DNA from: Cloeon dipterum
Taxonomy: Eukaryota; Arthropoda; Insecta; Ephemeroptera; Baetidae
NCBI RefSeq assembly: GCF_949628265.1
Contig: NC_088788.1
Span: 62,001-126,000, forward strand
Direction of reading: 5' to 3'
Length of the DNA stretch: 64,000 bases
Part shown: positions 1 to 64,000 of the stretch, piece after piece
Layout of the letters: every line of letters begins with the position of its first letter
How positions within the stretch are numbered: position 1 is the stretch's first letter
Translations under genes and position numbers: made by a program
The notes under the pieces: generated by a model
What the model was told of the DNA's origin: nothing
Databases searched by the model: none
Seen by the model: only the letters and a program-made list of their open reading frames with translations

Positions 1-1190
1 GAAAATATTGATTTTTATTTATTTAATTTAACCTAAATAATATTTATGCCTTTTAGGATTTAAATAAATTGAATTCAAAGTAAATTTAATTGTTTGAAAT
101 GGTTATGAGAATTGAATAAATATTTTTTTTAGTGCGATTTAATGATTAGTTCCGAAATAATTAACTGCTATTGATTTTTATTGATTTAACCACATTTTAA
201 AGTTATTTACCTTACATTTCTTTAATTAAAATAAAATTTAACAGGTTTTTCTTTGTTTAAAAATTTTTTTAAAGCGAATTTGAATTGAATGAAAAATATT
301 TTTTAATTTCTCGTTATTTTTATGATTTTTTGAAAGGATTTGTAATCTAAATTAAGATGTCTGGCTAAATTAATAAAAGGAGCTGCTTTCCCATGGGCTA
401 GAATGGATCAGGATTTGGACGACTCGTGGGACTGGACTGGAGGTGGAGGACTGGCGGACTAAAGGAAGGACAGGAGCAGCGAAGACGTACCGGAAGAAGG
501 AAGAACCAGCAGAGAAGGACGGAGCGGATCAACGAGGCGCAGAAGGCTCTGACGAAGACCAGGTCGGACGCGGCTGAGCAGCCGTCGAGCGCGGCGCCGA
601 CGAGTTCATGGTGGCTGGTGGCGGTGATGGTGTTGATGGCGGCGGCGGAAGGTGCGGTGGTGTCGGCGGCGGCGGAGGTTGCGGCGGCGGTGGAGGTGTT
701 GGCGGAGTGGGCATTTTGAGGCGGTGGTACAGGACAGATCGAAACGGAGGCGGCTAGTGGTGGAGACGTAGAGCTGCGTGCGCAGCGAGGAAAGAGGTGT
801 GGGCGGCTGCTGGAGGCATGTCGCGTGCGGCAGTGTTATAGTTAAAAGGCAGGCCATTCGAAACGCTGCTTGCGCACCCGCATCGATTTTATTGATTTTT
901 CCCTCTGCTGCTGGTAAGATTGATGCGAGAAAATTAACAAAAATAAATCTCATCGAAAATTTGCCTTTTGGTTCGTTTCGAAAAAAGTTTGCCCAACCAA
1001 AATGATAAAAGGATAAAATACAAATAAAAAAACTATGAAATATGCATGAATAGCAAACAAATCCAATTCCCTTTTGTTTTCATTGCTGTTAAAAAAATCA
1101 CAGTCAATGAACTATCGCATGTTATTTCCAACGCTTGGAAATTTTTCTTTTAATAATAATATATATAATAAATATTAATGCGGTAAAATT
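1..1190 (+). mobile_element. Foldback element E1, right arm only (centre lies left of the window)
   Basis: Positions 1-360 are AT-rich arm and 361-830 are the GC-rich outer domain. Positions 830-1190 are a right-end block also seen at 7,405-7,660 and 17,985-18,340. A TATA-like box (TAATAAAAGG) at 371-380 lies 22 bases before an ATG at 403 that opens a 19-residue acidic frame (MDQDLDDSWDW...) closed by a stop at 460-462. Further out another frame carries the family phrase KTRSDAAEQP and then Ala/Val-rich triplet repeats. Membership is judged by alignment by eye with E2, E4 and E6. No transposase is visible, so this is a non-autonomous or passively amplified element. Confidence 0.7.
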
Positions 1191-1500
1191 AAATATTTTA
1201 CGGAAGTAAATTTAATCTGTCATTCACGTCAGGGAAATGCTCCATTTCTGGTAGACTCTCGCTCATCATTGCTCTCTCGTCGGCTCCAAATATTTTGCAA
1301 TAAAAAACTGCAAACTAAATAGAGCACGGAATAAAGTTTGCAGAAGCGTTGGCCGAAGTCGCAACTCGGTGTCGGCTGACCGACAGGAAAGAGAGTTTGC
1401 CTGCAGCGCGTTTGAACGCAGCGCACGACACAAAATCGGCTTCTGCTATTATAAATCAAAATAGAGCAATAGATTTGGGCCAAACAATCAATTCTGTGCG

Positions 1501-1648
1501 AGGTGTAGCAGTCGTTCGTGCAAAGGTTTGGCGGCGATTTCAGCGGCGAAGGCAAATCCGAGGAGCAGGAAGGCGAAGGCGCCGGCTTCTGCTCGTCGGC
1601 GACGGCGCGGTAGTCGGCCCTGTCGCCGAATTTGCGCACGTCTCGCGC
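1501..1648 (-). pseudogene. Exon-like island X (copy 1), unrecognised protein
   Basis: Read on the minus strand, a GGCAG acceptor at 1,649-1,653 opens a frame starting ARDVRKFGDRADYRAVADEQ, followed by a Ser/Pro-rich stretch (SPSCSSDLPSPLKSPP) and a Cys-containing LCTNDCYTS. Codon use is GC-rich, unlike the AT-rich surroundings. No clear GT donor follows, and the frame runs on into AT-rich DNA without a stop for about 90 further codons. Between the copies I count seven amino-acid replacements and at least one silent change over the shared frame, which looks neutral. I do not recognise the family. It is either a decayed exon of a minus-strand gene or a chance open frame. Confidence 0.4.
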
Positions 1649-2348
1649 CTGCCACAACGCAAACGACGCAATTCCACGCTCGTGGCGCGCTGCAGTTGTG
1701 TTCACGTTTGCTTTTTAATTTGATGCTTCGTTTCATTGGCACTAATTATTCTAAATTGGTTCTAATTTAAGCAAACGCAAAAAAATCTTGATAATTTGGT
1801 GTGCGTTAATAGGTATTGTGAAAAAGAAAAGAAAATGTTTCGACGAGCAGGTCATCTTTAAATTGAAAATCCTTCTTCGATCCAGCATAATTAAGTTTGA
1901 AAAGAATATGCTTGCTCATAAAGTAGCAGACCGAAACCGACACTGACAACTGACTTGCTCCAAGAGCGCAACGTGGAGAGTCCAGAGCGCGTGTCTCTAT
2001 TTTTAACGTGCGACAGCGACAAGAGAAACACGACGCAGTCTCCCGCTGAGGCAAAACTGACGCGTGTTATGCAACCGGCGAAATACGCGTGCTGCCCGGC
2101 ACAACAAACAGCACGCTCTTCACATTCGTGCACATTCATATTCAGCGCTAACAAACTAAAATTTACCCCGCTTGCCCGTATTTGTTGTCAGTGACGTCAC
2201 AATCACAACAATAAAAAAGAGCTACGTGTCTATTTATCTCAAACACCCAAAAAATGCAGTCAACAAACCAACAATTAATCTGTTTCATAGTCGCCGCGAA
2301 TTTGAGTGTTCATTGTTGACGGAAAGAATTTGAGAATTCGGTCTTTAC

Positions 2349-2442
2349 GTTTCAACGCGCGGACTTCCTGCGCGTCCCTGATGTCCCTGAAGAGCAGTGT
2401 GGCCTCCGTGGGCGTGACGTCGGGCGTCAGGGACCGAGCCCG
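2349..2442 (-). pseudogene. Exon-like island Y (copy 1), candidate 94-nt exon
   Basis: On the minus strand a candidate acceptor (CGTAAG) precedes 31 codons beginning RARSLTPDVTPTEATLLFRD and continuing IRDAQEVRALK, ended by a GTAAAG donor. The frame is intact, GC-rich and codon-biased inside AT-rich DNA. It is unchanged in the second copy at 19,620-19,713. The family is not recognised. Its place downstream of the Ig-like island on the same strand in both duplicate blocks suggests the two were exons of one gene. The acceptor is weak, so the true left boundary could be elsewhere. Confidence 0.4.
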
Positions 2443-2564
2443 CTTACGAATCAGGTCAGGAGAGTTTTAAACCGCTTCTTTAACTTCATTCTCGCGCTCT
2501 TCGTACCTCGCGTGACTCGATTGCTAATTTTGCGTTATGCTCTCATTGGTTAGGTGCCAATCTG

Positions 2565-2905
2565 GTATTCGTAATAATCTTCGTCAATGTCAATAAAAGA
2601 ATATTTAATCATACAGGATTAAATGGTTGCGGATTGTTATTAAAAATTTCTTTCCTCTCCTTGAAAATACTGTAAAAGCACATTTTAAACAAAATTTTTA
2701 ATTGCCGATGATAAGATGAACACAAACAAGCGGCGCGGCCGCGACTCGCAATGATTAGCAAGCGCCCCGCGGCGCTGCTTCGGCCTTTGCCTCCCGAGCG
2801 AGCGAGCGAGAACGCCGAAATTCGGCGCCGCCGCTGATATTCACCGCATGTGTCAGTTCCAATGCCTGCAACAAATATCATGTGTCGGTGCCTTAACTTA
2901 ATTAA
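2565..2905. other. Block present in A but missing from A'; no gene seen
   Basis: An AT-rich stretch with a GC-rich patch at 2,730-2,850 that includes a GAGCGAGCGAGCGAG run. It interrupts the A/A' alignment. No credible coding region, RNA gene or terminal repeats were found. Confidence 0.4.
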
Positions 2906-3157
2906 TACTATTTAGTTAATTTATCACCACAAATTTAATTAAGATGATTTAGGTCCGCACTCTCAGCATAATTTCAAACAAATTGCTGGCCGCGCGATAT
3001 AAAGAAAAACACAAAATTTTTCACGATATACTTCTACAGCCAATTTCATTTTGGAGGCCGTGTGTGCAGCGGTGGCGGAAAATCCGCGAGGAAGCAGGTG
3101 CTACGTGTCGTGCTTCGTTTTAATTAAATTATAGAGTGTATACACGAATGTTAGCAA

Positions 3158-3690
3158 GCAGCAACCAAAGAAACCACTCTTTGAATTTTTATCTTGTAAA
3201 TTTGTCCCATTTTTAACATTATTTTTATTTTCTCGGCTTTGGGACGCATTTCTTGTTGTTTGGCCCTTGGAATTTTCAATACCGATCGTCAAATTAAAAA
3301 AATCACGCGGAACGTGGGCTCGGGTGGCGTGACCTGGCGAGGTCAGCCGCTATATGATTGATCGGTTGGAAGCAGGAGGCCTGCCGAGTAGCTGGAGGCC
3401 AGCGGCCGCGCGTTTGCGCAGTGGTCGCATAATTATCTCCCTTTGATACGTTCAAAATGGGGCTGGCGGGGATCAGGTACGCGGGTTCTAATGGTTTTAA
3501 TTGGATCAAAAGCGTTGACGAACTATTTTTTGTGCTTTCCAATGTGAGACAATTGTTCAGACTGAAAAAATGGTTATGCAACGGTCGAATTTTTAATTTA
3601 AATTGCATTGACAAGGTGTCAAATTAATTATTTGACTTAAATTGCGGGTTTTTATATCTCGCTCCTTGAGTACCGATGGTTTTGCAATTT
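3158..3690. repeat. Segmental duplication C, left flank of element E2 (partner 25,504-26,040)
   Basis: The block is essentially identical to 25,504-26,040 at a constant offset of 22,346 bases, and the identity continues into the left arm of the adjacent element (E2 here, E6 there) to about 4,700. A 103-codon minus-strand frame at 3,303-3,614 is the same in both copies but resembles nothing I know and has no coding bias, so I do not call it a gene. Confidence 0.85.
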
Positions 3691-5009
3691 CGTGGTGTTG
3701 TTGAGGGCGCGTAGCTGCAGCTGGTGACTGGCGAGTACGTCTCGTGTGCACCAGTTCTTCGTGCTGGCCTTCTCCGCGGTGGTCCAGCGCCTCCTGAGTC
3801 TCCAGCTGACGGACGTGGCCTCGCTGCCGCCTTCAGGATCTGCACGCTGCCCGCCACATCCGTGGCAACCTCCGCGGCTTCCTCCAGCCTCACTCGCCGC
3901 CGCCGCCAAACTCTTCCCCTCGCTCTGCCGCACCACAATTTCCGGTCGTGACCATCCTCCTGCACGACCGGCTGTTCGGCCGTGTCTTCGCCAGGGCCTG
4001 CTGCGCCTCGTCGATCAGCTCCGTCCATCTCCGCCAACTTCGCCGCCGCCTCCGCCGACCTCTCCGCTGCCGCTGTCGACGCCACGAACTCGCCGACGCT
4101 GCGCTCGACGGCTGCTCGGCCGCGTCCGACCTAGTCTTCGCCACCGCTCCCCGCCGTCCTCTCTTCCGCCGCCGCCATCACCTCTGCCGCGTCCGACCTG
4201 GTCTTCGCCACAGCCTGCTACGCCTCATTGATCCGCTACGTCCATCTCCAGGGTCTTCCAGTCCGTTTTCGCTGCTCCTGTCCTTCCTTCAGTCCTCCAC
4301 CTCCAGTCCAGTCCCTTATTGCGTACTCCAAGTCCTCCAGATCCAGATCCATTATAACCCATGGGAAAGCAGCTCCTTTTATTAATTTAGCCAGACATCT
4401 TAATTTAGATTACAAATGCTTTCAAAAAATCATAAAAATAACGAGAAATTAAAAAATATTTTTCATTCAACACAAATTCGCTTTAAAAAAATTTTTAAAA
4501 CAAAGAAAAACCTGTTAAATTTGATTATTTCATATAAAAATTTCAATTAAAAAATGTTTAAATGTCGCTAAATAAATTAAAATAAATAGCTGTTAATTAT
4601 TTCCGAACTAAATATCAAATGGTAATAAAAACACATTTATTCAATTCTCATAACCATTTGAAGCAATTAAATTTTCTTTGATCTCAATTTATTTAAGTTC
4701 TAAGGCATAAATCTTATTTGGCTGATATTAAATAAATAAAAATAATTATTTTCAATATTAATATAATACAAATAACAATTCATTAACCAATAAAATAAAT
4801 TACAAATAATATGTTTAATGTTAATATAAATTCGGAAAATTATATTCCTGTTGAAATGTTTTATGGTGTTTCTATCAAGTGCAATTTTCATTTCATTAAC
4901 TCTTCGCCGTAATCGCACAAAGAATGCTCCATATCACTTTAAATTCTTTTCAACATCTCATTTCATCTTAAATCTCCGGTTATGACATTTTATTACTTTC
5001 CAAATCACG

Positions 5010-5800
5010 AAAAGTTAAATATATTGCTTGTTTTTTACGCGTTTTTTAAACTTTGATCCTCCAAATCTCGGGCTCTGAGCATCTCTAATGCAAAATCCAA
5101 CTACCAATGGACTCGTCTTAATCTCCTTTGATCAGGTGGAGGGTTTAAAAGGTGCATAAACTCATCCCCTTTCATCCCCAATGCCACAATTTTAACAATA
5201 AGCGACCACCGTTCCTGTCGCCGCTCCTTCTGTTTTGCATCTTTCGAGCTGTGTGACATCTTATTGGCAGAGAGCAAGCTCCCCAAAACCGATTTGTTGG
5301 TTAGAGCAGTTCAAGACGAGTGCAACGGTCTTTAGTTTTTTATATTCTGACCCTTAAAACCCGAGTTTTGGAGTTGGAAAAATGACGAAATGAAAAAGAA
5401 ATGTGCAACTTTTTCAGGTTTTTGGTATTTCCACCTACAAATCTCGGGTTCTATTGAACAGACTTGCAGAAACTAACAACCATTGCACTCGACTTGACCT
5501 GCTCTAACAAACAGGTCGGTTTGGGGAGCTTGCTCTCTGCCAATAAGATGTCACACAATTCGAAAGATGCAAAACAAGGAGCGGCGACAGGAACGGCGGT
5601 CGCTTGTTATTAAAATTATGGCATTGGGGATGGAAGGTGATGAGTTTAAGCACCTTTTAAACCCTCCACCTGATCAAAGGAGATTGAGACGAGTCCATTG
5701 TTAGGTAGATTTTGCATTAGAGATGCTCAGAGCCCGAGATTTGGAGGTTCAAAGTTTAAAAAACACGTAAAAAGAAATATATTTAACTTTTCGTGATTTT
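5010..5800. repeat. Central palindrome of E2
   Basis: Two inverted arms of about 370-390 bases meet near position 5,400. Each arm contains CTCCAAATCTCGGG-type ends, a GGAGGGTTTAAAAGG segment, and a GCCACAATTTTAA/TCGAGCTGTGTGACATCTT segment. A smaller dyad at the centre pairs CCCGAGTTTTGGAG with CTACAAATCTCGGG. Homologous cores occur at about 15,905-16,670, 23,735-24,440 and 27,515-28,250, and a half core at 10,850-11,092. Extruded as a cruciform or copied as RNA, this would form a hairpin of several hundred base pairs. Confidence 0.85.
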
Positions 5801-6774
5801 TCAAATTCCCAATCTTGGGATTTAAAAACCAGAATTTCAAAATCTATCAACCGCTATAGACTCTTCTCAATCTCCTCTGGAGCGCAGATGTGTTTTTGAC
5901 GTTATAATTAATCTTGATTTAATAACTCGGAGATTTCAAAATGGAGACGAACGTAATTTCTCCTAACGTAATAAAATGTCTTACCCGGAGATTACAGATG
6001 AAAAAAGATATTCAAAAAAATTTAAGTGACAGAGCACTTTTAGTGCGATTACGGCAAATGGTTAATAAATTGAAATTGCACTTTACAGAAACACTGAAAA
6101 ACATTTCAACAGGATTATAATTTTTTCGAATTAATATTAATGTTAAACATTTTATTTGAAAATATTTTTAATTTATTAATGAATTTTTTATCTATCTATA
6201 TTAATATTGAAAATATTTTATTTATTTATTTGATTTTAGCAAACTATTAATTAAGTCTTAGAATTTAAGTAAATTGAATTCAAAGGAAATTTAATTGTTC
6301 AAATGGTTATTACAATTGGATAAATATTTTTTTGTTCGCTTTAATATTTAGTTCCTAAATTATTAACAGCTATAGATTTTAATTATTTTATGAAATTTAA
6401 AAATTTTTTAATTTAAATTTATTTACTTGATAATAAAATTTAGCAAAATGATCTTTGTTTTAAAAATTTTTTGAAGCGAATTTGCATTGAATGAAAAATT
6501 TATTATAATTTATTGTAATTGTTATGATTGTTTGAATGTATTTGTGAACTAGATGAAGATGTCGGGCTAAATGAATAAAAGGAGCTGCTTTCCCATAGGC
6601 TAGAATGGATCTGAATCTGCAGGACTTGGAGGACGCGAGGGACTGGACTGGAGGAGGAGGACTGGCGGACTGAAGGAAGGAGAGGAGCAGCGAAGAGACG
6701 GACCCGAAGACCCCGGACACGGACGTAGCGGATCAACGAGGGAACAAGGTCGGACGCGGCTAAGCAGCTGTCAA

Positions 6775-7300
6775 GCGCGTCGCCGCTGCTGGTGATGGCG
6801 GTGGCGGCGTCGGAGGCGGCGGTGATTGCAGCGTCGGAGGCGGCGGTGATTGCAGCGTCGGAGGCGGCGGAGGTGGCGGCGTCGGAGGAGGCGGAGGTGG
6901 CGGCTGTTTTGGCGGCGTCGGAGGTAACGGCGTCGGAAGCGGCGGAGGTGGCGGCGGTTTCGGCGGCGTAGTCGGTGGTGGCGTCGGAGGCGGCGGTGGT
7001 TGCAGCGTCGGTGGTTGCAGCGTCGGAGGAGGCGGAGGTGGCGGCTGTTTTGGCGGCGTCGGAGGTGACGGCGTCGGAAGCGGCGGAGGTGGCGGCGGCG
7101 TAGTCGATGGTGGCATCGGAGGCGGCGGTGGTTGGGACAGAGGAGTCGGCGGCGGAGGAGTCGGCGGCGGAGGTGGTGCCGGTTTCGGCGTCGACGGAGG
7201 TGGCGACAGTGGTGGAGATGGCGGCGGAGGTGGCGGCGGCGGCGAAAGCGTTGGCAGCGGAGGGCGTAGTGGCGGCAATGGAGGCGGCAGCGGGCCACGA
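6775..7300. repeat. GC-rich triplet-repeat domain of E2 right arm
   Basis: The tract is built of GGC, GGA, GTC and GGT triplets with an internal duplication of roughly 130-150 bases (about 6,873-7,020 against about 7,020-7,140). Because indels are in threes, several frames stay open on both strands (Ala/Ser-Asp-rich, Pro-rich and Arg-rich). These translations look like by-products of the triplet structure rather than proteins. Confidence 0.8.
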
Positions 7301-7660
7301 ACGGGAGCTGGAGGCGGGTATAAGGGAAGAGATGGCCATCGAGGCGGTTGCTGACGGAGGCGGAAGGCTCCGAACGGCAGCTGGAGGCAGTAGCGGCGTG
7401 CGGCAGCGTTGCGTTTTTAATTAAAAAGTAGGCCGATCGAGACACTGCTTGCACACCAGCATCGATTTTGCACCGATTTTATTAATTTTTTTCCCTCTAG
7501 TGCATATTGCGGCGAAAATATGAATAAAAATAAATAAATCATCGAAAATTTATTTGCCTTTTGGTTCGGTTCGAAAAAGGTTTTCCCAACCAAAATGATA
7601 CAAGGATAAAATACAAATAAAAAAAACTATGAAATGTGCAGCGCTTGGAAATTTTTCTTT

Positions 7661-8099
7661 TCTTAATAAATAATAATGGGGTTAAAGTATATCTTTTATG
7701 CTACTTGCTTCTTTTCGCTTAATTTGGGCAATAAATTGAATTGGAAAGCCGCGCAGAATGAAAATGCTCCGGTTTTACGGACGCTGCTGATTGCGAGAGC
7801 GGAGCGAAAACCAAATTTCAGCCTCGCCTCAGCGCAAGATGAGCGAGAGGCGTCGCGGCGTCAAGTGAGAAAAAAAGCAGCTAACAGACCACGCTCGTTA
7901 TTTTGTAAGCCCTCCCCGGCATAATGATAGTCGAAAACGCACTTTATAAAGTGGGAAAAAGATTTTTGTAGAGGAATGAATTCAATTTAGGTACATCCAG
8001 AGCGCACAACTGGAGCCGTTTCATTTTATTTACGATGAGTTATAATTCGTGACATCGGACGCGCGCTTTCGAGAGATAATGAAAAGAGGAAAACACCCG
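7661..8099. other. Unannotated spacer containing an empty LINE insertion site (7,700-7,770)
   Basis: Positions 7,700-7,770 match A' at 20,030-20,059 joined directly to 20,295-20,325, so this copy lacks the 235-bp LINE fragment found there. The rest (7,770-8,099) is mixed sequence with no coding signal. Confidence 0.55.
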
Positions 8100-8525
8100 T
8101 GGGAATAATCAAGAGCTGCCTACGCGAGTGCGTGTGTATTTTATTATTGTTTTCTTTTAACGCGGCGCACGCGAGTGCGTGTTTTGCGCCGGTAGCAGAA
8201 AAGTAATTAACTGTGCGAGCAAAGGCAACAGAAGCCGAGACTCACTCTTACGCCAAAACAGGTGGAAACACACTCGAAACGCGCCTTCGAACACTCAACA
8301 AGTGACACCAGTGCATGACCGCTTGAAGATAAAATCAAAATTAATTGAAAAGCCCTTTCAACGTTCAAACCCAGATTTATTTTGCTGTTCATTTGAATTA
8401 AAAACAAATATCAATTTACATCGTGAGAAATAATTTAAATAATTCGCAAAAATACGGATGCTGGACGCTCTTAACGAGGGAAAACGGACCAAATTTGCAT
8501 TTGATTAAAAATATTCAAAAAACAG
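8100..8525 (+). repeat. Dispersed duplication I, inverted partner at 57,410-57,905
   Basis: Several blocks match the reverse complement of 57,410-57,905: the GCGGCGCACGCGAGTG segment, a segment containing CAACAGAAGCCGAGACTCAC, the CCAGTGCATGACC segment, and the segment CTGGACGCTCTTAACGAGGG at about 8,461. Small indels separate them. Neither copy has a convincing open frame or splice signals. It may be an ancient dispersed repeat. Confidence 0.75.
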
Positions 8526-9839
8526 AGGAGCAGTAAAGAAGGCCATTTAATTGGTGTGTCGTTCCAGATGGAATTTAATTAAGCTTTTTGTGAATTTGGA
8601 CAGGCGGAAGGCGTTGACTCCTTGTTAATTATGAAAATGCGAAAAGAGCGGCTGCCTGCTGCTGCACGCGTGGGACGCACACACTTGTATATATATCTTA
8701 ATTGCCCCGAAAATGTGCGTAATCGCTTTCCTCTTTCGCGATCCGAGAAAATATCGTGTTTCCACATGACTTAATTTCACGTCAGATGACGCCAATTAAT
8801 GTAAAAGAGACGGATTAAAGCAAATTAAATGCATTTTTCATCTTGAAAATATTAATTTGCAGTGACTGCGAAAGTTTGAGTTAAAAATGATTCATCAGGG
8901 GTCCGCAACGATGAATATTTTCGATTAAATTTGTTCTGTGGAACGAAAAGACAATTGGAACGTTTGGCAAAATGCATCATCTTGGCGCGCGCACTTCGGG
9001 TTTCGCCAGCTCATGCAATGCAAATTGGTTACCATACCCGCCCGCGCCAGCATTTTGCGCTAAGCGAGACCTCTGCGCCAGTGCACGGCTGCGTCCAAAG
9101 GGCAACCCCATTTCCTGATCTTTTCCGCACTCGAATCGAACCGAGACGACGATTGCGATTCGTGAAAATTGTTCTGTCCAGAGTGACGCAGAAGAGAGTC
9201 GGCCCCGAATGCAGATTGTGCGCGACACTTGCTCACCGCGAGAGCTAGTTAGGCGCGATCCGACAATTTCGCAAAATGTCACCAAAAAGCGAGCACTCGG
9301 CTGAAGTACACGGGCCTGGCCATATTTCTAAAAAGCCGCAGGTTGCTGCCATTTTGCACAATTTTCTATACAGAAGATTGAGATTTAAGTAAAGGATTGC
9401 GTGTAGAGCGTGTTGCGTGGCTGTCGTGACATGATAATTTATCCCAATTGGGAGCGTGCGCGTAACGAGAACTCGCCTAAGATAGAAAACGGCGTGCGCC
9501 TTACAATTAGAAGGAATGTGCACTGGCACTGCCGCTCACAAAGATTTGCTCTGCTTACGGAGAAATCGCAGTGCGAACTGACAATTTGGCGCCGCCGAGC
9601 CACCGACAGCGGCCGGCCGACACATATTGCTGTCCTGCCTACCTGCCTGCCTGCCGTGGCCCAGTCTCCAATCTCTCGAATCCGCGTCCGCCACTGACGG
9701 CACACCGACTTTGGACGGGCGTCCCGAATTCTAAACACGCCACACGCGACGCTCGCCGCACCGGCAAACTCACGCGACACAGTACTATTTTCTAATTTCC
9801 TCACGAACAAAAGCAGTAACCAGCTCAGATCTTTAAAAA
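8526..9839. other. Spacer with no supported gene
   Basis: Mixed composition: AT-rich to 8,930, then GC-rich to about 9,780. Overlapping open frames of 70 to 160 codons exist on both strands, but none has recognisable motifs, splice context or consistent codon bias. Confidence 0.5.
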
Positions 9840-11092
9840 TTCCTGATGTGAGGATTTGAAAGGAAATATCTAAAAATAAAATGTGGAGGAAAGATGTTTT
9901 CGTTACGACTGCGCAGAGCAATTAAAAAGGGCGTCTTCAAGAGTTAAAAGCCAATCAAAATCAGATCAGAATGTAAGGGAAAGGGAAGACTGATAATGAA
10001 TTTTGCCACTTAGTTGAGATGATTAAGGATGATAATTAATTATTTCTGTGTAGAGGATTATTACAAATGTCAACAAAATCTTTTGATCAAAGAAGTTCTT
10101 TGTACTTATAGTAGATAATGCCTGATCAAAAATAAGTATTCAATTTAAAATTCTTTTCTATTAATCGCACCTACAATTTTGCAGCAATTGCATTTCCCAA
10201 ATCCGTACAATCGTCCGATAATTTCACAAGAACGGAAACGCAAGATTGGCCAACGCAAACCGCGATTCCATCTGCAGGCCGTTTAAGCTGCTAAGGTAAT
10301 AATCACACGGCAATTAGTGCAATTTTCGCGAGCCACACGATCCAAAATAAATCGACAAAGCAGTAGAATGAAAACAAAAAAGATGACTTTGTACTCACCC
10401 TGAGCCAGACGGCGCGGGGTCGCCGATCACCTCGCAGTGGTAATCTGCACAGTGTCACCCTCGCCGGCGGAGGTCGAGCGCAAACTTGGGCTCCTCCGAG
10501 TACCTGGAAAAGCAATAGAAAATCCAAATTAAACACACTGCGGCAACTGCATGGCGAGAGAAGAAAAAACTTGTTAATTAAAAGACTCACACGGCTTTAA
10601 TCATCCAGCATTAATTATTGTGCGCGAGAGGGCCTCTCGAATACAAACAAATAAGTAATTACGCGGTCACTGCAACTCGCGTGTGTACATTTTAAGTACT
10701 CGAACGACACGACCACGTGCCGATTTTAATTTTAAAACTGGCTGCGACGCTGATTGAAAATCGGCTCAGATGCTGCAACAGGTTTCCGTGGGCGTTAAGC
10801 AAGTGCAAAAATCACAAAAAAAAATAAAATTAATTATTTTCTCGCGTTTTCGAAACTTTGAACCTCCAAATCTCGGGTTCTGAGCATCACAAATGCAAAA
10901 TTTACATCCCGTATAACTTGCCTCAATCCCCCCTGAGCAGCAGAAGGGTTTAGGGGGTGCTAACGCTCATCCCTCTTCATCCCCATTGCTATACAATTTA
11001 GAAAAAGAGGGACTACCGCTCACTGTTGCATCTTTAAAACTGTATGCCAACTTGATGTGGATGGAGAGCAAGCAAACACCCCTTAACCCGGA
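9840..11092. repeat. Segmental duplication B (partner B' at 22,699-23,978)
   Basis: The block begins at TCCTGATGTGAGGATT and runs to a GATGGAGAGCAA motif inside the left half of a foldback core. It matches 22,699-23,978 with only scattered small differences; the exon island inside it is offset by 12,882 bases. The right edge of both copies lies within element core sequence (E3 and E5), so the breakpoint is probably element-associated. Confidence 0.85.
10399..10503 (-). pseudogene. Decayed Ig (I-set) domain exon, copy 1
   Basis: On the minus strand a TTTTCCAG acceptor (10,504 upward) and a GTGAGT donor (10,393-10,398) bracket 105 nt. Reading across frames gives EEPKFALDL, then GEGDTVQIT, then CEVIGDPAP, then VWLR. 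This is the order and spacing of an I-set Ig domain N-terminal half: the B-strand Cys in CEV, the G-D-P-x-P turn, and the C-strand Trp. Joining them needs three frame changes within about 100 bases, so the exon cannot encode the domain as it stands. One frame is open throughout but yields an unfamiliar Arg/Pro-rich peptide. Tandem Ig domains of this type are typical of titin, obscurin or twitchin-like muscle proteins, which is an inference here. Confidence 0.5.
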
Positions 11093-11950
11093 TAACAGGA
11101 TTATCTTGATAGATTCGAATAAATATTAACACTTAATATTCATTTCATAATACTTTTAAATTATTATTGAAATTCCTATAATTTTACATAAATACTGTAA
11201 ATTTTTAATATTATTTATCGAATTTCAACTAAATTAAATAAATGGCATAAAATTTAAATACGTTGCATGCGAAGTATATTTAACAGTTTCAATTGGTTAT
11301 TAGAATTGGGCAAATAGTTTTCTGGTTCGATCTTATGTTTAATTCCGAAATTATTAACTAGAGATTATTTTAAAGAATTTAATTCATATTTTTTTCCTTT
11401 ATAATGGAATTTTACCGGAATTTTAAGGTAAATTTCATGAATTTCAGAATAATTTTGACTCATTTATGATTCGATTTGTAAAAAGGCTTAAGGTAAAAGG
11501 CTGAATTAATATAGGGAGCTGTATTCCAGTATGTTAGCATAGATCTGGAGGACTTGGAGTACGCAATAAGGGACTGGACTGGAGGTGGAGGACTGAAGGA
11601 AGGACAGGAGCAGCGAAGACGGACCCGAAGACCCCGCCGAGACGGACGGAGCGGATCAACGAGGCGCAGCAGCCCCTGGCGAAGACCAGGTCGGACGCGG
11701 CCGAGCAGCCGTCGCGCGCGGAGGGCAGCGTGCGGCAGGAGGCGTGCGCGGAGGCGGTGGACCACGTGCGCCAGCTTGAGACGGAGCTGAGCGAGTGGGA
11801 CGGCGTGCACCGAAAGTGCCAATGCCTCGAGCAAGTCTCAAAGCACGACATGGAACGCCAACTGCAGCTCGCGAAGCTGGTCAAGGAGGCACTTGAACTG
11901 GTGGAGAGTGACTGCAGTGCCGCGTGCTGCAAGTGGAGTTCCAGAAGCGG
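10815..11950 (+). mobile_element. Foldback element E3, deleted copy (half core plus right arm)
   Basis: It starts with the left half of a core (about 10,850-11,092), jumps at about 11,095 to an AT-rich right arm (11,100-11,505), and ends in a GC-rich outward domain (11,510-11,950). The left arm and right half of the core are missing. The TATA-like position reads TTAATATAGGG (about 11,506-11,516), and the ATG that opens the acidic frame in other arms is replaced by ATA, although the frame itself (DLEDLEYAIRDWTGGGGLKE) stays open longer than elsewhere. Confidence 0.65.
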
Positions 11951-12056
11951 CCGATCGCTTTTGACTGAGAGACTGAAACGGACGGAACGGTTTGATTTCT
12001 CAGCCAGAACAGTCGTCGCAGCCTTTCTCGCATCTTTGCAACGGTTGAGGTGTTAA
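11627..12056 (+). pseudogene. Coiled-coil coding remnant in E3 right arm
   Basis: A frame open from about 11,627 to the stop at 12,054-12,056 reads ...RINEAQQPLAKTRSDAAEQP, then a heptad-like segment VRQLETELSEWDGVHRKCQC, then LEQVSKHDMERQLQLAKLVK and EALELVESDC. Leucine and valine spacing with alternating charges is typical of a coiled coil. No ATG opens this frame near its start, so translation would depend on an upstream exon or frame. The last part runs into the left arm of the 12,019-12,790 palindrome, so the C-terminus is not native. The parent gene was not identified. Confidence 0.45.
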
Positions 12057-12790
12057 AAAGAACGAGATAAAAGCGCAAAAATAGATTTAATTAAACAGAC
12101 ACACAGCGTAAACGGTCCTACAGAGAGCGCCGCCGCAGGAAGCGGCGGTCGCGCTCATGCATTGCTTACGTACGCTGGTACAGCAAATTAAATATTACAA
12201 TAATTTCATTGCTGCGTGTTAATTAGGTTTTAATAATAGCCGCAGCTTGATAAAAGTGCCACAATCCGCAGCCAGAACACGCGCCGCGTTGTGGCTCCCG
12301 TGATTATTTGACGAGTTCTATACTGACATCCCTATTATACGTTATAATTATATATAAGCTACATACACGCGCAGAATTGAAAGTGGTAAAAATTTAACAG
12401 CCATTTTTAGCATTTAAATATGAATAAACACGCGGGCGTTGCAAAAGCGCCACAAGGCGGCACCGGTTCTGGCTGTGGATCGTGGCGCTTTTGTCACGCA
12501 GCGGTTATTATTAAAATTATTTAACAACTTAAACGCGCAGCAATGAAATTATTGTAATATAATTTGCTATACCAGCGTACGTAAGCAATGCATGAGAGAG
12601 AGAGAGAGGATGCAGGAAGTGCGGCCATGCTCCTGTTGCAGGCGGAAGGGTTAAATATGCGCGACCGCCGTTCCTGGCGCCGCTCTCTGGAGCACCGTTT
12701 ACGCTGTGTCTGTTTAATTAAATCCATTTTTGCGCTTTTATCTCGTTCTTTTTTAACACCTCAACCGTTGCAAAGATGCGAGAAAGGCTG
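12019..12790. mobile_element. Second palindromic element (772 bp), unrelated to E1-E6
   Basis: The ends CAGCCTTTCTCGCATCTTTG (12,019) and its reverse complement (ending at 12,790) begin inverted arms that stay complementary to about 12,310 and from about 12,430. The turn lies near 12,370 in a TATA-rich spacer. The right arm has roughly 60 extra bases at 12,594-12,660, starting with an AG microsatellite. No coding capacity and no obvious target-site duplication were seen. It resembles a foldback or MITE-like element by structure only. Confidence 0.75.
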
Positions 12791-14440
12791 TCAATGACTT
12801 AATATCATTTTTTTATCGCTCTCGCTCGCTCGAAAGAGCAGCCAAAAGGCGGTCTCTCGTCCAGCAGCAAAGCGCGGCCAGACCGGCACTTCCTTTGAGG
12901 CGATATTTTGTGACGTGACGCTCGTAAATTATGAAACGCTGAAAAGTGCCGCAGTGAAATTGGTTCGATTTAAACACCAATAAAGTGTCGTTGCGGCAGG
13001 GAGCGGCGCTAGGAGCGGCGGCGGTTCGCTGCCGAAAGAAAAGCGGACAAAAAAGCGACAATATACACTTTGAATTTTTTGTTACTTTGCCATTTGATGA
13101 AATTATGCCAATAATCAATTATTGCCACCATCTGTGGCCGATATATTGCATTGATCATGAGTCGCTGCTCATGCAGCTAACACAAAATCATAAGAATTTA
13201 AAAAATCTAGATGGCTTCATCAAAGAGTTCGATCTAACCGAAATTCGCTCGTGAATTAATTTTATTCAAATTATTATAAAATCATTGAAATTTAATTCAA
13301 ATCAATTATGAATTAACACCAAACTCAATAAATTAACGAAATTGAATTTATTTTAAATGGATTATTTTTATAAAATAACAATACAAATAATGTTTAATAA
13401 TTAATTAATTCAAAATGGGTCAAATTTATATTGAATGCATTATTTTTTAATTTAGGAATCCCCGTGCTGATTGAATATAGGCAAATCGAAATTTCGAAGA
13501 GAGAGCTAACTTGAAGAGGATTCTGATACCAAGACAGCTAATTGGTTTAAAAATAAGAAAATGAATGGCAATCACTTTGAACATGAAATTCCTGCCGCCA
13601 ACAGAATTTCCACTCGCCGCAATCCGACACGATAAGTAAAATGAGGACGGAAGGAACGGTGCCAAGTAGAATGCATTCGGAGGGCATTATCTCGGTGGAA
13701 TCGGACGAAAACCAATCGGCGGCGATTAGCTGCAAGCACCATCCTTATTTTTTCGAACAGGGACAGCACGTGCACGTGCACGCGGCCGCAACGCCTAATG
13801 CCAAACAATAACTTAAGTTTCAACAGCTCGCAGATTCTTTCAAGTGTGCGAAAGTGTATTTGTATTCGGTTGACCAAGCGTGGATTATTAGTCACTTCAT
13901 TTCCGCGAGTTGCGATTCGCCATTGCGTGCGACTGGATGCGCGCGCCAAGTCTGCTCTACATAAAGGCTATAGGAAAATTGAAATTAGAAAAATGACACT
14001 AATTTCAAACAGACGCACGCGTCAACAAGCAAGCGCACTACAAAGTGTGCTTGCGTCACGATGCAAGCAAACAGCGGAGCACGAAACAGCATCGCTATGG
14101 TTTGTTGCAAACGACAAACTTTTACTTCACAACATAAAAGGACCGCAACCGCACGATTGAAAAACGAAAAATTCCGAAAAAACAAAACAGTTCATTTAAT
14201 TGATTTAATTGTGAGGAAGGGAAAATCGGCGCTGTTTGGCGTCAAATTCTAAACATCGAGTGAATGAGCGAAAAGCCCCCAGAAAAATTGCCACACACGG
14301 CACGCGTCGGACCTTTGAATCTCGCTGTCGCGGTTGAAAAGCATCGACACACGCGACACGCAACCAGCATTCAAACTCCTGTTTTACCCTTTTTATCTTT
14401 TTCCGCACCTCTCGCTAATAGAGGTTGGTGAAAAAGGGCT
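12791..14440. other. Spacer; one unexplained open frame at 12,985-13,254
   Basis: The end of the plus-strand frame reads LPFDEIMPIINYCHHLWPIY, CIDHESLLMQLTQNHKNLKN and LDGFIKEFDLTEIRS. Its hydrophobic pattern is more protein-like than its neighbours and loosely recalls F-box/leucine-rich repeat ends, but I cannot assign it. The rest is AT-rich (13,250-13,450) or mixed sequence without supported genes. Confidence 0.3.
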
Positions 14441-14717
14441 TGCAGTCGCGCAACAGCGGCGAGAGTAGATTGATGTTCGGATTAAAAGTGGCAGCCGGAA
14501 ATTGGCCACTCGCTACCAGCGTCCGCCGACGCGGCCGCCTGCCTGCACGAGAGTAACAAAGTGCAGTTATTAATTAGACGCGGGAATTCGTGGTCGCTGC
14601 CTTGTGTGCACCAATTTGTCGTGCTGGTCTTTTCCGTGGTGGCCAGCGCCTCCCTCGTCTCCAGCAGGCGCGCGCGACGATCCGCCGGCACCTCGCCGGC
14701 ATCACCTGACAGCCACC

Positions 14718-15041
14718 TCCACTTGGCCACCGCCTCCACCTCGCCGCCGCCTCCAGCTGCTGCCTCGTCGCCTCGAGCTGCCGCACCTCAACTTCCAGCT
14801 GTGTCCGTTGCGATTCCAGCTCCTCCAGCCCAACCGGCTGCTCGGCCGCGTCCAACCTGGTCTTCGCCAGGGTCTTCTGCGCGGTCATCTCGGCCTCGTT
14901 GATCTGCTCCGACGCGTCCAGGCGCCGCACCAACTTCTCGTTTGCGATGCATTCCGGGGTCTTCATGTCAGTCTTGGCTGCACCAGACCTTCCTTCTTCT
15001 CCGCCGGTTGTTGTCCTCCAGGCCATCTCTGCGGTCCTCAC
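14718..15041 (-). pseudogene. Best-preserved coiled-coil frame of the family (E4 left arm)
   Basis: The minus-strand frame reads MKTPECIANEKLVRRLDASE, QINEAEMTAQKTLAKTRLDA, AEQPVGLEELESQRTQLEVE and VRQLEATRQQLEA, a long amphipathic heptad pattern. After about 14,718 the coiled-coil signal shifts to another frame (EAVAKWRWLSGDAGEV..., then RRARLLETREALATTEKTST, ending NWCTQGS near 14,600). So one frameshift separates two halves of what was probably a single coding stretch of about 150-170 residues. An internal ATG (MAWRTT) lies just inside the frame. The parent gene is unknown. Comparable fragments sit in E2, E3 and E6. Confidence 0.5.
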
Positions 15042-15904
15042 CAGTCCTCCTCGTAGTCCACGTCCAAGTCCTCTAGATCCGTGTCAGCGTATGGGAAAGC
15101 AGCTCATTTTATTAATTTAGCCCGAAATCTTAATCTAGTTTACAAATCCATTGAAAAATACATAAAAATTATGTTGAAATTCAAGAATTTTACCTTTAAA
15201 TTTAAATTCGCTGAATAAAAATTTATAATACAAAGAAAACGCGGTTAAATTTGAATATATTTTAAAGAAAAATAAATAATAAATATTGAAATCCGATAAA
15301 ATACAATAAAATTAAATCCATTAGATTAATTCAGAACTAAGCATTAAATCTAACCAAAAAATTATTTATATAATACTGATAACCATTTTAAAACATTAAA
15401 ATTTTATTTAAATTCCATTTATAAAAATCCTAAGGCGTCCTTATTATTAAGCTTAAATTCAGTTAACAAAAATAAATACGCCGAAAATTAATATAAATAG
15501 ATAAAAAATTAATTATTAAATTAAATATAGATTTAAATAAAATAATTGTTGTTATTATTTAATTCTAAAAATTATAATCGTGTTGAAATATTTTTCGGTG
15601 TTTCTTTTGAAGTGCAAATTTTAATTCATTAACCCTTCTCCGTAATCGCACAAAAATTGCTCTATATCAATTTAAAAATTTTCAAACTCTAATTTCATCT
15701 GAAACCACCAGCAATAAAATATTTTTATCTCTAGGCGAGTGCGTTTGTCTCAATTTTGAAAGCTCAAAATATAAAAAAAATATTATTTACAGCGTGAAAA
15801 ACAAAACTGTGCTTCTGAGGAGATTGAGAACAGTCTACTGATGGATTTTGAAATTCTGATTGTTAAAATCCGGGATCAGGCAAAAATTAAAAAAATTAAA
15901 AAAT

Positions 15905-16670
15905 TGTTTTTTCACGCGATTTTGAAACTTTGAAACGCCAAATCTCGGGTTCTGAGCATCTCAAATACCAAATCTAACTACCGTTGGACACGTCTCAATC
16001 TCCTCTGAGCAGTTGGAGGGTTTATAAGTAGCTTAAACTCATCCCCTTTCATCCCCAATGCCACAATTTTAATAACAAGCGACCGCCGACACCGCCGTTC
16101 CTGTCGCCGCTCCGTGTTTTCCATCTTTCGAGTTGTGTGACATCTTATTGACGGAGAGCAAGCTCCCCAAACCGACCTTTTTGTCAGAGCAGGTCAAGTC
16201 GAGTGCAATAGTTGATAGTTTCTGCAAGTCTGATCAATGGAACCCGAGATTTGGAGGTGGAACTACTAAAAAAACTCAAAAAATTGCACATTTTTTAAAT
16301 TTTGTCATTTTTCCAACTCCAAAACTCGGGTTTTAAGGGTCACAATTGAAGAAATTACCCACCGTTGCACTCGACTTGAACTGCTCTAACCAACAAATCG
16401 GTTTTGGGGAGCTTGCTCTCTGCCAATAAGATGTCACACAGCTCGAAAGATGCAAAACAAGGAGCGGCGACAGGGACGGTGGTCGCTTATTGTTAAAATT
16501 GTGGCACTGGGGATGAAAGGGGATGAGTTTAAGCGCCTTTTAAACCCTCCAACTGGTCAGAGGAGATTGAAACGAGTCCAACGGTAGGTAGATTTGGTAA
16601 TTGAGATGCTCAGAACCTCAGAGATTTGAGGTTCGAAGTTTAAAAAAACGCGCAAAAAAGAAATCTATTT
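15905..16670. repeat. Central palindrome of E4
   Basis: Inverted arms meet near 16,285. The left arm has CGCCAAATCTCGGGTTCTGA at 15,936, and the right arm has its counterpart at 16,606-16,645 with small changes. The second inner dyad (AACCCGAGATTTGGAGGTGG at 16,240 against CCAACTCCAAAACTCGGGTT at 16,314) matches the E2 arrangement, so the core is an ordered structure conserved between copies. Confidence 0.8.
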
Positions 16671-18654
16671 AACTTTTTGAGATTTTTACAATTCCTAATC
16701 TAGGGATTTAAAAACCAGAATTTCAAAATCTATCAACCGCTATAGACTGTTCTCAATCTCCTCTGGAGCGCAGATGTGTTTTTGACGTTATAATTAATCT
16801 TGTTTTAATAATTTGGAGATTTCAAAATGGAAAAAATGAATTTTGCCTTAGGTAATATAATTTTATAACTGTAGATTTCAGATTAAATTTTACGTAGGAA
16901 GAATTTAAAATGATGCTTAAGAACAATTTTGTGCAATTATGGCAGTGGGTAACTGAAAATTGCACTTAACAGAAACACCGAAAAACATTTCAACAGAATT
17001 ATAATTTTTCGAATTAATATTAATGTTAAACATTTTATTTTAAGAAAGTTTTAATTTATTAAATAATGTTTTTTTTATTTATAATCATACTAAAAATATT
17101 TTATTTATTTATTTGATTTCAGCAAAATATTAATTAAGCCTCAGAATTTTAATATATTGAATTCAAAGGAAATTTAATTATTTCAAATGGTTATCAGAAT
17201 TGGATAAATATTTTTTTGTTCGCTTTTAAATTTAGTTCCTGAATTATTAACAGCTATTGATTTTAATTTATTTTACGAAATTAAAAAAAAATGAATTTAA
17301 ATTTCTTTTCTTTATAATAACATTTAACAGGTTTTTCTTTGTTTAATAAATGTTTTAAAGCGAATTTGAATGGAATGAAAAATATTTTTAATTTAGCGTA
17401 ATTTTCATGAATTGTTGAAAGGATTTTGAAAACTAGATTTAGATGTCGGGCTAAATTAATAAAAGGAGCTGCTTTCCCATGGATTATAATGGATCTGGAT
17501 CTGGAGGACTTGGAGGACGCGAGGGACTGGACTGGAGGACTGGCGGACTGAAGGAAGGAGAGGAATAGGAGCAGCGAAGACGGACCCGAAGACCACGGAG
17601 ACGGAAGGAGCGGATCAACAAGGCGCAGCAGGCTCTGGCGAAGACCAGGTCGGACGACGCCGAGCAGCCGTCGAGCGTGGCGGCGTTGGAAGCGGCGGCG
17701 GAGGCGGAGGGAGCGGTGGTGGAGGCGACCGAGGTGTTGGCGGCGGTTGCGGCGGAGGTGGAGGAGGTGGAGGCGGAGGCGGCGGAGGGAGCGGTGGTGG
17801 AGGCGGCGGAGGTGGCGGAGGGAGCGGTGGTGGAGGCGGCCGAGGTGTTGGCGGAGGTGGTGGAGGCGGAGAGGGCAATTCGAGGCGGTGGGAGAGGAGA
17901 GGTCGAAACGGAGACGGTTGCTGGTGGAGGCGTGAGTCGCGTGAGCAGCGAGGAAAGAGGCTGCTGGAGCCGTGTCGCGTGCGGCACCGTTACAGTTACA
18001 ATTAAAAGATAGGCCATTTGAAACGCTGCTTGCGCACCCGCATCGATTTTGTTAATTTTTTCCCTCTGGTGCAGGTAAGATTGAGGCAAAAAAATTAACA
18101 AAAATAAATATCTCATCGAAAATTTGCCTTTTGGTTCGTTTCGAAAAAGGTTTGCCCAACCAAAATGATAAAAGGATAAAATACAAATAAAAAAAACTAT
18201 GAAATGCGCATGAATAGCAAACAAATCCAATTCCCTTTTGTTTTCTTTGCTGTTAAAAAATCACAGTCAATGAACTATCGCATGTTATTTCCAACGCTTG
18301 GAAATTTTTCTTTTCTTAATAAATATTAATGCGGTTAAATTAATTATTTTACGGAAATAAATTTAATCTGTCATTCACGTCAGGAAAATGCTCCATTTCT
18401 GGTACACTCTCGCTCATCATTGCTCTCTCGTCGGCTCCAAATATTTTGCAATAAAAAACTGCAAACTAAATAGAGCACGGAATAAAGTTTGCAGAAGCGT
18501 TGGCCGAAGTCGCAACTCGGTGTCGGCTGACCGACAGGAAAGAGAGTTTGCCTGCAGCGCGTTTGAACGCAGCGCACGACACAAAATCGGCTTCTGCTAT
18601 TATAAATCAAAATAGAGTAATAGATTTGGGCCAAACAATCAATTCTGTTCGAGG

Positions 18655-18807
18655 TGTAGCAGTCGTTCGTGCAAAGGTTTGGCGGCGATTTCAGCGGCGA
18701 AGGCAAATCCGAGGAGCAGGCAGGCGAAGGCGCGGGCTGCTGCTCGTCGGCGACGGCGCAGTAGTCGGCTCTGTCGCCGAATTTGCGCACGTCTCGCGCC
18801 TTCGCGC
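18655..18807 (-). pseudogene. Exon-like island X' (copy 2)
   Basis: Same frame as the island at 1,501-1,648 (ARDVRKFGDRADYCAVADEQ...). The acceptor side is altered by a short local duplication (CGCGCCTTCGCGCCTGCC). Substitutions relative to copy 1 are mostly replacements (R to C, K to Q, S to A, H to N), so no constraint since duplication is apparent. Confidence 0.35.
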
Positions 18808-19619
18808 CTGCCACTGCTGCCACAACGCAAACGACGCAATTCCCCGCTCGTGGCTCGCTGCAGCGGCATTCCGGTCGAAGGGAACCAGATTCAAATTCAA
18901 TTTAAATTATTTTCTTCTACCATCCTTAATTTTATCAGCCTTTTTCTCCATTACAAACTATAGATTGTATTCAGGTTTGCTTTTTAATTTGATGCCTCGT
19001 TTCATTGGCACTAATTAGTCTAAATTGGTTCTAATTTATGAAAACGCAAAATAAAAATCTTGATTATTTGGTGTGCGTTAATAGATATTGTGAAAAAGAA
19101 AAGAAAAGAAAATGTTTCGACGAGCAGGTCATCTTTAAATTTAAAAATCCTTCCTCGATCCAGCATAATTAAGTTTGAAAAGAATATGCTTGCTCATAAA
19201 GTAGCAGACCGAAACCGACACTGACAAATGACTTGCTGCAAGAGCGCAACGTGGAGAGTCCAGAGCGCGTGTCTCTATTTTTAACGAGAAGAGGACGCAG
19301 TCTCCCGCCGAGGCGAGACTGACGCGTGTTACGCAACCGGCGAAACACGCGTGCTGCCCGGCACAACAAACAGCACGCTCTTCACATTCGTGCACATTCA
19401 GATTCAGCGCTAACAAACTAAAATTTATCCCGCTTGCCCTCATTTGTTGTCAGTGACGTAACAATCACAACAACAAAAAGGAGCTTCGTGTCTATTTATC
19501 TCAAATACCCAAAAATGCAGTCAACAAACCAACAATTAATCTGTTTCATAGTCGCCGCGAATTTGAGTGTTCATTGTTGACGGAAAGAATTTGAGAATTC
19601 GGTCTTTACGTTTCAACGC

Positions 19620-19713
19620 GCGGACTTCCTGCGCGTCCCTGATGTCCCTGAAGAGCAGTGTGGCCTCCGTGGGCGTGACGTCGGGCGTCAGGGACCGAGC
19701 CCGCTTACGAATC
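19620..19713 (-). pseudogene. Exon-like island Y' (copy 2)
   Basis: Identical to the candidate exon at 2,349-2,442, including the GTAAAG donor (19,614-19,619) and the CTTACG on the acceptor side. It lies on the same strand as, and 3' of, the Ig-like island of the B' block, preserving the order seen in the first copies. Confidence 0.4.
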
Positions 19714-20059
19714 AGGTCAGGAGAGTTTTAAACCGCTTCTTTAACTTCATTCTCGCGCTCTTCGTACCTCGCGTGACTCGATTGCCAATTTTGCGTTATG
19801 CTCTCATTGATTTAGGGCCAAACTGGTATTATTATTAAGTTAATTCATCACCACGAATTAAATTAAGGTGATTTGGGTCCGCAAACTTTGAGCATATTTT
19901 CAAATAAATTTCTGGCCACGAATTAAAGAAAAACTGATTATTTTACACTATACTTCTACAGCCATTTTCGTTTTGGAGGCCGTGTGTGCGGCGGTGGCGG
20001 ACAATCCGCGAGGAAGCAGGCGCTACGTGCTTCTTTTCGCTTAATTTTGGCAATAAATT

Positions 20060-20294
20060 CCAAGTGCAGTGCTATCGTCATTGGAATAGTCTTTCACCAA
20101 ATTTGTGTATGAACGAGAATTCAAGTGCATTTAAGAAGAAAATTGAAGAAGCAATATTCTCAAGCTACCATTAATTATTACTTCCTTCCAAATGTTGTTC
20201 CTACATAATTGTATCATTACTTTATGGATGTGTGCTGATTTGGGGCAGAGTTGCCCTGTCAGCCCATAATAAACTTAAATTTTGAAACTAAATT
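20060..20294 (+). mobile_element. 5'-truncated LINE (non-LTR retrotransposon) tail
   Basis: Positions 20,061-20,174 encode HWNSLSPNLCMNENSSAFKK followed by KIEEAIFSSYH and a stop. This matches the W-N-S-L-P...S-S-x-x-F-K-K-K-hydrophobic ending of many CR1/Jockey-type reverse transcriptases. About 120 bases of 3' UTR follow. The insert is bounded by AATAAATT (20,052-20,059) and ACTAAATT (20,287-20,294), a probable slightly diverged target-site duplication. The sequence at 7,700-7,770 is the uninterrupted site. A YGCVLIWGR peptide at 20,223-20,249 is probably chance. Confidence 0.65.
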
Positions 20295-21276
20295 CAATTG
20301 GCCAGCCGCGCGGAGTGAAAAACACACTGTATGATGTGCAGCCATGTGACAATAAAGTGTACATAATTAGCCCACGAAGTCCATTGCCTGCGCAACTCAC
20401 ATCCCTCAATTTTATTTTTTGCCAACTCGCGATCTTGATTTTCTTTTGCTGTTCATTTTGTGTGCGCTCTTTCAACTTGCTGATATTGGTTAAAAATTGA
20501 ATTACAGTAAGATATTAATTAAGTTTTAATTTTTCAGATAAGATGTTTGCAGCCATTGTAAAACAGTTTAGCAAAACATGCCATTAATTAAGGTGGCTCA
20601 AATACTGCCGCCGAAAGTGAGTAATGAAAAGCGGCGAGTGTTAATTTGAGCTGCGGCGAGAAAAGTCGTGGATTCGAAAAATTTGAGGCGCTTTCGACGA
20701 GCCCGTGATTTTTAGAGCTGCGGAAAGATTGCATCCAAGTGTGGACGCGCACTGATTTCAATATACTCGCTTCCTCTCTCTCTGCTCTGCGCGTTCAAAA
20801 TTAAAAATAGAGGCCGAAAATCGCGCGACAACTCAACTCTGCGTTTATCTGCGGGCGCAGTCAATGGCACTTTGCATCAAAGAAGCTTCAATTTCAAAGC
20901 GCAAATTGCTCTGTTCGTTTGAGCGTTTTGCAGATATATCTCTGACTGATATTTCACCGTTGTTTTTTATTGGTATTTTTTATTTTCTATTACCTTTCCA
21001 ACAATTGATAGCGATTTTTTTCTTTCAATTCAGTCCAGCATAAAGTAAAAATAAAGCTTGGGAAGTAATAAACCAACAATTGGTTTATTCATTTTCTCGA
21101 CCGCTAATTGTAAGCTGCATAAACTACATATATTGAATACGAACCAATAATAATGTTTGACTCATTTAGACGCAACGAAAGAAAAAAATGCTTAAGAAAG
21201 GAAATGAAAGAGGAAGCGATAAAGGGTGGAAACGAAGGCGAGGCTGCTGGGAATCGCGGAAAATGAAGACGGCGGC
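20295..21276. other. Spacer with no supported gene
   Basis: AT-rich to mixed sequence. One 72-codon plus frame at 20,282-20,500 ends in a hydrophobic run but crosses the LINE boundary and is likely chance. No RNA gene or repeat was recognised. Confidence 0.5.
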
Positions 21277-21560
21277 GTACGATTGATTCGGCTTTTGCGT
21301 GTGGGTGGCGAAAGGAAGAAAGAGGCGAGTGAATGGAGCTGTGTCACACTTGGTCTCTGTCGGCCGAGGGGCGATTTTTCAATCGCGGGCGCAGGGGCGC
21401 AACGACCGCGCCGCGCAGACACTTTGATGGATGCGCCGCTTATCTCGACGCGTCTGCACACGCATTTCTCGAGACGACTTTTTTTCTTCTTTCCCATGCG
21501 GCCCAACTATTTTTCCTATTTTTCGCGCGATTAGCGCGGATTCGACCGAGATAGCGAGCG
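21277..21560. repeat. Duplication D (partner D' at 29,908-30,150)
   Basis: Shared landmarks are GATTGATTCGGCTTTTGCG, CTCTGTCGGCCGAGGGGC, TTTTTCAATCGCGGGCGCA and CGCCGCTTATCTCGACGC, separated by small indels. The partner lies directly at the outer end of element E6, so D is close to the sequence into which E6's GC domain is joined. Confidence 0.8.
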
Positions 21561-22698
21561 AGAGCCAGTTTGAACCGCGAAATTCAATATTGAAAGGTGA
21601 GTCACTGCGCGTGTGAGTAATAAAGCCAATCAGACATCAGGCCCAAACCGCGCGGGAGCCACGGCCCAAAGCCGCAGAATTAATTCCGCCTCGCTAGATT
21701 CCCCCAGGCCGAATAAAAAATACCCCCGTCGTCGTCCCGTGACCTTCCACAAGGCCCCCATCCGCGATGCAATCAGTGCGCATGCGTCGGGATTGCTGAA
21801 AAATGGCCAGTAATCAGTCCGTGAACTTGGTGAAACGGCTCTGCGCGTATTTCCGACTCTTATTTCCGACAGCAGCTTCTGCGCATGCCCGTTAAACCCA
21901 AGCACATGCGCAGTACGGTCTCCGTGCGCAAGAGGCTGGACAGCAGCGAGCGATGGCGGCATTCAGGGTCGTCACGTAGTTGAATTATGCAATAAGTCAC
22001 GCGTGCAGACTCGATCTTTTTTGCCGATCAAAGACGCAGATGCCAATTATTGTTCTTTTCGACGGATGGTATAAATATAAATTTGTTTGCCGTTCGTCGT
22101 GCCGCAGCTTTGGCGAATTGTGATTTGGTCGCGTCGGCAAAGGCCAGGTCAGTCCAGGGGACACGACGATTGATCGCGCGCGCGCAGCCGGAGACAAATT
22201 GCGGCCGGGATACCCGGAAAAGCGGCTTTCGTACGCTCGATTACTGCTAATGCGGCGCGACAAAAACGCGACACTCGATTATTATTTCGGTCGCGTCGCC
22301 AAGAGAGCGAATCGAGCGGCTGCTTTTGTAACGAGACGCCGCGAATTAATTAGTATTCAAATTTCGCTTTCGCCACAACGCGAGCTCGTTTGACGGCGCA
22401 CCAGCACCAGCCGATTCCACATATCAATTGTTAATCAAACAAACACGGCAGTAAATTTAATTCAGAAACTCGGCCGGCATGCACCGCGACCACGACCACG
22501 CAGCCACTCGAATAAAATCTTCATTCAACTAGACACACACAATCTGAGTAAATAATTCATTCAAATTCACTCTTGCCGGCCGGCCATTCTCACAATCAGG
22601 CTCGGAAAATAGTCGCTTCAAAAGGACAAAAGCTGCGCGCCGGGCACTCAAAGTCGATTCCTGTGACAGTCGCAAGTTTCTAATGACCATTGAATTAA
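21561..22698. other. Spacer with no supported gene
   Basis: GC-rich sequence with many short overlapping frames on both strands, several rich in Arg and Ser as expected from composition alone. A 110-codon minus frame (21,630-21,962) has no recognisable motifs. Confidence 0.5.
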
Positions 22699-23978
22699 GT
22701 CCTGATGTGAGGATTGGACGAAATATCTAAAAAAAATAAATGTGGAGGAAAACTATTTTCGCTAGCACTGCGCAGAGCTATTAAAATATGCCTTTTTAAG
22801 AGTTGAATGCAGTTAAAAATTAAAAAAAGCAAAGGACTGGACAGCCAATGCTGAATTTTGCTTTTTAGTTGATATATCCCTATGCGATTGATATACTTAT
22901 ATCGTTTCCTGTGTAGAGGATTGTTACAATTGTGAACAAAATCTATTGATCCAAGAAGTTCATTGTTCTTAAAAGTAGATGATGCCTGATATAAGCATTA
23001 TATAAAAAAATAATTATTCAATTTATAAACTTTTCTGATAATAGCACAAATAATTTTGCAGCAATAATTGCATTTCGCAAATCCGTAAAATCGTTCGATA
23101 ATTTCACAAGAACGGAAACGCAAGATTAGCCAACGCAAGCCGCGATCCCATCTGCAGGCCGTTTAAGCTGCTAAGGTAATAATATCACACGCCAATTAGT
23201 GCAATTTTCGCGAGCCACGTGATCCAAAATAAATCGACAAAGCCGCAGAATGAAAACAAAAAAGATGACTTTGTACTCACCCTGAGCCAGACGGCGCGGG
23301 GTCGCCGATCACCTCGCAGTGGTGATCTGCACAGTGTCACCCTCGCCGGCGGAGGTCGAGCGCAAACTTGGGCTCCTCCGAGTACCTGGAAAAGCAATAG
23401 AAAATCCAAATTAAACACACTGCGGCAACTGCATGGCGAGAGAAGAAAAAACTTGTTAATTAAAAGACTCGCACGGCTTTAATCATCCAGCATTAATTAT
23501 TGTGTGCGAGAGGGCCTCTCGAATACAAACAAATAAGTAATTACGCGGTCACTGCAACTCGCGTGTGTGCATTTTAAGTACTCGACCGACACGACCACGT
23601 GCCGATTTTAATTTTAATACTGGCTGCGACGCTGATTGAAAATCGGCTCAGATGCTGCAACAGGTTTCCGTGGGCGTTAAGCAAGTGCAAAAATCACAAA
23701 AAAATAAAATAAAATTAATTATTTTCTCGCGTTTTCGAAACTTTGAACCTCCAAATCTCAGGTTCTGAGCATTTCAATTGCAAAATTTACTTATTTTTGG
23801 ACTCGCCTCAATCTCCCCTGAGTAGCAGAAGGGTTTAGGGGATGCTAACACTCACCCCTCTTCATCCCCATTGCTATAAAATTTAGAAAAAGAGGGGCTA
23901 CCGTCCCTGGCGCCGCTCACTGTTGCATCTTTAAAGCTATATGCCAACTTGTGGATGGAGAGCAAACACCCCTAAATC
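22699..23978. repeat. Segmental duplication B' (partner 9,840-11,092)
   Basis: Carries the second Ig-like island and ends inside the core of E5. Small indels distinguish it from B, for example near 22,720 and in the AT-rich stretch at 22,960-23,060. Confidence 0.85.
23281..23385 (-). pseudogene. Decayed Ig (I-set) domain exon, copy 2
   Basis: The exon island is the same as at 10,399-10,503 with one visible base change (an ATT/ATC-type silent position in the QIT codons). It keeps the same acceptor, the same GTGAGT donor and the same frame breaks. Sharing the lesions means the decay, or the true reading if it is not decay, predates the duplication. Confidence 0.5.
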
Positions 23979-24860
23979 CTTCAGCTACTTAGAGTTGGAA
24001 GAGGCTAGTGCAACGGTGGCTGGTTTCTAATATTCTGATGCTTACAACCCGATATTTGGAGGTGGAAATATTAAAAAAAATGCTTCTTTTTCATTTTGTC
24101 TTTCTTTCCAACTCCAGAACTCGGGTTTGAAGGATCAGAATATCAAAAACTAAAGACCGTTGCACTCGTCTTGGCTTGCTCTAACCAACAGATTGGTTTT
24201 GGGAAGCTTGCTCAACACCTATAAGATGCTCAAAAGATGCAACAAGGAGCGACAAAAGGAACGGCGGTCCCTTATTGTTAAAATTGTGGCATTGCAGGGA
24301 TGAAAGGGGTGAGCTTAAGCACCTTTTAAGCCTTTCAGCTGGTCAGAGGAGATTGAGGAGAGTCCAACTGTAGGCATTTGAGATGCTCAGAGCCCGAGAT
24401 TTGGAGGTTCAAAGTTTCGAAAAACGCGCGAAAACAAGCAATCTTTTACAATTTGTGATTTTTGCAAATGCTAATCTAGGATCTTAACGATCAAAATTTC
24501 AAAAACAAACCCCCGTTAGATTTATCTCAACCTTCTCTGATGCCATGAAAGGTTTTTATAATTTGGAGCTTTTAAAATGGAGACAAACGTAATTTAGCCC
24601 AGTTAATAAAAAATTTTTACAAATACTGCGACCATATAAAGGTTATTGGGCAGACAGTACCTAAAATTCTCGCCCCAGGTGAAGGTTAAATTGCCGAGTT
24701 CACTTCTAATTATTCTTCATTGGGTTAATATGTGTATAAGCGCGGAGGACGAACTAGGGTTCTAGCGTCGGCCATTGTGCTGCAGCGTTGCGGTTTTAAT
24801 TGAAAAGCATGCGATCAGGCAACTCGAGACCTGCTTATTATCAGGAGCAAGCGAAACCGA
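23715..24860. mobile_element. Foldback element E5, core with truncated right side
   Basis: A full central palindrome (about 23,735-24,440, turn near 24,085) is followed by a short right-arm remnant to about 24,640. A fragment of the family right-end block follows (24,775-24,860, GCAGCGTTGCGGTTTTAATT). The AT-rich arms and GC-rich domains are missing. This is the minimal form in the window and shows that the core can exist without the outer domains. Confidence 0.65.
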
Positions 24861-25503
24861 CCTGCTTGCGCATGAAAGGCATTTTCCGATGAATACTTTT
24901 AAAATAAATCCGGTTTCAAATCAACAAATCTTTAGAAATAATTTTATGCAGACTTATATTAACCTAAGAATGCTCAATCCTTTTGGTCCGACTTCAAGTA
25001 AAATAACATAAACGAATTCATACATTTCATGAAATACAACATTATTTATCTGTGACCTTACGAGGCCGAATTGATGATTTCGAAAGGGTGAAATCGGTGT
25101 GTTACACTCGTTCCCAGCATCGCAACGACGGTTTTTAATCTCGTCCGGACCGCAGCTTGGCCTTGACCGCACCACCGTGCCAATTTTGCAAGTCTTGGCG
25201 CTGACCCGAGACGTCGCGTTGGACAAGTGTTGCTCACTTCTGCTTTCCAAATCGCGATTAGTGTCCAACAAAAGCTTAAACTTGTAATTTTACTGTTCAA
25301 ACACATAATTTTAATTATTCGTGTGAATATGAACAACTTTCGAAAGCCCTAACTCGAGAGAGTAAAATTATATTTCGAAAATGGGCTGAATTTGAAAATA
25401 AAAATTGGCTTCTTGGGTGGGTATACGTGCTTGCATTCGTTCTTAATAAGTTTAAAAACAATAAATTAAATATAGAACAAAGTGTAAACATTAATGCTAG
25501 CAA
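24861..25503. other. Spacer with no supported gene
   Basis: A plus-strand frame at 25,099-25,287 (GLDRTTVPILQVLALTRDVA and following) has a protein-like hydrophobic pattern but no family I recognise. The stretch 25,415-25,440 (GGGTATACGTGCTTGCATTC) resembles part of the diverged satellite flank at about 43,700-43,730. Confidence 0.35.
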
Positions 25504-26040
25504 CTAGCCACCAAAGAAACCACTCTTTGAATTTTTATCTTGTAAATTTGTCCCATTTTTAACATTATTTTTATTTTCTCGGCTTTGGGACGCATTTCTT
25601 GTTGTTTGGCCCTTGGAATTTTCAATACCGATCGTCAAATTAAAAAAATCACGCGGAACGTGGGCTCGGGTGGCGTGACCTGGCGAGGTCAGCCGCTATA
25701 TGATTGATCGGTTGGAAGCAGGAGGCCTGCCGAGTAGCTGGAGGCCAGCGGCCGCGCGTTTGCGCAGTGGTCGCATAATTATCTCCCTTTGATACGTTCA
25801 AAATGGGGCTGGCGGGGATCAGGTACGCGGGTTCTAATGGTTTTAATTGGATCAAAAGCGTTGACGAACTATTTTTTGTGCTTTCCAATGTGAGACAATT
25901 GTTCAGACTGAAAAAATGGTTATGCAACGGTCGAATTTTTAATTTAAATTGCATTGACAAGGTGTCAAATTAATTATTTGACTTAAATTGCGGGTTTTTA
26001 TATCTCGCTCCTTGAGTACCGATGGTTTTGCAATTTCGTG
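25504..26040. repeat. Segmental duplication C' (left flank of E6)
   Basis: Counterpart of 3,158-3,690. Together with the near-identical left arms, this means E2 and E6 left halves were copied as one unit with their flank. The right halves differ in length and in outer domain. Confidence 0.85.
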
Positions 26041-27514
26041 GTGTTGTTGAGGGCGCGTAGCTGCAGCTGGTGACTGGCGAGTACGTCTCGTGTGCACCAG
26101 TTCTTCGTGCTGGCCTTCTCCGCGGTGGTCCAGCGCCTCCTGAGTCTCCAGCTGACGGACGTGGCCTCGCTGCCGCCTTCAGGATCTGCACGCTGCCCGC
26201 CACATCCGTGGCAGCCTCCGCGGCTTCCTCCAGCCTCACTCGCCGCCGCCGCCAAACTCTTCCCCTCGCTCTGCCGCACCACAATTTCCGGTCGTGACCA
26301 TCCTCCTGCACGACCGGCTGTTCGGCCGTGTCTTCGCCAGGGCCTGCTGCGCCTCGTCGATCAGCTCCGTCCATCTCCGCCAACTTCGCCGCCGCCGCTA
26401 CCGGCGCCACCAGCCGCCACAAACTCGCCGACGCCGCGCTCGACGGCTGCTCGGCCGCGTCCGACCTGGTCTTCGCCGCCGCTCCCCGCCGTCCTCTCCT
26501 TCGCCGCCGCCACCACCTCTGCCACCGCTGCCGCGTCCGACCTGGTCTTCGTCAGAGCCTGCTGCGCCTCGTTGATCCGCTCCGTCCTTCTCTGCGGGTT
26601 CTTCCTTCTTCCGGTCCGTCTTCGCTGCTCCTGTCCTTCCTTTAGTCCGCCAGTCCTCCACCTCCAGTCCAGTCCCACGAGTCGTCCAAGTCCTCCTGAT
26701 CCATTCTTGCCCATGGGAAAGCAGCTCCTTTTATTAATTTAGCCAGACATCTTAATTTAGATTACAAATCCTTTCAAAAAATCATAAAAATTACGAGAAA
26801 TCAAAAAATATTTTTCATTCAGTTCAAATTCGCTTTAAAATATTTTTAAAACAAAGAAAAACCTGTTAAATTTTATTAATTCATAAATAAATTTGAATTA
26901 AAAAATGTTTAAATGTCGCTAAATAAATTAAAATCAATAGCTGTTAATTATTTCGGAACTAAATATCAAATGGTACTAAAAACACATTTATTCAATTCTC
27001 ATAACCATTTGAAGTAATTAAATTTATTTCGAATTCAATTTATTCAAACTCTAAGGCACAATTATTATTTCGCTGAAATTAAATAAATAAAAATAAATAA
27101 CTACAATATTAATATAAATCGATTCATTTATAAATTATATAAATTGAAATAAAATGTTTAATGTCAAAATTAATTAGAAAAATTTTAATCCTGGTAAAAT
27201 TATTTTCGGGATATCCTTTAAGTGCAATTTTCAGTTTACTAACCCTTTGCCGTAATTGCACAAAAAAGTGCAATAGCGTCATTTTAAATTTTTTCTACGT
27301 AAAATTTAATCTGAAATCTACATTCGCAAAATTTTATTTCCTATAGGCGAAAGTACGTTTGTCGCCATGTTGAAAGCTCCAAATTATTTAGACAATATTA
27401 TTTACAACGCCAAAAACCCATCTGTGCTCCTGAGGAGATTTTGAAATTATGATTGCTAAAACCTGAGATTAGAAATCGCACAAATCACAAAAAATGAAAA
27501 ATATTGATTTCTCT

Positions 27515-28250
27515 CTCGCGTTTTTCGTAACTTTGAACCTCCAAATCTCGGGTTCTGAGCATCACAAATGCAAAATTTACATCCCGTATAACTTGCCTCA
27601 ATCCCCCCTGAGCAGCAGAAGGGTTTAGGGGGTGCTAACGCTCATCCCTCTTCATCCCCATTGCTATACAATTTAGAAAAAGAGGGCCTACCGCTCACTG
27701 TTGCATCTTTAATGATGTATGCCAACTTGTGGATGGAGACCAAACACCCCTTAACCCGCTAGCTACTTAGAGATGGTCGAGGTGAGTGCAATGGTTGTTA
27801 GTTTCTGCAAGTCTGTTCAATAGAACACGAGATTTGTAGGTGGAAATACCAAAAATCTCAAAAAGCTGCACATTTCTGTTTCATTTCGTCATTTTTCCAA
27901 CTCCAAAACTCGGGTTTTAAGGGTCACAATTGAAGAAATTACCCACCGTTGCACTCGTATTGAACTGCTCTAACCAACAAATTGGTTTTAGGGAGCTTGC
28001 TCTCCACACATAAGATGTCACACAGCTCGAAAGATGCAAAACAAAAGTAGCGACGACAGGAACGGCGGTCGCTTATTATTAAAATTGTGGCATTGGGGAT
28101 CAAAGGGGATGAGTTTAAGCGCCTTTCAAACCCTCCAAATGATCAGAGGAGATTGAGACGAGTCCATTGGTAGTTAGATATGGTAATTGAGATGCTCAGA
28201 ACCTGAGATTTGAGGTTCGAAGTTTAAAAAAACGCGCAAAAAAGAAATCT
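27515..28250. repeat. Central palindrome of E6
   Basis: The left half is closest to the half core of E3 (both have the CATCCCGTATAACTTGCCTC variant) and the right half is closest to E2/E4. The core therefore appears to be a hybrid of two sublineages joined at the turn near 27,880. Confidence 0.75.
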
Positions 28251-29249
28251 ATTTAACTTTTTGTGACTTTTAAAATTCCTAATCTCGGGATTTAAAAACC
28301 AGAATTTCAAAATCTATCAACCGCTATAGACTCTTCTCAATCTCCTCTGGAGCGCAGAACTGTTTTTAACGTTATAATTAATCTTGTTTTAATAACTTGG
28401 AGATTTCAAAATGGAAAAAATGTAATTCCGACTAAGGTAATATAATTTTATAACTGTAGATTTCAGATTAAATTTTACGTAGGAAGAATTTAAAATGATG
28501 CTTAAGAACAATTTTGTGCAATTATGGCAGTGGGTAACTGAAAATTGCACTTCACAGAAACACCGAAAAACATTTCAACAGAATTATAATTTTTCGAATT
28601 AATATTAATGTTAAACATTTTATTTTAAGAAAGTTTTAATTTATTAATTAATGTTTTATTTATTTATAATCATATTAAAAATATTTTATTTATTTATTTG
28701 ATTTCAGCAAAATATCAATTAAGCCTCTGAATTTTAATATATTGAATTCTAAGGAAAATTAATTGTTTCAAATGGTTAATACAATTGGATAAATATTTTT
28801 TTGTTCGCTTTAATATTTAGTTCCTAAATTATTAGCAGCTATAGATTGTAATAATTTTACGAAATTTAAAAATTTTTTAATTTAAATTTATTTACTTTAT
28901 AATAAAATTTAGCAAGATGATCTTTGTTTTAAAAATTTTTTGAAGCGAATTTGCATTGAATGAAAAATTAATTATAATTTATTGTAATTGTTATGATTGT
29001 TTGAATGTATTTGTGAACTAGATGAAGATGTCGGGCTAAATGAATAAAAGGAGCTGCTTTCCCATAGGCTAGAATGGATCTGAATCTGGAGGACTTGGAG
29101 GACGCGAGGGACTGGACTGGAGGTGGAGGACTGGCGGACTGAAGGAAGGAGAGGAGCAGCGAAGAGACGGACCCGAAGACCCCGGACACGGATGGAGCGG
29201 ATCAACGAGGGAACGAGGTCAGACGCGGCCGAGCAGCCGTCGAGCGCGG

Positions 29250-29900
29250 CGGCGACGAGTTCGTGGCGGCGGCGACGGGTTCGTCGGCGGCGGCGACGGG
29301 TTCGTCGGCGGCGGAGTCAGTGGTGGTGGCGGAAGGGGCGGCGGCGGCGACGAGTTCGTCGGCGACGGAGTCAGCGGCGACTGCAGAGGTGGCGGCGGCG
29401 GCGGCGGCGGCGACGGGTTCGTCGGCGGCAGAGGTGGCGGCGGCGGAAGGGGCGGCGGCGACGGGTTCGTCGGCGGCAGAGGTGGGGGCGGCGGCGACGG
29501 GTTCGTCGGCGGCAGAGGTGGGGGCGGCGGCGACGGGTTCGTCGGCGGCAGAGGTGGGGGCGGCGGCGACGGGTTCGTCGGCGGCAGAGGTGGCGGCGAC
29601 GGAAGGGGCGGCGGCGACGGGTTCGTCGGCGGCAGAGGTGGCGGCGGCGGAAGGGGCGGCGGCGACGGGTTCGTCGGCGGCAGAGGTGGCGGCGACGGAA
29701 GGGGCGGCGGCGACGGGTTCGTCGGCGGCAGAGGCGGCGGCGGCGGAAGGGGCGGCGGCGACGGGTTCGTCGGCGGCAGAGGTGGCGGCGGCGGAAGGGG
29801 CGGCGGCGACGGGTTCGTCGGCGGCAGAGGTGGCGGCGGCGGAAGGAGCGGCAGCAGAGGACAAGGCGGAGGTGGCGACGGAAAGGGCGACGGCGGTGGC
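29250..29900 (+). repeat. Triplet-phased minisatellite in E6 right arm
   Basis: About ten units share GACGGGTTCGTCGGCGGCAG and are spaced by about 33 bases (three consecutive units at 29,497-29,600) or by roughly 48-51 bases (the rest). All spacings are multiples of three to my count, so frames remain open on both strands for more than 200 codons (Ala/Gly/Ser-rich, Arg-rich, and Ala/Pro-rich in antisense). I regard these as low-complexity by-products, not established proteins. Confidence 0.85.
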
Positions 29901-29907
29901 GGCGAAT

Positions 29908-30150
29908 GATTGATTCGGCTTTTGCGTTTGGCGAAAGGAAGAAAAGCGAGTGAATGGAGTTGTGTGTGACACTTGGCCTCTGTCGGCCGAGGGGCAATTT
30001 TTCAATCGCGGGCGCAAAGACTGCGCCGCTTATCTCGACGCATTAATCGCGCGCGCACCAGACGACTTTGTTTCTTCTGTCTGGTTTCGCGTGGCCCCCG
30101 CCTGCGATGCCCAGCTAATTTTTTCGCGCAATTTGCGATCCGACGACGAC
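29908..30150. repeat. Duplication D' (partner 21,277-21,560)
   Basis: Begins at GATTGATTCGGCTTTTGCG immediately after the E6 minisatellite. The partner has GGCGGCG directly before the same point, so the junction may have been made at a GGC microhomology. Confidence 0.8.
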
Positions 30151-32617
30151 GTCGCTCTTTGAACTTGGCCTGAACAAAAGTATTTCTTTATTTCGTTGCT
30201 CGCTTTGAAGCCGGTCGCGTTTGCCAGGCAGCGATGCGATTTGCGTCTATGGAGAATTGCAAACATAATTAAGGGAAGCCTTGTTTGCTGAATGTATCAA
30301 CGCCGTTTTACCATCCTTTACCCGGCGAGCAATTTTTCTTTTAATCTCTTTTAGGATGTCAAGCTGCACGTAATTTTCGCCACTGTTAAAGAACAAACAC
30401 ATTTTTTTATGGCGATAAAAGTTTTTTATTTTTCTAACTCATTTTTGAAAACTATGATAGCTCAAATTTATAAATGCGACATTATAATTCATTAGTTAAA
30501 AATTATTGGTTTTAAAATACATTTATTTGTAATCGCAAAGTTTTTAATATTTAATTAATAATTTACTTTGTTTGCCTGTTAAGCTCTACATTAATTTAAT
30601 TTGATTTAATTAATATGACAATCATGAGTGCTTTTATTATTTTGGCCTTCGTTCCCATAAATACCGACAATCTTTTACCGATATGGCGTTATTGCAAATT
30701 TTAAATTACTTGGTTAACCAAATGAATAAATAGGATAGAATAGCTTGAAGCTAATCCGCATTCATGCGCGACGACCTTTCCTTCTTTGCTGAATTTCATA
30801 AATCGCTTCTCAAAAGAGCATTAGTAATCTTAGCACTCGCGCGCCGGGATGCAAAGATGGCGCGCGGATATCGAAGGCCGAAGGCAAAGTCGACGTAAGC
30901 CGCAACACGGGTCATCAAAATGAGATGAAGCCGATCTGCATTGTGCTGTGTGACACACGTGAACCTATTGGCCAGCTAATGCCACGAGCCTGAGAAATCT
31001 TGCATGAGTCTTTCCAATTTACACCCCCACCCCCGCGCGCGCACGGGCGAATATCGAGCTGACGATCTCGGCGTGCGGCGCTCTTATTACCATAAATGCA
31101 GAAGCGATGCAAAATATCGACGCCACTCGAGCGGAGCAGCCAAGGCTCTAGCGTGGAAATTGCGCTGCTCTCTTATTGCGCCACGCGACGCGAATTTCTT
31201 TGCACTGCTTTTGTTTTCAGTCAGTCGGCTGCGAATTTGCTCTGAGCCGAACTCAAATAGATACACATGTCCTCGGAGGAAGAAAGGACAAGAGCAAACA
31301 CGCTCTCGCAACTGAGAAACTATATACGCCCGCGAATAAGGGAAACGGAGGTAAAAAAAAAACTCGACGACGCTTCTTTTCTTTCCCCGCGAGCTGGATT
31401 CTGCATTTTAATCGCTGCTCCATGCTTTTTTAATATTAAGCTTAAGGCGAAAGGGAAATTTGCAATTTGTAGCCCGCGTTCCAGGCTTTATTGTTTGCAT
31501 TTATTTTATGACGTTTTTAATTAGTTTGGTTGCGGCAGCTAATTTATTCCTTTATTCTTTTCTGAAAAAGCAACAACTGGTTACTATTTTTGAGACTCCA
31601 TTTCTGGGTGCTCAAATTCTGTGGATGTTTTAATGAAATGAATGTACAATATATCGGAGTAGCCAATATCAGGCTGGAATATTGACAACAAGTCTTTCCA
31701 GCGTTTTTATTTTAAATATCTGAATGTAACAGTCCAGCTTTTGATGTAGTTAACACAGGAAACCCACTTTTCTGCGGTTAGCTCTAGCTGTAATTAATGA
31801 ATGTTTGTTTCTTGCACACATCAAAGACGCTTTAAACGACTTCTAAGAGTTAGATTTCTTCTATAGATATTTTTAATAGAGTTTTTAAATTTTGCACCAG
31901 TCTTTGCGGCACACAAGCAGCACGAGCAGGGCCCTAAGTCTTATTTTTCAGGGCTTGAAACAACTTGGAAAGCTAATAATTGTAAATTTAATTTTTACAA
32001 TTTTCTCAATCTTCGTGCCGCACTGTCGAACACTAATCAATTAAATTGAGGCGTGGAAAATGAATAGTTAAAAGCCCTCTTAGTTGGCGTTTCTCAATCA
32101 CTAATTGCATCTTTTCCTTTTAGCAGCAGCCCTTGAGTTGAGAAAAATTTAAATTATAGAAGCGCTGGAAAATAGCGTGTTTTGCAGCATTGATGCTCAC
32201 GTTACCTTTTCTAGTTGCGCAAACGAGCTTAATGTATAAAATAGTGTAGAGGGAAAGCGCCGAGCGGAGAGGAGCGAAGGGTGAAGTGCTACACACATTT
32301 CATTTTAATGAATCTGTCTGGCTGGAGAGAAAAGTCTTTGAAATGCGCATAATCCTCGTAATAATGTGGGCAAATCCCGAGTGCTGGAAGAGCAGACCGG
32401 AGGCTGGCGGAGCAGTGTCCCGTCGTGCTAATTACGACGCACATTATCTCGCTCGTGATGCGCACTTGGCACGGCGAGGCGGCGGACGGATGCGCAAAAA
32501 TAAATGAAGGCGCCCGCAGCAGACGCGCGTAAAACAATTTTTGCGCCGCCTTTATCGTTCCCGCTCATCTAGCGCGATTTCAGAGTCGTGCATTCATTTC
32601 GGCAGCGGCACTTTTAA

Positions 32618-32669
32618 CCCGGCAGGGCCGGGCAGGGTAGGGAAGGGGAGGGAAGGGGAGGGCCGGGCT
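32618..32669 (+). repeat. G-rich run with G-quadruplex potential
   Basis: At least eight runs of three or more G separated by one to three bases (for example GGGCCGGGCAGGGTAGGG, then repeated GGGAAGGGGA units). This satisfies the usual four-tract quadruplex pattern several times over on the plus strand. Confidence 0.8.
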
Positions 32670-35600
32670 GCTGCGCGGAAGCAACAAGTAGGCCATAATG
32701 AGAAAGTCGCTGCCGAGCAGAACACCCTAACAAGGCGCTGTCGATGTGAAAAATTGAAACGCCCGCTCGCCCTCCGCGCAATATGAGACGCACGCTTTTT
32801 GCTTTTGTGCTCCGTCTCCAATCAAAGGGAGCAGCCACACCAATACGTATAATATAAACGCGCCGTTTGTTTGTTCGGGCCGCACGTTCGCCTTGCAAAA
32901 GGATCGTCTTCCGCGTGCGGCAATTCGTTCTAATGAAGCGCCGCTCGCATTCAAAGTCAATTTGCAACTGGATCAGTCAGTTGATTTCTTTCTCGGCCTG
33001 TTTTTCGAGCTACATTAAGCAAGAAGTCGAGATTTGACACCTTTTTAAAAAGAGAAAGTTGTTTATCGTGTCGACTGGCACCAAGAGTCTTGGCTCGATG
33101 CTTTGCTTCGTTTTTTAGCACGACCCGTGTCGAATTAAACATCGATCGAAAGCGAAGAAAAAGAGCTTTGATGTGCTTAGTCTAAATTTGAATTGTGATA
33201 AACGATTTTCTGTGCAGACACATTTGAACGAAAAATATTTTGATTCAGTGCAAAGATTACGAGACGTGTGCAATCATTGCTGAAAAGCGCGTTATCCGTG
33301 TAAAAGGTGTGTGTGCGTTGATAAAAATTCGGTGGTGCGTGGTGAGAAAAGAAGAGGCTGCAGCGTAAAAGAGCTCATAAAAAACAATCGCTCACTCACT
33401 GGGTGGACACGCGAGTGACAAGGGTCAGTAAATAAATTTGGCACTTGGACAGAGTGCGCGGGTGCGCCGGCTGCTGCGTTGTAAAATTCACGTACAGATG
33501 TGTCTTTTTCGCACTCGTGCCTCGCCTCTGCCGGATGGCCGAGCGAGCGCGCGACAATTTTGCGCCCCAGCTTCCCTTTTTACTCCCGCCACAGCAGCCT
33601 GCCGGCCGAACGGCCAGCCGACCGACCACTCTCTCGGCCAGGGGAAACCGCGACAGCACATTTTGAAGGATTCACACTTAACGACGTGAGCACCGGGTTT
33701 TTTTCACCACCACATATGGGAGCGTGAGAGGAGGCTTTCAGCACCTGCGGGCTTGGATTCGGCGTGTTTCTCGTTGCTATACATAGGCTCTCCCGGTTGC
33801 ATACTCTCCTTCCTGGCAGGCGTTCAGAGCCGCAAGAGCAGACGACTATTCACTTTGCACTCGATGCACGATATTTCTTCTCCTTATCTAAATCTAGATA
33901 AATGTTTTAATCCATTTCCCATATCAGTCCCATAGTAAGGTTTAAGAATCTTGAAAATGTTTGAAATTGTGAAATGATCAAAGCAAAAGCATGCCGGTTT
34001 GCTGTTTGGCAGGCGAGACTTCATCACAACTTGATTTAGTAGCTCGGTGGTCCAAACTGAAATTTCGTTTGTGGTCACCTAAGCTCGGACAAACAAGCGT
34101 AACTAATTTCCATTCTTACAGCAACGGCTTCTTTAAGATTAAACTACCCTCATTGTTGTTCTAAGGTATTTTTCAATCCAGCTTATTGTCTTTTTACTAT
34201 TATTTCCTCTCTGACTGCTCACTTGGACAAGTCACAACTGCGAATATAGACATGAGAGAAATGAGCTGCACACTTTGTAATTTTCCAAACTGAAATCTGC
34301 CCGAATTGATTAAAGCAACGCAGATTAAATGGAATAAAAGGGATCGGTAGCACGCGACACAATGAACGTGATGAATTCAAAGTGAAATTGTGTGCGACGG
34401 CCTCGAGGGAGCGCATCTGCCGGCATTACCAGTCGTTGGCACACGCCTTTTTGCGATAGCCAAATTAAAACGGCGGCCGGCCGGCGGATTTTGTCAGCGC
34501 GCAGGTGTAGGGCACGCGTGAAACCTGATGATGCGGCCGGCGGGCGGGCGAGCGAATTTCCATTTAAATAGGCCTCTTTGGGGCAAAAAGTGGCGCCGGG
34601 GCTTGCCGCTCTGCGTGACAAATCGCTCCTCCGGCCTCGGCCATCGGCGCCCATTGGCATAATGCAGCAGAGACACGACGAGCCGATAAAAAATCGCTGA
34701 TACGCCATGCCCGCCTGCCCGCACCCACCGCGTGCGCACATGCTCTCGATGGCTCCGCTCCGCTCCGTCCGTTATATCACATACGTTTTGCAATAAACTG
34801 TAATGTAGAGAGAGGCAGAGTAAAAAATAAGCTAAATGCGGTGATTGCGATGAAGCATCTTTTTGTACTTAAAGGTTTTATTGATCGATGGTCGTTAACC
34901 TCCAAAAATGAAACAGATGTGAGAAATAGAAATTACGGCAAAGATATTTTTTGCTCGTGAAATTGAGCCATAGCGCGAGGTTGGGGGCTCGGATTTCCTA
35001 AAGATGAACAGGGCCTTGTCAGCGCCATATCAGCGTCCGCTGTCGATATAAATATACAACTGAGTGAGTGAAACACGAGCCGACGAAAAGCCATGCTGCG
35101 CCAATCGGATCGAACTTGCGCGTCTTAAAATCGCTGCCTTGCAAATAAAGTGAGAAAAAGACGTTTAGCCTGCGCAAAAATTAATTTTTTCTTTTGCTAT
35201 ATGCACCAAATTCGATTTTTAATAATGAGCTCAATGTCAGTGAACAGCGCGGGTGGAATTGATCATTGATTGGATATTTACAGGACATCAATGATCATAG
35301 CAACGTACCTTAATTATTATTTTTGGCCGTAGCTAGCAGTCCACTGAATTTTTTGTTTTTGGAATCTAGAAAACGAAGTCCACGATATTTATTACAATAA
35401 AATCTAGACCAAAGTGACAGTTAAATTTCCAATTTCTCGTCGTTGTCCAACGGTGTACGAATTATGAGCTAAATTCTGTAAAAGGCGATGAAAGGCGAAT
35501 GAGAGCTCACCCCGCTTGAATAAATTATTGCTGGAAATTTAAACAGCACTCATCCAGACAAATTTTAGTTCTACCAAATTAAAAGATCGTGTTTAGTAAA

Positions 35601-37448
35601 CGTTGGAATGGTTCTCCGAATTTTGCACCACTTTAAAGAGGAGGGTCAAGAATTTGGAGCGGCTAGAGCAATAGTGGCTCCGGCCGGCGCCGTATTGCTG
35701 GTCGGCGGCGGCTTCAAAGTTCAAAGGGCTTGCGGTTTTGCATGTTGCGTCACGCACGCACTCTGACGCGTTTGATAGTCGGGACTCGTTTTGCATTCCC
35801 GGTCCCAGGCAGGATGCAGTTCCCACGCGCTGCGCGACAGCATGAGAAAATTGTGCTACGGGGACACAACTTGGCATGTGAAAAGCGACACTCGATTCGG
35901 TCACGCCGACGTATTTTCGTTTATTTGCTGCTGCGGGAGCAAGTGCATAATGCCACATACGAACGATGGGACAGAGAAACTTGATATTTTGCGGTGCAAA
36001 CAACATCGATCACGTGGCTTCTTCTTAGCCAGATGAAGCGTCCGATCTTCTTACGAGCCGGCGATTTTCTAATTCTTTGCTGGAAGCGAGTGAAAGAATA
36101 TTCTTATTGCACGCAGTGAGCACGCATTTTATATAAAACTTTTTATTTGATTTCTTTCGAGACGTTGATACTTTGTACTTGTGCAACTTTACCTTCTCTC
36201 TGCGAAAACTTTTGATGAATTGGTTTCCGGCGATGTGCCGCGCCGGCCCGCGCGAGATTAAAACAAAAAGTTTTATTTTTCGCCTCTCGACTTTTTCGGT
36301 TCTGCCGAGCTTTGCTTTCAGGCGCACGATGAATATTTAATTTGCTTCTTTTGCCCTGCTTTAGCTCTTTTTATGCTTTTTGCCCGCAAATATTTACGGG
36401 TGAAATGAGCGCCTCTGCAAATTACGAGCAAAACTAACACAATTCTGCCTGGTTTTTTTAATTCAGAATCAAGCAGCACCTGCGGCAAGTTTTTCCTTTG
36501 TTTCCGCAGGCTGAATCGTGCTTCATTTGCAAATATTAATTATGCAAATATGTGGACGAAAATTAAGAAACACGACTAGGAAATTAGCTCAGGCCAAAGT
36601 TGGGCCCGCAGTTTCCTCTGCTTTTGTTTTAATTCCAGCTGTGGGCAGAAAGTTGGTCGTCAAATCTAAATTTTGCGCGCGAGTTCATTGATTTTTGGCA
36701 GTGACGCGTGTTCATACGAAATGCCGCATGTTTTTGTTTGCTCGTATCTGCGAACAGCAAAAAAGAGGCCTCGCGCGCGCGTTGGTTATTCATATTTTGC
36801 CATCTATAATTAATTTTGCTAGCGCCAGAGATATTTCGAATTCACAAACAGCTGGAGGACAGAGTGTTGATCAAAACAGATTGTTTGCAGCACGTTTTTT
36901 TAAATATACACGCGTAAAAAATAATTCACCGCGCGTTACTTCATTTCTCTTGAAAATCAAGTAGCAATTTTGTTTCGAAAACAGCAGCAAGCTGAGAGAC
37001 GTAATGGAAATGGAGTGAACAAAGCTTTTTGCATTGGTACACTATTTCCGTAAAAACCGCGTAGGCTTTAAAATATATGCACAAGATTTGCAATATAAAT
37101 TTCTGTCAAACAAGTTTGAATCAATGCTTGAGCACGAGCGAAATTACGTCTTTTTCAATTCAATGTGCAAGCGCTCTTTGCAATCATCGATACTAACAGG
37201 CAGCAACAAATAAGTCGTCGAGGCAAACAAAGTACTCGAGTCGCACAATCAAATAAAGGCAGAGCGAGTAATCGTCTGCTCGATTCCGCGCTGTCGTTAT
37301 TCTCATTGTGCGCGCCCGAGTCGTGTGTGTATGTTATTACATCGTTACTCACTATTATCCGCGTTTGCAAGCTGGTAATAACGAAAGCGCTCGTAGCGCT
37401 TGTGAAGTGTTTACATGATTCTCTTTCTGCGCGCGGGCAAATTGCGAG

Positions 37449-37483
37449 CAAAGCAAAGCAAAGGAAAGGAAAGGAAAGGAAAG
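37449..37483 (+). repeat. AAAGC/AAAGG pentanucleotide microsatellite
   Basis: Tandem CAAAG units passing into GGAAA units, about seven copies. A simple repeat with no evident function. Confidence 0.85.
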
Positions 37484-39345
37484 AAGCAAGAAGCACAATC
37501 GCACGTTCGAGTCTGCGGTCGCCGCTAAAGGAGGATTATTAACACTCTGTTTGATTTGTAGCCGGCAATTCACTTTGGTGATTCATAATGAACAGTTTAG
37601 TGCGTCAACAGTTGGCCTCACTAGCGCGAATTAATTGCACTTTTACAACTGCCATCTTTGCGCCACACGTGTTGCAGCATTTGCGTCGTAAAATTTTGAC
37701 TGCACCGCGATGTGTCCCTCCACACGTAAATTTATTGCTGCAAAAAGGTGCGAGCCAACTTTGCTGACGCTTTCAAATAGAGCTAGATATTTCCACACGC
37801 TGTGCTCAATCATAACTTACAAACTTAATCCATTTTTGCTTTTTAAAAGATTGTGAAAGAAAAGGGAGTAAAAATATTTTTACCAGAACTTCCTAGAGAC
37901 ATAATAGTGTGTTCCAATTTCGTGTCATCTCCAAATCGAATAGTTAAGACCATCACGATTTTTTGTGTTGCCTGACGCAATTTTACAATTAATTATTCTT
38001 TAACATGAACGAATTTTAAGTAACTTTGCCGGGGTTTCAACCATTTTTTGCATCCCCATTTCCTCCGAAACTCCTTCGAGTTAAAGCTTTTTCCAAAGAA
38101 AGCAAAATAAAAGTTTGTTTTTCCTATAATATCTCGTTTTTGCAATAATAAATGCGGATCTGAGAATTTAATACTCAGCCCGGTGTTTACTAGAAGCAAC
38201 AAATTGCCTCGCCACAGCTGATTGTGAGCCGCTGCGCTTTTGAATATTGTCTTAAAGACAATCGAGAATTCGTCGCCTCGCCTCGCGCGCATTCGCAATC
38301 AGAATCAAATTGCGTGAAGCGCGACACGCACGAATACGCACTGCAGGTATCGCACGAATTGCAAAATTGCTCAGCGCGACAGATTAAACGCGCGTGTAGT
38401 GCTAAAGCGTATTAATGAAATTTGGTAGCGCCTACCGCCACGCTTTGTGCGAGCATAATTATTCACAGCGTCGCCGAGATAAATTGAGCAGCAGCCCCGG
38501 AATCTCTTGCAGCTGCGGGTAGTGGAATACAAGCAAATGATAGTTTCGAATAAAATTTGGTTAGTTGCTCTTTTTTGGTTACATAAGTTTATTTTATTTT
38601 TAGATTTATTTTTATTTTAAATTAGATTACTCATTTACATCTTCTAATCATCTTCAACTAGTCGAAGGTTTTAGGGGGTTTCATATTATGACGACATCTC
38701 TTTTTCCTGTGGTGCAAACTTGTAATAATTAACATTGCAGTTAATTTCTCTCTTTGGTTGTATACATATTTTATTGTCATCGCCTGATCGGTCATATTAA
38801 ATTTAATGACTAGAATCTTATTTTCCATTCTCTTTGCCTCGAGAAAGCAGCAATCTTGGGCCGCGTCGGAGGAGGCTTGTAATTCAGAAAGCTGTGCTGT
38901 GTTGCCGCACACAAAATAATAGCTCAACATTGCGGTGCAGGGAAACTGCTGTTCCGCGGCGGCGAGTCGTATACTTACACCTCCCTTGAGAGAAAAGCGG
39001 CCTGGCGCCGTTCTCGCAACCGGCAAATTATTACGAACGCGTGTAAAATCACTATTCCGGACGGACGGCGTGGCTCTTAAAAGTGACGAGCCGGCTGGCC
39101 TTTCTCTCTTCTCTCTTTCTCTCCCTCGCCTGCCCAACACTTGCTCCTACACCACATTCGTTTTTTTTTTTAATATCGCAAACAGACAGACGCACGCACA
39201 CGTGTGTGTCAGCGCAAAAAGAACGGGGGAGCGTCGCTTTTATGCAAATTCAGCACTCGCCCGCGTGATTTGTGGACCAAAAATCGCAAAGTGGATTTCG
39301 ATATCTCCCGGCAAATATTTATTTATGGCCCCGATGCGCAATTGC

Positions 39346-39448
<103 letters not shown>

Positions 39449-42400
39449 GGCCTCCGCACTCCGCACCGCCCGCCGGCGCTGCCGCAAACTTTTGCAGTTC
39501 TCGCAGCTTTGATTACTTCCAAACTTTTGTTTCGCGGCAGACACACGTATGTGTATGGTTTATCAGGTGATTCAGCCTGAAATATATATTTCTGTACGGC
39601 CGGAAAAGTGGAAGGTTAAACGGCCGTAAAAAATATTTATAGTGCGACACACAGGAGAAACGGCCCAATTTTGCGAAACTGCTGCGAGCACCATTCTTCG
39701 TCCGCGAAATATTATATTTCTCTGCTCGCTCTTATCTTTACTGCAGTTTGCAGCCTGTTTGTCCCTCCGCCGGTCATAACTGCAAACGACAAAGGAAAGA
39801 AAAATGCCGCCAATGAATCTCTTCATCCCCCAAGCTTGGGCTTCGTCGTGCTCTTTATATGCCTGCATTCTACGTGAAGACGCAGAAAAAACTGGATGCT
39901 GAAATTCATACACTGCATCTCTGCATCTTGGTGCAATGTCTTTTTAATCAAATCGTATCAAAGTGCTCGATTATTTTGACTTGGGTTCGTATATCAAATA
40001 TAAATATATTGTTAACTTCCTTTGAATGTGTGGAATAATGTTGTCCTGCTGACTGACTAATCCTGCACAGTTAACTTTGGCATTTAAAGTTGTGAATTTG
40101 CAGTATGGCACATATAATTATGGTACTTGACAAGTTTCCCGGTTTTTTGAGTCAAAGCTAAACTTAGTCTTGTCGATCTGTGTTCTGTGCATTTTAGCAA
40201 CGACGAACACACCTTTTATGTCTTTATCAGGGTGTAAAATGTAAACTCTACTTAAAACCTAAGCGCTGTTGCCATTTATTTGCATTATTTTGTTTTGAAT
40301 TTCATGTTTATGATATAACTCTTTTTCAGAAACCAGATTCGATTATCAAGAACATTAAAGTAATAAATAATTAGATTTTAGAAGTGAAAAGATTGGTATA
40401 CTAATTATATTTTAACGAAAACGGACTTAATCCTCCCTTTGATTAAAATATATGGAATAATAATTAACCGCAAGTGTCGACATACTAACTAAAATACTAA
40501 ACTTAATTTTGTGAAAATGAAAATTTTAATAGCATAATTATAGAATAAGCTGAGTTTAAAGTTAAATTAGGATGAAATTATACTACAAAGCAAGTAAGCA
40601 GGAAAAATTGCGTCACAGCCACTCTGCTGGCTTTGGGCCGATCCTTAATTAAATCTGTCGGCCCGGAAGCACTCAAAGCACTTGGCAGCGGAATAAAATC
40701 TTGGGCGGCAGGCATTGTTCCGCGAGAGCTCATCCACGCGCGGAGCAACAAACAGGCCATTGCGTGAGAAGCAGTCTCAGCCTATTAGAGGCAATTAGCA
40801 TTTTTCATCAAGTGAGAGCTACACACATGTCGAGCGAAGCATAAATGTGCGTATAGCGCGGCGCACCCTCTTCAAAATCGAGGCAGCACTTGGGGATAAT
40901 TAGCAGCGCATGCCTCTAAATTAGCGGGCATCATCATTTATTTGAAGAGAGCGAGAGCAGCACAAAGCGCGCGTGCACTCGCGCAAATTAGATTAGGCGC
41001 GCGTTCAGCCGTCCGTCCGTCCGTGCGGCACTATGTTCGGCGGCTCGGCGCTCGGCACGAACGCAAACTCGGTGCCCCCCAAAACCCAAAAATGCTGTTC
41101 TGCGTTCGTTGTGTTTTAATTAAGTGCGGCCGGCGTTGATTGTGCGAGGCCATTGTCGGCGCGGGCAGAATGGCAGCGCGCATTGATTGATTAAATTTGC
41201 ACGTTTCGCAGTGCGGCTGAAAAGTGCACGAATGATCGCGAAATAATGCGGCGAGATGAGCAAGCAGAGTATAGCCATTTTTCTTCTCTTTTCACTGCAC
41301 GTTTTATTCAAATGGCAATCTACCGCGCGCGGCTTTTCAATTTCCATCGTGTAATTCCTGCGAATTTCCTTTTTACTGGGGACGACCAATTACCAATTAC
41401 CAAAAAGAATTGCTTTTTTACTGACAGTGGTGAAACGATCAAAATACTTCAATTCGCGTGGCCTAGCGTGCTGCGAACCAAGTTCGAATAAGCAATTTTA
41501 GCAAACACGGATGTTTTAAATAAATAAACACGTCAAAATTAGTTTAGAGATGCATTTTTTGTTCCATTTAATATCAGGTGAGTTTGAAAGAAAGTATTGT
41601 GTTGGAAAATAATGAAACCTTCAATACCATAGAGGTAAACTAAATTAAAGTTGAGGTTTTTTGTTAATAGATCAAGTCGATGCTCTCTCACGGGAATGTG
41701 TCTTTGAGCAGACAACTCGGCACTGCCAAAGTTTCCATTTAAAAAGACATTGCGTTGGGTGGGTGTATTCTATGCTTGCGCAACACATAATATTATAACA
41801 CGTTACAGATTAATTATGCTGGCGAAAGTCTAGAATATCTGAGGAATTTTCCGCAAAGCAAACAATGCCACGATTGATCGATTCGTCTCGTCAAGCAGGG
41901 TCTACCTACAATTGAATGAAATTTAAAAACCGTGAAAAGGATTAATTTGTTGAGAAGTGCCCTCTCTCTGTTTTGAGCAGCGTCGCAATCAGGGCTTCGT
42001 TAGTTGTTAGACGTACTCTCTTGTGGTGCGGCTCACCCGCTCTGCAAGGCTAATTGCCCCTTTTGCATGTACATATAACACACGCAGAAATTAGCCCGGG
42101 ACACGGCATACGCGTATGTAGCCGATCCGGATCCGAACCGCGTGTACTAATATAAAAGTGACAAAAATTCAAGTTGAAGTTTTGTCGAACAAAAGTTAAA
42201 TCAAAACGGCCGCGTGAGTGAATAGGAAAATGTTCCGAGTTGCGGCAGCTGCAGAGACAACGCTAGAAATGGCTAACAACGCATCGACAGCCATTAAGTG
42301 CAGTCTCGTCTGCCGCCGACGCACAATAATCGGACGCAATAAATAATCAAAAAAATGTGCCGTCCGCAATGTTACTCGAATACGGGTCACTTTAATATTT

Positions 42401-42471
42401 TTTCAAAGAACCCTTTACTCCCAGATCACTCCTATTACGGCCCCGAATGAAAAGAGAAAGCAAACACTCAC

Positions 42472-42598
42472 CCTGTTGACGACTGCTGGTTTGTTGTCCT
42501 CGATTGTCTCAAGTCGTCCAGCGGAGGCTTGCCGTTGGCGGTGGCGCCGACACTGACAATCGCCTTCATCTCGCGGCTCGGTCCAACTCGTCGAAAAC
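42472..42598 (-). pseudogene. Exon-like island Z with splice sites and a frameshift
   Basis: Minus strand, TTGTTTTTAG acceptor and GTGAGT donor (42,466-42,471), 127 nt. One frame reads REMKAIVSVGATANGKPPLD then DL; after a one-base shift it continues ETIEDNKPAVVNR to the donor. GC-rich third positions follow this split frame. The combination (good splice sites, biased codons, one frame break) matches the Ig-like islands on the same strand. It may be another exon of the same decayed gene, or a real exon with an assembly indel. The family is not recognised. Confidence 0.4.
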
Positions 42599-43607
42599 CT
42601 AAAAACAAGAGCACAAGACACACATTAATATTTATGCAAATTTAATACCATCGCGTGGATACATATTTAAAAGAGATTTTTCTCTTTGCTCGCAGGCAGC
42701 TGGCCGCCGCACAATTAATCGGTGCACGAATTTTCCGACCGGAACAATTTCGCGGAACAATCTGCGACGACCAAAAACAAGCAAAATTTGCATTTCGCGC
42801 CTCGCGAACAGTGAGTGGCGAGAGAAAATGTTGTCTGCTTAAATAAAAAAATTCGACTTTTGAAAGCAGAGAACAGAGGCAACGACAGTGCCGGCTCAAG
42901 AGAGGACACAGGGTGGCCCATGGCAAAAAATGGAACTAACTTTCCTGCTTCCCGCGCGTTCAAATAAAAACAAGTCTCCTTTCCTCCGCCAGAGACGGGC
43001 CGAGAAGCCGAAAATAATCGCCATTCGGAGGGCCGATTTCGGCAGACAGATCGGTCACAACGTCGGCCGAGTCAAACTGATCAAAATGAGACCAAATTTA
43101 GCAAAATCTGTCGAGCAGTGAACGCGTTAACTGCTTGTTGGCTAATGCATTGCTGACGCCGGAAGGAATTTGCGGAATTTGGCGGTCGAGAGCCAAGTAA
43201 AGGGCAACGAGGACCGAAAAGGATACTCATTCTATGCAATACGTACCAAATTAAGCGATGCGTCATTCCAAATCGGTCCAAATCTTCGACTTTGATGAAA
43301 TAACAGCACGAAACAGTCCATTTTTCACAACTAAACTGAACTTAACAAAGCAAGCACACGCCACTGCTCGCCACTCATCAAGGAAAACAAAAGCATGGCG
43401 GGATGGCGGCACGGCAAGCGGCTAGCTGGAGAACGGCGAGAGAGGGGGAGGGAACAATCGCCAAGCAAGCGCCCAGCAGGCAAAGCGTCAAGCAGGCGCA
43501 ATATTTCAAAACTATTTAAAAGAAAACAATTCTAGCGGTGTCTTCAGAGGTTGGAACGTGCTGGCAAACGAAATTTATGTATTCTAACAATAAACTGCAG
43601 ACTTTCC
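42599..43607. other. GC-mixed spacer before the satellite
   Basis: A plus-strand frame at 42,888-43,121 (ending RADFGRQIGHNVGRVKLIKM...) is not recognised. The stretch 43,400-43,500 is a purine-rich GGCG/GCAAGC-rich patch. No supported gene. Confidence 0.4.
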
Positions 43608-44445
43608 TGTAAATTCAAGCCAATTTGAAACCTCCAAAAATGAGAAATAAATTATTAGAGTTCGGAAAAGGCTCAAATTCGAAATTTTAAAATATTAAGG
43701 TAGGTTTTGGATGTATTTACGTGCTTGCACTCTTTAATATTTTTTTCTAAAAATTAATAATTGCTGACTTCCCTGCATTTTGGAATTTTAAAATTTCGAA
43801 ACCAGGCCATTTCCGAACTCTAATATTTATTTCTCATTTTTTGAGAGTTCAAATTGGTACAAATTTGCAGGAAAATTAGCAATTAATTTTTAGAATCATT
43901 ATTAAAGTATGCATTCACTTTGTTACCGCCGATACCAGTCTAAGAATTTTTAAATTTCAAATTCATGCTTTTCCAAACTCAAATATTTTATTTTTTTATT
44001 TTGGAGAGTTCAAATTTGCAGGAAAGTTAGCAATTAATTTAAAGAAAAAGTTAATAAAGAGCGCAAACACGTTTTGTTACCGCTGAAACCGGCCTAGGAT
44101 ATTTTAAAATTTTGAATTCGGGCCATATCCGAATTCTAATTTATATTTCTAATATTTTGTTTAAATTGAATCAAATTTACAGGAAAGTTTAATTCAAATA
44201 ATTTTTTGAATCAATTATTAAAGAGTGCAAGCACGTTATTACAGCCAAAACCAGCCTTCGAATTTTTAAAATTTCGAATTCGGGCCATTTCCAAACTCGA
44301 ATTTTTATTTCTAATTTATAATTAATCAAAATGAGTCGAATTTACACGAAAGGTAACAATTAATTTTTAGTATAAATAATATAAAAATTACAAGCACGTT
44401 GTTGCACCCGTAACAAGCCGTAGATTTAAAAATAAACGAATTTGG
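43608..44445 (-). repeat. Diverged, mostly inverted satellite monomers (left edge of array)
   Basis: About four degenerate units in the opposite orientation to the main array, recognised by the series GTTACCGC...GGCC...CATTTCCGAACTC and TTTGCAGGAAAGTTAGCAATT. The first unit (43,608-43,670) is itself inverted relative to the next (43,810-43,875), so a palindromic turn lies near 43,740. Confidence 0.7.
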
Positions 44446-47400
44446 GCCATCGATATAATAAAAATTAGAATTTTGAAATCGGCCGAACTCTAAGTTTTAA
44501 AATTCGTAGGGCAATTACAGGATTAGATTCAACCTTGTAAACTCTATTAACGCATTTTAAATATTAATTTCTATGTTTCGAGCAATTTTGAACCAATTTG
44601 CTTGCTCCAAAATCTAAATATTAAAAATTAGAATTTTGAAATTGACTGAACTCGAAAATTTAAAATTCTTAGGGCAATTACTGGATTAAATTCAACCTTG
44701 TAAACTCTATTAACGCATTTTAAATATTAATTTCTAAGTTTCCAGCAAAATTAAACCAATTTGCACGCTCCAAAATCACATTATTAAAAATTAGAATTTT
44801 AAAATTGACCGTACTCAAAAATTTAAAATTCTTAGGGCAATTACTGGATTAAATTCAACCATGTAAACTCTATTAACGCATTTTAAATATTAATTTCTAT
44901 GTTTCCAGCAAATTTAAACCAATTTGCACGCTCCAAAATCAAATTATTATAAATTAGAATTTTGAAATTTACCGAACTCGAAAATTTAAAATTCTTAGGG
45001 CAATTACTGTATTAGAGTAATTCTTTCAAACAGTATTACATTATTTTAAATATTATTTTCTAACTTTCCATCAAATTTGAACCAATTTGCATGCTCCAAA
45101 ATCAAAATATTAAAAATTAGAATTTTGAAATTGAACGAACTCGAAAATTATAAATTCCTAAAGCAATTACTGGATTAAATCCATGCTTGCAATCTCTATG
45201 AAATTATTCCTTATATTAATTTCTAAGTTTCCAGCAAATTTTAACCAATTTGCACGCTCCAGAATAACAATATTAAAAATTAGAATTTTGAAATTGACCG
45301 AACTCGAAAATTTAAAATTCTTAGGGCAATTACTGTATTAGAGTAATTCTTTCAAACAGTATTACATTATTTTAAATATTATTTTCTAACTTTCCAGCAA
45401 ATTTTAACCAATTTGCACGCTCCAGAATCAAAATATTAAAAATTAGAATTTTGAAATTGACCGAACTCGAAAATTTAAAATTCTTAGGGCAATTACTGTA
45501 TTAGAGTAATTCTTTCAAACAGTATTACATTATTTTAAATATTATTTTCTAACTTTCCAGCAAATTTTAACCAATTTGCACGCTCCAGAATCAAAATATT
45601 AAAAATTAGAATTTTGAAATTGACCGAACTCGAAAATTTAAAATTCTTAGGGCAATTACTGTATTAGAGTAATTCTTTCAAACAGTATTACATTATTTTA
45701 AATATTATTTTCTAACTTTCCAGCAAATTTGAACCAATTTGCATGCTCCAAAATCAAAATATTAAAAATTAGAATTTTTAAATTTACCGAACTCGAAAAT
45801 TTAAAATTCTTAGGGCAATTACTGTATTAGAGTAATTCTTTCAAACAGTATTACATTATTTTAAATATTATTTTCTAACTTTCCAGCAAATTTTAACCAA
45901 TTTGCACGCTCCAGAATCAAAATATTAAAAATTAGAATTTTGAAATTGACCGAACTCGAAAATTTAAAATTCTTAGGGCAATTACTGTATTAGAGTAATT
46001 CTTTCAAACAGTATTACATTATTTTAAATATTATTTTCTAACTTTCCAGCAAATTTTAACCAATTTGCACGCTCCAGAATCAAAATATTAAAAATTAGAA
46101 TTTTGAAATTGACCGAACTCGAAAATTTAAAATTCTTAGGGCAATTACTGTATTAGAGTAATTCTTTCAAACAGTATTACATTATTTTAAATATTATTTT
46201 CTAACTTTCCAGCAAATTTGAACCAATTTGCATGCTCCAAAATCAAAATATTAAAAATTAGAATTTTTAAATTTACCGAATTCGAAAATTTAAAATTCTT
46301 AGGGCAATTACTGTATTAGAGTAATTCTTTCAAACAGTATTACATTATTTTAAATATTATTTTCTAACTTTCCATCAAATTTGAACCAATTTGCATGCTC
46401 CAAAATCAAAATATTAAAAATTAGAATTTTGAAATTGACCGAACTCGAAAATTATAAATTCCTAGGGCAATTACTGGATTAAATCCATGCTTGCAATCTG
46501 TATGAAATAATTCCTTATATTAATTTCTAAGTGTCCAGCAAATTTTAACCAATTTGCACGCTCCAGAATCAAAATATTAAAAATTAGAATTTTGAAATTG
46601 ACCGAACTCGAAAATTTAAAATTCTTAGGGCAATTACTGTATTAGAGTAATTCTTTCAAACAGTATTACATTATTTTAAATATTATTTTCTAACTTTCCA
46701 GCAAATTTGAACCAATTTGCATGCTCCAAAATCAAAATATTAAAAATTAGAATTTTGAAATTTACCGAACTCGAAAATTTAAAATTCTTAGGGCAATTAC
46801 TGTATTAGAGTAATTCTTTCAAACAGTATTACATTATTTTAAATATTATTTTCTAACTTTCCATCAAATTTGAACCAATTTGCATGCTCCAAAATCAAAA
46901 TATTAAAAATTAGAATTTTGAAATTGACCGAACTCGAAAATTATAAATTCCTAGGGCAATTACTGTATTAGAGTAATTCTTTCAAACAGTATTGCATTAT
47001 TTTAAATATTATTTTCTAACTTTCCATCAAATTTGAACCAATTTGCATGCTCCAAAATCAAAATATTAAAAATTAGAATTTTGAAATTGACCGAACTCGA
47101 AAATTTAAAATTCTTAGGGCAATTACTGGATTAAATTCAACCTTGGAAACTCTATTAACGCATTTTAAATATTAATTTCTATGTTTCCAGCAATTATGAA
47201 CCAATTTGCTTGCTCCAAAATCATAATATTAAAAATTAGAATTTTGAAATTGACCGAACTCGAAAATTTAAAATTCTTAGGGCAATTACTGGATTATATT
47301 CAACCTTGGAAACTCTATTAACGCATTTTAAATATTAATTTCTAAGTTTCCAGCAAATTTTAACCAATTTGCACACTCCAGAATCAAAATATTAAAAATT

Positions 47401-50400
47401 AGAATTTTGAAATTGACCGAACTCGAAAATTTAAAATTCTTAGGGCAATTACTGTATTAGAGTAATTCTTTCAAACAGTATTACATTATTTTAAATATTA
47501 TTTTCTAACTTTCCAGCAAATTTTAACCAATTTGCACGCTCCAGAATCAAAATATTAAAAATTAGAATTTTGAAATTGACCGAACTCGAAAATTTAAAAT
47601 TCTTAGGGCAATTACTGTATTAGAGTAATTCTTTCAAACAGTATTACATTATTTTAAATATTATTTTCTAACTTTCCAGCAAATTTGAACCAATTTGCAT
47701 GCTCCAAAATCAAAATATTAAAAATTAGAATTTTTAAATTTACCGAACTCGAAAATTTAAAATTCTTAGGGCAATTACTGTATTAGAGTAATTCTTTCAA
47801 ACAGTATTGCATTATTTTAAATATTATTTTCTAACTTTCCATCAAATTTGAACCAATTTGCATGCTCCAAAATCAAAATATTAAAAATTAGAATTTTGAA
47901 ATTGAACGAACTCGAAAATTATAAATTCCTAGGGCAATTACTGGATTAAATCCATGCTTGCAATCTGTATGAAATAATTCCTTATATTAATTTCTAAGTT
48001 TCCAGCAAATTTTAACCAATTTGCACGCTCCAGAATCAAAATATTAAAAATTAGAATTTTGAAATTGACCGAACTCGAAAATTTAAAATTCTTAGGGCAA
48101 TTACTGTATTAGAGTAATTCTTTCAAACAGTATTACATTATTTTAAATATTATTTTCTAACTTTCCAGCAAATTTGAACCAATTTGCATGCTCCAAAATC
48201 AAAATATTAAAAATTAGAATTTTGAAATTGACCGAACTCGAAAATTTAAAATTCTTAGGGCAATTACTGGATTATATTCAACCTTGGAAACTCTATTAAC
48301 GCATTTTAAATATTAATTTCTAAGTTTCCAGCAAATTTTAACCAATTTGCACACTCCAGAATCAAAATATTAAAAATTAGAATTTTGAAATTGACCGAAC
48401 TCGAAAATTTAAAATTCTTAGGGCAATTACTGTATTAGAGTAATTCTTTCAAACAGTATTACATTATTTTAAATATTATTTTCTAACTTTCCAGCAAATT
48501 TTAACCAATTTGCACGCTCCAGAATCAAAATATTAAAAATTAGAATTTTGAAATTGACCGAACTCGAAAATTTAAAATTCTTAGGGCAATTACTGTATTA
48601 GAGTAATTCTTTCAAACAGTATTACATTATTTTAAATATTATTTTCTAACTTTCCAGCAAATTTGAACCAATTTGCATGCTCCAAAATCAAAATATTAAA
48701 AATTAGAATTTTTAAATTTACCGAACTCGAAAATTTAAAATTCTTAGGGCAATTACTGTATTAGAGTAATTCTTTCAAACAGTATTGCATTATTTTAAAT
48801 ATTATTTTCTAACTTTCCATCAAATTTGAACCAATTTGCATGCTCCAAAATCAAAATATTAAAAATTAGAATTTTGAAATTGAACGAACTCGAAAATTAT
48901 AAATTCCTAGGGCAATTACTGGATTAAATCCATGCTTGCAATCTGTATGAAATAATTCCTTATATTAATTTCTAAGTTTCCAGCAAATTTTAACCAATTT
49001 GCACGCTCCAGAATCAAAATATTAAAAATTAGAATTTTGAAATTGACCGAACTCGAAAATTTAAAATTCTTAGGGCAATTACTGTATTAGAGTAATTCTT
49101 TCAAACAGTATTACATTATTTTAAATATTATTTTCTAACTTTCCAGCAAATTTGAACCAATTTGCATGCTCCAAAATCAAAATATTAAAAATTAGAATTT
49201 TGAAATTGACCGAACTCGAAAATTTAAAATTCTTAGGGCATTTACTGGATTAAATTCAACCTTGGAAACTCTATTAACGCATTTTAAATATTAATTTCTA
49301 TGTTTCCAGCAATTATGAACCAATTTGCTTGCTCCAAAATCATAATATTAAAAATTAGAATTTTGAAATTGACCGAACTCGAAAATTTAAAATTCTTAGG
49401 GCAATTACTGGATTATATTCAACCTTGGAAACTCTATTAACGCATTTTAAATATTAATATCTATGTTTCCAGCAATTTTGAACCAATTTGTATGCTCCAA
49501 AATCAAAATATAAAAATTAAAATTTTTAAATTGGCCGAACTCGAAAATTATAAATTCCTAGGGCAATTACTGGATTAAATCCATGCTTGCAATCTCTATG
49601 AAATTATTCCTTATATTAATTTCTAAGTTTGCAGCAAATTTTAACCAATTTGCACGCTCCAGAATCAATTAAAATATTAAAAATTAGAATTTTGAAATTG
49701 ACCGAACTCGAAAATTTAAAATTCTTAGGGCAATTACTGTATTAGAGTAATTCTTTCAAACAGTATTACATTATTTTAAATATTATTTTCTAACTTTCCA
49801 TCAAATTTGAACCAATTTGCATACTCCAAAATCAAAATATTAAAAATTAGAATTTTGAAATTGACCGAACTCGAAAATTATAAATTCCTAGGGCAATTAC
49901 TGGATTAAATCCATGCTTGCAATCTCTATGAAATTATTCCTTATATTAATTTCTAAGTTTCCAGCAAATTTAAACCAATTTGCACAATCCAAAATCAAAT
50001 TATTAAAAATTAGAATTTTGAAATTGACCGAACTCGAAAATTTAAAATTCTTAGGGCAATTACTGGATTAAATTCAACCTTGTAAACTCTATTAACGCAT
50101 TTTAAATATTAATTTCTAAGTTTCCAGCAATTATGAACCAATTTGCACGCTCCAAAATCAAAATATTAAAAATTAGAATTTTGATATTTTCCGAACTCGA
50201 AAATTTAAAATTCTTAGGGCAATTACTGTATTAGAGTAATTCTTTCAAACAGTATTACATTATTTTAAATATTATTTTCTAACTTTCCAGCAAATTTGAA
50301 CCAATTTGCATGCTCCAAAATCAAAATATTAAAAATTAGAATTTTGAAATTGACCGAACTCGAAAATTATAAATTCCTAGGGCAATTACTGGATTAAATC

Positions 50401-53400
50401 CATGCTTGCAATCTCTATGAAATTATTCCTTATATTAATTTCTAAGTTTCCAGCAAATTTTAACCAATTTGCACGCTCCAAAATCAAAATATTAAAAATT
50501 AGAATTTTGAAAATTACCGAACTCGAAAATTTAAAATTCTTAGGTCAATTACTGGATTAAATTCAACCTTGGAAACTCTATTAACGCAATTTAAATATTA
50601 ATTTCTATGTTTCCAGCAAATTTAAACCAATTTGCACAATCCAAAATCAAATTATTAAAAATTAGAATTTTGAAATTGACCGAACTCGAAAATTTAAAAT
50701 TCTTAGGGCAATTACTGGATTAAATTCAACCTTGTAAACTCTATTAACGCATTTTAAATATTAATTTCTAAGTTTCCAGCAATTATGAACCAATTTGCAC
50801 GCTCCAAAATCAAAATATTAAAAATTAGAATTTTGATATTTTCCGAACTCGAAAATTTAAAATTCTTAGGGCAATTACTGTATTAGAGTAATTCTTTCAA
50901 ACAGTATTACATTATTTTAAATATTATTTTCTAACTTTCCAGCAAATTTGAACCAATTTGCATGCTCCAAAATCAAAATATTAAAAATTAGAATTTTGAA
51001 ATTGACCGAACTCGAAAATTATAAATTCCTAGGGCAATTACTGGATTAAATCCATGCTTGCAATCTCTATGAAATTATTCCTTATATTAATTTCTAAGTT
51101 TGCAGCAAATTTTAACCAATTTGCACGCTCCAGAATCAAAATATTAAAACTTAGAATTTTGAAATTGACCGAACTCGAAAATTTAAAATTCTTAGGGCAA
51201 TTACTGTATTAGAGTAATTCTTTCAAACAGTATTACATTATTTTAAATATTATTTTCTAACTTTCCAGCAAATTTGAACCAATTTGCATGCTCCAAAATC
51301 AAAATATTAAAAATTAGAATTTTGAAATTGACCGAACTCGAAAATTTAAAATTCTTAGGGCAATTACTGGATTATATTCAACCTTGGAAACTCTATTAAC
51401 GCATTTTAAATATTAATTTCTAAGTTTCCAGCAAATTTTAACCAATTTGCACACTCCAGAATCAAAATATTAAAAATTAGAATTTTGAAATTGACCGAAC
51501 TCGAAAATTTAAAATTCTTAGGGCAATTACTGTATTAGAGTAATTCTTTCAAACAGTATTACATTATTTTAAATATTATTTTCTAACTTTCCAGCAAATT
51601 TTAACCAATTTGCACGCTCCAGAATCAAAATATTAAAAATTAGAATTTTGAAATTGACCGAACTCGAAAATTTAAAATTCTTAGGGCAATTACTGTATTA
51701 GAGTAATTCTTTCAAACAGTATTACATTATTTTAAATATTATTTTCTAACTTTCCAGCAAATTTGAACCAATTTGCATGCTCCAAAATCAAAATATTAAA
51801 AATTAGAATTTTTAAATTTACCGAACTCGAAAATTTAAAATTCTTAGGGCAATTACTGTATTAGAGTAATTCTTTCAAACAGTATTGCATTATTTTAAAT
51901 ATTATTTTCTAACTTTCCATCAAATTTGAACCAATTTGCATGCTCCAAAATCAAAATATTAAAAATTAGAATTTTGAAATTGAACGAACTCGAAAATTAT
52001 AAATTCCTAGGGCAATTACTGGATTAAATCCATGCTTGCAATCTGTATGAAATAATTCCTTATATTAATTTCTAAGTTTCCAGCAAATTTTAACCAATTT
52101 GCACGCTCCAGAATCAAAATATTAAAAATTAGAATTTTGAAATTGACCGAACTCGAAAATTTAAAATTCTTAGGGCAATTACTGTATTAGAGTAATTCTT
52201 TCAAACAGTATTACATTATTTTAAATATTATTTTCTAACTTTCCAGCAAATTTGAACCAATTTGCATGCTCCAAAATCAAAATATTAAAAATTAGAATTT
52301 TGAAATTGACCGAACTCGAAAATTTAAAATTCTTAGGGCATTTACTGGATTAAATTCAACCTTGGAAACTCTATTAACGCATTTTAAATATTAATTTCTA
52401 TGTTTCCAGCAATTATGAACCAATTTGCTTGCTCCAAAATCATAATATTAAAAATTAGAATTTTGAAATTGACCGAACTCGAAAATTTAAAATTCTTAGG
52501 GCAATTACTGGATTATATTCAACCTTGGAAACTCTATTAACGCATTTTAAATATTAATATCTATGTTTCCAGCAATTTTGAACCAATTTGTATGCTCCAA
52601 AATCAAAATATAAAAATTAAAATTTTTAAATTGGCCGAACTCGAAAATTATAAATTCCTAGGGCAATTACTGGATTAAATCCATGCTTGCAATCTCTATG
52701 AAATTATTCCTTATATTAATTTCTAAGTTTGCAGCAAATTTTAACCAATTTGCACGCTCCAGAATCAATTAAAATATTAAAAATTAGAATTTTGAAATTG
52801 ACCGAACTCGAAAATTTAAAATTCTTAGGGCAATTACTGTATTAGAGTAATTCTTTCAAACAGTATTACATTATTTTAAATATTAATTTCTATGTTTCGA
52901 GCAATTTTGAACCAATTTGCTTGCTCCAAAAACAAAATATTAAAAATTAGAATTTTGAAATTGACCGAACTCGAAAATTATAAATTCCTAGGGCAATTAC
53001 TGGATTAAATCCATGCTTGCAATCTCTATGAAATTATTCCTTATATTAATTTCTAAGTTTCCAGCAAATTTTAACCAATTTGCACGCTCCAAAATCAAAA
53101 TATTAAAAATTAGAATTTTGAAATTTACCGAACTCGAAAATTTAAAATTCTTAGGTCAATTACTGGATTAAATTCAACCTTGGAAACTCTATTAACGCAA
53201 TTTAAATATTAATTTCTATGTTTCCAGCAAATTTAAACCAATTTGCACAATCCAAAATCAAATTATTAAAAATTAGAATTTTGAAATTGACCGAACTCGA
53301 AAATTTAAAATTCTTAGGGCAATTACTGGATTAAATTCAACCTTGTAAACTCTATTAACGCATTTTAAATATTAATTTCTAAGTTTCCAGCAATTATGAA

Positions 53401-55455
53401 CCAATTTGCACGCTCCAAAATCAAAATATTAAAAATTAGAATTTTGATATTTTCCGAACTCGAAAATTTAAAATTCTTAGGGCAATTACTGTATTAGAGT
53501 AATTCTTTCAAACAGTATTACATTATTTTAAATATTATTTTCTAACTTTCCAGCAAATTTGAACCAATTTGCATGCTCCAAAATCAAAATATTAAAAATT
53601 AGAATTTTGAAATTGACCGAACTCGAAAATTATAAATTCCTAGGGCAATTACTGGATTAAATCCATGCTTGCAATCTCTATGAAATTATTCCTTATATTA
53701 ATTTCTAAGTTTCCAGCAAATTTTAACCAATTTGCACGCTCCAAAATCAAAATATTAAAAATTAGAATTTTGAAATTTACCGAACTCGAAAATTTAAAAT
53801 TCTTAGGTCAATTACTGGATTAAATTCAACCTTGGAAACTCTATTAACGCAATTTAAATATTAATTTCTATGTTTCCAGCAAATTTAAACCAATTTGCAC
53901 AATCCAAAATCAAATTATTAAAAATTAGAATTTTGAAATTGACCGAACTCGAAAATTTAAAATTCTTAGGGCAATTACTGGATTAAATTCAACCTTGTAA
54001 ACTCTATTAACGCATTTTAAATATTAATTTCTAAGTTTCCAGCAATTATGAACCAATTTGCACGCTCCAAAATCAAAATATTAAAAATTAGAATTTTGAT
54101 ATTTTCCGAACTCGAAAATTTAAAATTCTTAGGGCAATTACTGTATTAGAGTAATTCTTTCAAACAGTATTACATTATTTTAAATATTATTTTCTAACTT
54201 TCCAGCAAATTTGAACCAATTTGCATGCTCCAAAATCAAAATATTAAAAATTAGAATTTTGAAATTTACTGAACTCGAAAATTTAAAATTCTTAGGGCAA
54301 TTACTGTATTAGAGTAATTCTTTCAAACAGTATTACATTATTTTAAATATTAATATCTATGTTTCCAGCAATTTTGAACCAATTTGTATGCTCCAAAATC
54401 AAAATATAAAAATTAAAATTTTTAAATTGGCCGAACTCGAAAATTATAAATTCCTAGGGCAATTACTGGATTAAATCCATGCTTGCAATCTGTATGAAAT
54501 AATTCCTTATATTAATTTCTAAGTTTCCAGCAAAATTAAACCAATTTGCACGCTCCAAAATCAAAATATTAAAAATTAGAATTTTGAAATTTACCGAACT
54601 CGAAAATTTAAAATTTTTAGCGCAATTAACGGATTAAAGTCATGCTTGCAAACTCTATTAAATGATTCTAAATATTAATTTGTAAGTTTCCAGCAAATTT
54701 GAACTAATTTGTATGCTCTAAAATCGAAATATTAAATATTAATATTTCTAAATTAGCCGATCTCGAAAATTTAAAATTTTAAAAGCAGTTACCGGGTTAA
54801 AGTCATGCTTGCAAACCTTATTAATGCATTCTAAATATTAATTTGTATTTTTCCAGCAGATTTGAATTAATTTGCGTGCTCTAAATTGAAAATATTAAAA
54901 ATTACAATTTCTATATAAGCCGAACTCGAAAATTAAAATTCTAAGGGCGGTTACCAGGTTAGAATCATGCTTGCAAACATTACTATTGCTTTTTAAATAT
55001 TAATTTGTAAGTTTCCAGCAAATTTGAACTAATTTGTATGCTCTAAAATCGAAATATTAAAAATTAATTTTTCTAAATTAGCCGATCTCGAAAATTTAAA
55101 ATTTTAAAAGCAGTTACCGGGTTAAAGTCATGCTTGCAAACCTTATTAATGCATTCTAAATATTAATTTGTAATTTTCCAGCAAATTTGAATTAATTTGC
55201 ATGCTCTAAATTGAAAATATTAAAAATTACAATTTCTATATAAGCCGAACTCGAAAATTAAAATTCTAAGGGCGGTTACCAGGTTAGAATCATGCTTGCA
55301 AACATTACTAATGCTTTTTAAATATTAATTTGTAAGTTTCCAGCAAATTTGATTTAATTTGCATGCTCTAAAATCGATATAATAATAATTACAATATTGA
55401 AATTTGCCGAACTCGAAATTTTAAAATTCTAAGGGCGGTTACCAGGTTAAAGTCA
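44446..55455 (+). repeat. AT-rich satellite array, 163-bp monomer, about 67 copies
   Basis: Successive TTAGGGCAATTACTG motifs (for example 45,324, 45,487, 45,650 and 45,813) are 163 bases apart. Conserved landmarks per unit are TTGAAATTGACCGAACTCGA, TTAGGGCAATTACTG, CTTTCCAGCAAATTT and ACCAATTTGCACGCTCCA. At least three monomer types alternate (CTGTATTAGAG, CTGGATTAAATCCATGC and CTGGATTAAATTCAACC). Higher-order periods of 652, 978 and about 3,100 bases are visible. Central units are nearly uniform, while units beyond about 54,600 are strongly diverged and dimeric. No CENP-B box was seen. There are no open frames of note across the whole stretch. Confidence 0.95.
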
Positions 55456-55510
55456 TGCTCATTTTTTGAGAGTTCAAATTAATAAAGAGTGCAAGCATGT
55501 AGATACTCTC
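55456..55510 (-). repeat. Inverted satellite fragment at the right edge
   Basis: CTCATTTTTTGAGAGTTCAA at 55,459 also occurs at 43,833 in the left edge, followed by AATAAAGAGTGCAAGCATG in the inverted orientation. The array is thus closed at both ends by inverted units. Confidence 0.7.
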
Positions 55511-57409
55511 TGTTTTTCCTGACTAATCGAGACTATTATTTCCGATTATTAATTAAAAATTAATAAAAGCCGATTTAATAGGATCTTGCATGAATATTAA
55601 AACGCTGAATGGCTGAATTTCAGTTAATTTTTAGTTAATTAGAAAACCTTGTGCTATGATTGCACAAATTCAATGTCAAGTCTTTCACTTGGTGTGTCCT
55701 TTTATTATGTTATTTAGTTCACTTACTCTTTGACACCGGGTCATTTATGGACCCGAATAGTGTTGTTTTTTGTTGATCACCCCTGTTCTGCTGGTGACCG
55801 CTGTTCCGAGTGCAGTTTTCTTGTGGTTGCTGATGTTGAAAACAACCTTTGCTGCGTGCGACAAGAAAAACGATTTTTTGCCCTTTTGGCTCGGTGCGGT
55901 TTTTGCACTTTTCACTGCACGCACGAGTCGAGGGCGTCTCTCGCGACTGCTCTCCCGCCCGCCGACTGTCTCTTAAGACTGACCCCGACCGGCCGTTCCC
56001 TCGGACCGTCTTCCCCTTCAAACCTTCTTGAAAACAATCAATGTTTTCGGGTCGTTCTATCTGATTATTTCACAAAATAAAGAATAACACTCTCTATTCT
56101 GCTTGCTGCGTCTTGTCAAAAATGCAAGGCACCCTCTCTCGGTCATAAATCTACGTTGGTGTTATTGCCATTATACACACAAGCAGATGTGCGCGTCAAA
56201 TTCGGTTCTTGCTGGAAATTCAGCTTTTTTCTTTTTCCTTTAAAAACGCAAAACAAGCGTTGCTGCGTATGAAAGCACCATTGTATGGGGCGTCCTAGCT
56301 AAATATTCTCCCTTAAGGGCTTTACTTGGCGCATCCTACAGCGAGAGTGACCACTTCTCATGAGCCTTCAACATTTCAAGATAAATTATTTTCTTCCAGC
56401 TGACCGTACTTTTTATGCCCCTGATTTTCAAGGATTAATTTATAATTGCTAAAAGTGTTGAGTTTCATTTATTATTGGTTTTTGATCGTATTCTCCCTCC
56501 GGTTGCGACCGCGTGTTTTCAATTTCGTGTGTCGCGAAACTAAACTCGGCACACAAACCGCTTTTTTAATTGGCGCGAGTGTTTTTTGGTTCGAGCGCAC
56601 CAAAAGCGATTGATGGGCTATTGCGTTTGAATAATTGATCGCGCTTCCAGACCTCATTCCCCTTTTGCGACTCGCTCTATACTGCCAACCCATTTGATGT
56701 GAGAGCAGCTTCGAGTCGAAGTTAAAATTTTCCGCTCCAATTTCATAAGTTTTAGGACTGTGTAATACACAAAATTTCCCCCGCTTCGGAAACAAAGTTT
56801 GAACTGCAAAGGTTTGCTATTTTAATAAAAAAAAACACGCGCATGTTAGTTGACAAAACCAAATTGACAGTGGCTCAAATCTGCGCGGAAGCAGCCACTC
56901 TACAGTACGCGGGAGTGTGTTATTTAATTTTCCACTAATGAATTTTCATGCTAGCTGATCATCTGGAATTAATTTCCACGTAGAGCATATCTTATTATTT
57001 TATATTCAGCACTTGTTCAAACGCAGTCATAAAATACATATATCAAGAGCAGTCTAAAGGAAATCACATGAAAAAGGAAATTATTGACAAAAAAAGCTAA
57101 ACGAATTTTTGAAAAGTCGACCTCAGTAGAAAGCACACAAAGGTAGACCATGGTGCAAAATAACACAATTTTATATTGCGGCGAGCGTTTCTGTGATCTG
57201 TAATTGCCTTCCATTTAGAGCACCATGAGCGGGGTGGAAAGAGACAAAGCACAATCTGGTCGGAAAATAGCAGCAAGCGGGAGACCCATTCGGGACTGAA
57301 ATGCAGTCGAGCATTTAGGGGAAAGGCGAGAAAATGATTTAGCACTTTCAATTAGCCAAAATACTACATCCATATATTGTCACAAACATCCGTGGTACAA
57401 CACACTGTT
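55511..57409. other. Spacer with no supported gene
   Basis: A perfect 6-bp hairpin (CGGGTC, loop ATTTATG, GACCCG at 55,737-55,755) follows ACTCTTTGACAC, a form reminiscent of some piggyBac-like transposon ends. No partner end was found. Frames at 55,719-56,080 and 56,472-56,795 lack motifs. Confidence 0.4.
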
Positions 57410-57905
57410 AGGCTTTTTGAATATTTTTCATGAAATGCAAATTTTGTTCGTTTTCCCTCGTTAAGAGCGTCCAGGATCCGTGAAGTTGTAAAAACTTTTA
57501 ATTATTTGTAACTTGCATTTATAATGATTTAATACTAACAGTGAAACGGTCTTCACTCACTTGTTTGAACTTAAATTAAGAGCAAAATAAATCTCGGTTT
57601 GAATGTTAAAATGCTGCGTTGAAAGGGCTTCCCAATCAATTTGTGTTTTATCTGCTAAGTGGTCATGCACTGGCGTCACTTTTTCGGCACGCGGGAAGTG
57701 TTCGAAAGGCGCGTTTCGAGTCTTTTCCACTTGTTTTTGCGTGGGAGTGAGTCTCGGCTTCTGTTGCTTTGGCTCGCAAAGTTAATCACGTGTTGTGCTA
57801 ATACAGTGGTGCAAAACAACCACTCGCGTGCGCCGCGTCATGAGAAAAAAAGGAAAATTAATAAAATACACATGGTGTGGCTGTGCAAATCAGTTAAGAT
57901 AAAAT
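57410..57905 (-). repeat. Dispersed duplication I', inverted partner of 8,100-8,525
   Basis: Reverse-complement match in the same block order across about 49 kb, with extra bases here near 57,500-57,560 and at the CGTCACTTTTTCGGCACGCG stretch. Confidence 0.75.
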
Positions 57906-58204
57906 ATATATAGGCGGGCATCCTCGCAGAGAGCAGTCGGCCGGAAAAATGAGCCAAATGAAATATTTATTGGGAGAGTGCGATCGAACGCAGAATTTCC
58001 CGGCCGCTGCATAATTAACGGCGCTCACTACGCTGACCGAGCACCGGGTGCGCACGCGCGCGTGTGAGTATCACTAATCGTATTAGTTTGTTTCCACTTC
58101 CAAATATTTAAGTTAGACAAAAAATAAATAAACACGATTATTTGTATTTCAGGCACGGTTTTAATGAGTGAGCTGAAGCAGTAGCTTACAATTAGGCGTG
58201 CTCG

Positions 58205-58352
58205 CTGCTGCCGAACGACGGCTCCGAGCCGGGCCAGCTGTGCACGCGGCTGTCTCGACTTCAATCAGGACGGCAGGGTCGACCTGAACGAGTTGCTGGT
58301 CGAGTCGAGACGGCCGGTCGAACCGAACGAACCGCCCGACGAGGAGGACTAG
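58205..58352 (+). pseudogene. Broken EF-hand exon
   Basis: Positions 58,257-58,292 encode DFNQDGRVDLNE, a complete canonical EF-hand loop (acidic or amide ligands at positions 1, 3, 5 and 9, Gly at 6, a hydrophobic at 8, Glu at 12). It is followed by LLVESRRPVEPNEPPDEED and a stop at 58,350. The natural upstream helix lies in a different frame (NDGSEPGQLCTRLSR), so one indel separates helix and loop. A TTTGTATTTCAG acceptor at 58,141-58,152 precedes it but all three frames then hit early stops. The phrase CTRL...LDxNxDGxVDxNEL recalls the N-terminus of calcium-regulated mitochondrial carriers (SCaMC), an inference only. Confidence 0.5.
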
Positions 58353-59041
58353 TATTCGGCCAAGACGAGACACTGCACCTGCGGAAGGTGGGCAATTTGT
58401 CGGCCAAACTAAAGCGAGGAAGCAGCTCGAGCGCAAGTGAGCCGCCACACGCGCAGACACACTCTTGAATGCTTGGTTTTCACCTCTGTTGCACATTCCG
58501 TCACATTCATATATATTATATACATACTCGAAAATATAATTAAAATGTGTATGCCGAGAGATACACACGGCATGGCGGCTTTTTCATAAACAATGTTCGA
58601 TTTGCGGTTACGAGAGAGTTTATTGAAAGGAAGGCCGCCGCCACCGCGTCTCGTTGCTTTTGATAATATCGCCATGATAAGAAAATTCCGTTGTGCGAGT
58701 GTGCTTTTCCCCGGATAAGAATGAATCAAAAGTCCTATCTTCGCAGCGCTTCAGGAACCACAAAAATCAAAATACGGTGTTATTTGCCGTAACTAACGCA
58801 AATATTGCTTCGTTGCTGGGATTTCACACAAAACTATATGCTGGCAACTGAATGGAACTAAAATTAAAATACCTTATGCGCATACTTTGCGGACGCTAAG
58901 AGCCTAATTTTCGTTTAGAAATTGTTCCTTCCCGCAAAATAGTCGAGGAATACGCACGACGACTATGGAACCAAATGCGTGTGCTCTATTTTTGTTTGGC
59001 ATTCAACGAAAAAAGTACAAATAATTGTTTATAAAAAGATA
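58353..59041. other. Spacer with no supported gene
   Basis: Mixed sequence between the EF-hand remnant and the 3' end of the MARVEL gene. Nothing recognised. Confidence 0.5.
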
Positions 59042-59047
59042 TTTATT
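59042..59047 (-). terminator. Candidate poly(A) signal (AATAAA) of the MARVEL gene
   Basis: TTTATT on the plus strand, 191 bases beyond the stop codon on the minus strand. It is the canonical hexamer at a plausible 3' UTR length. Confidence 0.5.
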
Positions 59048-59237
59048 GTAATTATTAAAAGGCAAAAAATAAAATGTCTCGATCAGATATCCCACACGGC
59101 AATTGATTTAAATATTTTACCCAAATCCTTTGAACAGAGTGTTTGTTAGTCTGCCAAACTGACTAGTTTAAAAGAGAGATGTGTGAGTGTGTTGGCATGG
59201 CAATGACGGAAGTGTGTGAAGCGGCGATATGTATTAA

Positions 59238-61070
59238 TTAAATGCTGAATATCGGTGCGTGGTTTCTTCTGTTTGGTGAGTATCCCTTGTAATGTCTGTA
59301 GCTCATGTAGCAATCCAACACGTACACGCCTCCTAAAAGAAGTCCCAGACACTGAAAAATAATACCAATCAATTTTAATTTTCAGCTATTCTCGAGCAAC
59401 ACAAATACCAAAATCTACAATCTTTTTCTTATAGATTTACTGTGTTCTTAAATTTAAAAGATGAAATTGCTCACCGCTGCACCGAACATGGCTGGATAAA
59501 CAATATAAAACGGCGTGACGAGATATCGCGGCCAGAGGAAGAAATTGACCGCCGCCATCAAGGAACTGCTCGAGCTCAAGACGAGAAATGCGCACATGCC
59601 GTTGTACAGCGTTTCCTGCCAAATTAAAAAAAAAATATTGTGTGTGTAAGCCAGCAGGGGCCGAAGTAAAATAAAATAGGGACTTACGAAAAGCGACGAA
59701 CGCACTGCCTTGACGGACTTGTCGGACATGAGAAAGCAGAAAAGGAGGCAGCCGGAACCGAGCAGGGCCGCCGAGCAGGCTGAGAGATACGCGTCGAAAG
59801 CAGAGCCCATCTCGGAGGCGTGCGCCAGCCCGAATTTGATCGCCAAACTCTGACACATCGAGCCGAGCACCTACAATCAACGTGACAATAAATAATATGC
59901 CATACGTGAAAACATATTTAGCGAGTCTGAAATAACGCCACGGCAGCAGAGCAAAAATAAACAGATTTTTAACAAAAAGTTAGGTTATTAATTCAAATCA
60001 GAAGGCTTGGTTCTGGCAATCGACTATTTGTAAAATGGGTCGATTAAAAACGGCAAAGAGCTTCGAGGCCTTGGTTCTTATCTTGTGAATGGAGTCTTGA
60101 AATAAATATAATTTTTCCATAAAAGCTACAACATTATATTTTCAAAGTGCCAATATTTTGACCAGGCCAAAAATTTAAAACCCAAAAATGTACAATATAA
60201 ATTTTCATATTATCCTCTTGCATTGCAGAGGCTGTGACAATTTTTTAAGAGAAAAAATCCGTATCAAACAACGAAGATATGAAAAGTGAACAATATAAAA
60301 TAAAAATTAAGAAAAACTAATTTAATCTAAAACAAAATATGTATAACACCTAATTTATATGCTGGTGATCCTCCTGTTGATTAATTTTTTAAATCCAACA
60401 ACAACTACAGACCTTCTGCCGCCGCAAAACTTGAATAAAAATCCAGTCATTAATATTTCATTGTTTTTATTTGAGCTATACCTAATTATTATTATTTATT
60501 ATTAGATATCTTTGGCAAATATTTGTTTGCTTAAATGTGCTTAAAGACAACGCATATTGAACAATAAATGTTGATATTCTTATAATGTAGACGCACCCTC
60601 TAAATTCTGGATCATGGTGGCATTTTTTTAATTGATTTGCTTAACTGTAAAAATTAAATGGAAACAGAATTTGCATTTATTATAATACGATATTATGTCA
60701 GCGACATCTTACAATATTTGTTATATCAGCTAAGGACAGGGTCATCTGTCACTCCATCTTTAGAGTGTCAAAATCATAATTCGATGATGGATCCAATAGA
60801 GGAAAATCAGAGGAAAGCCGTGAGAAAAATAAATACATATATTGGAGGATGTAGAAGATTGGTGACGAAAATCGTCTAGTCGATTTCGCACGATGCGTAA
60901 AACTGAGGAGAGAGGAGAAAAAAACTCACAAACTCGACGATCTTGGCGATGCCAGCCGCCGACGTGACGTAGGCCCAGTTGATGCAGCCGCAACAGCGGA
61001 TGCAGCCGCAGCAGCAGTTGACGCCCTGGTCGGGCCCTGACAGGTTGACGGCCACCATGCGGCCCGGCAT
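59238..61070 (-). CDS. MARVEL-domain four-pass membrane protein, 4 exons, 192 aa
   Basis: Exons: 60,930-61,070, 59,688-59,870, 59,475-59,615 and 59,238-59,351, all joined in phase 0 by GT-AG introns of 1,059, 72 and 123 nt; exon lengths (47, 61, 47 and 37 codons plus stop) fit exactly. The first in-frame ATG (61,070, A at -3) was chosen. Four hydrophobic helices lie at roughly residues 32-57, 74-95, 112-136 and 146-170, the topology of MARVEL proteins (MAL, CMTM, plasmolipin type), which act in vesicle traffic and membrane apposition. Seven cysteines lie at residues 19-29 just before helix 1, a likely palmitoylation patch. The C-terminal tail is basic (YRHYKGYSPNRRNHAPIFSI). The gene is divergent from the centrin gene. 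The exact subfamily was not determined. Confidence 0.8.
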
Positions 61071-61739
61071 CGTCGGTGCGTTCGACCCTCTATGGCCGCG
61101 GCGCCGAAATGAATATTTGTGTGTCTCTCCACCGACGGATGCTGCGCCGCGTGCACCGAGGGGGCCCCCGCGAGCGTCGCGGCTAAAGATAGGCCGCACA
61201 CGAACGTCTCGTCTATCGTCTGACACGCTGATGCTTCTTTTACGACACGAGTATTAGCCGAGTCTGTGCGGGAGGCTCAAAATTTCAATGAGTTTCGCGG
61301 CCTATCTTTAGAACTGAGGGAGAATAATCGCCCAAAATTAAAGTTTTTTTTAAACAAATTTATCAGTGAGATTTAAATTTTTAAAATGACAATTTTTTAT
61401 ACTGCGTGTAGCAACCTATATAATACTAATTTGAGAAAGTCAATAAACAATTTATTATATTTCACTACTTTTATTATTTTGGTTTGGTGTGCTTTTGGCG
61501 CCAAAAGGCGGCAAACGCGGCGAATTGTGTTGCGCGCCGCGGCCCGCGGCGGCGCCAGTCTCTAGGCAACCGCACAACCAGCTGTGCACGACTTGTGGAT
61601 CCAAATAAGCTCTTTTTAAATCGCGTAAACAAAACATTCATCTCTTTGCTCTGCTTATCGAGTTATGTAAACTCCTTCCACTGTTTATTCGTTTTTAAAA
61701 CTGACTTAAATCTGATCCTGCAGTGAAGAATAACGAACA
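61071..61739. promoter_or_regulatory. Shared bidirectional promoter region, MARVEL and centrin genes
   Basis: 669 bases separate the two divergent start codons. The stretch 61,490-61,590 is GC-rich inside AT-rich sequence and contains an RFX X-box. No strong TATA box was seen for either gene, as is usual for housekeeping-type promoters. Confidence 0.6.
61558..61570 (+). promoter_or_regulatory. X-box (RFX binding site) upstream of centrin
   Basis: GTCTCTAGGCAAC fits the ciliary X-box consensus RYYNYY-N(1-3)-RRNRAC at every position with a one-base spacer. It sits 170 bases before the centrin ATG, the usual distance for RFX-controlled ciliary genes. Binding is inferred, not shown. Confidence 0.6.
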
Positions 61740-62493
61740 ATGGTAAAACATAAATTAATTTCATATTTTTTTTATTATTTAATTACGACCTCATTAATTT
61801 TGTCGTGTGCCTTTTTCTTTTCATTTTGGATTTGTGTCTCATTTCCAGAGTTGTTCCACGAAGAAAGAAAAGACGATAATCGGAGGCATTCGGCGCAAGT
61901 CTGGCGGGCCGAAATTCGAGCTGAGCGACGAGCAGAAGGCCGACATCAAAGCCGCTTTCGCGCTGTTCGACAAGGAGGACACGGGCCTGATGGCCACCAG
62001 AGACCTCAAGGTGGCTTATGAAACCTCACTGCCCGCCACGCACGTATAGCTCATGCACAATTTGATTCAGGTCGCTCTGCGCGCGTTGGGCTTCGAGCCG
62101 AAAAAGGAGGAGATCAAGAAAATGGTGACCGAGGTGGACAAGGACGGCAAGGGCAAAATCACCCTGGACGACTTCACGCAGCTGATGATGATGAAGATGG
62201 CAGACAAGGACTCGAGGGAGGAAATCCTCAAGGCGTTCCGGCTCTTCGACGACGAGAACACCGGCCACATTTCTTTCGACAACCTGAAGCGCGTTGCCAA
62301 GGAATTGGGCGAAAACGTCACCGACGAAGAGCTCCAGGTACAATTATTATTGCTACGAAAAGCCTGATGAGCATTTTAATTTCAATTCAATCGGTTGCAA
62401 CAGGAAATGATCGACGAGGCAGACAATGACAAGGATGGAAAGGTTAGCCAGGACGAATTCTTGAAAATCATGAAGAAAACGTGTCTCTACTGA
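61740..62493 (+). CDS. Centrin (caltractin), 4 exons, 173 aa
   Basis: Exons: 61,740-61,742 (ATG alone), 61,849-62,010, 62,071-62,337 and 62,404-62,493; introns are 106, 60 and 66 nt with GT-AG ends (the second donor is the weak GTGGCT). The product begins [14 protein letters not shown] and ends KIMKKTCLY, close to the usual centrin ending KKTSLY; length matches the family. EF-hand loops lie at residues 42-53 ([12 protein letters not shown], degenerate), 78-89 ([12 protein letters not shown], Asp at position 12), 115-126 ([12 protein letters not shown], no acid at 12) and 151-162 ([12 protein letters not shown], canonical). Centrins bind calcium and work in centrioles and basal bodies, and in some complexes in DNA repair and mRNA export. 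An X-box upstream fits a ciliary/centriolar role. Confidence 0.93.
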
Positions 62494-62895
62494 TTCACCT
62501 AAACGGCTTTTCCTAAAAGATGTTGATCTCGCACCACTCTATCGCACACATTCCCTGTTTATGTTTTTGTGTGGTGTCTTTTCAATCGGTTTGTTAAGCA
62601 GGGTAATTCAATTTTATTCGATTTGCATTGTCTCCCACTGATATTTTTAAACTGCAAAATTGTCTGGGTTCTTCAATGGAAATGTGTGGAATGGGATGAA
62701 GAAAATAGATAATTTACTTAAAATTTACACGAAAATCCATTTCGTCTCTTCCAGGAAACAAATATATGGTTGCTGCTAGTCAAAACGAGCATTTAAAAAT
62801 GTATGGCAAACTATCCATCTATTTTTATCAAATATAATATAATACCAGCTGTACTCAAGTATTTGTATTATTTTACGCTCACTGTTGTGGAAAAG

Positions 62896-62901
62896 AATAA
62901 A
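62896..62901 (+). terminator. Candidate poly(A) signal of centrin
   Basis: AATAAA, 403 bases beyond the centrin stop. It is the only canonical hexamer I found before the tRNA gene. The actual 3' end is unknown. Confidence 0.35.
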
Positions 62902-62958
62902 AATGAAATAACGCGGAAAGCAGTGTATATTTCTTCAGTAAAAATATTGCAAAAAGAC

Positions 62959-63031
62959 CATCCCTTAAGGGGATCGAACCCTTGACCTCTGGATTAGAAG
63001 TCCAGCGCGCTATCCTCTGCGCCAAAGGGAC
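62959..63031 (-). tRNA. tRNA-Arg (anticodon UCU), intronless, 73 nt
   Basis: The minus strand folds into a full cloverleaf: acceptor GTCCCTT/AAGGGAT (first pair G-T), D stem GCGC/GCGC, anticodon stem CTGGA/TCCAG around CTTCTAA, T stem AAGGG/CCCTT around TTCGATC, discriminator G. The B box reads GGTTCGATC. A run of five T on the transcribed strand (62,951-62,955 on plus as A) is a pol III terminator four bases past the discriminator. CCA is not encoded, as expected for a nuclear gene. It decodes AGA. Confidence 0.95.
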
Positions 63032-63252
63032 CACAGATATTGTGGTGGTAGAGCGAACTACTTAACCGTGGCTTGGCGAGATGGATGCTGCACCGCACGA
63101 CACGCACGTGAAACACGTCGTGCATGCGATCATCAGATTCCACGCAGTCAGCTTCTCTCATTTCAGCAATTTGTATTATTATATTTTTTGACAGCTGGGA
63201 TGAAGTTAAAAATAATAGGCCGATAAATTCGAAAAGAAATAATATAAAAATA

Positions 63253-63258
63253 TTTATT
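63253..63258 (-). terminator. Candidate poly(A) signal of the DHTKD1 gene
   Basis: TTTATT on plus (AATAAA on minus), about 100 bases beyond the stop codon. Confidence 0.5.
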
Positions 63259-63298
63259 TTCAGCATGTCCTTGAAAAAATGGCACAATTAACTTCGTC

Positions 63299-63300
<2 letters not shown>

Positions 63301-63332
<32 letters not shown>
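63301..63332. repeat. (AT)16 microsatellite in the DHTKD1 3' UTR
   Basis: Thirty-two bases of pure AT dinucleotide between the stop codon and the candidate poly(A) signal. Confidence 0.9.
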
Positions 63333-63334
<2 letters not shown>

Positions 63335-63356
63335 ACAGGAAAACACGTTACTATAT

Positions 63357-63961
63357 TTATGGAGAGAATGCAGAGGTAATGACTTCCTCAGCTTGCTGCT
63401 TGTGTGCTATTCCATAGCCAACGGCAGGTGCTGCCAGGGTAGGCCGACCTCTGTAGGAAAGCTGTAAAGAGATCAATTTCAGTATCGAAATAGCGGCGTC
63501 ACTTGAAAATTGGCTCGTCTGCTTTACAAACTGAATATTTGTGCACACCTTCTTTCCCACTAGGTTATAAAACCGCGGCTGCACAAAATTCCAAGCGCCT
63601 TGGTTTCTCGGCTCTTCCTGGCTCCAAATAAATGCTGAAAAAATATGTTTTAAAATTTATTAAAACAAGTAAAATCCACCTGTATTAAAAAAATCCATTT
63701 TAATTGAAGAAAAATTGAATTTTTTCTCTTTCGTATCGAAATTAGACTAATAGCTGTACAACTTACACTTTGCCCTGGGATATTTCTCCAGTTGCTTGTT
63801 AAGCTCGAGAGTGGGGAAAGGGCAGAGAGACTCGACTCGAATGATGGCCACGTCCTTTCGATCCAACAGCTTTCTTTGACCGACCAAGCTGTAGTAATGC
63901 TTTCCGCTGGTGAAAACAACTCGATTCACGCTCTTCCCGTTGGCCTCAGCCTCGAGGTCGC
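63357..63961 (-). CDS. DHTKD1: 2-oxoadipate dehydrogenase E1 (DHTKD1-like), C-terminal 127 aa, partial
   Basis: Three last exons: 63,767-63,961, 63,549-63,634 and 63,357-63,461, with introns of 132 and 87 nt. The acceptor for the first lies at 63,962-63,964, and the rest of the gene is outside the window. The product carries the C-terminal transketolase-fold signatures of thiamine-diphosphate 2-oxoacid dehydrogenases: [45 protein letters not shown] and [19 protein letters not shown], ending ITSAFSP. The phrases WSQEEP and VGYG..H fit DHTKD1 better than the paralogue OGDH, which has a CQEEH...YAGR pattern. It oxidises 2-oxoadipate in mitochondrial lysine/tryptophan breakdown. The junction codon (T|CA, Ser) supports the exon phases. 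Confidence 0.9.
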
Positions 63962-64000
63962 CTGAATTTCATACAGCTTATTAGATAACACTCTTTCTTT

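Follow-up and report, generated by a model that had tools for sequence, protein, structure and literature searches.

Introduction

Telomere-associated piRNA sources exist in Drosophila. Four other kinds of described sequence resemble, each in part, a group of palindromes found near chromosome ends of the mayfly Cloeon dipterum. Human subtelomeric duplicons, as described in PMC2323237, are near-end blocks common to non-homologous chromosomes, with mosaic order and varied divergence; the mayfly ends are alike in these respects, but what is repeated in them is a palindrome whose two promoter-like ends face outward. The long, internally repetitive inverted arms reported for Drosophila Galileo and Tetris (PMC3573991, PMC4079207) have counterparts here, and a dispersed core family resembles the plan given for those elements; unlike them, the mayfly arms are not dispersed, flanks are common to copies, and neither a transposase (Pfam, 10 proteins) nor a target duplication was found in the one assembly. 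The 61-29-37 repeats of subtelomeric TERRA promoters, as presented in PMC6600276, are likewise promoter-like at many ends without a conserved protein, a likeness of description and not of compared sequence, whereas the two predicted promoter-like motifs of each mayfly palindrome point apart and lie 28-246 kb from contig ends. Fold-back formation of inverted duplications has also been described (PMC10622511, PMC3907307); in the proposed mechanism, DNA at a double-strand break folds back on itself and serves as primer for a copy of the adjoining sequence. The cases in PMC10622511 come from cancers and Mre11-deficient yeast, whereas here such a mechanism would have to be read from fixed, old palindromes. 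Among the titles listed there was no insect precedent for such modules, though one may exist in print.

Results

Palindromes with outward promoter-like ends

The window analyzed, a 64,000-nt stretch of contig NC_088788.1, holds imperfect palindromes of roughly 2.2-2.9 kb, with E2, E4 and E6 lying within it (Table 1). Each arm runs outward from the core through an AT-rich stretch and a promoter-like motif into a GC-rich coding-like domain, and the shared plan with outward promoter-like ends in both arms, as given in a preliminary description of this DNA, was borne out, the motif being strongly conserved. E1, which had been called partial, has both arms (G000:C3:59965-60734 and 61669-62599); it is complete and spans the left edge of the window, and is therefore cut only by that boundary. 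E3 and E5 are indeed incomplete, each in its own way: E3 is a single arm with a piece of core, the arm being diverged (6 mismatches in its best motif match) and its GC-rich domain containing an open frame of 146 codons (11616-12053), while E5 is a core without arms. The right GC-rich domain of E6 has terminal tandem repeats of 33-84 nt. An Rfam scan of the window gave tRNA as its sole match.

Table 1. Features of the window (positions count from its first nucleotide)
Feature	Position	Strand	Basis or remark
E1 right arm and GC-rich domain	1..1120	+	motif 363-392; element extends leftward to G000:C3:59965
Duplicated segment, flank and left arm of E2 and E6	3122..4975	+	90.1% to 25464-27319
E2, complete palindrome, GC-rich ends	4182..7294	.	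self-comparison
Promoter-like motif, E2 left arm	4363..4392 (C3:66363-66392)	-	motif scan
E2 core, palindromic, member of dispersed core family	5002..5800	.	self-comparison and genome matches
Promoter-like motif, E2 right arm	6565..6594 (C3:68565-68594)	+	motif scan
Duplicated segment leading into E3 and E5	9838..11089	+	87.1% to 22697-23979
E3	10798..12056	+	partial core 10798-11090, one diverged arm, GC-rich domain
E4, complete palindrome, GC-rich ends	14574..17900	.	self-comparison
E4 coiled-coil remnant	within 15026-14577	outward-reading	coiled-coil match
Promoter-like motif, E4 left arm	15093..15122 (C3:77093-77122)	-	motif scan
Promoter-like motif, E4 right arm	17449..17478 (C3:79449-79478)	+	motif scan
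E5, core alone	23680..24558	.	self-comparison
E6, complete palindrome	25970..29905	.	self-comparison
Promoter-like motif, E6 left arm	26715..26744 (C3:88715-88744)	-	motif scan
Promoter-like motif, E6 right arm	29034..29063 (C3:91034-91063)	+	motif scan

Self-comparison of the window confirmed the palindromes, in which long inverted repeats account for most of the unit. The reverse-complement self-alignment covered 2,736 nt at 74.7% in E4 (14953-17599) and 2,884 nt at 72.4% in E6 (26498-29278); in E2 it covered 808 nt at 86.4% in the core (5002-5799) and 790 nt at 81.0% between the arms (4223-4999 versus 6741-5965). The best self-reverse bit scores were 935 for E2, 1579 for E4, 1582 for E6 and 1700 for E1, against a maximum of 44.6 in 30 dinucleotide shuffles per element. 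The two arms within one palindrome are 16-24% divergent, and the arms of E1, E2, E4 and E6 have counterparts on C5 at 97-100%.

Genome distribution of core and arms

A search of the 190 Mb genome with core and arms, in which contig ends were taken as chromosome ends, found the core dispersed and the arms at five chromosome ends; no canonical TTAGG-type telomere repeat was present at the contig ends examined. Matches to 7tm_6, an odorant-receptor family known only from insects, are consistent with insect DNA, whereas COX1 gave a single weak and broken match that stayed below the cut-off. The core is a member of an abundant foldback-like repeat, one dispersed copy of which, used as query, gave 1661 first-look candidates, 40 of them scored. 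In all four dispersed copies checked with flanks of ~2 kb, the core matched alone, without arms. Of the 36 matches to the arm-only query (35 candidates, all scored), 35 lie at most 250 kb from one end in each of five contigs, and a single arm accounts for two of these as separate pieces; the remaining match is weak and spans 79 nt. The whole unit is thus confined to chromosome-end regions, and it is the core, not the arms, that is spread across the genome.

High-identity blocks are common to non-homologous ends. The start of C3 and the end of C5 share inverted blocks of 13.5 (the largest block shared between ends, 98.5% identical), 9.1, 7.4, 6.8 and 6.3 kb at identities of 95.5-98.5%, which extend over the elements and the DNA around them, and loci on C4 and C2 match at 93-97% over pieces of 1.8-4.3 kb. 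Inside the window, the match leading into both E3 and E5 (Table 1) indicates that copies travel together with their flanks. With respect to the contig end, most arms have the same polarity. When each arm was labeled as pointing toward the nearer contig end or toward the chromosome body, a tree of 27 arms required 3 label changes versus 8.7 in shuffles (0 of 500 as low); for the 15 arms left without the C5 and C4 copies, 3 changes were required versus 5.0 shuffled, and a count that low arose in 27 of 500 shuffles (39 with the other label). Labels by contig strand are confounded (11 changes versus ~9 shuffled) because the array on C5, C4 and C1 is inverted relative to C3 and C2. On the tree, arms that point the same way with respect to the contig end thus group together, and the restriction to ends, the shared duplicated blocks and the mostly single polarity do not form a transposon's pattern.

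The axis of the dispersed repeat usually coincides with that of the palindrome. Read by eye, the palindrome axis lies in one loop of the repeat in 10 of 13 elements, at the repeat's second axis in two and elsewhere in one, and in 4 of the 10 (E2, E5 and two C5 elements) it is not independent, because the best alignment covers the core alone. The presence of two axes implies that there were two or more events, or that deletions followed. The core halves are 85-89% alike in E1, E2 and E4 versus 71-80% for the outer AT arms, 69% versus 79% in E6, and 49% (not properly alignable) versus 74% in the C1 element; since a single inverted duplication predicts equal divergence of core and arms, conversion near the center or extra events are needed.

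Conservation of the motif and decay of the coding domains

The motif, AATAAAA(G/T)GAGCTGCTTTCCCAT, is near-identical among arms, with an ATG ~31 nt on in most. A 36-nt window near AGATGTCGGGCTAAATGAATAAAAGGAGCTGCTTTC has 11 parsimony changes in 27 arms, compared with a mean of 65.4 (sd 18.1, 1263 windows) and 35 in the best non-overlapping window. The arms were found by homology outside the motif, which is present with at most 2 mismatches in 25 of 27. Genome-wide, a 30-nt part of the motif has 30 occurrences, all at the five chromosome ends and mostly as divergent pairs. These statistics show that the 36-nt promoter-like motif is kept under constraint, so that outward transcription from many arms is likely, as judged from sequence. 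The distance of only ~31 nt from TATA-like box to ATG would leave almost no 5′ leader, and a promoter for that particular ATG therefore fits poorly. Two other roles were rejected on inspection: as a splice acceptor the motif has no conserved flanking AG, and as a poly(A) signal it has no downstream T-rich element.

The motif is followed by a short acidic frame, which from ~+31 spans 13-22 codons in 21 of 28 arms, three of the 21 without ATG; phrases like KTRSDAAEQP occur in E1R, E3R, E4L, E4R and E6L. Beyond the cellular-looking coding start noted in the preliminary description lie the remains of a coiled-coil gene family, fragments of which are carried by the GC-rich domains. This family matches at chromosome ends only (13/13 and 18/18, four of the 18 being outer domains of the palindromes themselves); at three sites its frames stay open for 316-324 codons. 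For the outer domains and the coiled-coil gene, no Pfam family exceeded the cut-off (10 proteins), and a PDB sequence search gave no match. In nine cross-chromosome pairs that could be compared, divergence was 0.9-6.0% in the GC-rich domain versus 0-2.9% in the arm; of 53 gaps, 20 had lengths other than multiples of three. With variation at least as fast as in the non-coding arms and with frame-breaking indels, most of the GC-rich coding domains look dead.

Discussion

We consider the palindromes to be subtelomeric inverted duplications with constrained outward promoters and not transposons, with a probability of about 0.7. The starting point would have been a copy of the chromosome-end coiled-coil gene with its promoter, adjoining a copy of the foldback repeat that is scattered over the genome. 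At a break or a stalled fork within that repeat, the DNA would have folded back and copied the flank in reverse, and the product would be a head-to-head pair of promoter and first exon whose axis is the repeat's own. Exchange between chromosome ends would then have spread whole palindromes with their flanks, largely in the same polarity, to five large contigs; the duplicated blocks and the direction clustering of the arms show this spread to one end per large contig. Swapping of some arms and outer domains and decay of the coding parts, both observed here, would have followed.

The main rival is the foldback-type mobile family that the preliminary description had in view, of the Galileo, FB or Tetris kind, with a preference for chromosome ends and with the whole palindrome mobile. 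The long inverted arms, numerous copies and similar overall size would suit it, as would a core drawn from a dispersed family, and for the central inverted repeat alone the assignment to a foldback-like repeat stands. For the whole unit it is not supported: the arms are restricted to five ends bar one weak match, copies move inside larger duplicated blocks and have kilobases of flank in common, no common outer limit was seen among the copies compared, and no transposase was recognized among the 10 proteins tested against Pfam. Insertions would be expected in both directions, yet the arms cluster by direction, and on this and the restriction to ends we rejected the whole palindrome as a transposon, which makes this origin unlikely. 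False palindromes or duplicated ends created by assembly are a far poorer explanation still, and a highly improbable one. Two chromosome ends are near mirror copies and end-proximal repeats are difficult to assemble, but false palindromes would have near-identical arms, unlike those seen here, and the copies lie at five ends with distinct divergence; on their sequence the copies look real.

The palindrome might instead be the bidirectional promoter of two functional protein-coding genes with starts like MDL(D/N)LEDLEDARDW. The second-best conserved stretch lies directly downstream of the motif, and over the first 8-14 codons 27 of 28 arms keep one frame, indels coming in threes; the stretch consists of repeats of 3 and 6 nt, in which slippage would be expected to keep the frame. 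Against such genes, changes at codon positions 1/2/3 number 17/12/12 (26 arms), with no surplus at the third position, all pairwise comparisons of 14 arms together gave 60 synonymous and 246 non-synonymous single-nucleotide codon differences, the ATG is gone from 5 of 28 arms, and frames further downstream are broken. Coding constraint was not found downstream of both starts, and we rejected an intact protein-coding pair on the broken downstream frames and the codon-change pattern; functional gene pairs are accordingly improbable. By analogy with TERRA or Drosophila piRNA sources, the subtelomeric duplications favored above might act as divergent palindromic non-coding transcription units near one end of five large chromosomes, with promoters selected and coding parts decaying, a suggestion that we regard as speculative and doubtful.

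Large palindromes may originate from a dispersed foldback repeat and later become the shared property of chromosome ends. No other stretch of these modules approaches the conservation of the 36-nt sequence isolated here. If this sequence drives transcription, it would offer a way to study chromosome-end RNA in an insect without a canonical telomere repeat at its contig ends; if it does not, the locus would illustrate neatly how subtelomeric duplication can be taken for a mobile element.

Palindromes confined to five chromosome ends

Self-comparison of the window with a shuffle control showed that the imperfect palindromes E1-E6 are genuine and far above chance expectation. E2, E4 and E6 proved complete, as the preliminary description had classed them; of those that it called partial, E3 is a single arm, E5 a core only, and E1, which crosses the left edge of the window, is in fact complete. 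The two arms within one element are 76-84% identical across about 1.2 kb and run, from inside to outside, through a half-core, an AT-rich stretch of about 0.8 kb, a promoter-like motif and a GC-rich domain holding tandem GGCGGAG-type repeats.

The genome searched comprised 190.1 Mb in 10 contigs, the five largest of which (C1-C5; 43.2, 37.5, 37.1, 36.4 and 33.2 Mb, about 187 Mb in sum) have ends that were taken as chromosome ends. The window corresponds to C3 positions 62001-126000, and five 7tm_6 odorant-receptor matches indicate that the DNA is from an insect. An arm query excluding the core (window 5880-6800) gave 36 matches, 35 of them (two being pieces of a single arm) at the C1 end, C2 start, C3 start, C4 end and C5 end; the 36th was a weak 79-nt match outside these ends. 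A 30-nt motif pattern occurred at 30 sites at up to 3 mismatches (25 with none), all less than 250 kb from the same five ends, and the reversed-pattern control gave 0 sites genome-wide. By position, 22 of the 30 sites form 11 divergent pairs spaced 1.8-2.4 kb apart, and two weaker copies from another scan complete two further such pairs, leaving 6 of 32 unpaired; convergent pairs, facing each other within 2.4 kb, were absent among the motif sites.

Among the 40 candidates scored, out of 556, close core copies lay at the five ends only and copies of about 70% identity elsewhere on all of C1-C5. When a dispersed copy served as query, 1661 first-look candidates were obtained, of which 40 were scored. 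Four dispersed copies were read together with some 2 kb of flank, and in all four the match was limited to the core. An element of 1.68 kb, bounded by TGGTGCC...GGCACCA, carries one core subfamily; both copies of this element that were read have TA on either side.

Symmetry axes and origin

Palindrome axes, placed by eye, fall in the AT-rich loop between facing CCCGAG-type core arms in E1, E2, E4, E5, E6 and five C5 elements; in E2, E5 and two of these C5 elements the best alignment covers the core alone, so that the axis is not independent there. The C4 and C2 elements have theirs at the other axis of the core repeat, near GCAACAGTGAGCGG, and one C1 element has it elsewhere. Both axes were seen in three of five dispersed core loci examined (L036, L042 and L044), the second axis at L048, and the first plus another at L045. 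Palindrome axes at core-repeat axes fit fold-back copying primed by the repeat, by which the palindromes probably arose; inverted duplications from such copying are already known (PMC10622511, PMC3907307). The core and arms are unequally symmetrical, and the origin would therefore have taken more than one step.

A conserved motif in the arms

Changes were counted by parsimony on a tree made from the alignment columns that lie inward of the motif. The 36-nt segment AGATGTCGGGCTAAATGAATAAAAGGAGCTGCTTTC required 11 changes in 27 arms against a mean of 65.4 (sd 18.1, 1,263 segments), these arms having been picked by the motif, which biases the count; the next-best non-overlapping segment, immediately downstream, required 35. 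When arms were picked instead by homology of the AT-rich neighbour, with four shorter matches set aside, 25 of 27 held the motif with at most 2 mismatches, the exceptions being E3 (6) and one C1 arm (4).

An ATG stands at about +31 from the motif in most arms (missing in 5 of 28), and the first 8-14 codons hold one frame in 27 of 28. Neither changes at codon positions 1, 2 and 3 after that ATG (17, 12 and 12; 26 arms) nor codon differences (60 synonymous, 246 non-synonymous) gave a coding signal in this start frame, which argues that the constraint on the motif acts at the DNA or RNA level. The simplest reading is a putative promoter. One caveat is the distance of 31 nt from the TATA-like box to the ATG, which leaves hardly any leader.

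GC-rich outer domains

The KTRSDAAEQP phrase noted earlier in these domains is present, and the stretch that holds it is related to a coiled-coil protein whose gene lies near chromosome ends. All genome matches to this protein (13/13 and 18/18) lie at ends of C1, C3, C4 and C5, four of the 18 being palindrome outer domains themselves, and open frames of 316-324 codons occur at three places; in the E4 left domain the match is kept across 69 query residues (71%). Pfam gave nothing over cut-off for the outer domains or the coiled-coil gene.

Between chromosomes, the divergence of the outer domain equalled or exceeded that of the non-coding arm in 8 of 9 pairs (GC-rich domains 0.9-6.0%, arms 0-2.9%); the tenth pair, the E1 right arm (E1R), was left out because its domain was exchanged. 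Frame-breaking gaps made up 20 of 53 over the nine pairs and 60 of 103 with E1R included. Three copies have an open E3 frame, which shows no sign of constraint, since they differ from one another by 0 synonymous and 1-3 non-synonymous changes. For the coiled-coil gene, comparison of C1 with a stop-bearing C3 copy gave dN 0.065 and dS 0.139.

Surroundings and contig ends

The 163-bp satellite of the window is also present no more than a few kb from palindromic modules at the C4 end, C2 start and C1 end (L022, L023, L025). Runs of at least three TTAGG, TTAGGG or TCAGG were absent from the last 4-10 kb at the 10 ends of C1-C5. Terminal arrays consist of AT-rich repeats of about 50 bp at the C1 start, C2 end and C5 start (L031, L032, L035), a 72-bp satellite at the C4 start (L034), and AATT/ATAA-rich arrays with a common GTGAATTAAAGAG unit at the C4 end and C2 start (L028, L029). 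The C3 (positions 1-22000) and C5 ends have repeated units in common, and pieces of the coiled-coil gene occur at the C1, C3 and C5 ends (L009, L027, L030).

Coordinates of features in the window and at other loci
Feature	Position	Remarks
Recombination boundary near promoter-like motif	window 372 to 1100 vs C5 offset 42912	arms 98.9% identical, GC-rich domains differ
TC microsatellite	window 39347-39446	perfect, 50 units
163-bp satellite	window 44455-55436	AT-rich, 67 copies
Centrin-like EF-hand gene	window 61798-62364	at least 2 exons; named by inspection; nearest clear ordinary gene
tRNA-Arg	62,959-63,031	
1.68 kb element with dispersed core repeat inside	L048:938-2618 and L049:930-2609	95.7% alike; inverted ends TGGTGCC, flanking TA

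Duplication and spread between chromosome ends

The C3 start and C5 end are inverted mosaics of each other, with common blocks of 13.5 kb (98.5%), 9.1 kb (95.5%), 7.4 kb (97.3%), 6.8 kb (95.7%) and 6.3 kb (96.9%); palindromes plus long flanks lie inside these blocks. Each of the eight C3 arms has a C5 counterpart close by on the arm tree. The C4 and C2 loci are likewise alike in pieces of 1.8-4.3 kb (93-97%). Within the window, E1 and E4 have about 2.7 kb of right arm and outer flank in common, E2 and E6 1.9 kb of left flank and arm, and E3 and E5 1.3 kb. E1R kept its arm across chromosomes and had its GC-rich domain replaced by another one.

Arms were labelled by orientation to the nearer contig end, and label changes on the tree were compared with 500 shuffles. 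For 27 arms, among which near-copies favour a low count, there were 3 changes against 8.7 (0/500 as low); for the 15 arms outside C5 and C4 there were 3 against 5.0 (27/500 and 39/500 as low for the two labels). These low counts indicate that whole palindromes spread mostly in one polarity, as expected of exchange between ends. Some mixing took place: well-supported branches of the full tree force at least 2 label changes, and the exchanged domain of E1R is a further case.

The view of these palindromes as an undescribed, foldback-like mobile family thus found no support, because arms, apart from the weak 79-nt match, are confined to five ends and copies are duplicated with long flanks between them. 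From their sequence, the best place for them is among subtelomeric duplicons, set apart by an unusual palindromic layout and by a constrained, putative outward signal; the clustering of arms by direction to the contig end strengthens this placement.
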